Source: Mycolicibacterium helvum
GTDB lineage: Bacteria > Actinomycetota > Actinomycetes > Mycobacteriales > Mycobacteriaceae
Direction: 5' to 3'
DNA: 64,000 bases
Assembly (NCBI RefSeq): GCF_010731895.1
Contig: NZ_AP022596.1
Coordinates: forward strand, 3,162,001-3,226,000
A program made the position numbers and the translations under genes. The notes beneath the pieces are model-generated. The model was not told the origin of the DNA. It saw only the letters and a program-made list of their open reading frames with translations, and did no database searches. Shown here piece after piece: positions 1-64,000 of the stretch (positions within the stretch are counted from its first letter, which is position 1; each line of letters opens with the position of its first letter).

Positions 1-990
1 GCCGTCGAACGGTTTTCCGCAGCTGCCCCACGCCAATCGCGGCATATCGGTGTCGGCGAGGTAACCGCAGTAGGGCCCGAAGGACTCTGTCATGCCGAAC
101 AGCTTCGCCCGCGCGCCGGGCACGGCGCGTTGATCGGCAGGCAGCAGCGCATCCAGACTGCCCGGCCGCAGCGCTGACAGGTCGGCGTGCACATCGGTGG
201 CCCGGCGGGCCAGTGTCTCGGCCTGGTCGGGCCAGCCGCGGAACAGCGTGACCTTCTCCCGCTCCAGCAACCTCAGGGTCGCTTCGGGTTCGGGGATCTC
301 CTCGGTTATCAGCGTTGCCCCCGCGATGAGCGCCGACAGGATGCCGCTGCCAAAACCGCCGACCCAGAAGAACGGCATCGGCAGATAGAGCCGGGTGTCG
401 GCGTCGATGCAGCGGGCCAGCAAGCCGGATCGCACGGCGCCCAACGCATTACCGTGCGAGTGGATCACCCCCTTCGGGGGTCCGCTGCTGCCGGAGGTGA
501 ACATGATGACCATGGGGTCGGCGGGGGTCACGGTGTCGGCGAGCTCGCCTATCGGCGACCGGCCGGTGCTTCCCGGCAGTGCATCGGCTCGCCATACATG
601 GTGCAGTGCAGGCAGTTTCGCGCGCTGTGGGGCTAGCTCATCCAGATAGCGGTGGCCGCGAAACTCGTCGACGGCGATCAGGTAGTGCACTGAGGCTGCC
701 TTGAGCTGGGCAACCAGCTCGCGCGCGGTCAGCAGTGTGCTCAGCGGAACCAGAACCGCGCCGACACGCGTCAGCGCTAGAGCCAGCTGTACCCATCGGA
801 CGTTGTTTCCCATGATCAGCCCGACTCGGCTGCCCTTGCTGATGCCCGCGTCGACCAGTGCGCCCGCCAGAGTGCCTGTCACAGTGTCGAGTTCGGTGTA
901 GGTCATCCGGCTTGCCGGGTCGATGACGAATGTCTTGTCGCCGTACCGGGCGGACTGGGCGCGGATCAGCGCGTCGATGGTGTCAGTCAT
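1..990 (-). CDS. Acyl-CoA synthetase (AMP-binding), C-terminal part beyond the window
   Basis: Class I adenylate-forming enzyme that would activate a carboxylic acid to its CoA thioester through an acyl-adenylate. The 330 codons present are open throughout. They include the phosphate-binding loop FTSGSSGPPKG at about residues 165-175 and the adenine-binding motif GMTESFGPYCG near residue 300. The C-terminal hinge and catalytic lysine lie left of the window. The ATG at 990-988 overlaps the stop of the upstream synthetase by eight bases, so it is the last visible gene of a six-gene leftward operon. It is a different paralogue from the next two ligases. Substrate unknown. Confidence 0.9.
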   Translation of the reverse strand, partial: MTDTIDALIRAQSARYGDKTFVIDPASRMTYTELDTVTGTLAGALVDAGISKGSRVGLIMGNNVRWVQLALALTRVGAVLVPLSTLLTARELVAQLKAASVHYLIAVDEFRGHRYLDELAPQRAKLPALHHVWRADALPGSTGRSPIGELADTVTPADPMVIMFTSGSSGPPKGVIHSHGNALGAVRSGLLARCIDADTRLYLPMPFFWVGGFGSGILSALIAGATLITEEIPEPEATLRLLEREKVTLFRGWPDQAETLARRATDVHADLSALRPGSLDALLPADQRAVPGARAKLFGMTESFGPYCGYLADTDMPRLAWGSCGKPFDG

Positions 991-2452
991 CGAACACCGC
1001 CGCGAGCCGGGGCAGGTCGACCTTGCCGCTGGAGGTCAGGGGCAGCTCGCCGGGCGAGAGTGTGGCGAACCGCCGCGGGATCTTGTACGACGACAGTTCG
1101 GTCCTGAGTCTGTCCCGCACCGCGTCTTCGTCGAACGTCTCGCTGTCGGCAACGAGCACCACCGCGGCGACGAGCTGCCCGCGCCCGGGATCGGGCAGCG
1201 GGAGCACGTGGGCGACCAGACCGCCGGTGACGTGTGCGATCGCCTTCTCCACCTCGGCAGGAAGGACATTGGCACCCGCGGTTTTGATCATGGATCCGCG
1301 CCGGCCGAGGAAGTAGAAGAACCCGTCGGCGTCGGTCCGGAAAAGATCACCGGTGTGAAACCAGCCGTCGGCGTCGAAGCACTCCTCGCGGCTGCGCTTG
1401 TAGTACTGCTGCATCACATAACGGCCCCGGATGTACAGTTCGCCATCAACGATCTGTGCGTCGAATCCGGGTGCGGGCTTGCCGAACGATCCGCGGCGGT
1501 GCTCGGGCTGGTCGGTATCGTCCCCGCTGAGCAGTAGGACGCTGCCGGCCTCGGTCATGCCCAGTATGTTGTGGCGCAGTTCCGGATCGCATGGGCGGGC
1601 ATCGGGCGCCATGATCGGGTAGAGATTGCCGCGCCGCATCGACGATAGATCGCGGCCTGCGAAGCTCTCGTGGCGGGCCAAATATGCGGCGCCGGCGGCG
1701 AATCCGTTAGTCATCGTCGGTTGTACCTCTTCCAGCAGGTCGAGGACCGCACCGGGTTCGCCGTTGGAACACACCAGTGTCGAGCCGGCGACCAAGGTCG
1801 CCAGCAGACCGAACGCCAGGCCGCCGATCCAGAAGAACGGTGAGTTGCAGAACAGCCGGTCTCCAGGGGTCAGGCCGCGAATCTCGTTGAGATTGCGCTG
1901 GTGATCGAGCAGCGACTCGTGGGTGTGCACGACCCCCTTGGGGGTGCCGGTGGATCCCGACGTATAGACGATCGTCAGCGGGTCGCAGCCGTCGACGTCG
2001 TCTTCGAGGGCGGCGGCCAGCTCCGGTGCGCACGCGTCGGCGATCTGGTGGCCGAACGCCACGTGGCGTAGCCACGGCGCCGTCACGCGCGACAGCCTCG
2101 TGGCATAGTCATGCCCGCGGAAGGACGGCGTGGCCAGCAGGATCTCGGTATCGCTGTGGACAAGTTGGTCGCGAAGCTCGGGCTCGGTGGAGAACGTGGA
2201 GAACGGCACCACGACTGCACCGATCCGCGCTGCGGCCAGCATCGCGATCACGAACGCGGCTCCGTTGGGGTAGAGCAGCCCGATGTGCGTGCCCTTTCCG
2301 GCGCTCAGCGCGATCAGCCCGCGCGCCAGCTCCGCCGAGTGCTGTTCGGCTTCGGCGTAGCTGAGCCGCTCGGCATCGCACACCAGCAGGGGATGATCGC
2401 CGCGCGCGGCAGCCTGCTCGCGCAGCAGCGCCCCGACGGTGTCAGCGTTCAC
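983..2452 (-). CDS. Acyl-CoA synthetase (class I adenylate-forming)
   Basis: A 489-residue AMP-binding enzyme expected to form an acyl-CoA. Visible landmarks are the loop YTSGSTGTPKG (163-173), the hinge region GDLFRTDADGFFYFLGRR (about 370-390) and the C-terminal catalytic-lysine motif SSGK near residue 478. It is slightly shorter than typical FadD proteins (500-560) but has all core motifs. Its start overlaps the end of the upstream ligase and its stop overlaps the start of the downstream one, so three ligases are probably translationally coupled. Adjacent crotonases suggest it activates an intermediate for beta-oxidation-like steps. Confidence 0.9.
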   Translation of the reverse strand: MNADTVGALLREQAAARGDHPLLVCDAERLSYAEAEQHSAELARGLIALSAGKGTHIGLLYPNGAAFVIAMLAAARIGAVVVPFSTFSTEPELRDQLVHSDTEILLATPSFRGHDYATRLSRVTAPWLRHVAFGHQIADACAPELAAALEDDVDGCDPLTIVYTSGSTGTPKGVVHTHESLLDHQRNLNEIRGLTPGDRLFCNSPFFWIGGLAFGLLATLVAGSTLVCSNGEPGAVLDLLEEVQPTMTNGFAAGAAYLARHESFAGRDLSSMRRGNLYPIMAPDARPCDPELRHNILGMTEAGSVLLLSGDDTDQPEHRRGSFGKPAPGFDAQIVDGELYIRGRYVMQQYYKRSREECFDADGWFHTGDLFRTDADGFFYFLGRRGSMIKTAGANVLPAEVEKAIAHVTGGLVAHVLPLPDPGRGQLVAAVVLVADSETFDEDAVRDRLRTELSSYKIPRRFATLSPGELPLTSSGKVDLPRLAAVFDD

Positions 2453-3899
2453 GGCCGGTGAAGTGTTGCCGGACCGCGGTCAGATCGGCTTTCCCGGACG
2501 CCGTCCGCGGAATCGACTCGACGACTGCGATCGTCGATGGAATCTCATACGGCGCCAGCCGGGTTCGCAGGTACGCGGTCAGCTCGATACCGCTGACCGA
2601 ACCGTCGTCGCTCAGTTCGACCATCGCGACCGGGGTGTCGCCCAGTCTCTCGTCGGGCCGGCCCACCACCGCGGCGCCCAGCACGGCGGGGTGGCTCTCC
2701 AACGCGGCCCGCACGTCGTCGGGCAGCACCTTGAATCCGCCGCGGATGATGGCCTGATCGGCTCGGCCGAGGATCCACAGGAAACCGTCGGCATCGATAC
2801 GCGCGAGATCGGTGGTTCGCACCCATGGTGCGCTAGCCCCGAGCTGGCCCGGCTTCACCTCCAGTAGACCCCGTTGATCGGGTTGCAGAGGGGTGCCGTC
2901 GTCGGACACCACCCGCAGTTGGGCGCCCAGGCTGGCCCGGCCGACGCTGCCCCGCTTGGACTGCCAGTACGCCCGATGGTCGGCCAGCGTCCAGCCGGCT
3001 ACGCCGCCGCCGAATTCCGTTGCTGCGTAGGAGGTCAGCACGGGGACGCCGAACTTGTCGGTGAATGCATCGGCGTCTTCGGCCGACAGCGGCGCGGTGC
3101 CCGAAGTGACCGCCCGCACCCCGGCGAGATCGTCGCGACCGAGGTCCGAATGCAGCACCATCCGCAGTGCTGCGGGCACCAGTGACACCGCCTTAGGGCG
3201 GTAGCGGCGCACCGCCTCGACCCATGAGGCGAGCTCGAAGCGCGGAAGAAGCACGAACGGCCTTGCCTGGCAGATACATTGCAGCACCCGGTAGAGCCCG
3301 CCGATGTGCACCAGCGGCGCGTTGACGATCGCCACACTGCCGGAGACCGTTGACGGCGCGGTGGCGGTCGCGAAGTCGGTCCCGATGACCGATACCGCCA
3401 GCATGTCATAGGTGAGGTCGACCCGTTTGGGCGGACCGGTGGTGCCGCTGGTCAGCATCCGTACCGCCACCGGGGTGGGCCCGGGGCGCCCTGGCATGCT
3501 GGGCCGGATCTGGACAGAGCTGTCTAGGTCGCCGATCGACACTACGGTGGTGGACTCGGCGGGCCGTGCCAGCAATGTGATGTCGTCTCCAGTTCCGATG
3601 ATGACTGGCAGGTTGAGTTCGGCAATGTCGGCCCGGATACGTTCGTCACCACGGGATGGGTTGATCACCACCACACATGCGCCGGCCGACAGCGCGCCCA
3701 GCACCGCCGCCACATGGGCGGGTGTGTTGCGCAACAGGATTCCCACCTGGGGGCCCGGTTGCACCGCGGCGGCGATCTGCCGGCTGAGTCCGCCGAGCCG
3801 TGCCCAGGTGAACCAGTGGCCGTCATATTCGATCGCCTTGGCCGCGGGGTCCAGGGCGAGGATTTCGTCGATCCGCCGGCTCAGTGCGTGGACGGACAC
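2442..3899 (-). CDS. AMP-dependent ligase of a divergent acyl-CoA synthetase subfamily
   Basis: A 485-residue class I adenylate-forming enzyme. The phosphate loop reads TSGTTGPPKR (about 150-159), with Arg where most synthetases have Gly after Lys. The hinge region is DLARIDADGFLWILGR, followed by RGGFKVLP, and the C-terminal lysine motif is TASGKAD. The same unusual PPKR loop and a similar layout occur in the ligase at 60661-62157, so the two are paralogues. It starts with GTG, and the T-A-G stop of the upstream crotonase shares one base with that start. Acid substrate unknown; an o-succinylbenzoate-CoA-ligase-like fold is possible. Confidence 0.85.
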   Translation of the reverse strand: MSVHALSRRIDEILALDPAAKAIEYDGHWFTWARLGGLSRQIAAAVQPGPQVGILLRNTPAHVAAVLGALSAGACVVVINPSRGDERIRADIAELNLPVIIGTGDDITLLARPAESTTVVSIGDLDSSVQIRPSMPGRPGPTPVAVRMLTSGTTGPPKRVDLTYDMLAVSVIGTDFATATAPSTVSGSVAIVNAPLVHIGGLYRVLQCICQARPFVLLPRFELASWVEAVRRYRPKAVSLVPAALRMVLHSDLGRDDLAGVRAVTSGTAPLSAEDADAFTDKFGVPVLTSYAATEFGGGVAGWTLADHRAYWQSKRGSVGRASLGAQLRVVSDDGTPLQPDQRGLLEVKPGQLGASAPWVRTTDLARIDADGFLWILGRADQAIIRGGFKVLPDDVRAALESHPAVLGAAVVGRPDERLGDTPVAMVELSDDGSVSGIELTAYLRTRLAPYEIPSTIAVVESIPRTASGKADLTAVRQHFTGRER

Positions 3900-4684
3900 T
3901 AGCGCACCTTCGGGGTGATCCGGGTCTTTTCCTGCTCGGCCAGCTCAGCCTGTCCCAAGGGATTGCCCAACCGGGTGTAGATCAGGTTCTGCTCCATGGC
4001 CGCCCGATACGGCTTGTCCAGTGACTCCCAGATCGCTTTGACCGTGCCCTGGGTGGCGGACGGCGGCTTGGCAGCAATGGTGGCGGCGATCTCGTGTGCC
4101 CGCGACCAGAGATCGTCGGGGGCCACGACCTCGGACACCAGCCCGATCCGCAGCGCGGTGTCGGCGCTGATGCGTTCGTCGTTGCCCATCAACGCGATCC
4201 GCAGCGCCTCCCCGAGGCCGATCCTGCGCATCAGCCCGATCGGCTCGAGCGCACAGACCAGGCCCGCACTGACATGAGAATCGAAGAACGTGGCATCCGA
4301 GCTGCAGATCACCACGTCGGACTCGTTGACGAAGTAGAACGCCCCGGCCGTGCACACACCGTGCACCGCACACACGACCGGCTTCCACATCTTCTGCCAC
4401 TTCGGGCTGAGCAGCTCACCGGGATCCTCGTGGTTCCATACATTCTGCGGCTGGCCGTACGGGGTCTTGATGTCCAGCCCGGCGCTGAACGCGCGGTCGC
4501 CGGCCGCACGCAGCACCACCGCGTTGATGGCGTTGTCGTTCTTGACTATCCGCCAGGCGGCCGCCACCTCCTCGCACATCGTGCGGTTGAACGCGTTGAG
4601 CTGATCGGGCCGGTTCAGGGTGATGGTCGCGACGTGGTCGGTCCGGTCGAAGTCGAGCAGGATGGTCTCGAACGCGGCGGTCAT
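3899..4684 (-). CDS. Enoyl-CoA hydratase/isomerase family protein (crotonase fold)
   Basis: A 261-residue crotonase. The N-terminal strand VATITLNRPDQLNAFN and the first oxyanion-hole element RAFSAGLDIK are clear. At the positions of the two catalytic glutamates of classical hydratases it has Phe (TAGAFYF) and His (FFDSHVSAG), so plain hydration of a 2-enoyl-CoA is doubtful. Isomerase, hydrolase or decarboxylase chemistry is equally possible. The start at 4684 makes an ATGA overlap with the upstream crotonase; in-frame ATGs six and twelve bases upstream are alternatives. Third gene of the leftward operon. Confidence 0.88.
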   Translation of the reverse strand: MTAAFETILLDFDRTDHVATITLNRPDQLNAFNRTMCEEVAAAWRIVKNDNAINAVVLRAAGDRAFSAGLDIKTPYGQPQNVWNHEDPGELLSPKWQKMWKPVVCAVHGVCTAGAFYFVNESDVVICSSDATFFDSHVSAGLVCALEPIGLMRRIGLGEALRIALMGNDERISADTALRIGLVSEVVAPDDLWSRAHEIAATIAAKPPSATQGTVKAIWESLDKPYRAAMEQNLIYTRLGNPLGQAELAEQEKTRITPKVR

Positions 4685-5493
4685 CGGCATTGCCATTCCG
4701 GGGCGCGCTTCTCGACGAAAGCCTTGGGCCCTTCCAGCGAGTCGACGGTGTGCAGGTTGCGCTCTCGGAACGCTTCGGCCAGCATCTCGGCCTCGTGCAT
4801 GGGGATCTCGCGGCCCTTGATGACGGCGAGCCGGGTTCCCCGAACGGCCAACGGCGCGTTGCGGTTCACGGTGTCGGCGATCTCGTGGGCGCGCTCGAGA
4901 AGCCGGTCGTGTTCGACGATCTCGGTGATCAACCCGAGTTCGTACGCGCGCTGCGCGTCCATCCGCTCGTGCTTGCCCATGATCGCCATCCGCAGTGCCA
5001 CGGTGCGAGGCAGCACCCGGGCCAGTCGCACCATCTCCCGGCCCGCCACCAGGCCGATCGACACGTGCGGGTCGAAGAATGTCGCCTTGTCGGAGGCGAT
5101 CACGATGTCGCCGGTGGTCACCCAGTCCAAACCTGCCCCGCAACAGATTCCGTTGATCGCCACGATCACGGGCTTGGCCATCCGGCGGAACGGTGGGGTG
5201 CCCTCCTGCGGTGCCTCCCACTGGTCGTAGCTGGACAGGTATGGCCGTTCGTTGATCACCTTGCCGTCTTCGGGGATCTCCTTGACGTCGGCGCCGGTGC
5301 AGAACGCCCGCCCGGTCGCGGTGACGATCAGCAGCCAGATGCTGTCGTCGTTCTCCGCATCGTCGTAGGCCGCGCGCAATTCGGTGATCATATGTGGGCT
5401 GAGCGCGTTGAGCGCTTCCGGCCGGTTCAAGGTGATCGTGGCCGTATGGCGCTGCACCTCGTAGCCGATGGTGTCGTACGAACGTGGCGACAT
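4681..5493 (-). CDS. Enoyl-CoA hydratase/isomerase family protein (crotonase fold)
   Basis: A crotonase of 270 residues from the ATG at 5493, which has a good ribosome site (GAGGAAACACAG). An ATG at 5514 that overlaps the previous stop is the alternative and adds seven residues. Motifs: TATITLNRPEALNALS, then GRAFCTGADVKE, the first oxyanion hole. The canonical catalytic glutamates are replaced by Asp (GAGLDW) and His (FFDPHVSIG). The protein closely resembles its downstream neighbour, so the two probably arose by tandem duplication and may act on successive or related CoA esters. Confidence 0.88.
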   Translation of the reverse strand: MSPRSYDTIGYEVQRHTATITLNRPEALNALSPHMITELRAAYDDAENDDSIWLLIVTATGRAFCTGADVKEIPEDGKVINERPYLSSYDQWEAPQEGTPPFRRMAKPVIVAINGICCGAGLDWVTTGDIVIASDKATFFDPHVSIGLVAGREMVRLARVLPRTVALRMAIMGKHERMDAQRAYELGLITEIVEHDRLLERAHEIADTVNRNAPLAVRGTRLAVIKGREIPMHEAEMLAEAFRERNLHTVDSLEGPKAFVEKRAPEWQCR

Positions 5494-5510
5494 CTGTGTT
5501 TCCTCATCTC

Positions 5511-6323
5511 TCATCGCCCGGTGAAGTCGGGGTTGCGTCGTTCGCGGAAAGCCGCCAGTCCTTCTTTGAAATCATCAGCGCGACAGGATAGTTCGAGGTT
5601 GAACAGTTCCTGTGTCATGGCCTGGCTCAGAGTGGCGTACTGGCTGTAGTGGACGGCTTGTTTGGCCAGGCCGATCGCTACGGTCGGGCCTGATGCCAGC
5701 CGGTCCAGCAGGGCCGTGACGGTGCTGTCCAGATCGGCGTCGTCGACGCTGCGGTGGATCAGGCCCCACTGCGCTGCAGTCGCGCCGTCGACTTTCTCGC
5801 CGAGAAGCAGGATGTTCTTGGCGCGGGCCATCCCCACCAGTCGGGGCAGCAGCCACGTCGAGCCGGAGTCCGGGGTGAAACCGCGGTCCAGGAACGGCTC
5901 CCAGAACACCGCATCGGATGCGGCGACGGTGAAGTCCGCTGCCAGCGCCAGATTGCAGCCCATTCCGGCGGCCCAGCCGCGCACTGTGCACACCACCGGT
6001 AGGTGCAGGGTGTGCACCAGCTCGATCACCCGGTGCGCGGTGTGCGGAATCCGGCGCACCAGGTCACCGGTGCGGGGCCGCTGGCCGCCGCTGTTGGTGC
6101 CGACCCAGTCCACGCCGGCACAGAAGTCCGAAGCCGCTCCGCTCACGTGGACCGCGCGCAGACCGTCGTCACTCGCCGCGCTCACCAGAACGCCGACCAG
6201 AGTGTCGATCATGCTGTGGCTGAGGGCGTTACGCCGATCGGGGCGGTTGAGCACGATGTGCAGTACGGCGCCATCCCGTGATGTCGTTACAAGACCATCG
6301 ACCGACTGAGCCTCGTCACCCAC
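5511..6323 (-). CDS. Enoyl-CoA hydratase/isomerase family protein (crotonase fold), first gene of leftward operon
   Basis: A 270-residue crotonase with LHIVLNRPDRRNALSH near the N-terminus and the oxyanion-hole segment SDFCAGVDW. The first classical catalytic Glu position is Asn (GCNLA) and the second is non-acidic (FWEPFLDRG). The open frame continues far upstream, but that part is non-coding promoter and antisense to the next gene. The GTG at 6323 is chosen because homology-like sequence begins right after it. It heads an operon of three crotonases and three acyl-CoA ligases joined by overlaps of a few bases. An operator and a second palindrome lie just upstream. Confidence 0.88.
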   Translation of the reverse strand: MGDEAQSVDGLVTTSRDGAVLHIVLNRPDRRNALSHSMIDTLVGVLVSAASDDGLRAVHVSGAASDFCAGVDWVGTNSGGQRPRTGDLVRRIPHTAHRVIELVHTLHLPVVCTVRGWAAGMGCNLALAADFTVAASDAVFWEPFLDRGFTPDSGSTWLLPRLVGMARAKNILLLGEKVDGATAAQWGLIHRSVDDADLDSTVTALLDRLASGPTVAIGLAKQAVHYSQYATLSQAMTQELFNLELSCRADDFKEGLAAFRERRNPDFTGR

Positions 6324-6347
6324 CGAAGAATCCGCCCTTCGCGACTT

Positions 6348-6366
6348 TACGGAAAGCCATACAGTA
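6348..6366. promoter_or_regulatory. Candidate TetR-type operator (cluster motif, copy 1)
   Basis: TACGGAAA-GCC-ATACAGTA matches the 8-3-8 consensus TACTGTAA-N3-TTACAGTA at 13 of 16 arm positions. It lies between the divergent crotonase operon (start 6323) and the thioesterase (start 6413). Six further copies occur in promoter regions of the same cluster. Confidence 0.5.
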
Positions 6367-6371
6367 GTGCT

Positions 6372-6385
6372 ATCTTGTACAAGAT
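6372..6385. promoter_or_regulatory. Perfect 14-bp palindrome, candidate GntR-type operator
   Basis: ATCTTGTACAAGAT is fully self-complementary. After one mismatch, two further G-C pairs extend each side. The central TTGTACAA fits the GT...AC core typical of GntR-family sites, and a GntR/FCD gene (7060-7839) is in the operon that starts 28 bases downstream. Autoregulation is inferred. Confidence 0.5.
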
Positions 6386-6412
6386 GGCAAGGATAGCCTG
6401 ACGAGGGGACAC

Positions 6413-7063
6413 ATGGGCGACGGCAAGGACCGGCGGTTCGGTGAACTGCCACTTGCGCAGACGGTCGAGGCCGCGGCAGCCATGCGCCGATTAACCGGCA
6501 TGCTGCTGTCACTGGAGCAGCGCAGCGCAGTTGTCGACACCATGCTCGCGCAGTTCGCTGACTGGGAACGCCAGCTCGAGCCCGCGCTGCCCACTGATTC
6601 CAGGCCGCGGATGGCCACGGACGATGAATCAAAACGGATCTACCTTCAACGGGCGTTCGATATCGGCACCTACAACCCGTGTTTTCCGGAGTACCACTTC
6701 GACGCGATCGACGCCGAATCCGCCTGGGGCCGAGTCGGTTTCCCGGTGGTGTACGAAGGCCCGCCCGGGCTGGTGCACGGTGGTTTCATCGGCGTGTTCT
6801 TCGACTGCGTGATCCAGCATCACAGCTGCGCGGTCGGCCGGGCCGGCAAGACCCGGTCCCTGACGGTGAGCTATCGCAGGCCGACTCCGTTGGATACCGA
6901 GTTGGGCTTCGACATCGCCCGCACCGAGGGAGATGGTGGAGTCACCGCCATCGCCCGCCTCACGCTCGGCGACACGGTGCTCTGCATCGGTGAGGCGGAC
7001 ACCGTCGCGATGCCCGCGGATCAGCTGGCGGCGAGCCGGTTCGGCCGGCGCAGGACCGGTTGA
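6413..7063 (+). CDS. Hotdog-fold thioesterase-like protein (PaaI family)
   Basis: A 216-residue protein whose C-terminal half carries the hotdog-thioesterase signature GLVHGGFIGVFFDCVIQHHS (about 123-142), followed by the typical strand LTVSYRRPTPLDTEL. It would hydrolyse an acyl-CoA, releasing a free acid or recycling CoA. The first 60 residues form a helical extension not needed for the fold. It starts with ATG after GACGAGGGGACAC and overlaps the GntR gene by four bases (TTGA), so enzyme and regulator are co-transcribed. It could also be a non-catalytic hotdog protein. Confidence 0.8.
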   Translation: MGDGKDRRFGELPLAQTVEAAAAMRRLTGMLLSLEQRSAVVDTMLAQFADWERQLEPALPTDSRPRMATDDESKRIYLQRAFDIGTYNPCFPEYHFDAIDAESAWGRVGFPVVYEGPPGLVHGGFIGVFFDCVIQHHSCAVGRAGKTRSLTVSYRRPTPLDTELGFDIARTEGDGGVTAIARLTLGDTVLCIGEADTVAMPADQLAASRFGRRRTG

Positions 7064-7839
7064 CGGTGGCCGCCGCCCCGCGCTTCCGCCAACCCCGCGT
7101 CGCCGAGATCGTCGCCTCCCGCCTGCGCGACGACATCCTGTCCGGACGGCTGCGCGAAGGAGACGTTCTGCCATCGCAGGAGAGTCTCTTCACCCAGTTC
7201 GGCGTCAGTCCGCCCGCGCTGCGGGAAGCGATCCACATCCTCGAGATCGACGGTCTGGTGTCGGTGCGCCGCGGCAATATGGGCGGTGCCGTCGTGCATC
7301 GTCCGTCCACCGATCGCACCGCGCACACGATCAGTATGGTGTTGCAATCGCGGTCCTCGACCCCGGCTGACGTCAGTGGGGCGTTGATGCACCTCGAACC
7401 GATCTGCGCCGGTATGTGCGCCGCGCGGGAGGACCGCCTGGGCGCGGTCGTGCCGTACCTGCAGGCCGAAATCGACCGTCAGGAGGAGCAATTCGAGGAC
7501 ACCTCGCACTATGTCCCGAATGCCCGGCGCTTCCACGAGGCACTGGTCGCGCGGTGCGGTAACGAGCCGATGATCCTGCTGATCGGTTCGCTCGAGCTGA
7601 TCTGGTCGGTTCACGAATCCTCGGTGTGGAGTGACGAGCCCGACCCAATGCGGCACAAGACCATGCGGGCGGCTCTGCGCGACCACCACAAGATGCTCGA
7701 TGCGATCCGGGCGGGCAACGCCGACCGCGCGGTACGGCTGGCCCAGGACCACCTGGCCGCCGCGCGACGCAACACCTTGGCCTTCGGCCGGGGCAAAACC
7801 ATTGAGGCCAAGCTCATTGCGAACGCGGACCCCAGGTGA
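7060..7839 (+). CDS. GntR family transcriptional regulator, FadR/FCD subgroup
   Basis: A 259-residue regulator. The N-terminal winged helix (about residues 12-75) contains VLPSQESLFTQFGVSPPALR, the GntR recognition region, and GLVSVRRGNMGGAVV, the wing. The rest is an all-helical FCD ligand domain, which in this family usually senses an organic acid or acyl-CoA. The start is TTG at 7060, overlapping the preceding stop; a GTG six bases later is an alternative. Its likely site is the 14-bp palindrome at 6372-6385. It lies between a thioesterase and a crotonase gene. Confidence 0.9.
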   Translation: MTVAAAPRFRQPRVAEIVASRLRDDILSGRLREGDVLPSQESLFTQFGVSPPALREAIHILEIDGLVSVRRGNMGGAVVHRPSTDRTAHTISMVLQSRSSTPADVSGALMHLEPICAGMCAAREDRLGAVVPYLQAEIDRQEEQFEDTSHYVPNARRFHEALVARCGNEPMILLIGSLELIWSVHESSVWSDEPDPMRHKTMRAALRDHHKMLDAIRAGNADRAVRLAQDHLAAARRNTLAFGRGKTIEAKLIANADPR

Positions 7840-7848
7840 GGAAGCGAC

Positions 7849-8721
7849 ATGCCAGACGATGATCGGGTGCTGTTCGAGGTGGACCGCGACAAGCGGATCG
7901 CCACCATCACACTGAACAACCCCACCCAGCGCAATTCCTACGACGCGGCCATGCGCGAGACCGTCGCGCGGCACCTCGACGTCGTGGCCGAGGACGACGA
8001 CATCACCGTTGTGGTGTTACGCGGCGCTGAAGGGGTCTTCTCCTCCGGCGCGAACATGAACAACGCCTACGGCTGGTACGGCGATGGGGCCGAGGACGAG
8101 GAGAAGAGGAGCCGGCCCAGTCAGCGGCGCCGACTTACGGTAGACCGCAAGTCATTCGGCTTCTACCACAACCTGATGGGCTTCCCGAAGGTCACGGTCG
8201 GCGAGATCAACGGCTACGCGCTCGGCGGCGGATTCGAGATGGCGCTGATGACCGACATCTCGGTCATCAGCCGCGACACCAAGATCGGGATGCCGGCCAC
8301 CCGGTTCCTCGGGCCGGCGCTGGGCAGCCTGCACATGTTCTTCCATCGGCTCGGCCCGGTGCTGGCTCGGCGGCTGCTGCTGACCGGTGACATCATCACC
8401 GCGGGCGATGTGGAGCATCTTGGCGTCTTCACCGACACCTGCGACGCCGGCTCGGTGAGCGCGCGGGCCCGGTACTGGGCCGAGAAGGCGGCCAAGATGC
8501 CGGCCGACGGCGTCGTCATCGCCAAGGAGGCCTTCCGCCTCGTCGAGCAGAGCCAGGCCTACCAAGGTGAAGAGGTGGCCAGCTATCTGTTCCACGCGTA
8601 CGGCACCAACTTGCAGTTCGCGCCGGGGGAGTTCAACTTCGTCAAAACCCGGGCTCAGGTCGGAACCAAGGAGGCGTTCCGCCTGCGTGACGAGCATTTC
8701 CACGTGCCCGAACCGAACTGA
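7849..8721 (+). CDS. Enoyl-CoA hydratase/isomerase family protein (crotonase fold)
   Basis: A 290-residue crotonase, longer than usual because of an insert (DGAEDEEKRSRPSQRRR, about residues 82-98) between the first oxyanion-hole element (GVFSSGANMNN) and the next helix. It keeps the first catalytic Glu (GGGFEMA), but the second is replaced (IGMPATRFLG). A ribosome site GAGGAAGCGAC precedes the ATG. It follows the GntR gene by ten bases in the same operon. It is the only intact stand-alone crotonase in the cluster with one canonical catalytic glutamate. Confidence 0.88.
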   Translation: MPDDDRVLFEVDRDKRIATITLNNPTQRNSYDAAMRETVARHLDVVAEDDDITVVVLRGAEGVFSSGANMNNAYGWYGDGAEDEEKRSRPSQRRRLTVDRKSFGFYHNLMGFPKVTVGEINGYALGGGFEMALMTDISVISRDTKIGMPATRFLGPALGSLHMFFHRLGPVLARRLLLTGDIITAGDVEHLGVFTDTCDAGSVSARARYWAEKAAKMPADGVVIAKEAFRLVEQSQAYQGEEVASYLFHAYGTNLQFAPGEFNFVKTRAQVGTKEAFRLRDEHFHVPEPN

Positions 8722-8814
8722 TCGACCTCCGGTGGTCGCCGATACAATATCTGCTACTTTTGTAAAGTCGTCACAGAGTGACGCCGTAGAGCTACCGATT
8801 CCGAGGTGGAGAAT
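8722..8814 (+). promoter_or_regulatory. Possible internal promoter before the thiolase gene
   Basis: This 93-base gap is AT-richer than its surroundings. It contains TACAAT at 8743-8748 as a possible -10 element and the inverted repeat ACTTT-TGT-AAAGT just after. No copy of the cluster operator is present. Confidence 0.3.
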
Positions 8815-9990
8815 ATGCCCGAACCAGTCATTGTCGGCGCCGTCCGGACCGCAATAGGCCGGTCCTTCAAGGGGACGCTGGTCAACACTGCGCCCGAGAC
8901 GCTGCTCGGTGCCGTGCTCCCCGAGGTGGTTCGCCGCGCAGGCGTCGACCCCGCTGCCATCGATGACATCATCATTGCCGAATCGCATTACGGCGGCGGG
9001 GATCTCGCCCGCTACGTGGCGCTAGCCGTGGGCTTCGAGAACGCACCCGGCCAGGCGGTCAACCGGCACTGCGCGGGCAGCCTCACGGCCATCGGAAACG
9101 CGTCGGCACAGATCGGTTCCGGGATGGAGCGCGTGCTCATCGCCGGCGGTGTGCAGTCGCTGTCCATGACACCGCTGATGAGCCAGCGCATCCCCGGTCC
9201 GGAATTGACGTTCGAGGAGCGCTGGCTGCCGCCCATCCACGTCGAGACGCCGGATGCGCCGGCCCGCGACATGTCGATCACGGTCGGGTGGAACACCGCG
9301 CAGTCCTACGGGATCAGCCGTGAGGAGCTCGACGCCTGGGCCGCACGCAGTCACCAGCGCGCCGTCGCCGCGCAGGACGCCGGCAAGTTCCTCGACGAGA
9401 TCATCCCGCTCAAGGTCGAGCAGTTCGATGGCTCGGTCACCGAGTTCGCCGTCGACGAGCACCCGCGCCGCGACACCACAGCCGAGAAGCTCGCCGGCCT
9501 CAAGGTGCTGCATCCGGAGATCGAGGGCTTCTCGATCACCGCAGGTAACAGCAGCGGTACCAACGACGCGGCGGCCGCTGTCGCCCTGGCCGACCGCGAC
9601 TACGCGACGTCCAACGGGCTCGGCGTCCTGGCCACGGTGAAGGCGTGGGGAGCTGCGGGCGTGCCTGCGCGTGACACCGGGCTCGGCGCGGTTGCGGCCA
9701 TCGGCAAAGTACTCGACCGGGCCGGCCTCAAGCCGTCGGACGTGACGCTGTGGGAGATCAACGAGGCCTTCGCCTCGGTGCCGATCGCGGCCTGCAAGGA
9801 GTACGGCATCGACGAGGAGCTGGTGAACTTCTCGGGCAGCGGATGCAGCCTGGGCCACCCCATCGCGGCGTCGGGCGCCCGGATGATCACCACCCTGATC
9901 TACGAGCTGCGCCGTCGTGGCGGCGGCATCGGTGTCGCGGCGATGTGCGCCGGCGGCGGCCAGGGCGGTGCGGTCATCATCGAGGTCTAG
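8815..9990 (+). CDS. Acetyl-CoA acetyltransferase (thiolase)
   Basis: A 391-residue thiolase that cleaves 3-ketoacyl-CoA with CoA, or condenses two acyl-CoAs. All catalytic residues are in their classical places: nucleophile Cys86 (NRHCAGS), His348 (LGHPIAASG) and Cys378 (CAGGGQGG). The ATG at 8815 follows GAGGTGGAG; a GTG nine bases upstream is possible. It is the last gene of the rightward operon, and its TAG stop overlaps the stop of the converging TetR gene. It can provide the final chain-shortening step for the products of the neighbouring crotonases. Confidence 0.93.
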   Translation: MPEPVIVGAVRTAIGRSFKGTLVNTAPETLLGAVLPEVVRRAGVDPAAIDDIIIAESHYGGGDLARYVALAVGFENAPGQAVNRHCAGSLTAIGNASAQIGSGMERVLIAGGVQSLSMTPLMSQRIPGPELTFEERWLPPIHVETPDAPARDMSITVGWNTAQSYGISREELDAWAARSHQRAVAAQDAGKFLDEIIPLKVEQFDGSVTEFAVDEHPRRDTTAEKLAGLKVLHPEIEGFSITAGNSSGTNDAAAAVALADRDYATSNGLGVLATVKAWGAAGVPARDTGLGAVAAIGKVLDRAGLKPSDVTLWEINEAFASVPIAACKEYGIDEELVNFSGSGCSLGHPIAASGARMITTLIYELRRRGGGIGVAAMCAGGGQGGAVIIEV

Positions 9991-10724
9991 TTTTTGCGGC
10001 GAGCTTTGGTCGAGGGGGTCTTCTTACCCTCCTCGATCAGCTTGGCCGCGTGATCGAGGATGCACTCAAGACCGAACTCGAAGTTGCGCTCGTCGGCGGC
10101 ACCGATCCGGTGCCCCTCGGCGCTGACCCGGGCCAGCAGTGGCGTTCTGTCGGCGTTGCCGACGATCGCGTCCTCGAGCGGGTGCGCATCCTCGTTGGCA
10201 GCCACGTTCTTCTCGTAAAGCCGATGCAGCACAACAGAACCGCGCACGTGCACGGAGACCGCGGAGTAGGTGTCGAACGCGTCTTCGGTGGACAGCCCAG
10301 CCTCGACCAGGCTGGCGATCGCCTTCTCCACCTCAAGCTCACCCGCGCGGACAGCCCGCGCGCTGAGCGCCGAGCGGATCAGGATCAGGTCGCACAGGAT
10401 CGGACTGCCCATGAATGTCTTGCGCATCGCGCGCGCGTGATTGGCCAGGGTCTCCCGCCAGTCGGCGGCTTCGACATACGGCGTGGCGAACACGTACTCG
10501 CGCAGCGCCCGGTCGGTCATCGCGTTGAGCAGATCGTCCTTCTTGCGGAAATACCAGTAGATGCTGGTGACGCCGACGCCGAGGTGCTTGCCCAGCAGTG
10601 GCATGCTCAGGTTGTCGATCGACACCTGTTCGGCGAGTTCGAAGGCACCCGCGATGATGTCGTCGGGATTGATCGACCCACGCTCGCGCCGGGGGCGCTT
10701 GGTAGCGGTCGCTGGCTTGGCCAC
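9987..10724 (-). CDS. TetR family regulator, candidate master regulator of the cluster
   Basis: A 245-residue protein with an N-terminal TetR helix-turn-helix (about residues 20-65), including LGKHLGVGVTSIYWYFRKKD, and a C-terminal helical ligand domain. The reading frame stays open far upstream, but the GTG at 10724, preceded by GGAAGGTGG, is the credible start. One copy of the cluster palindrome lies about 100 bases upstream at 10826-10844. Six more lie at other promoters of the cluster, so it probably represses them until a catabolite or acyl-CoA binds. The tail (KTPSTKARRKN) is basic. Confidence 0.88.
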   Translation of the reverse strand: MAKPATATKRPRRERGSINPDDIIAGAFELAEQVSIDNLSMPLLGKHLGVGVTSIYWYFRKKDDLLNAMTDRALREYVFATPYVEAADWRETLANHARAMRKTFMGSPILCDLILIRSALSARAVRAGELEVEKAIASLVEAGLSTEDAFDTYSAVSVHVRGSVVLHRLYEKNVAANEDAHPLEDAIVGNADRTPLLARVSAEGHRIGAADERNFEFGLECILDHAAKLIEEGKKTPSTKARRKN

Positions 10725-10825
10725 TGAGGGTCCACCTTCCGTTTGAAGAACCGGTAGCGCGAAATCTACTCCGGCGTGGCGCTGTGGTCTGCGTCTCCGC
10801 TCCAGGACAGTTGGTCTATACCCAT

Positions 10826-10844
10826 TACTGTAAATCCTATAGTA
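10826..10844. promoter_or_regulatory. Candidate TetR-type operator (cluster motif, copy 2)
   Basis: TACTGTAA-ATC-CTATAGTA matches 14 of 16 arm positions. It sits between the TetR gene and the rightward crotonase remnant/SDR genes, so it could mediate autoregulation. Confidence 0.6.
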
Positions 10845-10886
10845 GGTTTTACCGATACCAGCGAATCGCACATAGAGGAGCACCGG

Positions 10887-11039
10887 GTGCCGGACGCAGT
10901 GCTGCGCGAACGCCAAGGCCGGATTCTGGTCATCACGATCAATCACCCCGAGGCCCACTATGCGGTCAATCGTGCTGTGGGCCAAGGACTTGCCTTCGCG
11001 TTTGCCAAGAAGCGCGCGCCGAATTGGATCGGGACGTAG
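10887..11039 (+). pseudogene. Internally deleted enoyl-CoA hydratase (crotonase) remnant
   Basis: An open frame of 50 codons with a good ribosome site (GAGGAG) and a GTG start. Its first 36 or so residues (for example GRILVITINHPEAHYAVNRA) are a normal crotonase N-terminus. Its last dozen (FAKKRAPNWIGT) are a normal crotonase C-terminus. About 200 residues between them, including both oxyanion-hole elements, are missing, and the junction is in frame. The product cannot be an active crotonase. The promoter upstream still carries a cluster operator, so the scrap may still be transcribed as a leader to the SDR gene. Confidence 0.8.
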
Positions 11040-11052
11040 GCCCGCACCGGCC

Positions 11053-11850
11053 GTGGACCTCGGACTCGGTAACGCTACCGCCGTCGTCGTCGGCGGTGGT
11101 CGCGGTATGGGGCTGGCCGCCGCCCGGTGCCTAGCCGACGACGGCGCCAGGATCGCGCTGATCGGCCGCACGGCGGCGGTGCTCGACGCGGCAGCCGAGG
11201 AGCTGGCCGGGCGCGGCAGCCCGGATGCCGTCGGCTTGGTGGCCGACACCGGGGATGGTGGCCAGGTGAGACGGGTGTTCGAGCAGATCGGCGACCGGTG
11301 GGGTGGTGAACTCAACATCCTCATCAACGCCGTCGGGCCAAGTGTGCAAGGCACTTTCGACGACCTGGGCGACGACCAGTGGCGCACGGCCTTCGATGAG
11401 GGTGCGATGGGCATGGTGCGCTGTGTGCGCGCGGCACTGCCCCTGCTGCGGGCCGCGGAGTGGGCGCGCATCGTCAACTTCTCTGCCCAGTCCACGCAGC
11501 GTCAGAGCGCGCGGTTGTCGGCCTATACCGCGGCCAAGGCGATGGTCACCAGTGTCTCCAAGAACCTGTCGCTGTTCCTTGCTCCCGACGAGATCCTGGT
11601 CAACGTCGTCTCACCGGGCAGCATCGCCTCGGAAGCGCTCACGGGCTGGGCCGAGTCTGTCGGCGTCGACGGATCCGACCCCTATGCGCTGATGGCCGCG
11701 ATCGACGAGCATTTCGGCCACCCGGCCCACCTGCCGCGAGCCGGACTGACCGAAGAGATCGGGCCCGTCGTCGCCTTCCTGGCGTCCAAGCGCAACTCGT
11801 ACATGACCGGAGCCAATATCAACGTCGACGGGGGTAGCGACTTCACCTGA
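11053..11850 (+). CDS. Short-chain dehydrogenase/reductase (SDR)
   Basis: A 265-residue NAD(P)-dependent oxidoreductase. The cofactor loop is GGGRGMG (about 13-19, with Gly for the usual Thr). NAVG follows, then catalytic Ser in NFSAQS and the YTAAK pair (Tyr-x3-Lys); the C-terminus has the typical YMTGANINVDGG. The GTG at 11053 is chosen because the SDR fold begins there; the frame upstream overlaps the crotonase remnant. Likely role: oxidation of a hydroxyacyl-CoA or alicyclic alcohol to a ketone. Substrate not determinable. Confidence 0.9.
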   Translation: MDLGLGNATAVVVGGGRGMGLAAARCLADDGARIALIGRTAAVLDAAAEELAGRGSPDAVGLVADTGDGGQVRRVFEQIGDRWGGELNILINAVGPSVQGTFDDLGDDQWRTAFDEGAMGMVRCVRAALPLLRAAEWARIVNFSAQSTQRQSARLSAYTAAKAMVTSVSKNLSLFLAPDEILVNVVSPGSIASEALTGWAESVGVDGSDPYALMAAIDEHFGHPAHLPRAGLTEEIGPVVAFLASKRNSYMTGANINVDGGSDFT

Positions 11851-11860
11851 GTGCGGAGCG

Positions 11861-11998
11861 GTCAAGCCCGCCGCGGGTCTGCGGGAAGTCCCCATCGGCG
11901 ACTATCCGCATTCGCGCCCGCCGCAGACCGAATTGCCCGCGGCTGGAAAGGCTCAGATCGAGAACGTTGACCAGCGGCTCGGCCTCCTCGAACACTGA
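11861..11998 (+). pseudogene. C-terminal coding remnant, possibly a dihydrodipicolinate-synthase-family enzyme
   Basis: The gap after the SDR gene contains a 45-codon open stretch ending in TGA with no start codon. It has protein-like composition, with the elements IGDYPHSRPPQTELPAAGKA and RLGLLEH. A proline-rich turn followed by a helix ending in GLL resembles the C-terminus of DHDPS/N-acetylneuraminate-lyase family aldolases. This assignment is from recollection of the family and is uncertain. With the crotonase remnant on the other side of the SDR gene, it suggests that this 1.2-kb stretch lost parts of two genes by deletion. Confidence 0.4.
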
Positions 11999-12011
11999 TT
12001 GCGGAAGGCGA

Positions 12012-12030
12012 TACCGATAGGTGTACAGTA
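12012..12030. promoter_or_regulatory. Candidate TetR-type operator (cluster motif, copy 3)
   Basis: TACCGATA-GGT-GTACAGTA matches 12 of 16 arm positions, the weakest of the seven copies. It lies 47 bases before the start of the six-gene operon beginning at 12077. Confidence 0.4.
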
Positions 12031-12076
12031 TGGACGCATTCGCATGTTGGCGCGCCATTCTTGGAGGTACCCCTAG

Positions 12077-12919
12077 GTGACCGACACCCACGCTGATGTC
12101 ACCGCGAATTCCGCTGCCGCCCAACCTGTTCTGTACGAGGTACGAGACAGCGGCGTCGCGGTCCTGACGTTCAACCGTCCCGAGCGGATGAACGGCTGGG
12201 GCGGTGGACTGGCAGCCGGGTTCTACGCGGGCATGGACGCGGCGGAGGCTGACCGGGGTGTCCGGGCGATTGTGGTGACCGGGTCGGGGCGCGCGTTCTG
12301 CGCCGGAGCCGATATGGGTGACCTGTCGTCGATCAGCTCGGCCAGCGTCGACAGTGCGGGCGAGGCCGACCTGACCGAGTTGGTGGGGCAGCGCCATCCG
12401 CTGTTCGTCACCACCGTGAGCAAGCCCGTCATCGCCGCGATCAACGGCGCCTGCGCCGGTATCGGGCTGACTCAGGCGCTGATGTGCGATATCCGATTCG
12501 CCGCGGCCGGGGCCAAGTTCACCACCTCCTTCGTGCGCCGCGGCCTGATCGCCGAATACGGCATCTCCTGGATCCTGCCGAAGGTCGTCGGCTGGGGCGC
12601 CGCGTTGGATCTGCTGATGAGCGGCCGGGTGTTCTACGCGGAGGAAGCCCTCGAACTCGGGATGGTCAAGGAAGTCGTCGCCCCCGACGAGTTGCTCGCG
12701 CGCGCAGTCGAATACGCCGAAGACATCGCAGCCAACTGCGCGCCGAACTCACTGGCCGTCATCAAGCGGCAGGTCTACGGCGACGCGCTGCGCGAGGCGG
12801 CCGACGCCAGCCAGCGCGCCGAGACCCTCATGCACGAATCCATGCAGCGCCCCGATTTTATCGAGGGCATCACCGCGTTCTTCGAGAAGCGGCCCCCGAA
12901 CTTCCCGCCACTGAGCTGA
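12077..12919 (+). CDS. Enoyl-CoA hydratase/isomerase family protein (crotonase fold)
   Basis: A 280-residue crotonase with a GTG start eight bases after GGAGGT. Motifs: VAVLTFNRPERMNGWGG, then GRAFCAGADMGDL (first oxyanion hole) and NGACAGIG (second). The catalytic Glu positions are replaced (GIGLTQA; FTTSFVRRG). The FTTSFVRRGLIAEYGISW segment is typical of a mycobacterial EchA subgroup of unknown reaction. It opens an operon with two amidohydrolases, an acyl-CoA synthetase and an acyl-CoA dehydrogenase pair, so it probably acts on their shared CoA intermediates. Confidence 0.88.
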   Translation: MTDTHADVTANSAAAQPVLYEVRDSGVAVLTFNRPERMNGWGGGLAAGFYAGMDAAEADRGVRAIVVTGSGRAFCAGADMGDLSSISSASVDSAGEADLTELVGQRHPLFVTTVSKPVIAAINGACAGIGLTQALMCDIRFAAAGAKFTTSFVRRGLIAEYGISWILPKVVGWGAALDLLMSGRVFYAEEALELGMVKEVVAPDELLARAVEYAEDIAANCAPNSLAVIKRQVYGDALREAADASQRAETLMHESMQRPDFIEGITAFFEKRPPNFPPLS

Positions 12920-12932
12920 GAGGACGACCCCG

Positions 12933-14141
12933 ATGACTTTGGATTACAGGGCGATTGACGTCGACAACCACTACTACGAGCCGACCGACTCGTTCACCCG
13001 GCATCTGCCCAAGGAGTTCAAGCGCCGCGGTGTACAGATGCTCACCGAGGGCAAGCGCACGTTCGCCGTCATGGGTGGGGTCATCAACCAGTTCATCCCG
13101 AACCCGACGTTCGACCCGATCATCGAGCCGGGCTGCCTGGACCTGTTGTTCCGCGGCGAGATCCCCGAAGGCGTCGATCCCGGATCGCTGATGAAAGTCG
13201 ACCGGTTGAGCGAACACCCCGAATACCAGCAGCGCGACGCCCGGGTGAAGATCCTCGATAAGCAGAACCTCGAAACCGTCTTCATGCTGCCGACATTCGC
13301 GTGCGGTGTCGAGGAAGCCCTCAAACACGATATCGAAGCGACGATGGCGTCGGTGCATGCCTTCAACCTGTGGCTCGACGAAGACTGGGGCTTCGATCGG
13401 CCCGACCACCGATTCCTGTCCGCACCCATCATCTCGTTGGCTGACCCGGATGCGGCGCTGGCCGAAGTCGAGTTCGTGCTGGACCGGGGCGCCAAGATCG
13501 TCTGTGTCCGGCCGGCGCCGGTGCCGGGCCGGGTCAAGCCGCGCTCATTGGGCGATCCGCTGCACGACCCGGTGTGGGCCCGGCTGGCCGAGGCCGGCGT
13601 TCCGGTGGTCTTCCACCTGTCCGACAGTGGCTACCTTGCCATTTCGGCGCTGTGGGGCGGCACGGGCACGTTCGAGGGATTCGGCAAGCGCGATCCGCTC
13701 GACAGTGTCCTGCTCGACGACCGCGCCATCCACGACTCGATGGCGTCGATGATCGTGCACCAGGTTTTCACCCGGCACCCCAAGCTGAAGGTGGCGAGCA
13801 TCGAGAACGGCTCGTACTTCGTGTACCGGTTGATCAAGCGATTGAAGAAGGCCGCCAATACCGCGCCCTACCACTTCAAGGAAGACCCGGTCGAGCAGTT
13901 GAAGAACAATGTCTGGATCGCCCCCTACTACGAGGACGACGTGATGCTGCTGGCCGACACCATCGGTGTGGACAAGATCCTGTTCGGCTCGGACTGGCCG
14001 CACGGCGAGGGGCTGGCCGACCCGATGGCGTTCACTGCCGACATTCCCCAGTTCCCCGAGTTCAGTGCAGTCGATACCCGAAAGGTCATGCGGGACAACG
14101 CGTTGAACCTGTTGGGCCGCTCGGTGTCGTCGGTGGCCTGA
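12933..14141 (+). CDS. Amidohydrolase family protein (amidohydrolase-2, ACMSD-like TIM barrel)
   Basis: A 402-residue metal-dependent TIM-barrel protein. The N-terminal strand reads DVDNHYYEP (about 9-17), the variant metal-binding entry of this family. A barrel strand carries VVFHLSD with the ligand His, and the C-terminal LFGSDWPHGEG gives the final Asp. Family members are hydrolases or non-oxidative decarboxylases of cyclic acids; in mycobacterial lipid clusters their reaction is usually unknown. A ribosome site GAGAGGACG precedes the ATG. It sits between a crotonase and an acyl-CoA synthetase and pairs with a second, shorter amidohydrolase at 15761. Confidence 0.85.
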   Translation: MTLDYRAIDVDNHYYEPTDSFTRHLPKEFKRRGVQMLTEGKRTFAVMGGVINQFIPNPTFDPIIEPGCLDLLFRGEIPEGVDPGSLMKVDRLSEHPEYQQRDARVKILDKQNLETVFMLPTFACGVEEALKHDIEATMASVHAFNLWLDEDWGFDRPDHRFLSAPIISLADPDAALAEVEFVLDRGAKIVCVRPAPVPGRVKPRSLGDPLHDPVWARLAEAGVPVVFHLSDSGYLAISALWGGTGTFEGFGKRDPLDSVLLDDRAIHDSMASMIVHQVFTRHPKLKVASIENGSYFVYRLIKRLKKAANTAPYHFKEDPVEQLKNNVWIAPYYEDDVMLLADTIGVDKILFGSDWPHGEGLADPMAFTADIPQFPEFSAVDTRKVMRDNALNLLGRSVSSVA

Positions 14142-14144
14142 GCG

Positions 14145-15764
14145 ATGCCCGAATGGACGATCGGCGCGGTGCTCGACGCCATCGCCGACGTCATCGGAGA
14201 CCGGACGATGACCATCTGTGGTGACCGCAGGAGCACCTACGCCGATGCGGCGGATCGCACGCGCCGGCTGGCGAACTTCCTGGCCGGCAAGGGCTTCGGG
14301 GCGCACCGTGAGCGGCACGAACTGCGGAACTGGGAGTGCGGCCAGGACCGCGTTGCGCTGATCATGCACAACGACCTGTATCCCGACATGGTGATCGGGT
14401 GTCTCAAGGCGCGCGTCGTGCCGGTCAACGTCAACCATCACTACACACCGCGCGAAGTCGCCGAACTGTTCGACTACGTCAAACCTCGCGGCGTGATCTA
14501 CCACCGCTCACTGGGCGCCACGTTCGCCGATGTGCTGCCACCCGACGGCGCCGAACTGCTGCTGTCGATCGACGATGGTAGTGACGCGGCGGAGCTTCCC
14601 GGTGCGACTCCCTTGGAAGATGCTCTGGCGCAAGGTGATCAGACCGCCGATATCACCCCGTCGCCGGACGATGTGCTGATGATCTGCACCGGCGGGACGA
14701 CGGGACGACCCAAAGGGGTGATGTGGCGGCAGGCCGACACCTACGCCATCTCGATGAACGGGGCCGACCACGCGTCGGTCAGTGAGATCCGCGCCAAGCT
14801 CGGCGCTCCAGGAGCGCCGTGGTTCGCGGTGTCGCCGTTGATGCATGCGGCCGGGATGTGGACCGCGTTCGCCGCCGTGCTCAACGGGCAGACCGTCGTG
14901 CTCTATGACTCACCGAAGTTCGACCCGCGCCGCGTGCTGTCCACCGCCCAGCGCGAGAAGGTCGGGATGATGACGATGGTCGGCGACGCCTACGCCGCCC
15001 CGCTCGTCGAGGAGTTGCAGCGCGGCGACTACGACCTGTCCTCGTTGTTCGCGTTGGCGACGGGGGGAGCGGCGACCAACCCCAAGCATCAGCACGCGTT
15101 GCTGGAGCTGCTGCCCAACATCATCCTGATCAACGGCTACGGGTCGTCGGAGACCGGCAATGTCGGGTTCGGCCGCAGCATGCGTGGAGACCACAGGGAC
15201 ACCTTCGAATTACGCGAGGGCGCACTGGTACTCGCTGAGGACTACAGCCGGTTCCTGGACGCCGGTGAGGACCAGGTCGGGTGGGTGGCTCGCGCCGGAC
15301 GGATCCCGCTGGGCTACTTCGACGACGAGGATGCCACCGGCAAGACGTTCCCCGAGGTCGACGGCGCGCGGGTGGTGATCTCCGGTGACCGTGGCTCGCT
15401 GGCCCCGGACGGAACACTGCGGCTCTTCGGACGGGACTCGCTGGTGGTCAACACCGGAGGAGAGAAGGTCTTCGTCGAAGAGGTCGAAGAGGTGCTGCGG
15501 GCCCATCCCGGCGTCGCCGACGCCCTGGTGGTGGGCCGTCCCAGTGAGCGTTGGGGGCAGGAAATCGTGGCAATAGTGGCCTTCGATTCACCGCATGATG
15601 ACGTCGCGCACGATGCTCTGCACGAACACTGCACCGCGCAGCTGGCCCGCTACAAGGCGCCTAAGGAGTTCATCGTCGTCGATCAGGTCAAACGCCTCGG
15701 TAACGGTAAGGCCGACTACCGGTGGGCCAAAGAAACTGCTGCCAGCAAGGTTTCGCTGTCATGA
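14145..15764 (+). CDS. Acyl-CoA synthetase (FadD-type)
   Basis: A 539-residue class I adenylate-forming enzyme with CTGGTTGRPKG (about residues 184-194) as phosphate loop, GYGSSETG as adenine motif, SGDRGSLAPDGTLRLFGR as hinge and a C-terminal lysine in LGNGKADY. Full length for FadD enzymes. It starts three bases after the amidohydrolase stop and overlaps the next amidohydrolase by ATGA. Flanking by two amidohydrolases suggests that it activates the acid they produce, or one they later process as a CoA ester. The second is less likely, because the family usually takes free acids. Confidence 0.92.
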   Translation: MPEWTIGAVLDAIADVIGDRTMTICGDRRSTYADAADRTRRLANFLAGKGFGAHRERHELRNWECGQDRVALIMHNDLYPDMVIGCLKARVVPVNVNHHYTPREVAELFDYVKPRGVIYHRSLGATFADVLPPDGAELLLSIDDGSDAAELPGATPLEDALAQGDQTADITPSPDDVLMICTGGTTGRPKGVMWRQADTYAISMNGADHASVSEIRAKLGAPGAPWFAVSPLMHAAGMWTAFAAVLNGQTVVLYDSPKFDPRRVLSTAQREKVGMMTMVGDAYAAPLVEELQRGDYDLSSLFALATGGAATNPKHQHALLELLPNIILINGYGSSETGNVGFGRSMRGDHRDTFELREGALVLAEDYSRFLDAGEDQVGWVARAGRIPLGYFDDEDATGKTFPEVDGARVVISGDRGSLAPDGTLRLFGRDSLVVNTGGEKVFVEEVEEVLRAHPGVADALVVGRPSERWGQEIVAIVAFDSPHDDVAHDALHEHCTAQLARYKAPKEFIVVDQVKRLGNGKADYRWAKETAASKVSLS

Positions 15765-16588
15765 CACGCAAGGTGATTGACGGACTGGTCAACGTCCACT
15801 TCGGTGAGGCCGAACAGCAGCCGACGTGGATGCTCAAGGTTCGCGACGACTACTTCAAGGGGCCGGCGTCGATGTTCGCCCCGGTGGACATGGCCGAACT
15901 GCTCGACGAGATGGACGCCCAGGGTGTGCAGAAGGCCGTCCTGATGGACAGCATCGCGAAGCCGCATATCACCGCGCGCAAGTTCGCCGAAGCGCGCCCG
16001 GACCGGTTCGCGTTGGCGATGGGTGGCTTCAATCTGCTCAAGCCGATGCCCACCTTGCGGGAGCTGACGGCGATCGCCGCCGACCTGCCGGTCGTGTATG
16101 CCGCTGTGGGGCCGAGCTTCTGGGGCGACGGCATGTACCCGCCGAGTGACGCCGTGTACTACCCGCTCTACACCAAGTGCGCCGAGCTGGACTTGCCGTT
16201 ATGTCTCAACACCGGGCTGCCCGGTCCACCGATCCCCGGCGAGGTGCAGAACCCGATCCACCTGGACCGGGTGTGCGTGCGATTTCCCGAACTACGGTTG
16301 TGCATGATCCACGGTGCCGATCCGTGGTGGGATGTCGCCATCCGGTTGATGATCAAGTACGAGAACCTGCGCCTGATGACCTCGGCGTGGTCGCCGAAGC
16401 GGCTGCCGGAGAGCCTGCTTCACTACATGCGCACCCGCGGGCCGAACAAGGTGATGTTCGCCTCGGACTGGCCGGTACTCAAGATGACGCGCGTCGTGCC
16501 GGAAGCCGAAGCACTGGACCTGCCACCCGACGTCCTCGACAACTACCTCTACAACAACGCTGACGAGTTCTTCTTCAGGGAGCGCTGA
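15761..16588 (+). CDS. Amidohydrolase family protein, short form (ACMSD-like)
   Basis: A 275-residue TIM-barrel amidohydrolase. Landmarks are DGLVNVHFGE at the N-terminus (variant metal entry with His), CMIHGADPWW (ligand His) and MFASDWPV (final Asp). It is about 130 residues shorter than the partner at 12933 and not closely similar, so the two probably catalyse different steps or form a hetero-complex. The ATG at 15761 overlaps the upstream stop (ATGA). Decarboxylase or hydrolase of a ring-derived acid is the family-based guess. Confidence 0.85.
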   Translation: MTRKVIDGLVNVHFGEAEQQPTWMLKVRDDYFKGPASMFAPVDMAELLDEMDAQGVQKAVLMDSIAKPHITARKFAEARPDRFALAMGGFNLLKPMPTLRELTAIAADLPVVYAAVGPSFWGDGMYPPSDAVYYPLYTKCAELDLPLCLNTGLPGPPIPGEVQNPIHLDRVCVRFPELRLCMIHGADPWWDVAIRLMIKYENLRLMTSAWSPKRLPESLLHYMRTRGPNKVMFASDWPVLKMTRVVPEAEALDLPPDVLDNYLYNNADEFFFRER

Positions 16589-17635
16589 ATGGACCGCTAC
16601 GAACTGCGCAGGCTGGACTACAGCCTCTCCGAGGATCACACCGATCTGCAGAACGCCTACCGGCAGTTCTTCAAGACCCACAGCCCGATTGACAGGGTGC
16701 GGGCTGCCGAGGCTACCGGCTTCGACGAGAGCCTGTGGGAACGCCTGTGCGCCATGGGTGCAACCACGATGGCGGTACCGGAATCTGTGGGTGGCGACGG
16801 CGCCACCCTGGTGGACCTGACCCTGGTGGCCGAAGAGATCGGCCGCTGCATCGCGCCGGTGCCGTGGATCGACCACGTCTGTGCGGCCCGCCTGCTGGCG
16901 GACCTGGGGGCACTGACCAACGAGGTGACCAGCGGCAACCAGATCGCCGGGTTGGACGCGTCGCTGGACAGCGTCTCGGGTGTGCGGCTGATCCCGACGG
17001 GTTCCATCGCCGACCAGATCGTCGTCCGCGACGGTCCTCACGGGGAAGAGGTGGTGCTTCTCACCTTCTCCAGCCCGCCCACCAAGGTCGACAACATCGG
17101 CCGACTCCCGATGGCCTGGGTCGATCCGGCGGCCGCGGACAGCCGCACCGTGCTGGGTAGTGGACCGGAGGCGCTGGCCAAATATGCTCGCGCGCTGGAT
17201 GAGTGGCGGTTGCTGACGGCCGCGGCGCTGGTCGGCCTGGTCGAGGAGACCATGACGATCGCCGCCGAGTTCGCCAAGTCGCGGTACACCCTCGGCGTGC
17301 CGATCTCCACTCTGCAGGCGATCTCGCACCCGCTGGCCAACATGGTGATCACCGTCGAGGCGGGACGCAACCTGGCTCGGCGCGCCGCCTGGTTCGGAGA
17401 TAACGAGCCTGACGCACGGCCCGAACTGGCGGCCTCCGCGTTCGTGTTCATGGCCGACGAAGCATCGCGGGCGGCGACGATGGCCGTGCACATCCAGGGT
17501 GGTCTCGGGGTGTCGTCGGAGGCTGCCGCGACCGCCTACCTGGTGCGGGCCAGGGGCTGGCCGCTAGCCGGGGGTGACCCGGGCGCGAGCGCCAAGCAGA
17601 TCGCCCACATCATCGCCGACCGCGAAACCGCCTAG
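16589..17635 (+). CDS. Acyl-CoA dehydrogenase family protein (short subunit of a likely pair)
   Basis: A 348-residue acyl-CoA dehydrogenase-fold protein starting directly after the previous stop. The N-terminal helical domain, AVPESVGGDGATLVDLTLVAEEIGR and the C-terminal FAD-contact region (QGGLGVSSEAAATAYLVRAR) are recognisable. The central FAD/acyl motifs are weak and no GGT-x-E catalytic segment is seen. It is shorter than homotetrameric dehydrogenases (about 380-400). In mycobacteria such short subunits commonly form alpha2-beta2 dehydrogenases with the neighbouring longer one; the gene at 17648 fits that role. Confidence 0.85.
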   Translation: MDRYELRRLDYSLSEDHTDLQNAYRQFFKTHSPIDRVRAAEATGFDESLWERLCAMGATTMAVPESVGGDGATLVDLTLVAEEIGRCIAPVPWIDHVCAARLLADLGALTNEVTSGNQIAGLDASLDSVSGVRLIPTGSIADQIVVRDGPHGEEVVLLTFSSPPTKVDNIGRLPMAWVDPAAADSRTVLGSGPEALAKYARALDEWRLLTAAALVGLVEETMTIAAEFAKSRYTLGVPISTLQAISHPLANMVITVEAGRNLARRAAWFGDNEPDARPELAASAFVFMADEASRAATMAVHIQGGLGVSSEAAATAYLVRARGWPLAGGDPGASAKQIAHIIADRETA

Positions 17636-17647
17636 GAGACAATCACC

Positions 17648-18841
17648 ATGGACTTCGCACAGGTCGAGCTCGCCGCCGAGGACCAGGAGTTCCTCGGCGA
17701 GGTCCGTAGCTTCCTGAAGACGCACATCACCGACGAGGTGATCCAGCACGACCGGGAGACCGGCGACAACTTCCACGAGGGCGTGCACCTGGCACTGGGT
17801 GCGGCCGGGTACCTCGAGGCCGAGTGGAAGCCGGAGGCCCAGGGTGGCTTCAGCCGGGTTCGTCGCCGCATCTGGGAGCTGGAGAAGCGGCGGTTCCACG
17901 TGCCGTGGGTCACCTGGGGCACCACCTCGATGGTGGCCCGCTCGGTCGAGAGCTTCGGCTCGGAGGAGCTCAAAGCAGAGGTGCTGCCCCGGGTGTTCAG
18001 CGGGCACGTGCGGCTGTGCCTGGGCTACACCGAGCCCGAGGGCGGCTCCGATGTGGCCACCTGCAAAACCCGCGCGGTGCGCGACGGGGACGGCTGGATC
18101 ATTAATGGATCGAAGATGTTCACCACCGGCGCGCACAACTGCCAGTACGTCTTCCTGCTGACCAACACCGACCCGGACGCCCAGAAACACAAGAGCCTCA
18201 CCATGTTTCTCGTACCCCTGGATTCACCGGGCATCGAGATCCAGGGCGTCCGCACGGTCGACGGTGACCGCACCAACATCGTCTACTACAGCGACGTGCG
18301 CGTCGACGACAAGTACCGCCTGGGCGAGGTCCACGGTGGCTGGACGGTGCTGCGGGAACCGCTCAACGTCGAGCACGGCGCGGTGGCCGCGGCCGCCGAC
18401 GGCCTGGCCGACGTGTCGATCATGATGCACCAGGCCAACTTCATGGCCACCGCCGTGGACAAGGTCGCCGCCACCGTCGGCCGGCCCGACACGAGCGGCA
18501 AGCGTCCGGTCGACGACGGTGCGGTGGCCTATCGACTGGGCCGCAGTGCGGCACGGGTGGAGGCGGCGCTGAGCGCGCCGAGCATCTTCGGCCGAGTGGC
18601 GATCGCGCAGACGATGCGGGACATCGGCCCGGACTTGATGGACGTACTGGGCGCTGCCGCAACGCTCCCGGTGGGCACCGACGGCGCGGGCGACGACGGG
18701 GCATCGGAGTACGTGTACCGCTTCGCGCCGCTGTCGGGTATCTACGGCGGAACCCTGGAGGTGTTCCGCAACATGATCGCGCAGTACTTCCTGGGGCTGG
18801 GCAAGCCGGCCTACGCTCCGCCGGTGAACAAGGTGTCGTGA
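17648..18841 (+). CDS. Acyl-CoA dehydrogenase (long subunit of a likely pair)
   Basis: A 397-residue flavoprotein that would introduce a 2,3-double bond into an acyl-CoA. Motifs: LGYTEPEGGSDVATCKTRAV (FAD and substrate binding, about 122-141), GWIINGSKMFTTGAHN, and the C-terminal GGTLEVFRNMIAQ, which carries the family's Glu and Arg. A ribosome site TAGGAGACAATCACC precedes the ATG. It closes the operon that starts at 12077. Together with the short dehydrogenase it resembles the heteromeric enzymes of steroid side-chain degradation, but the substrate here is unknown. Confidence 0.9.
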   Translation: MDFAQVELAAEDQEFLGEVRSFLKTHITDEVIQHDRETGDNFHEGVHLALGAAGYLEAEWKPEAQGGFSRVRRRIWELEKRRFHVPWVTWGTTSMVARSVESFGSEELKAEVLPRVFSGHVRLCLGYTEPEGGSDVATCKTRAVRDGDGWIINGSKMFTTGAHNCQYVFLLTNTDPDAQKHKSLTMFLVPLDSPGIEIQGVRTVDGDRTNIVYYSDVRVDDKYRLGEVHGGWTVLREPLNVEHGAVAAAADGLADVSIMMHQANFMATAVDKVAATVGRPDTSGKRPVDDGAVAYRLGRSAARVEAALSAPSIFGRVAIAQTMRDIGPDLMDVLGAAATLPVGTDGAGDDGASEYVYRFAPLSGIYGGTLEVFRNMIAQYFLGLGKPAYAPPVNKVS

Positions 18842-18869
18842 CCTCCGTACAGCTGCGCGATGTGCCTTG

Positions 18870-20015
18870 CTAGCGGGTCAGGATCGTCGCGGCGGCAGTG
18901 CCGGGCGCGCCGTAGAGCTGGGTGAAGCCGACCTTCGGTTCGCCGGGCACCTGGCGTTCACCGGCCTGGCCGCGCAGCTGACGGACGATCTCGTGGATCT
19001 GCCGAAGCCCGGACGCGCCGATCGGCTCGCCGTTGGCGATCAGGCCGCCGTCGGTGTTGATCGGCATGGAGCCGTTGATCTCGGTCTCCCCGTCGGCCAG
19101 TAGCCGCTCCTGGTCGCCGTCGGGGCAGAACCCGCACTCGGCCATATGGATGATCTCTGCCCCGGCGTCGGTGTCCTGCAGCTGGATGACGTCGACGTCT
19201 TGTGGTGAGACACCTGCCTTTTCGAACGCGGCCCGGGCGGCATGAACGGTGGGCGCAACGTCCTCGGTGACCGGGGCGAACGTCGTGTTGACCTCATAGG
19301 CGCCGTAGCGGCGGGTGCGGACCTCGACGGCCTTGAGATAGACCGGCTTGGACGTGTAGCGGTGCGCGATCTCCGCGCGGCACATGATGACCGCTGCGGC
19401 ACCTTCGTCGGGCGCGCAGAACATGTACTGCCGCAGCGGGTAGTTCAGCACCGGCGACGCCATGATCTCCTCGATGGAAATCTCCCTGCGGCGAAACGCA
19501 TTCGGGTTGAGCACACCGTTGCGGAAGTTCTTGTTGGCCACCCGCGCCAGCGTCTCCTCGGAGATGCCGTGATCGTGCAGGTAGCGGTTGGCCTTCATGC
19601 CGAAGAACTGGGTGGTGAGGTATTGGCCGTTCTCGGCGTACCAGCGCGGCATGCCCACCAGGGCGGGATCCTCGGTGAACGCGCCACGCGGGTGCTTGTC
19701 CAGGCCGATCGCGATGCCGATATCGTAGTCGCCCAGCCGGATTCCGTCGGCACAGGCCTTGGCCGCGCTGGCGGCCGTCGCGCACGCGTTGAACACATTG
19801 GTGAACGGGATCCCGGTCAGGCCCGCCATGGCGACAATGGCGTCGGGGTTGGCGACCGTCCAGCTGCCGCCGGTGGCGAACTGGATGTCCTGCCATTCCA
19901 GGCCGGCGTCGGCGACGGCGGCAAAGATGGCGTCGACTCCCATCGCCATCGCGGACTTGCCTTCGAACCGGCCGAACGGGTGCAGGCCCACGCCGATGAT
20001 GGCGACATCGTTCAT
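18870..20015 (-). CDS. Thiolase-like lipid-transfer protein (SCP2-thiolase/Ltp-like)
   Basis: A 381-residue thiolase-fold protein; the ATG at 20015 follows GAGAGGAAG. It keeps a Cys in NACATAASA, but the usual GHP-GATG histidine is replaced by Glu (NGEPIGASG) and the C-terminal CxG cysteine is absent (QLYGAPGTAA). That pattern is typical of thiolase-like proteins such as the Ltp2 aldolases rather than true thiolases. Those normally work with a small DUF35 partner encoded next door; none is seen here. Retro-aldol cleavage or a non-catalytic role is possible. Divergent from the molybdenum enzyme with a shared operator. Confidence 0.85.
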   Translation of the reverse strand: MNDVAIIGVGLHPFGRFEGKSAMAMGVDAIFAAVADAGLEWQDIQFATGGSWTVANPDAIVAMAGLTGIPFTNVFNACATAASAAKACADGIRLGDYDIGIAIGLDKHPRGAFTEDPALVGMPRWYAENGQYLTTQFFGMKANRYLHDHGISEETLARVANKNFRNGVLNPNAFRRREISIEEIMASPVLNYPLRQYMFCAPDEGAAAVIMCRAEIAHRYTSKPVYLKAVEVRTRRYGAYEVNTTFAPVTEDVAPTVHAARAAFEKAGVSPQDVDVIQLQDTDAGAEIIHMAECGFCPDGDQERLLADGETEINGSMPINTDGGLIANGEPIGASGLRQIHEIVRQLRGQAGERQVPGEPKVGFTQLYGAPGTAAATILTR

Positions 20016-20056
20016 CGATGGTCTTCCTCTCGGGGGATCCGCCGGAGACGGGTTCA

Positions 20057-20075
20057 AACTGTAACACTTACAGTA
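20057..20075. promoter_or_regulatory. Candidate TetR-type operator (cluster motif, copy 4)
   Basis: AACTGTAA-CAC-TTACAGTA matches 15 of 16 arm positions. Its right arm contains TACAGT, a plausible -10 element for the rightward gene only a few bases before its GTG. Binding would directly block that promoter. Confidence 0.65.
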
Positions 20076-20077
20076 TC

Positions 20078-22273
20078 GTGGCTAGTGTGGCGTCCACCAT
20101 CGAGCACAAGACCACGTTCTGCCGGATCTGCGAGCCGCTGTGCGGCATGGTGGCCACCGTCGAGGACGGCCGCCTGACGGCCCTGCGCCCGGACAAGGAC
20201 CACCCGCTGTCGGCCGGTTTCGCCTGCCAGAAGGGCATCGCCTTCACCGAAGTCCAGAACGATCCGGATCGGGTCACCACGCCGCTTCGCAAAACAGCCT
20301 CCGGGTACGAGCCGGTGAGCTGGGATGAGGCACTCTCCGATATCGCCGGCCGGTTGACCCAGGTTCTGGAGGCCCACGGGTCGGGCGCGGTCGGTTGGTA
20401 CATGGGCAACCCGGGTGCCTTCAGCTATGCGCACACCTTCGCGGCGTTGATGTTCATCAAAGGCCTCGGCCGCGACGGCCACTACTTCACGGCGTCGTCG
20501 CAGGACACCAACAGCAGGCTGATCGCCAGCCAATTGCTGTACGGGGCGCCGACCTCGGTGCCGATCCCCGATCTGACGCGCACCGATCTCCTGGTCATGA
20601 TGGGAGCTAATCCCGTTGTCTCCCATGGCAGTTTCCTGACTGCGCCGCGGATCAAGGACCGTATGCACGATATCGTCAAACGGGGCGGGCGTGTCGTGGT
20701 CGTCGATCCACGCCGCACCGAGACGGCGGCGGCGTTCGAGTGGCTCGGCATCGTGCCCGACGCCGACTCCTTCCTGCTGCTGTCGCTACTGCAGGTGATG
20801 TTCGCCGAGGGCCTCGTCGACGTCGCGCGGGTGACGGCTCAGGCCGACGGCATCGAATGGCTACAGTCGCTGTGCGCGCCGTTCACCCCGGAGCTCACCG
20901 CGGCCCACACCGGCATCGACGCTGACAGTGTCTCCTCACTCGCACGGGATCTGGTGCGCGAACCGCGGGCGGCCGTCTACGGCAGGCTCGGTACCTGCGT
21001 CGGCCGGTACGGCACCCTCACCACCTACCTGATCGACGCGGTGAATCTCGTCGCGGGCAACCTCGATGTCCCCGGCGGGTCGGTGTTCAGCTCGATGGAG
21101 ACCGTCGGCGGCCGCTGGCAGGCCACGATGATGGGGCTTGCGATGCGCCGCTCGTATCGCAACCGTTCCCGGATCGGCGGGATCCCCATCGCCGTCGCGA
21201 TGGAGCCGGCCGCGCTGATGGCCAAGGAGATCATGACGCCGGGCGACCGGCAGATCAGGGCGATGTTCGTCTCGGCGGGCAACCCGGTGCTGTCAGTGCC
21301 CAACGGCGACGAACTCGAGGCAGCCTTCGAGTCCCTGGAACTGTCTGTGGCACTGGACTTCTACGTCACCGAGACGACGGGCCGGTGCGATTACATCCTG
21401 CCGGTGACCACGATGTACGAACGCGACGACTTCCCGTACACCTTCCAGGCCTTCCAGGCCACGCCGTTCCGGCAGGCCACCGAGGCGGTGGTCGCACCGG
21501 CGGGTGAGGCCCGTTCGGAGTGGGACATCGTTGAAGACCTCACCGTCCGGCTGGCGCCCAATGTTCGCGCGTTCGCCGCACTGGGCACCGTGCGAAAGGC
21601 GTTGGACCGCTTCGGGGTAGCGCTCAAGCCGCGGATGATGATCGATGCCCTGATCCGAATGTCACAGGGCGGTGACCTGTTCGGATTGCGGCGTGGGGGA
21701 CTGACGCATCGCCGGCTGACCGAGGACCATCCGCACGGTGTCGTCGTGGCGCCGAATATCCGCACCGGTGCGCTGCGCAATGCGGTGGCCTACCTGTCCC
21801 GGCGGATCCGGCTGACCCACGCAGGTATCGCCGCCGAAGTCGACAAGCTCACCCGCGCCTGCCATCCCGAGGGCTATCCGTTGCGGATGATCGGCATGCG
21901 CGAGCCGCGTTCGGAGAACTCGTGGATGCACAATTCTCCGCTGCTGATGCGGGGCGAGCGAGGGCACCGGGCGCTCATCGGAGTCGATGATGCGGCCAAA
22001 TCGGGCATCGCTGACGGTGATGTGGTGCGGGTGTCGTCCCCGTACGGCGAGATCACCGTCGAGGTGATGACGACCAAGGACCTGATGGCCGGCGTGATCG
22101 CCGTCCCGCATGGGTGGGGGCACACCGGCACCGGCACGTGGAAACTGGCCAATCGCGCCGGCGGGTCCAACGTCAACCGGCTGACGTCCAGCGCACCCGA
22201 AGACGTGGAGGCGCTGTCTGGGATGGCCTGGCTGACGGGCGTCCCGGTCCGCATCGAGCGGGTGCCCGGTTAG
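20078..22273 (+). CDS. Molybdopterin-dependent oxidoreductase with [4Fe-4S] site (BisC/formate-dehydrogenase-like)
   Basis: A 731-residue enzyme of the DMSO-reductase family. The N-terminus has Cys-x2-Cys-x3-Cys-x27-Cys (C15, C18, C22, C50; FCRICEPLCG then FACQKG) for a [4Fe-4S] cluster. Molybdopterin-binding segments follow (for example MMGANPVVSHGSF and the C-terminal PHGWGHTGTGTWKLAN). There is no twin-arginine signal, so it is cytoplasmic, and no electron-transfer subunit is adjacent. Start: GTG 20078 or GTG 20087, probably leaderless, since a -10-like element lies immediately upstream. Likely hydroxylation, dehydrogenation or reduction of a pathway intermediate. Confidence 0.88.
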   Translation: MASVASTIEHKTTFCRICEPLCGMVATVEDGRLTALRPDKDHPLSAGFACQKGIAFTEVQNDPDRVTTPLRKTASGYEPVSWDEALSDIAGRLTQVLEAHGSGAVGWYMGNPGAFSYAHTFAALMFIKGLGRDGHYFTASSQDTNSRLIASQLLYGAPTSVPIPDLTRTDLLVMMGANPVVSHGSFLTAPRIKDRMHDIVKRGGRVVVVDPRRTETAAAFEWLGIVPDADSFLLLSLLQVMFAEGLVDVARVTAQADGIEWLQSLCAPFTPELTAAHTGIDADSVSSLARDLVREPRAAVYGRLGTCVGRYGTLTTYLIDAVNLVAGNLDVPGGSVFSSMETVGGRWQATMMGLAMRRSYRNRSRIGGIPIAVAMEPAALMAKEIMTPGDRQIRAMFVSAGNPVLSVPNGDELEAAFESLELSVALDFYVTETTGRCDYILPVTTMYERDDFPYTFQAFQATPFRQATEAVVAPAGEARSEWDIVEDLTVRLAPNVRAFAALGTVRKALDRFGVALKPRMMIDALIRMSQGGDLFGLRRGGLTHRRLTEDHPHGVVVAPNIRTGALRNAVAYLSRRIRLTHAGIAAEVDKLTRACHPEGYPLRMIGMREPRSENSWMHNSPLLMRGERGHRALIGVDDAAKSGIADGDVVRVSSPYGEITVEVMTTKDLMAGVIAVPHGWGHTGTGTWKLANRAGGSNVNRLTSSAPEDVEALSGMAWLTGVPVRIERVPG

Positions 22274-23493
22274 GCGATCGCGCCCGACTCCTTGAGCGCC
22301 TCGATGCGGTCCCAGTCGATGCCGATCTCCATCAGCACGATCTCGGTGTGCTCGCTGGCCTGCGGCGCGCGGGTGGTCTCCAGCGGTTCATGATTGAACT
22401 GCACCGGCCCGCGAACCACCTTGAACGGCGCCCCGCCGTCGGCGGCCTCCACCTCGACGATCATGTCGTTGGCGATGGCCTGCTCATCGCTGGCGAGATC
22501 GACCAGACTCTGGAACGGCGCCCACTGGCCCTTCATCGTCTTGAGGTGCTGGCGCCAATAGTCGAACGGCTTACTGGCGATCGCCTCGGTGATGAGTTGC
22601 ACACCCGCTTCGGCATTCTGGATCAGCGGCAGCACATCGGAGAACCGCGGGTCGTCGGCGAGCTCGGGCAAACCGAGATGCTCCCAGGTGTCGCGGATGT
22701 AGCCGGTCGGGCTGACGATGCACAGGTTGATGGTGCCGCCGTCGGAGGTCAAGTAGTTGGCCATGAACGGGTTCACCGATGTCGTGGTGCCGGGCATCAG
22801 CGACCGCATGGTTTCCCCGGTCTCCATACCTTGGGTGACGCTGGCGCCCGCCGCCCACCAGGCGGTGCTCAACAGCGACACGTCGATCTCCACCGCCTCG
22901 CCCGTCCGCTCCCGGTGCAGCAGCGCCGCGGAGATACCGCCGGCGATGTTCATCCCGCCGATCGAGTCGCCGAACGCCGGGATACCCTGCGGCAGCGCGC
23001 CGCCGAGCCCTTCGGGAGTCAAGGCGTGACCAACGCCGCTGCGCGTCCAGAACGCGGTTCCGTCGAAGCCGCCGACCAGCCGCTCGGGCCCCTTGTCGCC
23101 GTAGGCACTGCCGCGCGCGTAGATGATGTTCGGGTTCGCCGCCCGAATGTGCTCGACGTCGAACTTGTTCTTCTGACGCTGCGCAGGCAGGTAATTGGTC
23201 AGAAAGACGTCGGCCGTCTTCGCGATTTCGTAGAGCACCTCCTGGCCGTCGGGCGTGGACACATCGATGCCGACGCTGCGCTTGCCGCGGTTGGGATGCT
23301 CGATCAGCGGGTGACGGTTGGGATCGAGCTGGAAGCCGCCCATGTTGATGAACCCGCGCTGGGTGTCGCCGCGCACCGGGTGCTCGACCTTGATGACGTC
23401 GGCGCCCCAGTCGGCCAGGATGGCGCCGGCCGCCGGGACGAACGTGAACTGTGCGACCTCCAAGACCCGGATGCCGTCCATCACCTTGATCAC
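22270..23493 (-). CDS. CaiB/BaiF (family III) CoA-transferase
   Basis: A 407-residue family III CoA-transferase: it moves CoA between carboxylates through a mixed anhydride on an Asp. The probable nucleophile is Asp176 in AFGDSIGG. The N-terminal Rossmann-like segment GIRVLEVAQFTFVPAAGAIL and DWGADVIKVEHP are typical. GTG start at 23493 after AAAGGGG. Its stop overlaps that of the converging molybdenum enzyme by four bases. It provides an ATP-free way of charging an acid in the pathway. A racemase of the same superfamily cannot be excluded but lacks support here. Confidence 0.92.
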   Translation of the reverse strand: MIKVMDGIRVLEVAQFTFVPAAGAILADWGADVIKVEHPVRGDTQRGFINMGGFQLDPNRHPLIEHPNRGKRSVGIDVSTPDGQEVLYEIAKTADVFLTNYLPAQRQKNKFDVEHIRAANPNIIYARGSAYGDKGPERLVGGFDGTAFWTRSGVGHALTPEGLGGALPQGIPAFGDSIGGMNIAGGISAALLHRERTGEAVEIDVSLLSTAWWAAGASVTQGMETGETMRSLMPGTTTSVNPFMANYLTSDGGTINLCIVSPTGYIRDTWEHLGLPELADDPRFSDVLPLIQNAEAGVQLITEAIASKPFDYWRQHLKTMKGQWAPFQSLVDLASDEQAIANDMIVEVEAADGGAPFKVVRGPVQFNHEPLETTRAPQASEHTEIVLMEIGIDWDRIEALKESGAIA

Positions 23494-23583
23494 GTCAGGC
23501 CCCTTTCGTGAGCGGTGGTATCCACATTCTCATGCCCCGGCCGCCGCGAGCCGGGGAATCGGTCCAACGCCACTACAGAATAG

Positions 23584-23602
23584 TACTGTAACCATTACCG
23601 TT
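23584..23602. promoter_or_regulatory. Candidate TetR-type operator (cluster motif, copy 5)
   Basis: TACTGTAA-CCA-TTACCGTT matches 14 of 16 arm positions and lies between the divergent CoA-transferase (start 23493) and aldehyde dehydrogenase (start 23623). Confidence 0.6.
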
Positions 23603-23622
23603 GAGTTTCCTGGAACAAGAAG

Positions 23623-25164
23623 GTGGTGCCCGTAGTGGGCGAGCAAGGTGCGACGAGCGTCGAGGTGGGGTTGCGCGCTGGGCAGCGGGCCGAGACCCGA
23701 ATGCTCATCGACGGAAAACTGTCCGGGGCCGCCGACGGCGCCGAGTTCGACAATCTCAGCCCGGCTACCGGCCGGCTGCTCGGAGTGACCTCCGCCGCCG
23801 GGCCCGCCGACATGGACCGTGCCATCGCCGCGGCCAGGAGGGCGTTCGACGAGACCGACTGGTCCACCAATCGCGAGCTGCGCAGGCGCGGCCTGGCTCA
23901 GCTGCAAGACGCGCTGGAAGCCGAAAAAGAAGACCTGCGTGAAGAACTGGTCGCCGAAGTCGGCTGCCCGGTGATGTCGACCGGCGACGCCCAGCTGGAT
24001 TGGCCGTTGGCGGAATCGCTGCGCTATCCGAGTCGGCTGATCGACGAATTCGACTGGGAGCGAATGCTGGACGGTGGCGGGTTGTTCGGCGAGCGCAATG
24101 TGCGCACCGTCGTCAAGGAGCCGGTCGGCGTGGTCGCCGCCATCACCCCGTCGAACTACCCGGTCGAAGTCATCCTCAATAAACTCGGTCCCGCGCTGGC
24201 GACCGGTAACACTGTCATCCTCAAGCCGGACCCCAACACCCCGTGGAACGCCACCCGGATCGGCCGACTCGTCGCCGAGCACACCGACATCCCGCCCGGC
24301 GTCCTGGGCGTCGTACCCACCCCGTCCAACGAGGTGGCCGGGCTGTTGGCCACCGACCCCCGGGTGGACATGGTGTCGTTCACCGGCTCTACCGCGGTAG
24401 GCAAACAACTGATGCGCGACGGCGCCGACACCATGAAGCGCACCTTCCTAGAACTCGGCGGCAAGTCCGCGCTGATCGTGCTCGACGACGCGAACCCGGC
24501 CCACATCATCGGCGGTGCGGTCGGGGTGTGTGTGCACGCCGGGCAGGCCTGTGCGCTGACCACCCGGCTGGTGATCCACGAATCGCTCTACCCCGATGCG
24601 TTGTCGGCCATTACCGCGGCCTATCAGGCTGTGCCGGTGGGTGATCCGGCGTTGCCGGGAACACTCGTCGGCCCAGTCGTCAGCGCCAAGCAGAAGCGGC
24701 GGGTGCTCGAAGCATGCGATCAAGCCCGCCGCGACGGCGCCGACATCCTGATCGGCGGCGGAGGCGTCGAGGGCCTGCCGGACTACCTGGCCGGCGGGCA
24801 TTTCGTGGCGCCCACGGTGATCGTCGGCGTCCACAGTCGCTCCGCGATCGCCCAGCAGGAGGTCTTCGGCCCCGTCCTCGTGGTGCTGCCGTTCCGCGAC
24901 GACGATGACGCCGTCCGCATCGCCAACGACAGCGCCTACGGGCTGGCCGGTGCGGTGTTGTCGGGGTCGCTTGAGCGGGGCGTGTCGGTTGCCCGCCGGA
25001 TCCGGACCGGCTCGATCGGCGTCAATGGCGGAATGTTCTACGGGGCCGACGCGCCGTTCGGGGGCTACAAGAACAGCGGTGTCGGGCGCCAGTGCGGCAT
25101 CGAGGGTTTCGGCCAGTACTTGGAAACCAAGACCGTCGCGTTCCGCGCTCCGCGCACATCCTGA
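23623..25164 (+). CDS. NAD(P)-dependent aldehyde dehydrogenase
   Basis: A 513-residue aldehyde dehydrogenase oxidising an aldehyde to an acid. Catalytic residues are in order: Asn178 (TPSNYP), FTGST (253-257), Glu277 (LELGGK) and nucleophile Cys310 (GQACAL). The N-terminal 20 residues are variable; a GTG at 23635 with AGAAGGTGG before it may be the true start, giving 509 residues. It diverges from a CoA-transferase with an operator between them. In the island it could oxidise an aldehyde made by the P450, or by lactone opening after Baeyer-Villiger oxidation. Confidence 0.93.
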   Translation: MVPVVGEQGATSVEVGLRAGQRAETRMLIDGKLSGAADGAEFDNLSPATGRLLGVTSAAGPADMDRAIAAARRAFDETDWSTNRELRRRGLAQLQDALEAEKEDLREELVAEVGCPVMSTGDAQLDWPLAESLRYPSRLIDEFDWERMLDGGGLFGERNVRTVVKEPVGVVAAITPSNYPVEVILNKLGPALATGNTVILKPDPNTPWNATRIGRLVAEHTDIPPGVLGVVPTPSNEVAGLLATDPRVDMVSFTGSTAVGKQLMRDGADTMKRTFLELGGKSALIVLDDANPAHIIGGAVGVCVHAGQACALTTRLVIHESLYPDALSAITAAYQAVPVGDPALPGTLVGPVVSAKQKRRVLEACDQARRDGADILIGGGGVEGLPDYLAGGHFVAPTVIVGVHSRSAIAQQEVFGPVLVVLPFRDDDDAVRIANDSAYGLAGAVLSGSLERGVSVARRIRTGSIGVNGGMFYGADAPFGGYKNSGVGRQCGIEGFGQYLETKTVAFRAPRTS

Positions 25165-25186
25165 CCTCCCGCCTCGAAAGGGACCC

Positions 25187-25302
25187 CGCGCGATCTGCGA
25201 CGTCCGCGAGCGCGGTGCGGTATGGGACACGATCGCCGAGGCGGTCGAGGAGATGGGCCACTCGACATCGTCGTCGCCAACGCCAAGCCCTGGAGGGGAT
25301 GA
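25187..25302 (+). pseudogene. Frameshifted internal fragment of a short-chain dehydrogenase
   Basis: Between the aldehyde dehydrogenase and the P450 gene, one frame reads CDVRERGAVWDTIAEAVEEM, and after a one-base shift near 25260 the next reads LDIVVANAKPWRG and stops at 25302. Joined, these give the middle of an SDR fold, where a helix is followed by the LDIVVANA strand. The N-terminal cofactor loop and the catalytic Tyr-Lys half are absent. It is a decayed scrap of about 38 codons from a once complete oxidoreductase gene. Confidence 0.65.
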
Positions 25303-25316
25303 GTAAGGGTGACCGT

Positions 25317-26534
25317 CTAGCGGACGGGGTCGAAGGTCACCGGCAACGATGTCGGTGACCGGAACGGCTGGCCGTGGATGTGCGGGTCGTCGTCGGTCCG
25401 CAGCCTGATGTTCGTCAGCCGATCCAACAACGACTCCACGGCGACCCGGGTCTCCATGCGGGCCAGGTGCAGGCCCATGCAGGTGTGCTCACCCGCGGCG
25501 AACGAGATGTGCGGCACGTGCTTGCGGAAAATGTCGAACTCCTCCGGCTTGTCCCATCGTCGTTCGTCGCGGTTGGCCGAGCCGATGCACACGTCGACCA
25601 CCGAACCGGCCGGTATCGCAACACCTGCCAGCTCGCTGTCTTCGCTGGCGAACCGTTGCACCGTGGTCAGCGGCGTCTCGTAGCGCAGACCTTCTTCGAT
25701 CGCGGGACGGATCAGGTCACGGTCGGCCCGCACCGCGGCCAGCTGTTCGGGGTGAGTGAGCAACAGGTAGAGCAGATTGCCCGAAGACCGGTAGGTGGTC
25801 TCCAGGCCGGCGGGCAGCAGGAGCCGAAGGAACGAATAGATGGCCTCGTCGGTGAGCTTCTCGCCGTCGATCTCCGCGGTCACCAGATCGCCGATGACAT
25901 CGTCGGTGGGCACCGACCGGCGCCTGTCGATCTGTTCGAGGAAGTACTCCTTGAGGGCCGCCGAGGCCTCAAATGCCTTCTCGTAGTTGACCGCATAGCT
26001 GATCAGCTGGACCGCCCGGCGGCGGAAGGTGGGCAGATCCTCCTCAGGTAGCCCCAGCAGGCGGGTAATCACACGGGTGGGGAACTCGAAGGTGAACTCC
26101 CGGACCAGGTCGACTTCACCGGCGTCGATGAACTCGTCGATCAACCCGTCGACGATGGGCCGCACGATCTCGGGTTCCCACCGGGACAGTGATTTCGACT
26201 TGAACGCGGCCGACACCAGGTTGCGATGCTCCCAATGCGCCTTACCTTCCATGCCGAGGATGCTCGGGCCGATGAACAAGCCGATGGTCGAGTCGTAAAT
26301 CTTGGAGTTGAACACCTTGCCGTCACGGAACACCGTGTTGACGGCGTCGAAGGACACCGCGGCGTACTCATTCTTGGGCCGAAGTGATTCGGGGGTTGTG
26401 GAATGGTCGATGACCGTGCCCCGGAAGATCCCTGTTCCGCCGCGCATCTCGGCGAAGAAGGGGTAGGGATCGCGCAGGTAGTCGGCTGCCAGCGGCGGCG
26501 CAGCGGCGCCGGTGTCCTGGGTCTGGCTTCCCAC
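25317..26534 (-). CDS. Cytochrome P450
   Basis: A 405-residue soluble bacterial P450 monooxygenase. The I-helix oxygen motif is AGLETT (242-247), the K-helix ExxR is E281-R284, and the heme loop is FAAGEHTCMG with ligand Cys352; Ala replaces the usual second Gly (FGxGxHxC). GTG start at 26534 after AGGGGGA. No ferredoxin or ferredoxin reductase is adjacent, so electrons must come from elsewhere. It diverges from the flavin monooxygenase with a perfect operator between them, which suggests co-induction. Hydroxylation of the starting hydrocarbon or terpenoid-like substrate is the natural inference. Confidence 0.94.
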   Translation of the reverse strand: MGSQTQDTGAAAPPLAADYLRDPYPFFAEMRGGTGIFRGTVIDHSTTPESLRPKNEYAAVSFDAVNTVFRDGKVFNSKIYDSTIGLFIGPSILGMEGKAHWEHRNLVSAAFKSKSLSRWEPEIVRPIVDGLIDEFIDAGEVDLVREFTFEFPTRVITRLLGLPEEDLPTFRRRAVQLISYAVNYEKAFEASAALKEYFLEQIDRRRSVPTDDVIGDLVTAEIDGEKLTDEAIYSFLRLLLPAGLETTYRSSGNLLYLLLTHPEQLAAVRADRDLIRPAIEEGLRYETPLTTVQRFASEDSELAGVAIPAGSVVDVCIGSANRDERRWDKPEEFDIFRKHVPHISFAAGEHTCMGLHLARMETRVAVESLLDRLTNIRLRTDDDPHIHGQPFRSPTSLPVTFDPVR

Positions 26535-26554
26535 GGGTCCCCCTGCTAGTTCTT

Positions 26555-26573
26555 TACTGTAAGAGTTACAGTA
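26555..26573. promoter_or_regulatory. Candidate TetR-type operator (cluster motif, copy 6, perfect)
   Basis: TACTGTAA-GAG-TTACAGTA is a perfect 8-3-8 palindrome, and one further T-A pair extends it at each side. It is centred between the divergent P450 (start 26534) and flavin monooxygenase (start 26608) genes and defines the consensus used for the other copies. Confidence 0.75.
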
Positions 26574-26607
26574 ACATCCGCCGTGCGAGGAAGAGAAGGG
26601 CCCGTGG

Positions 26608-28218
26608 ATGGACAGTGCTGACGTGATCGTGATCGGGGCCGGATTCTCCGGTCTCTACCTGCTGTACCGGCTGCGGCAGCTCGGGATGCGGGTCCAGGTG
26701 CTGGAGAAGGCCGAAAAGGTAGGCGGCACTTGGCTGTTCAACCGCTATCCGGGCGCCCGCTGTGATATCGAGAGCATCGAATACTCCTACAGCTTCTCCG
26801 ACGAGATCCAGCAGGAATGGGTCTGGACCGAGACCATGCCGGCCCAGCCGGAGATCGAGGCATACCTGAACTTCGTCGCCGATCGGCTCGACCTGCTCCG
26901 CAATATCCGGTTCAACAACGACGTCACCGCGATGACCTTCGACGAGGACAGCGCGACCTGGACGCTGCAGACCGCCACCGGCGAGACGTTCGTCGCGCCG
27001 TTTGTCGTCGCGGCCTCGGGCATCCTGTCGGTTCCGCTGGAACCCGACATTGACGGCATGGGGACCTTCGCGGGGGAGTCGCTGTTCACCAGCCGATGGC
27101 CCGAGGGCGGGTTCGACCTGACCGGTAAGCGGGTCGGCGTCATCGGGACTGGCTCGACCGGTGTGCAGATGATTCCGGTGATCGCCCGGGAAGCCCACCA
27201 GCTCTTCGTCTTCCAGCGCTCGCCCGCGTTCACCCTGCCGTGGGAGGTGCGACCGTTCGCACCCGGCGAGCTCGACGAGATGAAGGCGAACTACGTCGAG
27301 ATCCGCGAGGCTCAGCGCCAGCACCCGGTCGGTGCGGCCCGGTTGTCGGCGTTCTCGGTCCTTATTGACATGCTCGGCAGCCCGCCCATCAAGGCGGCCA
27401 CCCGGGAGGAACAGCTGCGCGCCGTCGAGGAGCACGGCGTGATGGGAGCGCTCAACTGGGGCGACATCTTCTTCGATATCGAGGCCAACCGGATGGCCAC
27501 CACGTTGTACGGCGAGGCGATCGCCCGGATCGTCACCGATCCCGAAACCGCTGCGGCATTGGTGCCGAGCCATCCCTTCGGCTGCAAGCGCCCGATCATC
27601 GACCAGGGCTACTACCAGACCTATAACCGTGACAACGTCACCCTGGTCGATCTTCGCAGGGAGCCGATCCGGGCGATCACCGCGAACGGCATCGACACTC
27701 CCATGCGGCACTACGACCTCGACGCCATCATCTACGCCACGGGGTTCGACGCGATGACCGGCGCGCTCACCCGCATCGACGTTCGGGGCCGGGGCGGTGC
27801 CTTACTGCGCGACGTGTGGGCTAGCGAGGGGCCGGTCTCCTACCTAGGGCTCGCGGTCGCCGGGTTCCCCAATCTGTTCACCGTCCAGGGGCCGGGCAGC
27901 CCGTCGGCGGCGACCAACTTCGTCACCGCGCTGGAGCAACACATCGAATGGATCGGCGACTGCATCGCGTATCTGAGAGCGGGCGGCTATCGCACCATCG
28001 AGGCATTGCGGGCCGCACAGCAGGAGTGGATCGAACACACCACCTCCCTTGTGGCGGCCACGGTCCTGGTACACCCGAGCTGTAATTCGTGGTACAACGG
28101 CGCGAACGTTCCCGGCAAGAAACGGATGTACATGGGCTACACGGCGGGTATCCCCGAATGCCGTCGGCGCTGCGAAGAGATCGCCGACGGCGGCTACGTC
28201 GGCTTCAAGCTGGCGTGA
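26608..28218 (+). CDS. Flavin-containing monooxygenase, Baeyer-Villiger type (variant fingerprint)
   Basis: A 536-residue FAD/NADPH monooxygenase of the cyclohexanone-monooxygenase group. It has GAGFSG (FAD, residues 10-15), GGTWLFNRYPGARCD (39-53) and GTGSTG (NADPH, 180-185). The Baeyer-Villiger fingerprint FxGxxxHxxxWP appears as FAGESLFTSRWP (154-165), with Phe160 in place of the His. Such enzymes insert oxygen next to a ketone, forming an ester or lactone. The next gene encodes a hydrolase that could open it. The His change leaves open whether this is a true Baeyer-Villiger enzyme. ATG start after GAGAAGGG. Confidence 0.9.
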   Translation: MDSADVIVIGAGFSGLYLLYRLRQLGMRVQVLEKAEKVGGTWLFNRYPGARCDIESIEYSYSFSDEIQQEWVWTETMPAQPEIEAYLNFVADRLDLLRNIRFNNDVTAMTFDEDSATWTLQTATGETFVAPFVVAASGILSVPLEPDIDGMGTFAGESLFTSRWPEGGFDLTGKRVGVIGTGSTGVQMIPVIAREAHQLFVFQRSPAFTLPWEVRPFAPGELDEMKANYVEIREAQRQHPVGAARLSAFSVLIDMLGSPPIKAATREEQLRAVEEHGVMGALNWGDIFFDIEANRMATTLYGEAIARIVTDPETAAALVPSHPFGCKRPIIDQGYYQTYNRDNVTLVDLRREPIRAITANGIDTPMRHYDLDAIIYATGFDAMTGALTRIDVRGRGGALLRDVWASEGPVSYLGLAVAGFPNLFTVQGPGSPSAATNFVTALEQHIEWIGDCIAYLRAGGYRTIEALRAAQQEWIEHTTSLVAATVLVHPSCNSWYNGANVPGKKRMYMGYTAGIPECRRRCEEIADGGYVGFKLA

Positions 28219-28223
28219 GGACG

Positions 28224-29333
28224 ATGCGACTGAGCGCACATCCGTACCGTCTGGTCACCCAGCTCGGTGGTCTGTTGCCGCGATCGGTGGCTGCGCTGCA
28301 GGGCGAGGCAGGCTGGAATCCGCTGTCCGGGCGCGGGATGCGGCAGGTCGCCGAGGTCGCGCTCGACGAGCTGGTGGTCACCGGGATGACGTTGATGTCC
28401 TCGCCGCCGCAGCTCGACCGGCCGGTCGAGGAGTACGCCGGGGTGGCGGCGGAGTTGGCGGCCCTCGGCGTGGCCGGCGTGCATCGTGACCCGGAGCCGT
28501 TGCAGGTGAAGAGGATCCGGCCGATCAACGCCGGTGTGCTCTCCTACGAGCGGATGAGCTACGACCATGACCCTCGGTTGGTTCCGGCGCTGGCCGAAGG
28601 ACACGAGGGGCCGGCCTGCGCCGAGGTGGTGCTGTTCCGCCACGAGGACGGCCCGCGGCCATGGCTGGTATGGGTACATGGCGCGGGTCAGGGTGGGATG
28701 TCGGACATTCTGGTCGCCAGGGTCGGCCGCATCCATCACAAACTCGGCTTCAACGTCGCCCTGCCGGTCCAGCCGGGGCATGGGCCCCGCCGCGATCGGT
28801 GGCCGGCCTATCCGGGGACTGATCCGGTCGCCAACGTCGCCGGGATGGTCCGGGCTGTCTCGGAGGTCCGGGCGGTGCTCAGCTGGATCGAGCCCGACGC
28901 GACGACGATCGCGTTGTCCGGGCTGTCGCTGGGCAGCGCGGTTGCGGCATTGGTGGCGGGACTGGACGACCGGGTCGACGCCGTCGCCCTGTATACGCCG
29001 ATCCTCGGCCTCAACGGGATGATCGCCCGGCATCTGCACCGGTGGGGTCCGGCGGCCGATATCGTCGGCGCGGCAATGGCATCCGACATCGTGATGGAGT
29101 TGACGTCGGTGATCGACCCGTTGGCCATCGAGCCGCTACCGCCGGCGGACCGGCGGCTGATCGTCGGTGCCTGGCATGACCAGATGGCGTACCGGCAGTG
29201 CGCACTGGCGATGCACGACCGGTGGGGCGGCGAGTTGTACTGGCACGACGGCGGGCACGTCGGGCATCTGTTCTCGGGTGCCGTACAGACGCAGACCGAA
29301 CGTTTCCTGGCTGCGCTGACTCAGGCGCCGTAG
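28224..29333 (+). CDS. Alpha/beta hydrolase
   Basis: A 369-residue alpha/beta hydrolase, five bases after the monooxygenase gene. The oxyanion loop is WVHGAGQGG (about 150-158), the nucleophile elbow GLSLG with Ser235, and a late His lies in HDGGHVGH. An N-terminal extension of about 130 residues precedes the catalytic core, much as in some peptidase/acetyl-xylan-esterase-like hydrolases. In context it may hydrolyse the ester or lactone made by the monooxygenase. The 3' end overlaps the converging TetR gene by 13 bases. Confidence 0.85.
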   Translation: MRLSAHPYRLVTQLGGLLPRSVAALQGEAGWNPLSGRGMRQVAEVALDELVVTGMTLMSSPPQLDRPVEEYAGVAAELAALGVAGVHRDPEPLQVKRIRPINAGVLSYERMSYDHDPRLVPALAEGHEGPACAEVVLFRHEDGPRPWLVWVHGAGQGGMSDILVARVGRIHHKLGFNVALPVQPGHGPRRDRWPAYPGTDPVANVAGMVRAVSEVRAVLSWIEPDATTIALSGLSLGSAVAALVAGLDDRVDAVALYTPILGLNGMIARHLHRWGPAADIVGAAMASDIVMELTSVIDPLAIEPLPPADRRLIVGAWHDQMAYRQCALAMHDRWGGELYWHDGGHVGHLFSGAVQTQTERFLAALTQAP

Positions 29334-29929
29334 TCCCGCAGAATCCGATCGCGTGCGTGCGTCAGCTCGGTGTCCAGATCGAAGCCGGTGGGAAGCGCGA
29401 TCCACAGGAAGGCGATGCCGAAGAACACCGCGGTGATATCGCTGACCGCTCGGCCCAGATCGATGCCCTGGCGAACAGAATTGTCCCGCTGGCCTTTTCG
29501 CAAGCCATCCGCGACATTGGCGATCCCGCCGGTCAGCTGGTCGCTGACCCGTTCGCGCAACGGCGAGGTCGTCTTCATGGACTCGAAGGTGGAGACGAAC
29601 ATGGCGCGCAGCACGTCGGGGTCATGGGCGTAGAGGTCGCGGATGCGGTCGATATGGGCCAGCACCTGGTCCATGCCCGTCGCCTGGGGGTTGGGGTTCG
29701 GGTTGAGCCGCCCGACGTACTCCTGGAGGAAGTCCTCGAGGATGGCCTCCTTGCCGCCGAAGCGGGCATGCACCATCGTGCGGCTGTAGCCCGCTCGGCG
29801 GCCGATCTCGGCAGCCGTGGTTGCCTCCCAACCCTTCTCGACGATCAGCTCGGCGGCAGCCTCCATCAGTCGGCGTCGGGAAGTCTCGACCCGTTCAGGT
29901 TGCGTCAAACCGCGTGCGGGAGAGGGCAC
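29321..29929 (-). CDS. TetR family transcriptional regulator
   Basis: A 202-residue regulator with a standard TetR helix-turn-helix (about 15-62), including EIGRRAGYSRTMVHARFGGK, and a helical ligand domain. GTG start at 29929, only six bases from a -10-like TAATAT, so translation is probably leaderless. The shared control region with the divergent gene has a 10-bp inverted repeat unlike the cluster operator, so this protein probably controls itself and the 29967 operon separately. Confidence 0.88.
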   Translation of the reverse strand: MPSPARGLTQPERVETSRRRLMEAAAELIVEKGWEATTAAEIGRRAGYSRTMVHARFGGKEAILEDFLQEYVGRLNPNPNPQATGMDQVLAHIDRIRDLYAHDPDVLRAMFVSTFESMKTTSPLRERVSDQLTGGIANVADGLRKGQRDNSVRQGIDLGRAVSDITAVFFGIAFLWIALPTGFDLDTELTHARDRILRDYGA

Positions 29930-29969
29930 CCTTGCATATTAAACACACGACAACTATCTTGCAAGGGTG
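29927..29969. promoter_or_regulatory. Symmetric divergent leaderless promoters with 10-bp inverted repeat
   Basis: CACCCTTGCA (29927-29936) and TGCAAGGGTG (29960-29969) are exact reverse complements 23 bases apart. Each arm ends in the GTG start codon of one divergent gene. On both strands a -10-like hexamer (TAATAT leftward, TATCTT rightward) is followed by GCAAGG and then GTG, the layout of leaderless mycobacterial transcripts. The repeat is the probable TetR site. Confidence 0.55.
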
Positions 29970-30827
29970 ACTTCAGCCACGGCAGCGGTGCCGTCCGGCA
30001 TCGACGCCGTCGACTCGGCGTGGCTCACCGACGCACTGCGGTCGGACCCGACCATTCCGGACGACGCCACAGTGACTGCCGTCATGGCCGAGCAGATCGC
30101 TCAGGACAGCGGGTTCTCGTCGCTGCTCTATCGCTTGCACCTGACCGGCAGCCCTGGCCTACCCGCGACGGTGATCGCCAAGCTGGCCGCACAGTCGCAA
30201 GCCCGCGGCGCGATGGAGTTGCTCGGCGGATACCGGCGCGAACTCGCCTTCTATCGCGATATCGCCGGGCGTGCCCCGATGGACGCACCGCATGTCTACG
30301 CCGCGCGGATGGCTGACGACTCGGCCGACTTTGTGCTGGTGCTGGAGGACTTGCGGGAGTGGGACAACGCCGACCACCTTGCTGGGTTGTCGCTCGAGCG
30401 CGCCCGGCTGTGTATCGGGCAACTGGCCGGTCTGCATGCCTGGTCGGTGCAAGCGTCGACCACCGCAGCGCTGCAAGTGTTTCCGCGCTTCGACATGCCC
30501 GCGGTCCGCGATCTGCTGGTGCCTGCCTTCGAGCCGGGGTGGGACATTTACCGTACGCACTCGGCGGTACCTGTGCCTGAACCCGTCGCGCGCTTCGCGG
30601 CGCGGTTTACCGAGCACGCCGCCACCGCGCTCGCCGGCCTGACCCGAGCGGTCCATGCTGCTACATGGCGACACTACCGGCTGGCAGCCGGTTTCCTCAT
30701 GCTGCTGCCCGTCATCATCTTGATCGGCTGGGGCGCACTCCCACAACGGTCACGGGACCTCTGCCTGACGCTCACCGACCGGGCCGTGGCCACGATCGCC
30801 GACATCAACGCGGTGGAGGTGTTCTGA
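29967..30827 (+). pseudogene. Phosphotransferase (APH/ecdysteroid-kinase-like) with frameshift and catalytic-loop deletion
   Basis: The open frame gives 286 residues. The first 220 resemble the N-lobe and hinge of APH-type small-molecule kinases (VLVLEDLREWDNADHLAG). After GLT the matching frame shifts by one: PERSMLLHGD, the start of the catalytic HGDxxxxN loop, is readable only in the other frame at 30643-30672. Normal C-terminal sequence (YRLAAGFLMLLPVIILIGW) then resumes at 30675 in the first frame. The Asn, the DFD metal site and roughly 80-90 residues are missing, so kinase activity must be lost although no stop interrupts it. It may still be translated and couples to the next gene. Confidence 0.7.
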
Positions 30828-31201
30828 TGAGCTGCACCGCGCGTGAGGTCGTAGAGTTGTACAACCTGGTGGTCTGGAACGATCGGGACGTCGTGCTGGC
30901 CGAGGAGCTGCTGGGCGACAACGTGATTCGCCATGAGGTCGGCGAATCTGTGGTGCTGACCCATGACGAGGCCGTCCAGCGCGTGGTCGATCACCTGGAG
31001 ATGTTTGACGAGATCCGGTTCGACCTGAGCCTGGTCGTGGCCGGCGACGACGGTGAGCATGTCGCGATCGTTTACCAGTCGCCGATGACGCTCAAGGATG
31101 GCATGGAAACGACCATCGGCAGTATGGAGATCTTCCGTGTGGTCGATGGCAGGATCACCGAAGTGTGGAACTGCGGCTATAAACGAGGAGTTTGGGCGTG
31201 A
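30827..31201 (+). CDS. NTF2-like/SnoaL-like small protein
   Basis: A 124-residue protein with the alpha+beta cone pattern of the NTF2/SnoaL superfamily: an N-terminal helix pair (AREVVELYNLVVWNDRDVVLA), then alternating strands ending in MEIFRVVDGRITEVWNCG. Members bind or isomerise small hydrophobic molecules, including ring ketones. The ATG shares one base with the previous stop and has GGAGGT at good spacing. It is co-transcribed with the decayed phosphotransferase and the luciferase-like oxidoreductase. Exact role unknown. Confidence 0.8.
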   Translation: MSCTAREVVELYNLVVWNDRDVVLAEELLGDNVIRHEVGESVVLTHDEAVQRVVDHLEMFDEIRFDLSLVVAGDDGEHVAIVYQSPMTLKDGMETTIGSMEIFRVVDGRITEVWNCGYKRGVWA

Positions 31202-31229
31202 CGGATCCGGCGGGCAGGAGCTAAGCGAC

Positions 31230-32276
31230 ATGGGGATAGACACGCGCGTGCTCGACGAGTTGGGTTACTACCTGCTGGCCGGCGCCGGCGGGGAGGGCCC
31301 GGCCACCCTGATGGAAGAAGCGCGCCGGGGTGAGGAGCTGGGCTTCGGCACCGGCTTCATCTCCGAGCGCTGGAACGTCAAGGAGGCGTCGTCTCTGGTC
31401 GGTGCGGCATGCGCGGTGACCAGCCGGATGCAGATCGCCACGGCGGCCACCAATCACAACACCCGGCACCCGCTGATCACCGGCTCGTGGGCCACCACGA
31501 TGCACCGGCTCTCCGGCGGGAGATTCACTCTCGGCATCGGACGCGGAATCGCGGCGATCTACGGGGCCTTCGGCATCCCGCCGGTGACCACCGCGCAGAT
31601 GGAAGACTTCGCCCAGGTGATGCGCCGGTTGTGGCACGGCGAGTTGATCGTCAATCATGATGGGCCGCTGGGAAAGTACCCGATTCTGTTCCTGGATCCG
31701 GATTTCAACGAGGACATCAGGTTGGCCCTCGTGGCGTTCGGGCCCAACACGCTGAAGCTCGGCGGGCGGGCGTTTGACGATGTCATCTTGCACACCTACT
31801 TCACCCCGGAGACGTTGGCGCGCAGTGTCAAGACCGTGAAGGATGCTGCCGAGCAGGCCGGCCGCGATCCAGACAGTGTGCGGGTGTGGTCGTGCTTTGC
31901 CACGGTCGGCGATCACCTCCCCGAGGAACTGCGGCTGAAGAAGACGGTCGCGCGGCTGGCCACCTATCTGCAGGGTTACGGCGATCTCCTCGTCACGACG
32001 AACAATTGGGATCCCGCTGTGCTGGCACGTTTCCGCGCGGATTCGGTGGTGCAGTCCGTTGGTGGCGGTATCGATCACAAGGCGACCGCCGAGCAGATCG
32101 AGCAGATCGCCACATTGATTCCCGAGGAGTGGCTGGAACCGTCGGCCACCGGATCGGCGCAGCAGTGTGCGGCGAGGATCCGAAAGGAATTCGACTACGG
32201 CGCTGACGCGGTGATCATGCACGGCGCCACCCCCGACGAGTTGGAACCGGTTGTCACGGCCTACCGCCGGTTGTGA
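31230..32276 (+). CDS. Luciferase-like (LLM class, probably F420-dependent) oxidoreductase
   Basis: A 348-residue TIM-barrel oxidoreductase of the bacterial-luciferase superfamily. Features include the N-terminal strand GYYLLAGAG, ARRGEELGFGTGFISERW, SWATTMHRLSGGRFTLGIGRG (the conserved cofactor segment, about 89-109) and a C-terminal EFDYGADAVIMHG. In mycobacteria most such proteins use coenzyme F420 for hydride transfer, although FMN is possible. An AGGAG ribosome site precedes the ATG. The second member of this fold in the cluster is at 33841. Confidence 0.87.
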   Translation: MGIDTRVLDELGYYLLAGAGGEGPATLMEEARRGEELGFGTGFISERWNVKEASSLVGAACAVTSRMQIATAATNHNTRHPLITGSWATTMHRLSGGRFTLGIGRGIAAIYGAFGIPPVTTAQMEDFAQVMRRLWHGELIVNHDGPLGKYPILFLDPDFNEDIRLALVAFGPNTLKLGGRAFDDVILHTYFTPETLARSVKTVKDAAEQAGRDPDSVRVWSCFATVGDHLPEELRLKKTVARLATYLQGYGDLLVTTNNWDPAVLARFRADSVVQSVGGGIDHKATAEQIEQIATLIPEEWLEPSATGSAQQCAARIRKEFDYGADAVIMHGATPDELEPVVTAYRRL

Positions 32277-32278
32277 CC

Positions 32279-33778
32279 CTAGGGTGTGATGGCTGTCCGG
32301 TTCACCGGTTCAGCGACTTCCTGACGGCTGAAGACACCGCGCTGCAGTGCGAGCAGTAGGGCGTTGCGGGTTTCCTCCGGCGCGATCAGCTCGTCGAAGC
32401 CGAGACTGCCCGCCGAGCGGTATGACGCCTCGAGCTCCATGTTCTTCAGGGTCTCCGTGACATCCTCGTCGGCGTGCGAGGCCCGGCTCAGCGCGGCCGC
32501 GCTCATCGCCCCCATGGTTGCCCCCGGGTAGGCGAATGTCGCCACCTGATTGTCGAAACCCAGCAGCGACATGACCATTGAGCCGAAGCCGAAGGCCTTC
32601 CGCAGCGTGACGTGGAGTTTCAGTGTGGTGGCCGCGGTCTGGGCAACGAACATCCTTGCGCCGCTTCGCAGTACGCCACTGCGCTCGGACTGGCCGCCCG
32701 GCAGCATGCCGGGATTGTCCGCTAGGAAGACGAGCGGCAGGTGGAAGGAGTCGGCGACCATGATGAAATGCGCGGCCTTGTCGGCAGCATCGGAGTCGAT
32801 GGAGCCAGCCAGTTCGGTGGGCTGGTTCGCGACGACCGCGACCGGATACCCGCCCAGATGGGCGAGTGCGCAGATGATGGCTGTGCCGAACTTCGGCTGT
32901 ATCTCCAGCCAGTCCGTGTCGTCGAAAACGACGTCGAGAACGCCTCGCATGTCGTAGATGTTGCGGTTGTCCCGGGAGACAATGTCGAGTAGTTCCGGGG
33001 TGGGGCGCGGACCAGCGTTCTCGTCGAACAGCCGCGTTGGGGGATACGACCATGCGCTGGAAGGGAAATAAGACAGATAGCGCCGGATGTCGTCGAGTAC
33101 CGCCTGGTCGGTCTCGGCATAGTTGTGCACGACGCCGCTGGGTAGCGCGACGGTCGGACCGCCAAGTTCCTCCTTCGAGATATCCTCTCCGGTAGCCTCT
33201 TTCACGACCGGGGGACCGGCGGTGAAGATCGCCCCCTGATTACTCATGATGGAGAAGTCGCAGACTGGGGCGACAAGTGCGCCGTGGCCGGCGGACGGGC
33301 CGAGGATCGCGGATATGGTGGGGACCTTGCCGGAGCATCGCGCCTGGGCGATCAGATCGGTCGGGGTGCGGCCGTAGTGCTCACCGCCCGCGGCGCGGAA
33401 ACCGGCGCCCTCCAACAGCATCACCAACGGGATCTTGCTGCGCAGCGCGAGTTCGGCGAGGCGATAACGCTTGGCGTTGCCGCCGGGGCCGATACTGCCG
33501 GCCAGGGTGGTGAAATCCTCAGCGCCGACCATCACCGGCGTTCCGTCGATGCGACCGGCGCCGGCAACGAGTCCGTCGGCGGCGATCTCGCCACCAACCA
33601 GGGTGCCGAACTCCTGGAACGTGCCGGGGTCGAGGAGGTGGTCGATTCGAGCTCGGGCGTCGAGTTTTCCCTTGGCGTGGTGTTTGGTGACGCGCTCCTC
33701 ACCGCCCATCGCGTGCGCGTGTTGACGGCGGCGACTCAAGTCGTGGAGCGTCTCCTGCCAGTCCTGCGCGTTGCTCAT
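32279..33778 (-). CDS. Acyl-CoA carboxylase carboxyltransferase (beta) subunit, orphan
   Basis: A 499-residue carboxyltransferase of the propionyl/methylcrotonyl/geranyl-CoA carboxylase type. It shows tandem crotonase-like halves with oxyanion-hole segments (GAGFRAAGGEHYGRTP; NQPTELAGSIDSDAADK) and VFLADNPGMLPG. It would transfer a carboxyl group from biotin to an acyl-CoA, but no biotin-carboxylase/biotin-carrier subunit is encoded anywhere in the window. It must borrow one from elsewhere or have another function, such as decarboxylation or acyl-CoA hydrolysis. Its promoter region is shared with the divergent 33841 gene and carries a cluster operator. Confidence 0.9.
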   Translation of the reverse strand: MSNAQDWQETLHDLSRRRQHAHAMGGEERVTKHHAKGKLDARARIDHLLDPGTFQEFGTLVGGEIAADGLVAGAGRIDGTPVMVGAEDFTTLAGSIGPGGNAKRYRLAELALRSKIPLVMLLEGAGFRAAGGEHYGRTPTDLIAQARCSGKVPTISAILGPSAGHGALVAPVCDFSIMSNQGAIFTAGPPVVKEATGEDISKEELGGPTVALPSGVVHNYAETDQAVLDDIRRYLSYFPSSAWSYPPTRLFDENAGPRPTPELLDIVSRDNRNIYDMRGVLDVVFDDTDWLEIQPKFGTAIICALAHLGGYPVAVVANQPTELAGSIDSDAADKAAHFIMVADSFHLPLVFLADNPGMLPGGQSERSGVLRSGARMFVAQTAATTLKLHVTLRKAFGFGSMVMSLLGFDNQVATFAYPGATMGAMSAAALSRASHADEDVTETLKNMELEASYRSAGSLGFDELIAPEETRNALLLALQRGVFSRQEVAEPVNRTAITP

Positions 33779-33809
33779 CGACGTGTCCTAACCCTGGCGG
33801 CGTTGACCA

Positions 33810-33828
33810 TACTGAAGTGCTTACTGTA
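33810..33828. promoter_or_regulatory. Candidate TetR-type operator (cluster motif, copy 7)
   Basis: TACTGAAG-TGC-TTACTGTA matches 13 of 16 arm positions and lies between the divergent carboxyltransferase (start 33778) and luciferase-like gene (start 33841). It is the last copy seen, marking the probable right end of the regulon. Confidence 0.5.
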
Positions 33829-33840
33829 GCCTCTGCCGAC

Positions 33841-34869
33841 ATGGGCGAGGTCGGCGGTCTCAAGGTCGACCGGGGTGTGATCAGCCGGCTCTCCGCCGTC
33901 AGTGCTGCGGCGCGCGAGGCGGAGCGACTCGGTTACGACGGATGCTGGACCGCTGAGATCAATCACGATCCGTTCCTGCCGCTCACCCTGGCTGCCGAGC
34001 ACACCACTCAGATTGAACTGGGGACCAGCATCGCGGTGGCGTTTGCCCGAAATCCGATGACGGTGGCCACCATCGGTTGGGATCTTCAGGACTTCTCCCA
34101 GGGGCGGCTGCTGCTCGGGCTGGGCACCCAGATCAAGCCGCACATCGAGAAGCGGTTCAGTATGCCGTGGAGCCGGCCGGCCCGCCGGATGCGCGAGTTC
34201 ATCCTTGCGCTGCATGCGATTTGGGATTGCTGGCGGGACGGCACCAAACTCAGCTTCGACGGCGACTTCTACACCCACCGCCTGATGACACCGATGTTCG
34301 TGCCGGAGTGGCACCCGTATGGGTCACCGAAGATCGTGATCGCGGCGGTTGGTGAGTTGATGACGGAGGTGTGCGGCGAGGTCGCCGACGGACTGATCGC
34401 GCATGCATTTACGACCAAGCGGTATTTCGACGAGGTGACAATCCCGGCGCTGCAGCGGGGGATGGCCAAAACCGGGCGCGCGCGGGCCGATTTCCAGGTG
34501 ATGGCACCGGTTTTCGTGGTCACGGGTTTCGACGAGGCGGAGATCGCCACGGCCGCGGCGGCGAGTCGCAAGCAGATTGCGTTCTATGCGTCCACGCCTG
34601 CGTACCGGAAGGTGTTGGAGCTCCACGGCTGGGGCGAATTGCAGACCGATTTGCACCGGCTCTCGCTGGAAGGCCAGTGGGATGCCATGGCCACGCTGAT
34701 CGATGACGAGATTCTGTCGACGTTCGCCGTTGTGGCGCCGCTCGACGACTTGGCGGCGGCGCTGCGCGAGCGTTGCGACGGCATCATCGACCGGGTGATG
34801 GTCGGGCTGCCGTCATCGGCGTCGGAGGAGACCGTGCGCGCGTTCCTGGACGAGGTCCGCGCCAGCTGA
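33841..34869 (+). CDS. Luciferase-like (LLM class, probably F420-dependent) oxidoreductase
   Basis: A 342-residue member of the luciferase-like superfamily, distinct from the one at 31230. Segments: AAREAERLGYDGCWTAEINH near the N-terminus, ATIGWDLQDFSQGRLLLGLG (about 78-97), and GSPKIVIAAVGELMTEVCGE. The ATG at 33841 is preferred, since a -10-like TACTGT in the operator lies about 14 bases upstream; a GTG 24 bases earlier is the alternative. Probable F420-linked redox step of the pathway; reaction unknown. Confidence 0.87.
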   Translation: MGEVGGLKVDRGVISRLSAVSAAAREAERLGYDGCWTAEINHDPFLPLTLAAEHTTQIELGTSIAVAFARNPMTVATIGWDLQDFSQGRLLLGLGTQIKPHIEKRFSMPWSRPARRMREFILALHAIWDCWRDGTKLSFDGDFYTHRLMTPMFVPEWHPYGSPKIVIAAVGELMTEVCGEVADGLIAHAFTTKRYFDEVTIPALQRGMAKTGRARADFQVMAPVFVVTGFDEAEIATAAAASRKQIAFYASTPAYRKVLELHGWGELQTDLHRLSLEGQWDAMATLIDDEILSTFAVVAPLDDLAAALRERCDGIIDRVMVGLPSSASEETVRAFLDEVRAS

Positions 34870-34889
34870 GTTTCGTTGTGGCTGTGAGC

Positions 34890-34919
34890 TTTATCCCCAG
34901 ACTCGGATTTATCCCCAGA
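34890..34919. repeat. Two direct copies of TTTATCCCCAGA, 18-base period
   Basis: Identical 12-mers at 34890-34901 and 34908-34919 lie 49 bases before the HNH protein start. The sequence is close to DnaA-box-like TTATCCACA. Its role is unknown; it may be a control site of the 13E12 gene. Confidence 0.6.
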
Positions 34920-34967
34920 TTGTCTTTGGGCGACGGTTTTGTCGGTGGGTGGGCATAGTGTTCGAAC

Positions 34968-36305
34968 ATGGGTTCGAGTAATGCGGTGCGCGACGCGCTC
35001 ACCGCTGCGGTCGACATTGTGGCCGCTCTCGATTTCGACGCACTCGACCCGCCCGAACGCTTCGCAGCGTTGGAGCTGATCGAGACCCAGCAGCGTCGCC
35101 TGACGGCGATCTCACATGCCGGGGTGGCCAAGTTGGAGCAGTTCGAGGGCTGCCCGCCGGTGGGGATTGCGTTGGCTGATGTGTTGCGGATCAGTCCGCG
35201 GGAAGCGCGGCGGCGGATCCGCGACGCCGAGCAGTTGGCACCGCGGACGACGTTGATCGGGGAGCCGTTGGCGCCGGTGCTGAAAGAGACGTCGACGGCC
35301 TGGCGCGACGGGCAGCTTGATGGCGAGCATCTGCGGGTGATTCAGAAGTTCTTCCGCGACCTGCCCGATCACGTGCCCCCGGTTGAGGTCGAGAAGGCCG
35401 AGGCGTCGTTGGCAGAGCATGCCGTGAATCTGCGGCCCGACCAATTGGAGAAGGTCGCCTACCGGCTGGCGCTGCATCTGAACCCGGATGGCACGTTCTC
35501 CGACGAGGACCGGGCCCGCAAGCGCGGGTTCGTGTGGTGTGGCGGCCAGCAGGTGGACGGGATGAGCGTGGGCCGGCTGATCGCCGACCCGGAGTTGCGC
35601 TCGGAACTGGACGCGTGGTTCGCGAAGTTCGCCGCCCCGGGTGTGTGCAACCCCGCCGATGGGTCTCCGACCGTCACTCCCACTGACGAGGTGGCCGGGC
35701 GGGATCTGCGCAGTTATGGCCAGCGTCAGCATGACGCTCTTAAAGCGCTGGTGCGCGGACAACTCGGGGATCCGAAGTTCGGTCAGCACAACGGCTTACC
35801 GGTCACGGTGATCGTGACCGCCACGCTGCAGGACATCCAGAACAAAACCGGACACGGGGTCACCGCCAGCGGAGTGGTGATGCCGATCTCGGACGTGATC
35901 CGCACGGGTGCCCACGCGTACCACTACCTGGCGCTCTTCGACGGAGTCAACGGACGGCCGTTGTGGCTGGGCCGCACCAAGCGGATCGCGTCTGCTGATC
36001 AACGAATCATCCTGCACGCCAGGGATCGTGGCTGCACTAGGCCCGGTTGTGATGCGCCCGGATATCACAGCGTGGTTCATCACGCCGCCCAAGACTGGAA
36101 GAACGGCGGCACCACCGATATCAACGACCTCACCCTGGCCTGCCCACCCGACAACCAACTCGTCGAAACCGGCGGCTGGGACACCCGAATACTGCCCAAC
36201 GGTCAAACCGAGTGGATCCCACCACCAGGGCTGCCCATGCTCAAAGGCGGCACCAACACCTACCACCACCCCGACCGCCTCCTGCCCAAAGCTCTCGATC
36301 CGTGA
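34968..36305 (+). CDS. 13E12 repeat family protein: DUF222 plus HNH endonuclease domain
   Basis: A 445-residue actinobacterial protein with an N-terminal DUF222 helical region (about 10-300) and a C-terminal HNH nuclease domain (about 355-400): RGCTRPGCDAPGYHSVVHHA, then DINDLTLACPPDNQLV. The two CxxC-type cysteines and the HH pair are present; the usual final His pair of the motif is PPDN. Such genes are multicopy and sometimes mobile in mycobacteria; a DNA-nicking role is assumed from the fold. No terminal repeats or partner genes are seen, so mobility of this copy is not shown. Confidence 0.9.
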   Translation: MGSSNAVRDALTAAVDIVAALDFDALDPPERFAALELIETQQRRLTAISHAGVAKLEQFEGCPPVGIALADVLRISPREARRRIRDAEQLAPRTTLIGEPLAPVLKETSTAWRDGQLDGEHLRVIQKFFRDLPDHVPPVEVEKAEASLAEHAVNLRPDQLEKVAYRLALHLNPDGTFSDEDRARKRGFVWCGGQQVDGMSVGRLIADPELRSELDAWFAKFAAPGVCNPADGSPTVTPTDEVAGRDLRSYGQRQHDALKALVRGQLGDPKFGQHNGLPVTVIVTATLQDIQNKTGHGVTASGVVMPISDVIRTGAHAYHYLALFDGVNGRPLWLGRTKRIASADQRIILHARDRGCTRPGCDAPGYHSVVHHAAQDWKNGGTTDINDLTLACPPDNQLVETGGWDTRILPNGQTEWIPPPGLPMLKGGTNTYHHPDRLLPKALDP

Positions 36306-36348
36306 GCTGAGGGAATGAATCGGCGCGTTCTGGCACTTGTAGCCAAGC

Positions 36349-37440
36349 ATGACGTTCACCCTGGCCGACGATGCAGCCCTGCTCCAGCCGATCACCATCG
36401 GGTCGAGCACTGCCCGGAATCGGCTGTTCATGGCGCCGTTGACGCGCTCGCGCGCCCAGGCCGACGGCACGCCCAGCGACCTGCAGGTCGAGTACTACGC
36501 ACAGCGTGCGTCCGCGGGGCTGATCATCACCGAAGCCACAGCCATCTCCCAGGTGGGTAACGGTGCCTACGTCAACACCCCTGGCATCTACACCGATCGA
36601 CACCAGGAGAAGTGGGCTGAGGTCGCGTCGGCCGTCCATGCCAGGGACGGGCTGATGTTCATGCAGATCTGGCACGTCGGCCGGATGGCCCACCCAGATA
36701 TCAACGGCGCCGAGTCGGTGGCGCCCTCACCGATCGCAGCCGATCTGTTGGCGCACACGCCGTCCGGCAAGAAACCGCTCCCGGTGCCCCGAGCCCTCGG
36801 CAGCGACGAAATCCCCGGTGTGGTGGCACAATTCCGCGCCGCCGCGCGTCGTGCCGTCGATGCCGGACTCGATGGTGTCGAAATCCATTCCGCCAACGGC
36901 TATCTGCTACACCAGTTCCTCTCCGATACTGCCAACACCCGCACCGACCGTTACGGTGGCTCTGCGCAGAACCGCGCGCGACTGACCGCCGAGGTCGTCG
37001 AAGCGGTGGCTGACGAGATCGGGGCTGGCCGGGTCGGGTTGCGCATCTCGCCGGGAAACGGCGCCGGCGGTGTCAACGAGATTGACGCCGTCTCGGCCTA
37101 CGAGGCTCTGCTGCACAGGATCTCGCCGCTCGAGCTGGCGTATCTGCACGTCCTGATCAACCCGGACGCCGCTGAATTCGGCGTGGTGCGGGCGCTATGG
37201 CCAGGGCCGTTCGTCCTCAACACCGGCCGCGATATCGACACCAGCTTCTGTCAGCTCGAGAATCTCGTCGACTGGGGTGTCATCAGCGCGGCCGCCGTCG
37301 GCCGGGCCTATCTGGCCAACCCCGACCTCATCGACCGGCTGCGCACCGGCGCCGAACTGACCGCGCCGGACGTCGCTACGTTCTACTCGCCGGGTGCTGC
37401 GGGCTACGTCGACTACCCGACGCTGGCGCCGACCGTCTGA
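36349..37440 (+). CDS. Old Yellow Enzyme family alkene reductase (NADH:flavin oxidoreductase)
   Basis: A 363-residue FMN-dependent TIM barrel. Typical features: RNRLFMAPLTRSRA at the start, QIWHVGRMAHPD, the substrate/FMN segment VEIHSANGYLLHQFLSD, NTRTDRYGGS, and the C-terminal AAAVGRAYLANPDL. It would reduce activated C=C bonds of enones or nitro compounds using NAD(P)H. It follows the HNH gene by 43 bases and its 3' end overlaps the converging membrane-protein gene by 28 bases. No cluster operator lies upstream, so it is probably not part of the island regulon. Confidence 0.93.
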   Translation: MTFTLADDAALLQPITIGSSTARNRLFMAPLTRSRAQADGTPSDLQVEYYAQRASAGLIITEATAISQVGNGAYVNTPGIYTDRHQEKWAEVASAVHARDGLMFMQIWHVGRMAHPDINGAESVAPSPIAADLLAHTPSGKKPLPVPRALGSDEIPGVVAQFRAAARRAVDAGLDGVEIHSANGYLLHQFLSDTANTRTDRYGGSAQNRARLTAEVVEAVADEIGAGRVGLRISPGNGAGGVNEIDAVSAYEALLHRISPLELAYLHVLINPDAAEFGVVRALWPGPFVLNTGRDIDTSFCQLENLVDWGVISAAAVGRAYLANPDLIDRLRTGAELTAPDVATFYSPGAAGYVDYPTLAPTV

Positions 37441-37901
37441 GCTGACTTCTCTTGTAGCCGCTGGCGTTCCACAGTGGCGAGGTAGAACGCCCAGGCGAAC
37501 GCGAAGCTGGTGAACAGGCTGGAGACGAAGAACAGCCACGGCCGGCGAATCCCGCGGCGGTAACCGTCGATGATCGTGAACAACGGCAGCAGGATGACAT
37601 TGCCGATCGTGTAGTCCTGGCTGGCTGATGCCGCGGCGGGGTTGTCGTACCCCAGCGTGATGAACTGCCACCAGCTGCCCGCGCCGGTGAAGACGTTCCC
37701 GCTGCCGTCGGCGTACTGGTGCACGAACTGGATGTTGAAGTACCAGCCCAGCACGATCGACGCGAGTCCGACAACGTAGTAGAGGATCTCGAGCGCACTG
37801 ACCGCGGGCCCACTGGCGGGCCGCCGGAAGATCGATGAATTGGACCCGATGATCCATGCGATGACGAGGACAGCCAACACTGCATGCACGAGGAGCGTCA
37901 T
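37413..37901 (-). CDS. DUF2834-like integral membrane protein
   Basis: A 162-residue protein with several hydrophobic stretches: residues about 4-18 (LVHAVLAVLVIAWII), 36-58 (SALEILYYVVGLASIVLGWYF), a region near 100-112 and 120-140. Between them is a conserved-looking soluble loop, GAGSWWQFITLGYDNPAAAS. The layout resembles DUF2834 membrane proteins; function unknown. It diverges from a TetR regulator, which probably controls it through the palindrome at 37936-37951. Confidence 0.75.
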   Translation of the reverse strand: MTLLVHAVLAVLVIAWIIGSNSSIFRRPASGPAVSALEILYYVVGLASIVLGWYFNIQFVHQYADGSGNVFTGAGSWWQFITLGYDNPAAASASQDYTIGNVILLPLFTIIDGYRRGIRRPWLFFVSSLFTSFAFAWAFYLATVERQRLQEKSAQTVGASVG

Positions 37902-37935
37902 GGCTTCGTAACTGTAGTGAAGATCGCCGCATGTT

Positions 37936-37951
37936 TTGTCAATTTTGACAA
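37936..37951. promoter_or_regulatory. TetR operator candidate TTGTCAA-TT-TTGACAA
   Basis: A perfect 7-2-7 palindrome lies between the divergent membrane-protein gene and a TetR gene starting 25 bases downstream. Its right arm contains TTGACA, a consensus -35 hexamer, so binding would block transcription. Confidence 0.6.
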
Positions 37952-37975
37952 TACGTTTTGCGGTACGTTACCCCC

Positions 37976-38575
37976 GTGGTTCGACCTGCTCAGACGGCGC
38001 GCAGCGAGCGCACTCGCGACGCGCTGCGGCGTGCCGCCCTGGTGCGCTTCCTCGCTCAAGGTGTCGAAGACACCTCGGCCGAGCAGATCGCTGATGACGC
38101 CGGCGTCTCGCTGCGCACCTTCTATCGGCACTTCACCTCCAAACACGATCTGCTGTTCGCCGACTACGACGTCGGCCTGGAGTGGTTCCGTGCCGCACTA
38201 CAGGCCCGCTCCCCGGGGGAGTCGATCATCGAATCGGTGCAATCGGCCATTGACGCCTCGCCGTATGACCCGGAGGCCGTCGCTCAGATCGCCGCGCTGC
38301 GGGCCAAGGAACTCGACGCCGGCCGCATCGTCCGCCACACCCGGCAGGTGGAGGCCGAGTTCGCCGATGCGATCGCCGACCAGCTGTCGATGAGCACCCC
38401 ACCGGCCACACCCGACGAGCGGCTGCGCGTCATCGTCACCGCCCGGTGCATCGCCGCAGCCGTCTTCGGCGCCATGGAGCTGTGGATGGTCGGCGAGGAC
38501 ACCTCGCTGGCCGAGCTCGCGCGACTGTGCCGCACCGCGCTGGAGTCGCTTCGTGACGGGATCGTCGGAGACTAG
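37976..38575 (+). CDS. TetR family transcriptional regulator
   Basis: A 199-residue regulator. The helix-turn-helix (about 12-58) contains SAEQIADDAGVSLRTFYRHFTSKHDLLF, a textbook TetR DNA-binding region, followed by a helical effector domain. The GTG at 37976 is chosen; the frame continues upstream across the operator. It is divergent from the DUF2834-like gene and converges with the acetyltransferase, leaving only four bases between stops. It likely regulates itself and the membrane protein. Confidence 0.9.
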   Translation: MVRPAQTARSERTRDALRRAALVRFLAQGVEDTSAEQIADDAGVSLRTFYRHFTSKHDLLFADYDVGLEWFRAALQARSPGESIIESVQSAIDASPYDPEAVAQIAALRAKELDAGRIVRHTRQVEAEFADAIADQLSMSTPPATPDERLRVIVTARCIAAAVFGAMELWMVGEDTSLAELARLCRTALESLRDGIVGD

Positions 38576-38579
38576 CGCT

Positions 38580-39797
38580 TCAGAACCCGTAACCCAGCTC
38601 GGCGGGAACCGCGGAAGCGAACGCGAGGTCAAGGTGAGCAAGCAGGCTTGGGCTGTCACACCGGAGTCGATGCGCGCGCGCGAACGCTGACGGCCGATGA
38701 ACGCCGAGGTAGATGCTGCCCAGCACCGATAGATCCACGTGCACATCGGGGCTGGCCTCGCTCGGCACACAGCGTGCCCGTCCGTCGTCGATGGACAGAT
38801 CGAACCGTCCGCCACCGCCGAGCTCTCCGTCGGACACCTCCACGGTGACTGCGACGTCCCGAGAATACGAGCGGGCTTCCAAAACTGTTGGTATATCGGC
38901 GATTCGAAGCCACAGTGCGTCCTCGCTGCCGACCATGCGCGCCTGTCGTGGGTCGGTGAGCAGGTAGGGCAGCGGGTCTTCTGGGTAGGTGTTGACGGTG
39001 ATGGTTTCCATCAGGTCCAGCCCGAGCAGTGCCTGCCACAGGGCGATGCGGGCGATGCTGGTGACCGCGGTGAACTTGGTGATCTCCACCGACCTGCTGG
39101 TGTCGGTGGTGTGGGTCCGGTACATGGCGAAGCCGTCGCTGTGCAGGAGCGTGAAAAGTTGGCTGCCGCCATGCCGTCCGGATTCGCGGTCGGCCAGGAC
39201 CTCGTCCCACAGCACCGCCGGGGTATGCAATCCACCCGGCGTGTGCCGTCGCCAGCGGTCGTAGATGTCGACCAATGCGTCGCGGTGCTGGGCCGGGTCG
39301 ACGATCCGGACCCCGCCGGGCTGCGGTACACCAGGATGCATCTGCGTCGCGCGCCGATCGACGCGGAGGGTGTTCTCGATGGTGGCCGGGCCGTAGCCGA
39401 ACCGGCCGTAGATGGTGGCCTCGCTGGCGAGCAGCCCCAAGAGTGGGTACTGCGCATCGACCATCCGCCGGTGCAATTCGGCGAACATCGCGCGCAGCAC
39501 GCCGCGACGCCGATGGGTGGGAGCGACCGCCACCCAGGTGACACCCGCCATCGGCAGCAGCTGGCCGCCGGGCACCGTCATCTCCAGGTCCAGCACCATC
39601 GACATCCCGACGACGTCCGCTCCGTCGCAAGCCAGCACGACACTCTCCGGTGACGTCATGGCCTGCCACGTGGCCACGGTGTCCGGGTCGGCAAAGGACC
39701 CGAACGACGTGGCCGCCAACCTCCTCATCGCCGACCAGTCCTCGTCGCCGGCGCTGCGCAGTGTCACACCCTGGGGAGGGGAGATCGCAAGATTCAC
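38580..39797 (-). CDS. eis: Eis-like GNAT N-acetyltransferase
   Basis: A 405-residue protein of the mycobacterial Eis family, which acetylates amines such as aminoglycosides and lysines. It has the N-terminal GNAT domain with the acetyl-CoA loop VAVAPTHRRRGVLRAMFAELHRR (about 90-112), ASEATIYGRFGYGPAT with the proposed acid Tyr, and PEDPLPYLLTD. The end is a sterol-carrier-like domain finishing in a C-terminal Phe, whose carboxylate is the base in Eis. Length and layout match M. tuberculosis Eis (about 402-408 residues), but sequence differences suggest a paralogue, so the symbol denotes the family. Confidence 0.82.
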   Translation of the reverse strand: MNLAISPPQGVTLRSAGDEDWSAMRRLAATSFGSFADPDTVATWQAMTSPESVVLACDGADVVGMSMVLDLEMTVPGGQLLPMAGVTWVAVAPTHRRRGVLRAMFAELHRRMVDAQYPLLGLLASEATIYGRFGYGPATIENTLRVDRRATQMHPGVPQPGGVRIVDPAQHRDALVDIYDRWRRHTPGGLHTPAVLWDEVLADRESGRHGGSQLFTLLHSDGFAMYRTHTTDTSRSVEITKFTAVTSIARIALWQALLGLDLMETITVNTYPEDPLPYLLTDPRQARMVGSEDALWLRIADIPTVLEARSYSRDVAVTVEVSDGELGGGGRFDLSIDDGRARCVPSEASPDVHVDLSVLGSIYLGVHRPSAFARAHRLRCDSPSLLAHLDLAFASAVPAELGYGF

Positions 39798-39898
39798 GCC
39801 CCGACGTTGTCATATCGCGCCGGCGGTCGCATTCGTATTTCTCCCGGGCAGATTGGGCACCGGTGCCGACGTGATCTTCACCGTGGCATGCTGAGGCC

Positions 39899-40291
39899 AT
39901 GCATGCATTTCGCGCCGCCGTCGAAGCCGGTGATTTCGGTGCCCTGCCCGCCCTGTGCGCCCCTGACGTGGTCTTCCGCAGCCCCATCGCCCACAAGCCG
40001 TACCACGGCCGCGACCAGATCGGCGTCATCCTGCGGGCGGTATCGCGAGTGTTCGCCGACCTGACCTACATCAAGGAGATCGGCGGCGAGGGCCAGGCCG
40101 ACCATGCGCTGGTGTTCACCGCCAAGGTCGGCGACCTCGAGATCAACGGCTGCGATTTCCTGCACGTCCGCGAGGACGGGCTGATCGACGAGTTCACCGT
40201 GATGCTGCGCCCGCTCAAGGCGGTTACCGCATTCGCCGAGCGGATGGCTGTCGAATTTGAAAAGGAAATGGCCGCGGCCGGATTGACGTAA
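39899..40291 (+). CDS. NTF2-like (SnoaL-type) protein
   Basis: A 130-residue single-domain protein. The N-terminal helix MHAFRAAVEAGDFGALPALC, VVFRSPIAHKPYHGRDQIG and the strands LVFTAKVGDLEINGCDFLHV fit the polyketide-cyclase-like NTF2 fold. No cofactor motif. It begins 101 bases after the divergent eis-like gene. Function unknown; a small-molecule-binding or isomerase role is the family default. Confidence 0.82.
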   Translation: MHAFRAAVEAGDFGALPALCAPDVVFRSPIAHKPYHGRDQIGVILRAVSRVFADLTYIKEIGGEGQADHALVFTAKVGDLEINGCDFLHVREDGLIDEFTVMLRPLKAVTAFAERMAVEFEKEMAAAGLT

Positions 40292-40345
40292 ACGCCTCGG
40301 CGTGTGCTCCGCACTTCGGCTGCCGACCGGAGGACTATCTAGTGC

Positions 40346-40753
40346 ATGGCCAGGATCGGTGACGACTCCTTGATCGTTCGCGGGGAGCAGCGCCCCGACG
40401 GCACTTGGCTTTTCACCATCCGCTACATCGTGCATTTTGAGCCCGGCGAGCTCGGGACGCGCTTCGCCGACTCGGTGCAGATCTGCGCGGACAGCGTCGC
40501 GACTCCGGTTCCGTTCATCGCCTGCGGCCGCTCGGTGCTACGCAAGAAGCGGGTCGTGGTCGACGACAACACCCTGACCGACGACGCGTGCGCGACGGTA
40601 CGCGTGCGGCGCCGCGGCGGCGCCGATGCACTGATTCAGTCCGCGCGGTTGCGCAGGATCTCCACCCAGTCGGTCGGCACCCGCCCGCGCGGGCCCGGGG
40701 TGGTCTCCTCCGATGGCCGGCTCTCTGGTGGGGCCAGGTCCGGCCCGTCGTAG
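40346..40753 (+). CDS. Hypothetical protein with antisense-overlapping C-terminus
   Basis: A 135-residue frame of unknown function. The first 90 or so residues (for example GTWLFTIRYIVHFEPGELG and VLRKKRVVVDDNTLTD) look like a real beta-rich protein. The last 40 residues are Arg/Gly/Ser-rich and lie exactly antisense to the end of the UBP zinc-finger gene, so they are probably read-through after loss of the original stop or a frameshift near 40610-40640. The codon pattern and start (ATG) support the N-terminal part only. Confidence 0.5.
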   Translation: MARIGDDSLIVRGEQRPDGTWLFTIRYIVHFEPGELGTRFADSVQICADSVATPVPFIACGRSVLRKKRVVVDDNTLTDDACATVRVRRRGGADALIQSARLRRISTQSVGTRPRGPGVVSSDGRLSGGARSGPS

Positions 40754-40989
40754 TACTCGCCTGTCTGGTAGTCCCAGAACCAGTCCTCACCCGGCTCGAA
40801 CGACCGGATGATCGGATGCCCGCTCTCGCGCCAGTGCGCGGCAGCGTGCCGCATCAGCGAATCGTCGCAGCAGCCGATGTGACCGCAGGCCGCACAGCGA
40901 CGCAGGTGCACCCACCAGCCACCGGCGGCTTCACATTCGACGCAGCCCGTGCCGCTTGGTGGAACCGATGGATCGACCGCTTCAGCCAT
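40636..40989 (-). CDS. UBP-type zinc-finger protein
   Basis: A 117-residue protein built around a ubiquitin-protease-type zinc finger: GTGCVECEAAGG, then RRCAACGHIGCCDDSL, then RHAAAHWRESGHPIIRSFEPG. The ordered Cys and His residues would bind zinc; WFWDYQTGEYYDGP follows. Small stand-alone UBP fingers are common in actinobacteria; a regulatory or binding role is assumed, with no enzyme domain. Its 3' end overlaps the opposing hypothetical gene by 118 bases. Confidence 0.88.
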   Translation of the reverse strand: MAEAVDPSVPPSGTGCVECEAAGGWWVHLRRCAACGHIGCCDDSLMRHAAAHWRESGHPIIRSFEPGEDWFWDYQTGEYYDGPDLAPPESRPSEETTPGPRGRVPTDWVEILRNRAD

Positions 40990-41118
40990 GTCTGTGAGCT
41001 TACTGGCGGCGAGAACGGGCGCGCGGCAAGTTTTCTGCTCGCCCCGATTTAATCCGTCTGAGTGGAATCAAAAGCGTTGGGGCAACCAGCCGATACCCGG
41101 TATTGACGTACGCATTCG

Positions 41119-41161
41119 TGCAACCAGTTGCATTGACAGCTAATCATCGCCCTCTTAGCGT
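41119..41161 (+). promoter_or_regulatory. Promoter of the mce operon with a KstR-consensus box
   Basis: TGCAACCAGTTGCA (41119-41132) is a perfect 6-2-6 palindrome and fits the KstR consensus TnnAACnnGTTnnA at every fixed base. It directly abuts TTGACA (41133-41138), which is 17 bases from TAGCGT (41156-41161), a standard mycobacterial -35/-10 pair. The first yrbE gene starts about 105 bases after the expected transcription start. Another palindrome, ATACC-C-GGTAT, is at 41093-41103. Nothing else is seen in the 283-base gap. Confidence 0.6.
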
Positions 41162-41272
41162 CCGGCGCAGGCTTGACGACGAGAGGACGCATGTGGGATC
41201 CGCAGAGGGGTGCTGGCGTAAGGCGGCGATGACGCCGCCGTCGCCGCGCCGCTCCTCACCCCTGCTGCATCC

Positions 41273-42034
41273 ATGAGCATCGCGTGGTCCAAGCCGGTTT
41301 TATCGGTGGGGGACTTCGTCGTCCTGGTCGGTGAGACCTTCGCGGCAATGTTCCGCCGGCCCTTCGCCTGGCGTGAGCTGCTCGACCAGATCTGGTTCGT
41401 GGCGCGCGTGTCGATCGTCCCGACGGTGGTGCTGTCCATCCCCTACACCGTGCTCATCGTGTTCACCCTGAACATCGTGCTGCTGGAGGTGGGTGCTGGC
41501 GACCTCGCCGGTGCCGGCGCCGCGCTGGCGTCGGTGACGCAGGTGGGTCCGGTCGTGACCGCGATCGTTGTCGCCGGTGCCGGCTCCACCGCGATGTGCG
41601 CCGATCTTGGCGCCCGCACGATCCGCGAAGAGATCGACGCCATGAAGGTGATCGGCGTCAATCCCATCCAGGCGCTGGTGGTTCCCCGGGTGGTCGCCGC
41701 GACTTTCGTTGCGCTGATGCTGTATTCGGTGGTCGCCGTCGTCGGGCTGGCCGGGAGCTACTTCTTCGTCGTCTACCTCCAGCACGTGACCCCGGGGGCG
41801 TTCGTCGCCGGGATGACCCTGCTGACCGGCCTGCCGCAGGTGGTCGTCTCGCTGGCGAAGGCCTTTCTGTTCGGCCTGTCCGCGGGTCTGATCGCCTGCT
41901 ACAAGGGACTGTCGGTCGGTGGCGGACCGACCGCCGTCGGCAACGCCGTGAACGAGACCGTGGTGTTCGCGTTCATGGCGCTATTCCTGATCAACATCCT
42001 GGCGACTGCGTTCGGCGTGAAGGTGGCGCCATGA
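41273..42034 (+). CDS. YrbE-A type Mce permease subunit (MlaE family)
   Basis: A 253-residue integral membrane permease subunit of an Mce lipid importer. It has five or so hydrophobic segments and the cytoplasmic MlaE motif REEIDAMKVIGVNP (about 122-135), which in this family contacts the ATPase. FAAMFRRPFAWRELLDQ near the N-terminus is typical of YrbE-A proteins. The ATG has no strong ribosome site. It overlaps yrbE-B by ATGA. The ATPase (MceG/Mkl) is encoded elsewhere, as is usual in mycobacteria. Confidence 0.93.
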   Translation: MSIAWSKPVLSVGDFVVLVGETFAAMFRRPFAWRELLDQIWFVARVSIVPTVVLSIPYTVLIVFTLNIVLLEVGAGDLAGAGAALASVTQVGPVVTAIVVAGAGSTAMCADLGARTIREEIDAMKVIGVNPIQALVVPRVVAATFVALMLYSVVAVVGLAGSYFFVVYLQHVTPGAFVAGMTLLTGLPQVVVSLAKAFLFGLSAGLIACYKGLSVGGGPTAVGNAVNETVVFAFMALFLINILATAFGVKVAP

Positions 42035-42840
42035 CGGCCAGGATCGTCGAATCCACCCGCAGGCTGGGGGAGCAAACTGCGTTCTACGGCAACGCACTGG
42101 CCGCCACCGGAGAGGCCATCCGACGTTATCCGGCCGAAGTCTTGCGGCTGATCGCGGTCATGGGGATGGGCACCGGCGCACTGGCGGTCATCGGCGGCAC
42201 GGTGGTGATCGTCGGCTTCCTCACCCTGTCCACCGGCGCACTGATCGCCGTCCAGGGCTACAACACCCTGTCCAACGTCGGGATCGAGGCCCTCACCGGT
42301 TTCCTCGGCGCGTTCCTCAACGTCCGGTTCATCGCCCCGGCCACCGCAGGGGTGGCGCTGGCCGCGACCATCGGCGCCGGTGCCACAGCGCAGCTGGGCG
42401 CCATGCGCATCAATGAGGAGATCGACGCGCTGGAGGTGATGGGCATCCGCGCCGTCACCTATCTGGCGTCCACCCGCATCGTCGCGGGCATCATCGCGGT
42501 CGTTCCGATCTACACCGTCGCCGTCCTGATGTCGTTTCTGGCCACCAAGTTCGGCACGACGATCATCTACGGCCAGTCCCGCGGGGTCTACGACCACTAC
42601 TTCACGACGTTCCTGCACCCCACCGACCTGTTGTGGTCATTCGTCGAGGCACTGGCGATGGCCGCTGCGGTCATGGCGGTGCACACCTATTACGGCTATA
42701 CCGCCACCGGAGGCCCGGCGGGGGTGGGCGAAGCGGTCGGCCGTGCGGTGCGGACATCGATCACCGCGGGCGTTTTCATTCTGTTGACCATCACACTGTC
42801 CGTATACGGGCAGTCCGGCAATTTCCATCTGTCGGGGTAG
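42031..42840 (+). CDS. YrbE-B type Mce permease subunit (MlaE family)
   Basis: A 269-residue second permease subunit. It begins with ATG overlapping the previous stop. MlaE motif NEEIDALEVMGIRAV is at about residues 128-142, with hydrophobic helices around (for example LAVIGGTVVIVGFLTL) and a C-terminal VFILLTITLSVYG helix. With YrbE-A it forms the membrane channel of the Mce system that moves lipids or sterol-like compounds from the periplasm side to the cytoplasm. Confidence 0.93.
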   Translation: MTARIVESTRRLGEQTAFYGNALAATGEAIRRYPAEVLRLIAVMGMGTGALAVIGGTVVIVGFLTLSTGALIAVQGYNTLSNVGIEALTGFLGAFLNVRFIAPATAGVALAATIGAGATAQLGAMRINEEIDALEVMGIRAVTYLASTRIVAGIIAVVPIYTVAVLMSFLATKFGTTIIYGQSRGVYDHYFTTFLHPTDLLWSFVEALAMAAAVMAVHTYYGYTATGGPAGVGEAVGRAVRTSITAGVFILLTITLSVYGQSGNFHLSG

Positions 42841-42842
42841 CG

Positions 42843-44186
42843 GTGGCGAATTCATCTCGGCGGGCCAAGATCGACCCGATCTGGTGGGCACCCGTGCTGA
42901 TTCTGGTGATCGCGGCGTTGACCACGTTGACGGCGCTGCTGTTCACCGGCACGTTGCGGAAAACCATTCCGCTGACGCTGATTTCGGACCGGGTCGGGCT
43001 GGTCATGGAGGACGGCGCGAAGGTCAAGCTGCGCGGTGTACAGATCGGTGAGGTGTCTGGAGTCGGAACGAAACGTGGGGCGAACGGCGTCACTCTGTCC
43101 ACGCTGAACCTGAAGATCGACCCGGGGCCGTTCCAATACCTGCCGAGCAACGTCGAGGCCGAGATCAAGTCCAGCACCGCCTTTGGCGCCAAGTATGTCG
43201 ACCTCATCGTCCCGTCGGACGGCGCCGGGTCGCTGAAACCCGGCGCAGTGGTGCGCTCCCGCAATGTGACAGTCGAGGTCAACACCGTCTTCGAGAACCT
43301 GCAATCCGTGGTGCATTCGCTCGACCCGGCCAAGCTGAACGCGGTGCTGTCAGCGGTGGCCGAATCCGTTCGCGGCAAGGGCGATCGGATCGGTCAGGCC
43401 ATCACCGCCGCAAACACTGTGTTGCTCGCTGTCAACCCGAGAATGCCCACCGTGCAACGGGACTGGCAGCTGTTCGGGAAGACCGCTCAGGCGTATTCGG
43501 ATGCCGCACAGGATATCCTGGGGATTCTGGACAACTTCACCACCACCAGCGCGACGATCACCGCGGGAGCAGGTGCGCTGGATAACCTGCTGTTGTCCGC
43601 GGTCGGCTTCTCCCAATCGGGGATCAACACGATCGGAACCAACCAGCCCAACCTGGTGCGCGCAATGAACATCCTCGACCCGACCACCGCCCTGTTCATG
43701 AAGTACTCGCCGACCTATACCTGCCTGTTTCAGGGCGCCCAATGGTTCCTCGAGAACGGCGGACGAGAGGCGTTGGGCGGCAACGGGAAATCGGTGATCA
43801 TGGATGCGGCGTTGCTGGCCGGTGACGACCCCTACCGTTATCCCGACAATCTGCCGATCGTCAACGCCAAGGGTGGCCCCGGCGGGAAGCCGAGCTGCGG
43901 TTCGCTGCCCGACGCCAGCAAGAACTTCCCGGTCAAGTATCTGGTCACCGACACCGGCTTCGGTACCGGCCTGGACGTGCGGCCCAACCCGGGCATCGGA
44001 TTCCCCGGCTTCGCCAACTACTTCCCGGTCACCAAGGGCGTACCTGACGACCCGAAGATCCGGTATCCGGGCGGTCCGGCTCCGGGCCCCTGGCCGGTCT
44101 ACCCAGGACAACCGGCCTACGGCGCACCCGAATACGCGCCGGACGGCACTCCGCTGAGCCCGCCGCCGCCCGGGGGCCAGCCATGA
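42843..44186 (+). CDS. MceA family protein
   Basis: A 447-residue Mce subunit. It has one N-terminal membrane anchor (about 14-36, WWAPVLILVIAALTTLTALLF), then an MlaD/MCE beta-barrel domain (about 40-120, with RVGLVMEDGAKVKLRGVQIG), a long helical region, and a Pro/Gly-rich tail ending PPPPGGQP. Six such proteins (A-F) are thought to build the tunnel that carries lipid across the cell envelope. GTG start two bases after the yrbE-B stop. The subfamily (mce1-mce7) cannot be assigned by eye. Confidence 0.92.
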   Translation: MANSSRRAKIDPIWWAPVLILVIAALTTLTALLFTGTLRKTIPLTLISDRVGLVMEDGAKVKLRGVQIGEVSGVGTKRGANGVTLSTLNLKIDPGPFQYLPSNVEAEIKSSTAFGAKYVDLIVPSDGAGSLKPGAVVRSRNVTVEVNTVFENLQSVVHSLDPAKLNAVLSAVAESVRGKGDRIGQAITAANTVLLAVNPRMPTVQRDWQLFGKTAQAYSDAAQDILGILDNFTTTSATITAGAGALDNLLLSAVGFSQSGINTIGTNQPNLVRAMNILDPTTALFMKYSPTYTCLFQGAQWFLENGGREALGGNGKSVIMDAALLAGDDPYRYPDNLPIVNAKGGPGGKPSCGSLPDASKNFPVKYLVTDTGFGTGLDVRPNPGIGFPGFANYFPVTKGVPDDPKIRYPGGPAPGPWPVYPGQPAYGAPEYAPDGTPLSPPPPGGQP

Positions 44187-45211
44187 GATCCCGGACTATC
44201 CGCTCGGTCATCCGGGTGGCGCTCTTCACCGCGATGTGCCTGCTGTTCACGTTCATTCTTGTGACGGTGTTCGGGCAATTCAGGTTCGACTCCCGCGCTG
44301 CATACAGCGCGGTGTTCACCAACGTGTCAGGCCTCAAGGGCGGCAACTTCGTTCGCATCGCCGGCGTCGAAGTCGGCAAGGTCACCGACATGACCCTGCA
44401 CAAAGACGGCACGGTCACCGTGGACTTCGCCATCGATAAAGGCCTGCAACTCACCGAGGGCACCCGCGCGGTGGTGCGCTACGAGAACCTGATCGGCGAC
44501 CGGTACCTGTCCCTGGAAGAGGGCGCGGGATCGGTGCGCAAACTCGTACCGGGCCAGACCATTCCGCTCGCGCGCACGTCGCCGGCACTTGATGTCGACG
44601 CACTGATCGGGGGGTTCCGGCCGCTGTTCCGCGCGCTGGACCCCGACCAGGTCAATGCGCTGTCCGGTGAACTGCTGCGGGTGTTCCAGGGGCAGGGCGG
44701 CACCATCTCATCGGTGCTCGCCCAGACCTCCGCGCTGACCACGACGCTGGCCGGGCGGGACCAGCTGATCGGCGAGGTCATCACCAACCTCAACACCGTG
44801 CTGGGCACCTTCGCCGCCCGCGACGACCAGTTCTCCACCGGCCTGGACAAGCTGTCCCACTTGGTCCAGGGCCTGGCCGATCGCCGAACCGACATCGGCA
44901 ACGGCGTGGCCTACATCAACGCCGCGGCGGGGTCGGTCGCCGACCTGCTGACCGCCGCGCGACAACCGATCAAGGACACCGTGGTGCAGACCGACCGGTT
45001 CGCCGGCCAGGTGATGGCCGACCACGACTACGTCGATGATCTGGTCAAGACGCTGCCCGACGCCTACCAGGTGCTGTCCCGCAACGGCCTGTACGGCGAC
45101 TACTTCGGCTTCTACCTCTGCGATGCCATCCTCAAGGTCAACGGCAAGGGCGGCCAACCCGTCTACGTCAAACTCGCGGGCCAGGACACGGGACGGTGCA
45201 CACCCAAATGA
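44183..45211 (+). CDS. MceB family protein
   Basis: A 342-residue Mce subunit with an N-terminal hydrophobic anchor (about 10-30), the MCE domain (VFTNVSGLKGGNFVRIAGVE then GKVTDM, about 44-70) and a helical tunnel region. Two cysteines near the C-terminus (FYLCDAIL; GRCTPK) are typical of MceB. ATG start overlaps the MceA stop (ATGA). Confidence 0.92.
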   Translation: MRSRTIRSVIRVALFTAMCLLFTFILVTVFGQFRFDSRAAYSAVFTNVSGLKGGNFVRIAGVEVGKVTDMTLHKDGTVTVDFAIDKGLQLTEGTRAVVRYENLIGDRYLSLEEGAGSVRKLVPGQTIPLARTSPALDVDALIGGFRPLFRALDPDQVNALSGELLRVFQGQGGTISSVLAQTSALTTTLAGRDQLIGEVITNLNTVLGTFAARDDQFSTGLDKLSHLVQGLADRRTDIGNGVAYINAAAGSVADLLTAARQPIKDTVVQTDRFAGQVMADHDYVDDLVKTLPDAYQVLSRNGLYGDYFGFYLCDAILKVNGKGGQPVYVKLAGQDTGRCTPK

Positions 45212-46539
45212 CGCGAATCAGCCTCAAGCGCCCGAATATCAAGCCACTGGCCGAACGTAATCGGTTGACGGTGGGCATCGTCGGTGTCCTTGTCATTGCC
45301 GCGCTGGTGGTCGCGGTCTTTTCTTACGACAAGATCCCGTTCATCAAGGGAACCAGCGACTACTCCGCGTACTTCGCCGAGGCGGGCGGCATCAAGACCG
45401 GCAGCGACGTGCGGGTGTCCGGGCTCGGCGTGGGCCGGGTCTCCGACATCAAGCTGCAGGGCGCCAAGGTGCTGGTGGATTTCACCGTGCGCGACGGTGT
45501 CGAGCTGGGCGATCGCACCGAGGCCGCGATCAAGACCGAAACCGTGCTCGGCACCAAGTATCTGGAGCTGACGCCACGGGGCGACGGGTCGCTGGCCGGT
45601 CCCATTCCGTTGGAACGCACCAAATCTCCCTACGATCTCACGGACGCCCTGGGTGACCTCACGACGACCATCAGCGGCCTGGACACCACGCAGTTGTCGT
45701 CGGCGCTGACCACATTGGCCGACACCTTCAAGGACACCCCGCCCGATCTGAAACTCGCCCTGGAGGGTGTCGCCCGCTTCTCCGACACGCTCAACACTCG
45801 CGATGCCAAGCTGCGTGACCTGCTGGCAAACGCCAACAAAGTCACCGCGGTGCTGGCCAAGCGCAGTGACCAGATCGCCCAGCTGGTCGCGAACGCCAAC
45901 GCATTGCTGGCCGAGCTTCTGGCACAGCGTAATTCGGTCGATGCATTGATGGGCAACCTGAGCGCGGTGTCCGCGCAGATCTCCGGCCTCGTCAACGACA
46001 ACCGGACCCAGCTCAAACCCGCCGTCGACAAGCTCAACGGGGTGCTCGGTATCCTGGACAACCGCAAGCAGGAACTGCAGCGGACCCTGTACTTGTTGCG
46101 GCGCTATGCGATGTCGTTCGGTGAAGTGCTCGGCTCGGGACCGTTCTTCAAAGCCTCGCTGGTCAACCTGGCGCCCGGCCAATTTTCTCAGCCGTTCATC
46201 GATGCGGCGTTCTCCGACCTGGGGCTGGACCCCAATACGTTGCTACCGTCGCAACTGGTCGACCCCGGTGTCGGCCAGCCGGCAACCCCACCGCTGCCGG
46301 TGCCGTTCCCTCGAACCGGGCAGGGCGGGGAACCGAATCTGACGCTGCCCGAAGCAATCACAGGTAACCAGGATCCGAACCTCCCAGCGCAGTTCCCCGG
46401 CCGCTATCCCTACCGCGAGCCGTTGCCTGCACCGCCGCCGGGCGGCCCACCGCCTGGGCCGCCGGCGCTAGCACCCGCGCCCGGTGAACTGCCGCCGCCG
46501 TCCATTCCGCCGGTGCCCCCGGCCGCCGGAGGGAATTGA
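45208..46539 (+). CDS. MceC family protein
   Basis: A 443-residue Mce subunit. N-terminal anchor VGIVGVLVIAALVVAVFSY, MCE domain AYFAEAGGIKTGSDVRVSGL, long heptad-rich helices (about 130-290) and a Pro-rich C-terminal tail of some 60 residues. The ATG at 45208 overlaps the MceB stop; an ATG four codons earlier is possible but less likely. Part of the envelope-spanning lipid importer. Confidence 0.92.
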   Translation: MTRISLKRPNIKPLAERNRLTVGIVGVLVIAALVVAVFSYDKIPFIKGTSDYSAYFAEAGGIKTGSDVRVSGLGVGRVSDIKLQGAKVLVDFTVRDGVELGDRTEAAIKTETVLGTKYLELTPRGDGSLAGPIPLERTKSPYDLTDALGDLTTTISGLDTTQLSSALTTLADTFKDTPPDLKLALEGVARFSDTLNTRDAKLRDLLANANKVTAVLAKRSDQIAQLVANANALLAELLAQRNSVDALMGNLSAVSAQISGLVNDNRTQLKPAVDKLNGVLGILDNRKQELQRTLYLLRRYAMSFGEVLGSGPFFKASLVNLAPGQFSQPFIDAAFSDLGLDPNTLLPSQLVDPGVGQPATPPLPVPFPRTGQGGEPNLTLPEAITGNQDPNLPAQFPGRYPYREPLPAPPPGGPPPGPPALAPAPGELPPPSIPPVPPAAGGN

Positions 46540-46541
46540 CG

Positions 46542-47828
46542 ATGCTGAACCGATATCGGCGCTTCACCCAGATCGTCACCGGGATCAGCCTCGTGGTCAT
46601 GCTCGCCGTCGCGATCGTTGTCGTCGCCACCCCGTGGGGGCGCCACGTCGCGCGCAATACCTATGTCGCCTACTTCTCCAATACCAACGGCCTCTACACC
46701 GGCGACGAGATCCGCATCCTCGGAGTGGCTGTTGGGACAGTGGATAAGATTGAACCGCAACCGAGTTCGGCGAAGGTCACGTTCTCCGTCGATAGCCAGT
46801 ACCAGGTGCCCGCCGCCGCCAAGGCAGCGATCCTGTCGCCGTCGCTGGTCTCGGCGCGGGCGATCCAACTGATTCCGGCCTACTCCGGCGGGCCGACGCT
46901 GGCCGACGGCGCGAGTATCCCGATCGAGCGCACCGCGGTTCCCATCGAGTGGGACGACCTGCGCAGGCAGCTGGAAAAGCTGACCGACACACTGCAACCC
47001 ACCACCCCAGGTGGAGTGAGCTCGCTGGGTGAATTCATCAACACGACCGCCGACAACCTGCGCGCGCAGGGCGAGACCGCCCGCGACACGGTCATCAAGC
47101 TATCGGCGGCCGCCTCCGCGCTGGGCGACCACGCCACGGACATCTTCAGCACAGTGCGCAACCTGCAGTTGCTGGTGTCGGCGCTGGCGTCCAGTAGCGA
47201 TCTGCTCGCCTCGTTCAACACCAATCTGGCCGACGTCACCACCGTGCTGTCCAACTCTCCCAACGAGATCGCCAACGCCACCCACGGCCTCGACGGCGCG
47301 GTCAACGATCTGCGCGGCTTCGTCGCCGAGAACAGGGAAGGCCTCGGGGTGACCTTCGATCACCTCAACGCGATCACCACCGCACTCAACGACAGCCGCG
47401 GCGATATCAAGCAGGCCCTGCACATCGCACCGACGGTCTTCTCCAACTTCACCAACATCTATCAGCCGGCCCAGAGCGCCATCACCGGGATCCTGGCCCC
47501 GGTGAATTTCGCCGATACGGTCCAATTCATCTGCAGCTCAATTCAAGCCGCGGCACGCGAAGGCGCTGAGCAGTCTGCCAAGTTGTGCACGCAGTACCTG
47601 GCGCCGATCATCAAGAATCGGCAGTACAACTACCCGCCGCTCGGAATCAACCCCTTCGTCGGTACGGTCGCGCGCCCCAACGAGATCACCTACAGCGAAG
47701 ACCGGCTCAACCCGCACCTGCCGCCGGCTGCGCCTGTACCGCCCGCCGGTGCTACGGGCGCACTGGCCACCTCAACCGATCCGAGTCAGGGGCTCGCAGG
47801 CCTGATGGTGCCGGGCGGCCAACCATGA
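46542..47828 (+). CDS. MceD family protein
   Basis: A 428-residue Mce subunit. Anchor VVMLAVAIVVVATPWG, MCE domain YFSNTNGLYTGDEIRILGVA, helical region and a short Pro/Ala-rich tail. The ATG at 46542 follows GGAGGG at good spacing; a TTG six bases upstream overlapping the MceC stop is the alternative. Overlaps MceE by ATGA. Confidence 0.92.
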   Translation: MLNRYRRFTQIVTGISLVVMLAVAIVVVATPWGRHVARNTYVAYFSNTNGLYTGDEIRILGVAVGTVDKIEPQPSSAKVTFSVDSQYQVPAAAKAAILSPSLVSARAIQLIPAYSGGPTLADGASIPIERTAVPIEWDDLRRQLEKLTDTLQPTTPGGVSSLGEFINTTADNLRAQGETARDTVIKLSAAASALGDHATDIFSTVRNLQLLVSALASSSDLLASFNTNLADVTTVLSNSPNEIANATHGLDGAVNDLRGFVAENREGLGVTFDHLNAITTALNDSRGDIKQALHIAPTVFSNFTNIYQPAQSAITGILAPVNFADTVQFICSSIQAAAREGAEQSAKLCTQYLAPIIKNRQYNYPPLGINPFVGTVARPNEITYSEDRLNPHLPPAAPVPPAGATGALATSTDPSQGLAGLMVPGGQP

Positions 47829-48946
47829 AGCGGCTAGTGGCTTTCGTGCTCGGTGTCGCGTGCCTGTCGGCGGTCCCGGGATGCCAATGGCGAGGGCTGA
47901 ATTCGCTGAGCCTGCCAGGCACCACGGGCACGGGGCCTGGCTCTTACACAATTGCGGCGCAGCTGCCCGACGTGGTGACCATCCAGCAGAACACCCGGGT
48001 GCGGGTCGCCGACGTCAACGTCGGCAACGTCACCAAGATCGAAGTCCAGGACTGGCACGCCCTGGTGACGATGCGCATCGACGGCGACGTCCACCTGCCG
48101 GCCAACAGCACCGCCAAGGTTGGACAGACCAGCCTGCTTGGCTCGATGCACATCGAATTGGCCCCTCCCAGCGACGAACCACCCCAGGGGCAGCTCAAGG
48201 ACGGCTCGCTGATTCCGCTGTCGAAGGCCAGCACCTATCCGACCACCGAGCAGACGCTGGCCTCGGTGTCGGTGCTGCTCAACGGTGGCGGGCTGGGCCA
48301 GCTGCAGGAGATCAACCAGGCCTTCGCCACCGCGTTGTCCGGCCGCGAGAATGATATGAAAAGCCTGCTGACTCAGCTGGATACGTTCATCGACCAGCTC
48401 AACGCCCAGACCGACGACATCATCACCGCCACCGAACGGCTCAACAACCTGGCCGGGCAGGTCGCCGCCAAGGATGCCACCGTGGACAAGGCACTCACCA
48501 CGATCCCGCAAGCGCTTGCGGTGCTGTCTGATTCGCGTACCAAGCTCGCCAACGCGATCGACGCGCTGGGCAAGTTCGGTGCCATCGCCGCCGACACCGT
48601 CCACCAGACCAAGCAGTCGCTGGTGGACAACCTGCGCAATATCGCCCCCGTCCTGCGCGAGCTGGCCAACGCCGGGCCGGCGCTGACCAGAGGGCTGGAC
48701 TTCCTGTCCACCTATCCGTGGGTGAAAAGCACTATCCCCAACTGGTTTCGGGGTGACTTCGCCAACATCACCTTGGTCATCGACCTCACTCTGAGCCGCA
48801 TCGACAGCAGCCTTTTCACCGGCACCAGGTGGGAGGGCAACCTGACCGAACTCGAAATGCAGTGGGGCCGCACCATCGGCCAGATGCCGAGTCCGTACAC
48901 CGCGGTCAATCCGTTGATCGTGCCCTACCATTTCGGCGGGTACTGA
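47825..48946 (+). CDS. MceE family lipoprotein
   Basis: A 373-residue Mce subunit with a lipoprotein signal peptide: KR, a hydrophobic core LVAFVLGVACLSA, then VPGC with Cys20 as the likely lipidated residue. This is the usual property of MceE (LprK-type) proteins. The MCE domain follows (TIQQNTRVRVADVNVGNVTK, about 53-72), then helical repeats. It would anchor the tunnel complex in the outer leaflet of the plasma membrane. Confidence 0.92.
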   Translation: MKRLVAFVLGVACLSAVPGCQWRGLNSLSLPGTTGTGPGSYTIAAQLPDVVTIQQNTRVRVADVNVGNVTKIEVQDWHALVTMRIDGDVHLPANSTAKVGQTSLLGSMHIELAPPSDEPPQGQLKDGSLIPLSKASTYPTTEQTLASVSVLLNGGGLGQLQEINQAFATALSGRENDMKSLLTQLDTFIDQLNAQTDDIITATERLNNLAGQVAAKDATVDKALTTIPQALAVLSDSRTKLANAIDALGKFGAIAADTVHQTKQSLVDNLRNIAPVLRELANAGPALTRGLDFLSTYPWVKSTIPNWFRGDFANITLVIDLTLSRIDSSLFTGTRWEGNLTELEMQWGRTIGQMPSPYTAVNPLIVPYHFGGY

Positions 48947-48947
48947 G

Positions 48948-50405
48948 ATGCTGCGGCTGTCACGACAGGTCTGGACTCAGCTGGCGATCCTGGGTGCCGT
49001 CACCCTCATCTCCGTCGGGGTGATGGCCTTCGGGTTCATCCACCTGCCGGCGTTGTTCGGGATCGGGCGCTACCACGTCACCGTGGAGTTACCCGCCTCG
49101 GCCGGGCTGTACCCGACGTCGGTGGTGACCTATCGCGGCACCGAGGTCGGCCGGGTCGAATCGATCGACGTCACCCGAACCGGGGTTCGCGCAGTCTTGA
49201 AACTGGACTCGGGCCAACCGATTCCCATGCCCGTCACCGCGGCGGTACACAGCCGCTCGGCGGTCGGCGAACAGTTCCTGGAACTGACCCCGCAACCCGG
49301 CGCAAGCGCGAAACTGCGCGATGGCGATGTGATTCCCGCCGCCGTGGTCCAGACCCCGCCCGACATCGGCCGCCTGCTCGACGCGACCAATACAGCGCTG
49401 CAAGCGATCCCGCAGGACAACCTGCGCACCGTCGTCGACGAGGCGGCCACCGCCGTCGGCGGGCTGGGACCAGAACTGTCCCGCATCGTCGACGGATCCA
49501 CGGCACTGGCCATCGAGGGTGGTGAGGCCGTCGGCCCGCTGACTCAGCTGATCGACCAGTCTCCGCCGGTGCTGAATTCCCAGGTGCAGACCTCTGATTC
49601 GATCGCCGCGTGGGCCGCGCACATGGCCTCGATCACCGGGCAGTTCAAGGCTCAGGACCGTGCGTTGGCCGACCTGCTCAACACCGGCGCCCCCGCGCTC
49701 GAGGAGGGCAGGGCACTGTTCGACCGGGTCGCGCCAGCCCTGCCGGTGCTGCTGGCGAACCTGGTGAGCCTCGGCGACATCGCGGTCACCTACCGCAACG
49801 ACATCGAACAGCTGCTGGTGCTGTTCCCCCAGGGCACCTCAGTGATGCAGGCGATCGCGGTGGCCGACTCCGGAGTCAAACAGCCCTACCGCGGTATCTA
49901 CCTCGACTTCAATCTGAACCTCAACCTGCCGCCCCCGTGCAACACCGGCTTCCTGCCCGTGCAGCAGCAGCGGTCACCGTCGGACGTCGACTACCCGGAA
50001 CGTCCCGCGGGCGACCTGTACTGCCGGATCCCACCGGACTCCGACATGAATGTCCGCGGTGTGCGCAATATTCCGTGTGAGAACAACCCAGCCAAGCGGG
50101 CCCCGACCATCGAGATGTGCGAAAGCAACGAGAACTACGTGCCGCTGAACGACGGCTTCAATTGGAAGGGCGACCCCAACGCGACGTTCTCGGGTCAAGG
50201 GGTGCCGCAGTATCCGCCGGGCGCCGACCCGCGGCTGCCGCCGCCCCAGGGCACCGGTACCGCGCCGCCGCCCGTGGCCTTCGTGCCGTACGACCCGGCC
50301 ACCGGTGACTACGTTGGCCCCGACGGCAAGCGCTACACCCAGGGCGACCTGGCTCACCCAGGGAACAAGACCTGGCAGTCGATGCTGGCGCCGCCGGGCT
50401 CGTAA
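48948..50405 (+). CDS. MceF family protein, last mce gene
   Basis: A 485-residue Mce subunit. N-terminal anchor LAILGAVTLISVGVMAFGF, MCE domain (ELPASAGLYPTSVVTYRGTE, about 47-66), helical region, then a Cys-containing C-terminal domain (PPCNTGF, DLYCRIP, IPCENN, EMCESN) and a Pro-rich tail. It starts one base after the MceE stop. No Mam (Mce-associated) genes follow, unlike several well-known mce operons; SRPBCC and racemase genes come next. Confidence 0.92.
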   Translation: MLRLSRQVWTQLAILGAVTLISVGVMAFGFIHLPALFGIGRYHVTVELPASAGLYPTSVVTYRGTEVGRVESIDVTRTGVRAVLKLDSGQPIPMPVTAAVHSRSAVGEQFLELTPQPGASAKLRDGDVIPAAVVQTPPDIGRLLDATNTALQAIPQDNLRTVVDEAATAVGGLGPELSRIVDGSTALAIEGGEAVGPLTQLIDQSPPVLNSQVQTSDSIAAWAAHMASITGQFKAQDRALADLLNTGAPALEEGRALFDRVAPALPVLLANLVSLGDIAVTYRNDIEQLLVLFPQGTSVMQAIAVADSGVKQPYRGIYLDFNLNLNLPPPCNTGFLPVQQQRSPSDVDYPERPAGDLYCRIPPDSDMNVRGVRNIPCENNPAKRAPTIEMCESNENYVPLNDGFNWKGDPNATFSGQGVPQYPPGADPRLPPPQGTGTAPPPVAFVPYDPATGDYVGPDGKRYTQGDLAHPGNKTWQSMLAPPGS

Positions 50406-50452
50406 CGGTCAATATCTTCCCCGGACGCCGCCCGCCTCGCTATGGTCACGCC

Positions 50453-50896
50453 ATGGCAGTCAAAGATTCCCGTGAGGTCGTGATCGAGGCAACCCCCGAC
50501 GAAATTCTGGATGTGATCGCCGACGTCGCGTCGACGCCGACGTGGTCGCCGCAGTATCAGAGTGCGGAGGTGCTGGAGGCCTACGACGACGGCAGACCGC
50601 ACAAGGTCAAGATGAAGATCAAGGCGGCGGGGCTGACCGACGAGCAGATCGTCGAATACACCTGGGCCGACAACGTGGTGAGCTGGACGCTGGTCAAGGC
50701 CGGTCAATTGCGGTCGCAGGATGCAAAATACACACTGACCCCCGACGGCGACACGACCAAGCTGCGTTTCGATCTGTCCATCGATTTGGCTGTACCGCTG
50801 CCCGGCTTCGTCGTCAAGCGCACCATCAAGGGCGCGATGGAAACCGCCACCGACGGGCTGCGCAAGCAGGTGCTGAAGGTCCAAAAGGGCGGCTGA
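50453..50896 (+). CDS. SRPBCC (START-like) family protein
   Basis: A 147-residue lipid-binding-fold protein: VVIEATPDEILDVIADVAST at the N-terminus, TPTWSPQYQSAEVLEAYDDG, and the long C-terminal helix KRTIKGAMETATDGLRKQVL. It resembles the second SRPBCC gene at 52037 on the other side of the racemase, so they are paralogues. Probable binder or carrier of a hydrophobic acyl compound. Starts 48 bases after the mce operon and has homologues in the same order beside the M. tuberculosis racemase gene (from memory). Confidence 0.85.
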   Translation: MAVKDSREVVIEATPDEILDVIADVASTPTWSPQYQSAEVLEAYDDGRPHKVKMKIKAAGLTDEQIVEYTWADNVVSWTLVKAGQLRSQDAKYTLTPDGDTTKLRFDLSIDLAVPLPGFVVKRTIKGAMETATDGLRKQVLKVQKGG

Positions 50897-50910
50897 GTTA
50901 CCTTACGGCT

Positions 50911-51990
50911 GTGACGAATACCGGACCCCTGGCCGGGGTGAGAGTGATCGAGCTCGGCGGGATCGGCCCGGGGCCGCACGCCGGTATGATCCTCGCCGAC
51001 CTTGGCGCGGACGTGGTGCGGGTGCGCAGGCCCGGTGGGCTCGTGATGCCCGCGGAGAACGTCGACCTCCTGCACCGCGGGAAGCGGGTGGTCGATCTCG
51101 ACGTCAAATCCGAACCTGGGGTGCTGCTCGACCTGGCGGCGAAAGCCGATGTCCTGCTGGACTGCTTTCGGCCCGGCACTTGTGAACGCCTGGGCATCGG
51201 ACCCGACGACTGTGCGGCGGTCAATCCCCGGCTGATCTTCGCCCGCATCACTGGCTGGGGGCAGGACGGTCCGCTGGCGTCGACCGCGGGCCACGACATC
51301 AATTATCTGTCGCAGACCGGTGCGCTGAGTGCGATCGGATACCGGGACCGTCCGCCGGTCGCGCCGCTGAACCTCGTCGCCGATTTCGGTGGCGGCTCGA
51401 TGCTGGTGCTGCTCGGCATCGTCGCCGCCCTCTACGAGCGGGAGAAGTCCGGCCAGGGCCAGGTGATCGACGCCGCGATGGTCGACGGGGTCAGCATCCT
51501 GTCGCAGATGATGTGGACCATGAAGGCGACCGGCTCGCTGAAGGATCAGCGCGAGTCGTTCCTGCTCGACGGCGGGGCGCCCTACTACCGGACCTACTCA
51601 ACCGCCGACGGCGGGTTCATGGCCGTCGGTGCGATCGAACCGCAGTTCTTCGCCCAGTTGCTGGCAGGACTGCAGTTGTCGGCCGACGAGGTGCCCAACC
51701 AGTTCGACGTCGCCCGCTATCCCGAGATGCGAGAGCGATTCACGTCGGTCTTCGCCAGCAAGACCCGCGACGAGTGGACGGCGATCTTCGCCGGCACCGA
51801 CGCGTGCGTTACGCCCGTGCTGAGCTGGACCGAGGCTGCCTCGAACGAACACCTCTTGGCGCGCCGAACGGTCATCGATGTCGACGGCACCGAGCAGGCC
51901 GCGCCCGCGCCGCGGTTTTCCCGCAGCGTCGCCGGCGCGGTCGGTCCGCCGCCGCAGGAAACCACGCCGCTGACCGAGATCGGCTGGTAA
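50911..51990 (+). CDS. far: Alpha-methylacyl-CoA racemase (CaiB/BaiF family)
   Basis: A 359-residue enzyme that interconverts (R)- and (S)-2-methylacyl-CoA, needed before beta-oxidation of branched chains such as sterol side chains. The catalytic set of mycobacterial racemase aligns with a constant offset of two: His128 (AGHDINY), Asp158 (VADFGGG) and Glu243 (GAIEPQF). The N-terminal GVRVIELGGIGPGPHAGMIL is typical. GTG start at 50911. Flanked by two SRPBCC genes and followed by dapC, as around the Far gene of M. tuberculosis; the symbol rests on that resemblance. Confidence 0.88.
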   Translation: MTNTGPLAGVRVIELGGIGPGPHAGMILADLGADVVRVRRPGGLVMPAENVDLLHRGKRVVDLDVKSEPGVLLDLAAKADVLLDCFRPGTCERLGIGPDDCAAVNPRLIFARITGWGQDGPLASTAGHDINYLSQTGALSAIGYRDRPPVAPLNLVADFGGGSMLVLLGIVAALYEREKSGQGQVIDAAMVDGVSILSQMMWTMKATGSLKDQRESFLLDGGAPYYRTYSTADGGFMAVGAIEPQFFAQLLAGLQLSADEVPNQFDVARYPEMRERFTSVFASKTRDEWTAIFAGTDACVTPVLSWTEAASNEHLLARRTVIDVDGTEQAAPAPRFSRSVAGAVGPPPQETTPLTEIGW

Positions 51991-52036
51991 TCGGCGAACT
52001 GAGCCAAAGCCGACCCAGCGCGACGCTTCGGTAGTT

Positions 52037-52501
52037 ATGTTTGCTGGTGTGGCGGTTCGGGCATCACGCGAGATCGTGATCGACGCCCCGCCGGAGGCTG
52101 TTCTCGACGCGCTCGCCGATGTCGAGGCGGTGCCGACGTGGTCGTCGATCCATCGGCATGCCCATGTCGTGGACCGTTACGCCGACGGCCGGCCGCGGCT
52201 GGTCAAGGTCACCGTCCGACTGCTCGGGCTGGTCGATCACGAGATCCTCGAGTACCACTGGGGTCGGGACTGGGTGGTCTGGGACGCCGACCGGACCGCA
52301 CAACAACATGCTCAGCACGGCGAATACACCTTGCAGCGGGAGGGGGAGGCGACCCGGGTCCGGTTCGACCTCACCCTGGAACCGTCAACGCCGCTGCCGC
52401 TCTTCCTGGTCAAGCGTGCCAAGAAGGCGGTACTCGCGGCGGCGACCGAAGGCCTGCGCACCTACGTCCTGAACGGCAAGGGTTCACTTCAACCCGATTA
52501 G
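52037..52501 (+). CDS. SRPBCC (START-like) family protein
   Basis: A 154-residue paralogue of the protein at 50453: IVIDAPPEAVLDALADVEAV, VPTWSSIHRHAHVVDRYADG, and a matching C-terminal helix KRAKKAVLAAATEGLRTYVL. The ATG at 52037 is used; GTG at 52049 is an alternative. Probable small hydrophobic-ligand binder working with the racemase and beta-oxidation genes. Confidence 0.85.
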   Translation: MFAGVAVRASREIVIDAPPEAVLDALADVEAVPTWSSIHRHAHVVDRYADGRPRLVKVTVRLLGLVDHEILEYHWGRDWVVWDADRTAQQHAQHGEYTLQREGEATRVRFDLTLEPSTPLPLFLVKRAKKAVLAAATEGLRTYVLNGKGSLQPD

Positions 52502-52541
52502 ATCGGAATGCCCGCGGGTCTTGGTCGTGTTGGTCGCAGGT

Positions 52542-53456
52542 ATGACAACCGGAGTGGTGCTGCTACCGAATCCCTCTGCCGACAACGCCGTGGACGATGT
52601 CATCGAGCAGGCCCGGGGTGCCTACACCGCGGGTGTTCGCCAGGTCTGGTTCGCCCAGCGATTCGATCTTGACGCCATCGCCCTGGCCGCGGTGGTCGGC
52701 GCCGCGGTGCCCGGGCTCGGGGTGGGAACCTCGGTGGTGCCTCTGAATCCGCGCCACCCGCTGATCGTTGCCTCGCTGGCGCAGACCGCGCAGGCGGCCA
52801 GTCACGGCAACTTCAGCCTCGGCCTCGGGCTCGGCGCTCACGAGCCCGAGCGGGTGGCTTTCGGCCAGGCCTGGCCCAACACCATCACCCGGCTGCGTGA
52901 GCATCTGACCGTGCTGCGATCGGTATTCGACACCGGCGCAGTCGATTTCCACGGATCGGAGCTGTCCGCCGCCCCGGCATGGGACGTCGCGGTACCGGGT
53001 GGCAGACCGGTGCCGGTGTACGTGGCGGCGATGGGCCCCAAGGCGCTGGCCGTCACCGGTGAACTGGCCGACGGCACACTGCCGTATCTGGCCGGGCCGC
53101 GCACCATCGGCGAATACATCGTGCCCACCATCGGCAAGGCCGCCGCCGAGGCGGGCCGGCCTCGCCCGCGCGTCATCGCCGCAGTCCCGGTTCTGGTCAC
53201 CGATGACGAGGCGGCCGGGCGTGCCGTTGCCGCCGAGGAACTCGCCTTCTACGCCACGATCCCGTCGTATCGGAACGTGATTGCGCGTGAGGGCGTCGAC
53301 GACGTTGCCGACCTCGCCGCCGTCGGGTCGGTGGAGGCTGTGGTGCGCCAATTGCGCCGCTATCTCGATGCGGGCGCAACCGATCTTGTGCTGAGCCCGC
53401 TGCGCTCGCAGGACTTCGCGCCGCAGGCGCTATGGGAGGTCGCGGCCGCCCTGTAG
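52542..53456 (+). CDS. Luciferase-like F420-dependent oxidoreductase
   Basis: A 304-residue luciferase-fold protein. Segments: VRQVWFAQRFDLDAIALAAV, TSVVPLNPRHPLIVASLAQT and AASHGNFSLGLGLGAHEPER, the conserved cofactor region. In mycobacteria this subgroup generally uses F420. The ATG at 52542 is preferred over the in-frame upstream codons because the typical TTGVVLLP strand follows directly. Its 3' end overlaps the converging dapC gene by 27 bases. Confidence 0.87.
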   Translation: MTTGVVLLPNPSADNAVDDVIEQARGAYTAGVRQVWFAQRFDLDAIALAAVVGAAVPGLGVGTSVVPLNPRHPLIVASLAQTAQAASHGNFSLGLGLGAHEPERVAFGQAWPNTITRLREHLTVLRSVFDTGAVDFHGSELSAAPAWDVAVPGGRPVPVYVAAMGPKALAVTGELADGTLPYLAGPRTIGEYIVPTIGKAAAEAGRPRPRVIAAVPVLVTDDEAAGRAVAAEELAFYATIPSYRNVIAREGVDDVADLAAVGSVEAVVRQLRRYLDAGATDLVLSPLRSQDFAPQALWEVAAAL

Positions 53457-54644
53457 CGCGCCCAGCCGCCGGATGGCCTCGTCGAGGGTGTCGTCACGTT
53501 TACAGAAAGCGAAGCGCACCAAGTGATTCCATGCCCCGAAATGCGGGGAAGCAGGATCGCAGAACGCCGACATCGGAATGGCCGCCACCCCAGCCCGGCT
53601 CGGAAGCTCGGCGCAGAATGCGGTGCTGTCGGAGTAGCCCAGCGGTCGCGGGTCGGCGCACAAGAAGTAAGTGCCCGCACTGTCGTGCACCCCGAACCCC
53701 AACTCCGCCAGGGCCGCCGCCAGCCGATCACGCTTGGCCTGCAACGAATCCCGCAGCGCACCCACCCACGCTTGCTCGAAATTCAGCGCATGCGCCACCG
53801 CGGGCTGGAATGGGGCACCTCCCACATAGGTGAGGTACTGCTTGGCCGCACGCACCCCGGCGATCAGATCCGGAGCGCCGCAGGCCCAGCCGATCTTCCA
53901 CCCGGTGCAGTTGAACATCTTGGCCGCACTCGAGATCGTCAGCGTCCGCTGCGCCATCCCGGGGTAGGACGCCAGCGGCAGATGCCGCTTGCCGTCAAAC
54001 ACCAGGTGCTCGTAGACCTCGTCGGTGATCACCAATAGATCCGCCTCGACGGCCAGCGCCGCCAGAGCCCGCAGATCATGCTCGGCGAGCACCATGCCGG
54101 TGGGGTTGTGTGGTGAATTGACGATCAGCGCCCGAGTCCGCGGCGTCACCGCGGCCCGAAGGGCATCGATGTCGAGGGTGAAACCGCGGCCGTCGGGCAC
54201 CAGCGGCACCGGCACCCGCTGCGAACCTGCCATCGCGATCACGGGGGAGTAGGAGTCGTAGAACGGCTCGATCAGCAGCACCTCCGAGCCCGGCTCGACC
54301 AGACCGATGACGGCAGCCGCGATCGCCTCGGTCGCGCCGACCGTGACCAGCACCTCGGACTCAGGGTCGTACTCCACGCCGTACTGCCGCTTGCGCTGGG
54401 CGGCGATGGCCTCGCGCAGCGGGGCGATGCCCAGTCCGGGCGGGTATTGGTTGACGCCCTCGGCGATCGCCTTCTGGGCAACCTCGAGCATGCTCGCCGG
54501 ACCGTCTTCGTCCGGGAAGCCCTGGCCGAGGTTCACCGCGCCGATGCGCGCGGCGAGTGCCGACATCTCGGCGAAAATGGTCACCGCGTACGGCTGCAGC
54601 CGTGACACCGGAGCCGGCCGGCCGGCGACATTGGAACCCGTCAT
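53430..54644 (-). CDS. dapC: PLP-dependent class I/II aminotransferase, DapC-type
   Basis: A 404-residue fold-type I aminotransferase. The PLP lysine is K242 in SSAAKMFNCTGWK; Asn180 (NSPHNPTG), Asp208 and Tyr211 (ITDEVYEHL) are the usual cofactor contacts. Position and length match the M. tuberculosis gene annotated as N-succinyldiaminopimelate aminotransferase (lysine and meso-diaminopimelate biosynthesis). The subgroup also contains kynurenine/methionine-type transaminases, so substrate is inferred from synteny. ATG start; the divergent gene is a secreted C39-like peptidase. Confidence 0.88.
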   Translation of the reverse strand: MTGSNVAGRPAPVSRLQPYAVTIFAEMSALAARIGAVNLGQGFPDEDGPASMLEVAQKAIAEGVNQYPPGLGIAPLREAIAAQRKRQYGVEYDPESEVLVTVGATEAIAAAVIGLVEPGSEVLLIEPFYDSYSPVIAMAGSQRVPVPLVPDGRGFTLDIDALRAAVTPRTRALIVNSPHNPTGMVLAEHDLRALAALAVEADLLVITDEVYEHLVFDGKRHLPLASYPGMAQRTLTISSAAKMFNCTGWKIGWACGAPDLIAGVRAAKQYLTYVGGAPFQPAVAHALNFEQAWVGALRDSLQAKRDRLAAALAELGFGVHDSAGTYFLCADPRPLGYSDSTAFCAELPSRAGVAAIPMSAFCDPASPHFGAWNHLVRFAFCKRDDTLDEAIRRLGALQGGRDLP

Positions 54645-54672
54645 AGCGGCTGAGCCTAACTGGCAGTCAGTT

Positions 54673-54688
54673 ATCAGTTCGCACTGAT
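54673..54688. promoter_or_regulatory. Inverted repeat ATCAGT-TCGC-ACTGAT in the dapC/C39 divergent region
   Basis: A perfect 6-4-6 inverted repeat in the 82-base AT-richer gap between dapC and the peptidase gene. It could be an operator for either gene; no regulator gene is adjacent. Confidence 0.35.
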
Positions 54689-54726
54689 TATCTGCGGTTT
54701 AGGCAATTGCGTTTTACCGTGTCCGG

Positions 54727-55380
54727 GTGGTCGGATCACTACTGCGATCGGGCGCGGTAGCGCTCGTCGCTGCGCTCGCAATCGCGCTTGGTCAGCCGGT
54801 GGCGCTGGCCGATCCGTCGGGTTACTCAAGCGGTGTCTACGGCGACCCCGCGGCAGCGGCGCCCTACTGGGCGGCGCAGTCCTTGGAGGACAACTGCGGG
54901 GCCATGTCGGTGGCCGATATCGTCGGCCAACTCACCGGCGAGCGGCCGACCGAGGCGCAGATCCTGCTAGTGGCCGAGCAGACGCCATCGGAGATGAACC
55001 CGGGCGCCATGATCTACAAGCCGAACAACGGCGGCATCTCGGTCGGCGACCTGCCGGTCCTGCTCAAGCACTACGGCATCAAATCGGTGAACAGCGATTC
55101 GTCGGGCCCCGAGGCGACCGGCCTGAACGCGCTCGAGCACTACCTCGGCGCCGGCCGCAAGGTCATCGCCTACGTCAACTCCGCGATCGTCTGGGACACC
55201 AGCGACCAGCGGACCGCCGCCGATCACTTCGTCGTGGTCACCGGTGTGGACACCAACAAGAACGTCGTGCACCTCAACGATCCCGGCGCCGACGAGGCGA
55301 ACACGAAGATCTCGGTGCCCAGCTTCATGAAGGCCTGGGACACCTCCAATGATTCGATCATCGTCACCGCCCCAGCCTGA
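54727..55380 (+). CDS. Secreted C39-like cysteine peptidase domain protein
   Basis: A 217-residue protein with an N-terminal Sec signal peptide (hydrophobic residues about 8-22, likely cleaved after ALA at 28). The mature part has a papain-like C39 arrangement: Cys57 in [13 protein letters not shown], His167 in [12 protein letters not shown] and Asp185 in LNDPGA. It is probably exported and cleaves peptides or acts as a structural relative of bacteriocin-leader peptidases; no toxin-like partner gene is adjacent. GTG start at 54727. A strong terminator follows directly. Confidence 0.82.
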
Positions 55381-55385
55381 CGCGG

Positions 55386-55419
55386 CAAGGCCGCCCAACC
55401 ATCCGGTTGGGCGGTCTTG
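55386..55419 (+). terminator. Intrinsic terminator after the C39-like gene
   Basis: A perfect 10-bp stem CCGCCCAACC/GGTTGGGCGG with the loop ATCC at 55391-55414. After one mismatch the stem extends by CAAG/CTTG. It begins five bases after the stop codon and separates this gene from fadA. Confidence 0.8.
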
Positions 55420-55499
55420 CTAAGCTTCGCGTTCAGAGGACTACCGTCGGACGACGGATCGTCACACCCAATTCCGAACAGGACCTGGAGAGAACACAC

Positions 55500-56711
55500 A
55501 TGTCCGAAGAAGCTTTCATCTACGAGGCCATCCGCACACCGCGCGGTAAGCAGCGCGGCGGCGCCCTCAACGAGATTCGCCCGGTCAGTTTGGTCGTGGG
55601 ACTCATCGAGGAGATTCGCACCCGATTCCCCGACCTCGACGAGAACCTGATCAGCGACGTCATCCTCGGCTGCGTCGCGCCGGTCGGTGACCAGGGCGGC
55701 GATATTGCCCGCACCGCCGTGTTGCAAGCCGGACTGCCCGACACCACCGGTGGTTTCCAGCTCAACCGCTTCTGCGCCTCCGGCCTGGAGGCTGTCAACC
55801 TCGCCGCACAGAAGGTCCGCTCCGGCTGGGACGATCTGGTGCTGGCCGGCGGTGTCGAGTCGATGAGCCGGGTGCCGATGGGATCCGACGGCGGCGCGAT
55901 GTTCAACGATGTCGCGATCGTCTATGACAACTACATCGCCCCGCAGGGCATCGGCGCCGACCTCATCGCCACCATTGAGGGCTTCTCCCGCGAGGATGTC
56001 GACAACTACGCCGTGCGCTCGCAGAACCTGGCCGCCGCGGCCTGGTCGGGCGGCTACTTCGCCAAGTCGGTCGTGCCGGTGAAGGATCAGAACGGTCTGG
56101 TTGTCCTCGATCACGACGAGCACATGCGTCCCGGATCGACCGTCGAGAGCCTGGGCAAGCTGCGCAGCGCGTTCGAGGGCATCGGCTCGATGGGTGGCTT
56201 CGACGATGTGGCGCTGCAGAAGTACCACGCGGTCGAGAAGATCAACCACGTGCACACCGGTGGTAACAGCTCGGGCATCGTCGACGGCGCTGCCCTGGTG
56301 CTCATCGGCAGCGAAGCGGCCGGCAAGTCACAGGGTCTGACCCCGCGTGCCCGCGTCGTGGCTACCGCCACCAGCGGCGCCGACGCGACCATCATGCTGA
56401 CCGGCCCGCGTCCGGCCACCGAGAAGGCGCTGTCCCGCGCAGGTCTGACGGTGGACGATATCGACCTGTTCGAGCTGAACGAGGCGTTCGCCTCGGTGGT
56501 GCTGAAGTTCCAGAAGGATCTGAAGATCCCGGACGAGAAGCTCAACGTCAACGGTGGTGCCATCGCGATGGGCCACCCGCTGGGCGCCACCGGCGCCATG
56601 ATCACCGGAACCATGGTCGACGAACTGGAGCGCCGCGGCGCTCGGCGCGCGCTGATCACCTTGTGTGTCGGCGGCGGCATGGGCGTGGCCACCATCATCG
56701 AGCGCGTCTAA
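55500..56711 (+). CDS. fadA: Acetyl-CoA C-acyltransferase (FadA, beta-oxidation thiolase)
   Basis: A 403-residue thiolase, the beta subunit of the fatty-acid oxidation complex. Nucleophile Cys92 (NRFCASGLE), His359 (MGHPLGATG) and Cys389 (TLCVGGGMG) are intact. The N-terminus [18 protein letters not shown] is characteristic of mycobacterial FadA. The ATG at 55500 has GGAGAG seven bases upstream. It lies 18 bases before fadB and must be co-transcribed with it. In M. tuberculosis the equivalent pair is a trifunctional complex with long-chain preference. Confidence 0.95.
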
Positions 56712-56729
56712 GAAGAGGAACGTAAAGAC

Positions 56730-58874
56730 ATGGCTGAGAACACAATTGCGTGGGACAAGGATGCCGACGGCATCGTCACCCTGACGTTGGACGATCCCAC
56801 CGGGTCGGCCAACGTGATGAACGAGCACTACCAGGAATCCATGCACAATGCTGTGGAAAAGCTTGTGGCAGAAAAGGATTCGATCACCGGTGTGGTCATC
56901 GCCAGCGCGAAGAAGACCTTCTTCGCCGGGGGCGACCTCAAAGCGATGATCAATGTCGGCCCCGACGACGCCCAGCAGGCGTTTGACCAGGTCGAGGCCA
57001 TCAAGGCTGATCTGCGCAAGCTGGAGACCCTCGGCAAGCCCGTGGTGTCAGCCATCAATGGTGCCGCCCTCGGTGGCGGCCTGGAGATCACGCTGGCGAC
57101 GCATCATCGGATCGCCGCCGATGTCAAGGGCAGTGTCCTAGGCCTGCCCGAGGTGACGCTGGGTCTGCTGCCCGGCGGCGGCGGCGTGGCCCGCACGGTG
57201 CGGATGTTCGGTATCCAGAAAGCCTTCATGGAGGTGCTGAGCCAGGGCACCCGGTTCAAGCCGGCAAAGGCCAAGGAAATCGGTCTCGTCGACGAGCTCG
57301 TCGGCACCGTCGAGGAACTGGTGCCCGCAGCGAAGGCCTGGATCAAGGCCAACCCCGACGCTTTCGAGCAGCCGTGGGACAAGAAGGGCTACAAGATGCC
57401 CGGCGGCACTCCGTCCAGCCCGGCGCTGGCCGCGATCCTGCCGTCGTTCCCGGCGCTGCTGCGCAAGCAGCTCAAGGGTGCGCCGATGCCGGCCCCGCGG
57501 GCCATCCTGGCCGCCGCGGTCGAGGGCGCGCAGGTCGACTTCGACACCGCCAGCCGCATCGAGAGCCGGTACTTCACCGAGCTGGTCACCGGTCAGGTGG
57601 CCAAGAACATGATCCAGGCGTTCTTCCTGGATCTGCAGTCGATCAACGCCGGCGGTTCACGTCCGGAGGGTATCGGCAAGACCCCGATCACCAAGATCGG
57701 TGTGCTGGGCGCGGGCATGATGGGCGCCGGCATCGCCTACGTCTCGGCCAAGGCCGGATTCGAGGTCGTGCTCAAGGACGTCACCATCGAGGCCGCCGAA
57801 AAGGGCAAGAACTACTCGGAGAAGTTGGAGGCCAAGGCCCTCGAGCGGGGCCGGACCACCCAGGAGCGCAGCGACGCGCTCCTGGCCCGCATCACCCCGA
57901 GTGCTGACGCCGCCGACTTCAAGGGCGTCGACTTCGTGATCGAGGCCGTATTCGAGTCGGTTGAGCTCAAGCACAAGGTGTTCGGTGAGATCGAGGACAT
58001 CGTCGAGCCGAACGCGCTGCTGGGTTCGAACACCTCGACGCTGCCGATCACCGAGTTGGCGACCGGGGTGAAGCGCCAAGACGACTTCATCGGTATCCAC
58101 TTCTTCTCGCCGGTCGACAAGATGCCACTGGTGGAGATCATCCGGGGTGAGAAGACCTCCGACGAGGCGCTGGCCCGGGTGTTCGATTACACGCTGGCCA
58201 TCGGCAAGACCCCGATCGTGGTCAACGACAGCCGTGGCTTCTTCACCAGCCGCGTCATCGGGACGTTCATCAACGAGGCGCTCGCCATGCTGGGCGAGGG
58301 CGTTGCGCCGGCCAGCATCGAGCAGGCCGGCTCGCAGGCCGGCTACCCGGCCCCGCCGCTGCAGCTCTCCGATGAGCTCAACCTCGAGCTGATGCACAAG
58401 ATCGCCGTGGCCTCACGCAAGGGCGTCGAGGATGCCGGTGGCACCTATGCAGCGCACCCGGCCGAGGCGGTCGTGGAGAAGATGATCGAGATCGGTCGTC
58501 CGTCGCGCCTGAAGGGTGCCGGCTTCTACGAGTATGTCGACGGCAAGCGGACCGGCCTGTGGTCGGGGCTGAAGGACACCTTCAACTCCGGTACCACCGA
58601 GATTCCGTTGCAGGACATGATCGATCGGATGCTGTTCGCCGAGGCACTGGAAACCCAGAAGTGCTTCGACGAGGGCGTGCTGAAGACCACGGCGGATGCC
58701 AATATCGGCTCCATCATGGGTATCGGTTACCCGGCCTGGACGGGTGGCAGTGCGCAGTTCATCGTCGGATACTCCGGTCCGCTGGGCACCGGCAAGGCAG
58801 CTTTCGTGGCGCGAGCCAAGGAACTGGCGGCCAAGTACGGTGAGCGGTTCAACCCGCCGGCGTCGCTGCTCTAG
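56730..58874 (+). CDS. fadB: FadB multifunctional enoyl-CoA hydratase / 3-hydroxyacyl-CoA dehydrogenase
   Basis: A 714-residue alpha subunit of the fatty-acid oxidation complex. The N-terminal crotonase domain (about 1-300) keeps both catalytic glutamates (LGGGLEITL and GLPEVTLG), unlike the stand-alone crotonases of the island. Next is an NAD-binding dehydrogenase domain with LGAGMMGAGIAYVSAKAG (about 327-344) and the catalytic His in GIHFFSPVDKMPLVE. With FadA it performs hydration, oxidation and thiolysis. A clear ribosome site (AGAGGAACGTAAAGAC) precedes the ATG. Confidence 0.96.
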   Translation: MAENTIAWDKDADGIVTLTLDDPTGSANVMNEHYQESMHNAVEKLVAEKDSITGVVIASAKKTFFAGGDLKAMINVGPDDAQQAFDQVEAIKADLRKLETLGKPVVSAINGAALGGGLEITLATHHRIAADVKGSVLGLPEVTLGLLPGGGGVARTVRMFGIQKAFMEVLSQGTRFKPAKAKEIGLVDELVGTVEELVPAAKAWIKANPDAFEQPWDKKGYKMPGGTPSSPALAAILPSFPALLRKQLKGAPMPAPRAILAAAVEGAQVDFDTASRIESRYFTELVTGQVAKNMIQAFFLDLQSINAGGSRPEGIGKTPITKIGVLGAGMMGAGIAYVSAKAGFEVVLKDVTIEAAEKGKNYSEKLEAKALERGRTTQERSDALLARITPSADAADFKGVDFVIEAVFESVELKHKVFGEIEDIVEPNALLGSNTSTLPITELATGVKRQDDFIGIHFFSPVDKMPLVEIIRGEKTSDEALARVFDYTLAIGKTPIVVNDSRGFFTSRVIGTFINEALAMLGEGVAPASIEQAGSQAGYPAPPLQLSDELNLELMHKIAVASRKGVEDAGGTYAAHPAEAVVEKMIEIGRPSRLKGAGFYEYVDGKRTGLWSGLKDTFNSGTTEIPLQDMIDRMLFAEALETQKCFDEGVLKTTADANIGSIMGIGYPAWTGGSAQFIVGYSGPLGTGKAAFVARAKELAAKYGERFNPPASLL

Positions 58875-58887
58875 TTGTGTACGACGC

Positions 58888-58924
58888 AAGGGCCCGGAGA
58901 AACCTCAAGTCTCTCCGGGCCTTT
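58888..58924 (+). terminator. Intrinsic terminator after fadB
   Basis: Stem GGCCCGGAGA (58891-58900) and TCTCCGGGCC (58912-58921) with an 11-base loop. AA before and TTT after the stem pair further, followed by CGCG. It sits between the converging fadB and DUF3060-like genes and may serve both. Confidence 0.8.
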
Positions 58925-58928
58925 CGCG

Positions 58929-59900
58929 TTAGCTCTTCTGAACGACCGTGTTGGAGTCGTCGAAGTTTGTGACGGCGGGTGAACCGGTCCGATAGCTGAC
59001 GACATTGTGGTCGCCTGAGGTGCGGATGCTGTCCGCGGTCTCGAGGGTGACCGAGTTGTCGTCGCCGGATACCCGCACCCTGCGGCAGTGGCCGGTGACG
59101 GTCACGGCATTGTCGTTACCGACGATGTCGATGTCACCGCCCGCGCAGGCGTACGTGGCCAACTTGTCGTTGCCGACGACGTCGAGTCCATGACCGGGCG
59201 TGGCGGTCGGTGTGCTGTCGGTATGATTCGCCGCGGCGACCGCGACGAACCCAGCCAGCGCCAGCCAGCCGACCATCACCACCAGCCAGACAACCATGCC
59301 GACGACCAGCCGGGGCCGCAGCCGGCCAACCCAATTGCCGGAGTCGTCGCGGTCCAGGTCGTAGGCGAACGCGGTGACGCACAATGCCCGGCTGGGCTTG
59401 CGCGGGTCGGCCAGTACAACGCCGTCGGTGTATTCGCGGCCTCGCACCACGATGTCGCCTTGATAGTCGCCCAGGCGGTAGCTGACCTTGGTCCTGGTGC
59501 TCGGCCCGCTGTAGCGGGGCCGCTGCACGGTCCAGCCGCTGGCGACCGGCAAGTAGGCGTTGTACCACGTGGTACCGCTGTAATACGTTCCCCGGGTTAG
59601 GGTTTCGGCACCATCGACGGTCGCCACCACGCCCCATCTCAGCAGCGTCAGCCGCCGGGACGCGCCGTAGAGCTGATAGGAGTAGATGAGCACCAGTGCC
59701 GCCACCGCGGTGATCGAAAACGCCAGCGGCGCTGCGGCCCAGACCGCGATCAGCGCGACCGCGATCATGAACATGCCCCACAGATACCACCAGCGGAACG
59801 GCAAGAGCTCGGCGAGCAGGAAGCCGGCGGGCACCTGTCGCGGGGCGGCCGCGAGCTCGAGCTCCCCGATGCGATCCCCGGGATCATCGGACGACGACAC
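58929..59900 (-). CDS. Membrane protein with C-terminal DUF3060-like repeats
   Basis: A protein of about 323 residues. It has two N-terminal hydrophobic helices (WWYLWGMFMIAVALIAVWAA; FSITAVAALVLIYSY), a soluble region of about 120 residues, a third helix (VVGMVVWLVVMVGWLALAGF) and an extracytoplasmic C-terminal domain. That domain has repeating units such as VVGNDKLATYACAGG, IVGNDNAVTVTGHC and VSGDDNSVTLE, the DUF3060 pattern. GTG 59900 is taken as start; TTG 59924 would add eight residues. Function unknown; probably an envelope protein. Confidence 0.75.
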   Translation of the reverse strand: MSSSDDPGDRIGELELAAAPRQVPAGFLLAELLPFRWWYLWGMFMIAVALIAVWAAAPLAFSITAVAALVLIYSYQLYGASRRLTLLRWGVVATVDGAETLTRGTYYSGTTWYNAYLPVASGWTVQRPRYSGPSTRTKVSYRLGDYQGDIVVRGREYTDGVVLADPRKPSRALCVTAFAYDLDRDDSGNWVGRLRPRLVVGMVVWLVVMVGWLALAGFVAVAAANHTDSTPTATPGHGLDVVGNDKLATYACAGGDIDIVGNDNAVTVTGHCRRVRVSGDDNSVTLETADSIRTSGDHNVVSYRTGSPAVTNFDDSNTVVQKS

Positions 59901-59970
59901 CGGCAGATCGTGGCACAGCGGCAAGGCGACTGTGTATCGATGAGCTGGAGGTCTGCTGTGAACCGGCGGC

Positions 59971-60573
59971 CTATGGTGTACGGCGGAAGCGGACGATGTC
60001 CTTCCAGCGGGATTCTGCCGAGCGGTCCAGGACGAACCCGGCCGGCTCGCACAATGTCCGCAGCTCGGCGACGCTGAGGCGGTCAGGGTCGAGAAACGCC
60101 TCGTGGAACACTAGCTTCCCGCCCGGCTTGAGGACGCTTGCCAGAGATCGCACGCACGCCTGCTTGTCGGGCACCTCGCCGATGACGTCGGCCAGGAAGG
60201 CGGCGTCGAATGTGCCTGCGGGGAACGGTAATGCCGCGCCGGCCTGCCCGGCGGTGTAGCCGACATCGCGATGGCCGGCCTGTTCGAGCTTGCGCCGCGC
60301 CTTGGCCAGCATCTGTGGCTGGATGTCGAAGAGGTCCAGTCTCCCCGAGCTCAGCCGGCTGGCCAGTTCAACGCTGAAATAACCTGCACCCGGGCCGATT
60401 TCGAGGACCCGCTCGCTGCCGGCCAGCTCCAGCACATCGATCGACTGGCCGGGGTTCTCCATTCTGCGACGCAGCGGATTGTCCAGTAGTGCGGCGGCCT
60501 GATGGGGGTAGGGGAAGGTTCCGATGCCTGTGCGGGCGCGCCGCAGCAGTGAGTCGAGGAATGTCGTCGCCAT
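59971..60573 (-). CDS. Class I SAM-dependent methyltransferase
   Basis: A 200-residue Rossmann-fold methyltransferase with motif I VLEIGPGAGYFSVEL (about residues 55-69), an acidic residue after strand 2 (LDLFDIQPQM) and the post-I region FDAAFLADVIGEVPD. Small and without an added substrate domain. The acceptor is unknown; UbiE-like or lipid methylation is possible. ATG start at 60573; divergent from the acyl-CoA ligase at 60661. Confidence 0.85.
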   Translation of the reverse strand: MATTFLDSLLRRARTGIGTFPYPHQAAALLDNPLRRRMENPGQSIDVLELAGSERVLEIGPGAGYFSVELASRLSSGRLDLFDIQPQMLAKARRKLEQAGHRDVGYTAGQAGAALPFPAGTFDAAFLADVIGEVPDKQACVRSLASVLKPGGKLVFHEAFLDPDRLSVAELRTLCEPAGFVLDRSAESRWKDIVRFRRTP

Positions 60574-60584
60574 TCACGCTCCTA

Positions 60585-60601
60585 AGTTAGTAACCCTAAC
60601 T
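60585..60601. promoter_or_regulatory. Inverted repeat AGTTAG-TAACC-CTAACT
   Basis: A perfect 6-5-6 inverted repeat in the 87-base region between the methyltransferase and the divergent ligase gene. A possible operator; no adjacent regulator gene. Confidence 0.4.
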
Positions 60602-60660
60602 ATGACCCAATGGGACCTGCCCTGTCACAGCTACGTGGCTGGGGCGGTTAGCGTGGGCCC

Positions 60661-62157
60661 GTGAGCGAGGGCGCCGCGACGATCAGCAGCACGCTGGCCA
60701 CCAGCCTGGCCGGGTATGGCAACGCGCCGTGCATCGAGTTCAACGGCCGGTGGTACTCCGGTGCCGAGATCGCCGCCTACGCCGACGGCGTCGAGGGTGC
60801 GTTGCGGGCGGCCGGCGTCGCCGACGGCGCGGCAGTGGGGGTGGTGGCCCGCAACCGGCCGCCGCTGGCGGCCGCTGTGGTGGGGTTGCTCGGCGCCGGC
60901 CGGTGGGTCTCGATGATCTATTCGTTCCAGTCGGCGGAGGCGATCGGCCGCGACATCGAGCAGTTGGAGCTGGCCGCCGTCGTCGCCGACCGTGACGACT
61001 GGACCGGGCCGGCGATTGCGGCGGCGCGCCACGCGGGCACAGCGGGTATCGCGGTCGGTATGAAACCGCCCACCGTAGAACATGTTTCCGGTATCGAACG
61101 GGTGTCGGGCCGGTTGCGCGCGGCGGGCCGGGACGGTTCCACCGGCCTGCGGGTGCTCACCAGCGGGACCACCGGCCCGCCCAAACGGCATGTCATCCCC
61201 GCTTCCGTGCTGGAACACACTGTGGCGAGCGTGGCGATCGGGGGCGCGACCGCCGACGATCCACCAGAACTGATGTATTGGCCGCTCGGCGGGATCGGCG
61301 GGGTGTGCCAACTGATTACCGGCGCCTACCTCGGCAAGCGGATCGCGCTGCTGGAGAAATTCAGCGTGGCCGAATGGGTGCGTGTGGTGAAGACGTATGG
61401 CGTCCGCCGCTGCGGCCTGCAGCCGGCGGCGGTGCGGATGCTGCTTGACGCCGACCTGCCGCCCGGGGACCTCGCCTCGCTGGAATACGTGATCAGTGCC
61501 GCGGGCCCGCTGGATCCCGAGACCCGTGATGGCTTCGAGGAGCGCTACCGGGTACCGGTTTTGTTGGCTTACGGCGCAACGGAATTCGCTGGATCAGTGT
61601 GTACCTGGACGCCCGAGCTCTACCGCGAGTTCGGCTCCGCCAAGCGGGCGAGCTCGGGTCGGGTGATGCCCGACACGCAGGTCCGCATTATCGACCCGCA
61701 CAGCGGAGCCGAGGTGCCGGTCGGCGTGCAGGGCATGCTGGAGGCCAGGATCGCGGCCATCAGTCCGGACTGGATCCGCACCAATGACCTCGCTGCCGTC
61801 GACGTTGACGGGTTCATCACGCTGCATGGGCGCGCAGATGGCGCGATCAACCGCGGAGGATTCAAGGTCCTGCCGGAGACCGTTCGCCGGGTGCTGGTCT
61901 CCCATCCCGCGGTGCGCGACGCCGCCGTGGTGGGCGTTCCCGATGGCAGGCTGGGCGAGGTGCCGTTCGCGGCGGTCGAGACGATCTCTGGTTGTCCGGC
62001 GCCCGATCCGGCCGAACTCGTCGGCTTGGTCCGCGACGCTCTTCCCAAGCACTGTGTGCCTGTCGCGGTGGTGGTGGTTGCCGAGCTGCCGCGGAACCCA
62101 TCGCTGAAGGTCGCACTTCGCGAAGTGGCCGCGATGTACACCAGTGCCGCGCCGTAG
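60661..62157 (+). CDS. AMP-dependent ligase of the same divergent subfamily as 2442-3899
   Basis: A 498-residue class I adenylate-forming protein. The phosphate loop is LTSGTTGPPKRH (166-177), with the same unusual Arg as in the ligase at 2442-3899. The hinge and core motifs include TNDLAAVDVDGFITLHGRAD and NRGGFKVLPETVRRVL. The C-terminal lysine segment is NPSLKVALRE, where the usual Gly before Lys is Leu. GTG start at 60661. Likely an acyl-CoA or related CoA ligase with an unknown acid; the relaxed motifs might also indicate an acyl-AMP-only enzyme. Confidence 0.82.
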   Translation: MSEGAATISSTLATSLAGYGNAPCIEFNGRWYSGAEIAAYADGVEGALRAAGVADGAAVGVVARNRPPLAAAVVGLLGAGRWVSMIYSFQSAEAIGRDIEQLELAAVVADRDDWTGPAIAAARHAGTAGIAVGMKPPTVEHVSGIERVSGRLRAAGRDGSTGLRVLTSGTTGPPKRHVIPASVLEHTVASVAIGGATADDPPELMYWPLGGIGGVCQLITGAYLGKRIALLEKFSVAEWVRVVKTYGVRRCGLQPAAVRMLLDADLPPGDLASLEYVISAAGPLDPETRDGFEERYRVPVLLAYGATEFAGSVCTWTPELYREFGSAKRASSGRVMPDTQVRIIDPHSGAEVPVGVQGMLEARIAAISPDWIRTNDLAAVDVDGFITLHGRADGAINRGGFKVLPETVRRVLVSHPAVRDAAVVGVPDGRLGEVPFAAVETISGCPAPDPAELVGLVRDALPKHCVPVAVVVVAELPRNPSLKVALREVAAMYTSAAP

Positions 62158-62293
62158 CGGGCGAGCCCCCTCCGGTCATTGCCAGGACAACGGTTCGGGT
62201 ACTGAGGGCAGGCGGCACGGCCGGTGTTCGCCGCCCGCGCAGCTCTGCCGGATCGCAAATCCGTTATGCGGACTCTTGTGGCGGCATGACCTG

Positions 62294-62311
62294 CGACAAA
62301 TGTAGTTGTCG
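62294..62311. promoter_or_regulatory. Inverted repeat CGACAA-ATGTAG-TTGTCG
   Basis: A perfect 6-6-6 inverted repeat. A further TGTCGTC/GACGACA pair lies just downstream. Repeated TGTCG boxes suggest a regulator-binding site; the ATGTAG core is reminiscent of BlaI/CopY-type boxes, but this is only a resemblance. Confidence 0.35.
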
Positions 62312-62603
62312 ACGACATGAGCAAACATTGGTTCATTGTCGTCTATACCGTCCCGAGACGTCGGTTGCTGGGCGAATTGCCCTATCGCCGCGTTGGCGCA
62401 CCATTTGCCGCCGCATGAGATTCGGGGAAATGCTTCTGATCTCGACATTTGTCAAAAACGGATAATCGGACGGCCGTCTGGAGTTCGTTCGCCTACGCGA
62501 TGGAAAATTTTTGCTGAATTGCAGCATCTCAGCTTGCTCTCAGCTGGATTTTGCGGTGTGATGGGCATTACGCCAGGGGAATGAGGAGGCAAGGGGGAGC
62601 ATT

Positions 62604-62627
62604 GACCCCTCCCGGATGGGAGGGGTC
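62604..62627 (+). terminator. Strong hairpin (10-bp perfect stem)
   Basis: GACCCCTCCC and GGGAGGGGTC pair perfectly around the loop GGAT. No T-run follows, so it is a terminator of the mycobacterial type without a U-tract, or a structured leader 74 bases before the amidase start. No gene ends close upstream. Confidence 0.5.
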
Positions 62628-62700
62628 GATTGCCGTCTAGGGCGCGAGTTCCTCGGTCAAACCGGGGAAGTCGCGCCCTTTGCGTATCACCATTGCGGAC

Positions 62701-64000
62701 ATGGCCGACCTCTGTCATCTGCCCGCCCATGAGCTCGTCCGGTTGACCACGGCGGGTGCGGTCTCCTGCAGGGAGGTCCTCGACGCCCATCTAGCCCGGA
62801 TCGATGCCGTGAACCCCCGGCTCAACGCGCTGATCGTGGCCGCCGATCCAGACCTGCTCCGGCACTCTGCCGCCGACGCCGACCAGCGCTTCACGCGGGG
62901 TGAACCGCTCGGCCGGGCCCATGGGCTGCCGGTGGTGGTCAAGGACGTGATGCTGGTGTCCGGGCTGGTCTGCTCGGGCGGTAGTCCGGCACTGCGGGCG
63001 GTGGCCAACCGGGACGCGACGGTGGTGTCTCGGCTACGCGCCGAGGGCGCCATCGTGCTGGGGATGACCAACGTGCCAGAGATGGGGCGTGGCGGCGAGT
63101 CCAACAACAATCTGTACGGGCGAACCACCAATCCGTTCGATCTCGAGCGCACCCCTGGCGGCAGCAGTGGCGGGTCGGCCGCGCTGATCAGTGCAGGCGG
63201 GGCGGCGCTGAGCGTGGGCTCCGACGGCGGTGGCAGCATCCGCCAGCCGTCGCATAATTGCGGTATCGCCGGGCTCAAGCCCACGCATGGACGAATCCCC
63301 AGGACGGGCAGCGTCTTCGGCGACGCCCCAGGTATCTTCGGACCCTTCAACTGCTATGGACCGCTGGCCCGTTCGGTAGCCGACCTGCAGCTGGGCCTGT
63401 CGATCATGGGCGGCCCGGATCTGGGCGATCCGTACGCCACGGCCGCGCCACTAGCCAACCCCGATGACGTCGACCTCGCCTCCCTGCGGGTGGCGACCTA
63501 TCTGCTGGACGGCATCTCGCCACCGGAGGCCCAGGTCGCCGCTGTCGTCACCGCAGCTGCGCAGGCCGTTGCCGACGCCGGGGCGGCCGTCCGATGGGAT
63601 CAGCCCGCGTGTCTCAACCGCACCATCGAATTGCTCTGGGAATCGGTGTTTCTCGGTGGGGATCGGGGTGAGGGCTTCGAAGCGGACCTGGCCGCGATCG
63701 GGGCCACCAATCCTTCCGAGGAACTCGCCGAGTTCCTGCGGCAGGCTCGCGGCATCGAGTTCACGTTGTCCGATGCCCGGCGCCGGCTGGTCGACATCGA
63801 CACGTTCCGCCTCGAGATGCTGTCGTTCATGGACGGCTACGACGTGATCATCGGGCCGGCGATGCCCACTCCGGCCAAGCCACACCACCACGGGCTGGTG
63901 GAGATCAGCGACTTCTCTCACCTGATGGCGCACAACCTCACCGGCTGGCCCGCTGTCGTGGTCCGGTGTGGAACGTCTTCGGAGGGTCTGCCGATCGGAG
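62701..64000 (+). CDS. Amidase (amidase-signature family), 3' end beyond the window
   Basis: The first 433 codons of an amidase hydrolysing a carboxylic amide. The Ser-cisSer-Lys triad is complete: Lys81 (VVVKDV), cis-Ser155 (TPGGSSGGSA) and nucleophile Ser179 (SDGGGSIRQPS). The Lys-Ser-Ser spacing equals that of FAAH-type enzymes to within one residue. The ATG at 62701 is chosen; a TTG 21 bases upstream is in frame. No subunits of the GatCAB type are adjacent, so it is probably a catabolic or general amidase. Confidence 0.92.
   Translation, partial: MADLCHLPAHELVRLTTAGAVSCREVLDAHLARIDAVNPRLNALIVAADPDLLRHSAADADQRFTRGEPLGRAHGLPVVVKDVMLVSGLVCSGGSPALRAVANRDATVVSRLRAEGAIVLGMTNVPEMGRGGESNNNLYGRTTNPFDLERTPGGSSGGSAALISAGGAALSVGSDGGGSIRQPSHNCGIAGLKPTHGRIPRTGSVFGDAPGIFGPFNCYGPLARSVADLQLGLSIMGGPDLGDPYATAAPLANPDDVDLASLRVATYLLDGISPPEAQVAAVVTAAAQAVADAGAAVRWDQPACLNRTIELLWESVFLGGDRGEGFEADLAAIGATNPSEELAEFLRQARGIEFTLSDARRRLVDIDTFRLEMLSFMDGYDVIIGPAMPTPAKPHHHGLVEISDFSHLMAHNLTGWPAVVVRCGTSSEGLPIG

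Follow-up and report, generated by a model that had tools for sequence, protein, structure and literature searches.

A recurrent palindrome and a TetR-family protein as a candidate regulon of a presumed catabolic island in Mycolicibacterium helvum

We propose that seven copies of one palindrome in a 64 kb stretch of the Mycolicibacterium helvum genome (the whole stretch analysed, hereafter the window) are the operators of a single regulon, in which the TetR-family product of the gene at 9987..10724, predicted to bind as a dimer, would act as repressor of its own gene and of the presumed catabolic operons around it; on the sequence evidence set out below, the probability of this reading is roughly 0.87. 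That one operator is used by this regulator over ~28 kb had been suggested in the initial annotation, and the suggestion is supported by conservation of the site at lead genes, by its co-occurrence with the TetR gene, by altered copies in TetR-less genomes and by loci of other genera.

The palindrome and its seven copies

The candidate operator is a 19-base palindrome, TACTGTAA-N3-TTACAGTA, with 16 arm positions, each arm being close to TAC(N)GT(A). Seven copies that match 12 or more of these positions occur in the window, in seven promoter regions (no strand being assigned to any of them). The copy at 26555..26573 is perfect (16/16), as reported in the initial annotation, and lies between the cytochrome P450 gene (minus strand) and the Baeyer-Villiger monooxygenase (BVMO) operon (plus strand). 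The six further copies listed there with 12-15 matches were all recovered: 6348..6366 (13/16), between an enoyl-CoA hydratase (ECH) gene on the left (minus) and the orfX-GntR-ECH-thiolase genes on the right (plus); 10826..10844 (14/16), upstream of the TetR gene; 12012..12030 (12/16), ahead of an operon that begins with an ECH gene; 20057..20075 (15/16), between an SCP2-type thiolase (minus) and a molybdopterin oxidoreductase (plus); 23584..23602 (14/16), between a family III CoA-transferase (minus) and an aldehyde dehydrogenase (plus); and 33810..33828 (13/16), between a carboxyltransferase (minus) and a luciferase-like monooxygenase (plus). All seven are intergenic, in a window of which about 6.9% is intergenic, and the mce/fadAB half holds no copy of 12/16 or better; both points agree with what had been claimed. 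Divergent gene pairs flank six sites (given the approximate ECH start left of 6348) and not five as previously counted, co-directional genes being found around the 12012 site only.

That these palindromes arose by chance or through similarity to promoter elements, and are not operators at all, is scarcely credible. Their arms do resemble the -10 element, for which the relaxed mycobacterial pattern is TANNNT, but a background-corrected scan, named earlier as a check, expects from base composition 0.24 sites of at least 12/16 per window, and 0.03 if the intergenic part alone is counted (this expectation and the intergenic share both depending on hand-made, approximate gene models), against the seven found, all of them intergenic. 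The spacer is likewise fixed at three bases: spacers of 0-11 were scanned, the set of sites came from spacer 3 only, and there are no independent sites at other spacers, the hits at spacers 0, 8 and 9, five in all, overlapping the same sites. The next-best score in the window is 11, at 53489 and at 10814, the latter overlapping the 10826 site. At three or fewer mismatches the window gives six hits (the 12012 site, with four mismatches, falls outside this search) versus none in 100 dinucleotide shuffles. Across the 6.40 Mb genome the same pattern finds eight sites, six of them inside the island, with five for a reversed-pattern control; the two off-island sites (558837 and 5470441) each fall within a stop-to-stop frame of 100 codons or more. 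TACNGTA-N5-TACNGTA with at most one mismatch gives seven sites genome-wide, six in the island, its control giving 15.

Gene content of the island and the predicted regulator

Genes on the minus strand left of the 6348 site encode two AMP-binding ligases, an ECH-domain protein and an ECH (983..6299; Pfam, starts approximate); they possibly form one leftward operon of presumed extent from that site, and the genes down to 983 may be further regulon members. To the right, on the plus strand, are orfX, a GntR regulator, an ECH and a thiolase (6413..9990; Pfam, orfX being without a family match), of which the GntR/FCD protein (7060..7839; Pfam GntR and FCD) is predicted to belong to the regulon and not to bind its operator. 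Beyond the TetR gene follow a short-chain dehydrogenase (11053..11850, plus; Pfam) and the ECH operon at 12077..18841 (plus; Pfam), which encodes an ECH, a PF04909 protein, an AMP ligase, a second PF04909 protein and two acyl-CoA dehydrogenases in a gene order kept in relatives. The SCP2-thiolase-like protein (18870..20018, minus; Pfam and PDB relatives, start approximate), the molybdopterin oxidoreductase (20087..22273, plus; Pfam, start approximate), the family III CoA-transferase (22270..23493, minus; Pfam) and the aldehyde dehydrogenase (23623..25164, plus; Pfam, related to the Rv0768 family and below its cut-off) come next. No substrate is indicated for the P450 (25317..26534, minus; Pfam, PDB) by its nearest solved relatives in the PDB. 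The BVMO operon (26608..32276, plus) encodes a relative of phenylacetone/steroid monooxygenases, a weak esterase-like match, an unassigned frame, and EcKL, SnoaL and luciferase-like proteins, and is followed by the carboxyltransferase (32279..33778, minus; methylmalonyl/propionyl-CoA carboxylase beta-like) and a luciferase-like monooxygenase (33847..34869, plus; start approximate). The combination of CoA ligases, an acyl-CoA dehydrogenase pair, an SCP2-type thiolase, P450, BVMO, molybdopterin oxidoreductase and CoA-transferase suggests degradation, through CoA-linked steps, of a polycyclic compound resembling steroids or terpenoids.

The predicted operator-binding protein (9987..10724, minus strand) carries an N-terminal TetR_N helix-turn-helix (PF00440, 46.6 bits, cut-off 24) and a TetR_C_1 ligand domain (PF02909, 48 bits, cut-off 21). 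Its AlphaFold2 model has an all-helical TetR fold (pLDDT 74, pTM 0.65), and the top Foldseek matches of this model are Tet repressors and their variants, with E-values down to 1.7e-7. The 10826 palindrome stands at the regulator's own promoter, and an operator-like site occupies the same place in 78 of 80 named loci; a 12/16 site at this promoter was not found in two of the 80 (L074 and M. lepraemurium L101), nor in genome G026.

Conservation of the candidate operator and its co-occurrence with the TetR gene

In 30 related genomes (1.2 Mb) the motif yields 201 sites, whereas 200 shuffled palindromes gave 5 on average and 58 at most. The sites keep to orthologous positions: a copy lies 5' of TetR in 29/30 genomes, of the ECH operon at 29/29 positions, of the aldehyde dehydrogenase in 21/21, the CoA-transferase in 17/22, the molybdopterin oxidoreductase in 13/14, the SCP2-type thiolase in 16/27, orfX in 13/14, the BVMO in 10/12, the P450 in 21/26, the luciferase-like monooxygenase (LLM2) in 6/6 and the carboxyltransferase (CbxT) in 4/4. 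The five internal genes of the ECH operon have no site before them in these genomes (0/29, 0/28, 0/29, 0/29 and 0/29). In other genera 7 of 13 loci carry the operator upstream of the TetR homologue (39-67% identity), a 12/16 site not being found there in the other six, and the recognition-helix stretch GVTSIYW is identical in all TetR homologues of the other-genus loci compared.

The GntR/FCD protein is a second DNA-binding regulator inside the island by Pfam; it lies downstream of the 6348 site, and a site directly precedes its gene in 4 of the 19 genomes that encode an orthologue. It is nevertheless very unlikely to bind the operator: 11/30 genomes have operators but no orthologue (at least 55% identity) within the 40 kb around TetR, and this patchy presence led us to reject it; moreover, the operators recur at the TetR promoter, other genera included, and the half-site spacing of FCD regulators appears unlike that of the palindrome. 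A different possibility, which would extend the single-TetR reading without excluding it, is that in relatives the operators are shared by TetR and a paralogous TetR sensing a different ligand. Nine of the 30 relatives encode such a paralogue (47-59% identity) between the aldehyde dehydrogenase and the P450, with GVTSIYWYFR conserved; M. helvum itself has no second TetR match at E<=1e-40, so sharing could apply to relatives only, and we consider it possible but on balance doubtful.

Orthologues of the TetR protein (at least 67% identity) occur in 88 of 118 congeneric genomes, our own counted. The motif with at most one mismatch is present in 72/88 TetR-bearing versus 1/30 TetR-less genomes (p=5e-15 without phylogenetic correction), 16/88 TetR-bearing genomes having no copy at this threshold. 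Gain and loss of TetR largely coincide with those of the ECH operon, so that co-occurrence alone cannot separate TetR from another factor of the island. The CbxT-LLM2 unit keeps its operator in 42/42 TetR-bearing genomes examined, including four single-contig genomes in which it lies >1.6 Mb from TetR. The 'self-contained' regulon of the initial annotation holds in its own genome by the scan at three or fewer mismatches, and does not extend to some relatives, where the carboxyltransferase unit is far away. Across the 42 genomes 14 of the 19 operator positions never vary, an invariance which, together with the tie to lead-gene positions, also speaks against chance. In three TetR-less genomes (G009, G098 and G105) only altered copies remain, with 2, 3 and 4 changes at these 14 positions, and a fourth TetR-less genome examined at CbxT/LLM2 has no operator copy. 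The Fisher value for this alteration, 1e-11, is biased, because the 14 positions were picked for being invariant in the 42, and the case for decay is built on three genomes; in G009 the site still scores 12/16, equal to one TetR-bearing locus. TetR-less genomes contain ten LLM2-like loci, of which the upstream regions of four were inspected (G009, G054, G105 and one of G098); those of G054 (67%) and that G098 copy (58%) have no site scoring above 11 and 9 and nothing at the promoter, and the remaining six loci (48-53% identity) were taken as paralogues and left out. At E<=1e-110 none of the 30 TetR-less genomes gave a P450 orthologue, in a search that carried no positive control of its own (tblastn finds the P450 in 26/30 TetR-bearing stretches), so operator decay could be followed on CbxT/LLM2 only.

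Proposed regulation and comparison with known systems

A predicted TetR dimer would bind the palindromes and repress the catabolic operons as well as its own gene (predicted autoregulation via the 10826 site), repression rather than activation being the presumed mode, and an intermediate of the pathway would act as effector to release it. Since the arms, TAC(N)GT(A), fit the TANNNT pattern, a single dimer bound to one palindrome could cover the -10 element of each divergent promoter. These predictions name a candidate regulator with an operator sequence and put its presumed targets in order, in an island whose TetR gene is carried by 88 of the 118 congeneric genomes sampled; searching with the conserved operator can reveal pathway genes that lie apart from the island, of which the carboxyltransferase unit is an example. 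A more speculative version, to which we give a minority chance, holds that the TetR regulon is conserved across mycobacteria, is older than the genus and marks an undescribed route for catabolising polycyclic compounds that resemble terpenoids or steroids; on this route the paired PF04909 proteins would be CoA-linked dinuclear-metal oxygenases alongside the P450 and BVMO, and relatives would have gained a further TetR that uses the same sites and senses another intermediate.

The regulon is apparently undescribed, though of known kind, which agrees with the initial annotation: the literature matches listed include no earlier description (figures and supplements lay outside the search), and among the matches listed for the strings TACTGTAA/TTACAGTA no title names a mycobacterial regulator.

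One candidate for identity was found through the match of the aldehyde dehydrogenase to the Rv0768 family. In M. helvum, however, the Rv0768 orthologue lies at C1:3079416, ~81 kb before the first base of the window, with another TetR gene divergent from it, the arrangement that we take to hold for Rv0767c. Its promoter has GGACA-N2-TGTCC in 30/30 loci and TGGAC-N4-GTCCA in 29/30, and the island motif at 12/16 in 0/30. The published Rv0767c or 'motif X' phytosterol regulon, which also prompted this comparison (PMC6593523), concerns a TetR-type regulator in the same genus with P450s and aldehyde dehydrogenases as targets, and PMC10312376 describes Rv0767c sites as GAC/GTC-rich and TAA/TTA-poor. 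Synteny and operator led us to reject identity of the two regulons, which is highly improbable, and with the evidence against the neighbouring GntR they favour the TetR at 9987..10724, as first suggested, over other regulators. The two systems (PMC6593523 and PMC4482099 for Rv0767c) have in common a TetR protein, P450/aldehyde dehydrogenase targets and presumed autoregulation; they differ in protein, locus and operator (GGACA-N2-TGTCC at the locus, the motif X logo itself lying outside the comparison).

Classical repressors such as the Tet repressor, ActR and SimReg2, which are PDB sequence relatives, have the same TetR_N and TetR_C_1 domains, and the Tet repressors and ActR have the same fold as our model by Foldseek (20-28% identity in the Foldseek list), yet their neighbour is an efflux pump whereas the island TetR is surrounded by catabolic enzymes. 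The tet and SimR operators, and likewise the KstR and KstR2 motifs, appear to differ in sequence from the island operator. In the KstR and KstR2 cholesterol regulons (PMC1995591, PMC3068626) TetR-type regulators, well conserved within the genus, likewise act on catabolic operons that lie in clusters, but the gene set is a different one. In the bkaR regulon of mycobacteria (PMC3920632) a TetR repressor likewise acts on nearby genes, there in branched-chain keto-acid metabolism, unlike the island.

Operator sites in the window and the source genome

The palindrome TACTGTAA-N3-TTACAGTA was scored at every position of the window, whose source genome is a single contig of 6.40 Mb. At least 12 of the 16 arm positions match at exactly seven places, from 6348 to 33828, and every other position reaches 11 or fewer; this is the set named in the initial annotation, including its site-free right half (none at 12/16 or better beyond 33828). 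The background-corrected scan named there as a possible refutation gives an expectation of 0.24 such sites from base composition versus seven observed, and at up to three mismatches the window holds six matches versus none in 100 shuffles. All seven are intergenic, as had been claimed, in a window of which roughly 7% lies between genes (approximate gene models). Divergent genes flank six of them, not five as first counted, and only 12012 lies between two rightward genes. A partial second copy (11/16) at 10814-10844 shares one arm with the operator of the TetR gene (9987-10724, minus strand).

Across the source genome, eight places match with up to three mismatches, six of them inside the catabolic island; the other two, both within stop-to-stop frames of 100 codons or more, are at chance level, since a reversed control pattern finds five places. 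The pattern TACNGTA-N5-TACNGTA (up to one mismatch) occurs six times in the island and once elsewhere, with 15 places for its control. Judged from these two patterns, the regulon seems restricted to the island in its own genome, which agrees with its earlier description as self-contained.

Three further features of the window were recorded. At 10887-11039 (plus strand), under the TetR-divergent operator, a short open frame looks like the remnant of an enoyl-CoA hydratase gene, of which the relative G018 has an intact copy at the same place. An 83-bit Rfam match to the mycobacterial antisense sRNA Ms_AS-1 (13011-13108, minus strand), antisense within the first PF04909 gene (Amh1), may merely mirror conserved coding sequence. 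The ARAGORN tRNA-Ser(GCT) at 3464-3555 (plus strand), within the minus-strand AMP-ligase frame 2442-3899, is probably spurious.

Conservation in relatives

Among named loci that share this TetR, the nearest all belong to Mycobacterium/Mycolicibacterium and include M. sphagni, M. rhodesiae JS60 and M. pinniadriaticum. We sampled 40 kb around the TetR orthologue in 30 of the 87 other congeneric TetR-bearing genomes and mapped the window proteins by tblastn (orthologues at 55% identity or more, matching from near the start), crediting a site to a gene when it lies at most 350 bp upstream. The 1.2 Mb contain 201 sites; for 200 composition-matched shuffled palindromes the mean is 5 (95th percentile 17, maximum 58). 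A site precedes the ECH operon (12077-18841, plus strand) at 29/29 orthologous positions, the aldehyde dehydrogenase ALDH (23623-25164) at 21/21, TetR at 29/30, the molybdenum enzyme MoOR (20087-22273) and orfX each at 13/14, the luciferase-like monooxygenase LLM2 at 6/6, the carboxyltransferase CbxT at 4/4, the BVMO operon (26608-32276) at 10/12 and P450 (25317-26534) at 21/26. The fractions are intermediate or low for CoA-transferase (17/22), ECH_c (18/27), thiolase_b (16/27), SDR (11/26), GntR (4/19), aBH (2/9), thiolase_a (3/23) and ECH_d (1/27), and rearranged neighbours may account for part of the intermediate values. No site was credited to the five genes inside the ECH operon (0/29, 0/28, 0/29, 0/29 and 0/29), to orf29 (0/2) or SnoaL (0/4), or, on the left, to either AMP ligase or to the ECH fusion (0/22, 0/27 and 0/23). 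At the left (6348-type) position the six nearest of the fetched relatives stay under 12/16, although a site is present at the matching distance in several of the nearest named loci. Among 80 named loci, a set that shares species with the genome set and is not independent of it, 78 have a site within 300 bp at the TetR promoter; the best score at the exceptions, L074 and L101 (M. lepraemurium), is 9.

Candidate regulators

The TetR frame (246 codons, start taken at 10724) encodes TetR_N and TetR_C_1 domains, and its best NCBIfam match, Tet repressor, scores 72.5 bits, far under the cut-off of 265. An AlphaFold2 model built from 10 sequences is all-helical and of moderate quality (pLDDT 74, pTM 0.65), used for fold confirmation only; its structural matches are Tet repressors, engineered sulfonylurea repressors and ActR.

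In 118 genomes including the source genome, a TetR orthologue (E<=1e-100) is present in 88 and absent from 30, and an operator copy with at most one mismatch occurs in 72/88 versus 1/30 (Fisher p = 5e-15, not corrected for phylogeny). Amh1 orthologues of at least 68% identity are likewise restricted to TetR-bearing genomes among the matches listed, so co-occurrence alone does not single out TetR. The GntR/FCD regulator (7060-7839, plus strand) was rejected as the operator-binding protein because its orthologue is absent from the 40 kb of 11/30 genomes, all of which carry operators.

More telling than co-occurrence is the promoter between CbxT (32279-33778, minus strand) and LLM2 (33847-34869, plus strand), with its operator at 33810. 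CbxT was found in 85 genomes, 83 of them TetR-bearing. In all 42 of these 83 that were inspected (29/30 loci of one set and 13 of another) the operator is present at 12-14/16, with 14 of its 19 positions invariant; some sites, e.g. L265-L267, have overlapping 12/16 copies. This unit and TetR are over 1.6 Mb apart in four single-contig genomes (G022, G016, G073 and G069), and in 12 more the unit is on another contig, where it may still be near. Two TetR-less genomes, G009 and G098, retain CbxT, and TetR-less G105 retains an LLM2 (62%); each has a recognisable operator copy in the corresponding position, in which 2, 3 and 4, respectively, of the 14 invariant positions are changed (Fisher 1e-11, a value biased because the positions were chosen for invariance in the same 42, with cells that are not independent). 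TetR-less G054 keeps an LLM2-like gene (67%) with no operator site there.

Other genera of the family gave 14 TetR-homologue matches, 13 of them with loci for upstream inspection; seven (39-67% identity) have a site of at least 12/16 within about 300 bp upstream, and six have none in that range. The recognition stretch GVTSIYW is identical across the other-genus homologues and paralogues shown. A second TetR (47-59% identity, same recognition helix) lies between the ALDH and P450 orthologues in 9/30 relatives (G068, G011, G081, G021, G020, G039, G034, G096 and G102); the source genome has a single TetR match at E<=1e-40.

Proposed mechanism, pathway and known systems

By analogy with other TetR proteins, a TetR dimer would sit on each palindrome and be freed by a ligand. 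The mycobacterial -10 pattern is TANNNT, which the operator arms match, a fit that partly follows from the motif itself and suggests that a bound dimer could cover and shut both divergent promoters. The gene set would provide CoA-ester activation and dehydrogenation by an ACAD pair, whose solved relatives are Tcur3483 and 4x28 (FadE26-FadE27); an SCP2-type thiolase, the P450 and the molybdopterin oxidoreductase are further presumed pathway enzymes. The type I BVMO is nearest to phenylacetone and steroid monooxygenases, and the carboxyltransferase resembles methylmalonyl/propionyl-CoA carboxylase. Two PF04909 proteins are encoded in one operon on the plus strand (Amh1, 12933-14141, and 15722-16588), a family some of whose members are dinuclear oxygenases (PMC10811679). 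Amh1 is a close relative of solved 4dzi, with PtmU3 and DitZ far below, and this likeness makes it possible that Amh1 is an oxygenase rather than a hydrolase. We infer a polycyclic, terpenoid- or steroid-like substrate.

Searches of the open-access literature, judged mostly at the level of their listings, showed no earlier account of the TetR, its operator or the regulon, in keeping with the earlier view of it as apparently undescribed. PMC6593523 assigns a palindromic 'motif X' among phytosterol-induced genes to the Rv0767c orthologue, and a motif for Rv0767c is catalogued in PMC4482099. The Rv0768 family was located in 41 genomes (37 over its cut-off); its member in the source genome (C1:3079416) lies some 81 kb ahead of the window and is divergent from a different TetR (L136, the Rv0767c-type locus). 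Upstream of the Rv0768 loci fetched, GGACA-N2-TGTCC occurs in 30/30 and TGGAC-N4-GTCCA in 29/30; the present operator at 12/16 or better occurs in 0/30 of these loci. Identity with the Rv0767c system was thus rejected on locus, TetR and promoter palindrome, as compared in the genome sequences: the Rv0767c-type locus has GGACA-N2-TGTCC upstream, whereas the present regulon has TACTGTAA-N3-TTACAGTA instead. The predicted regulon joins a known kind, the TetR-controlled catabolic regulons of actinobacteria.
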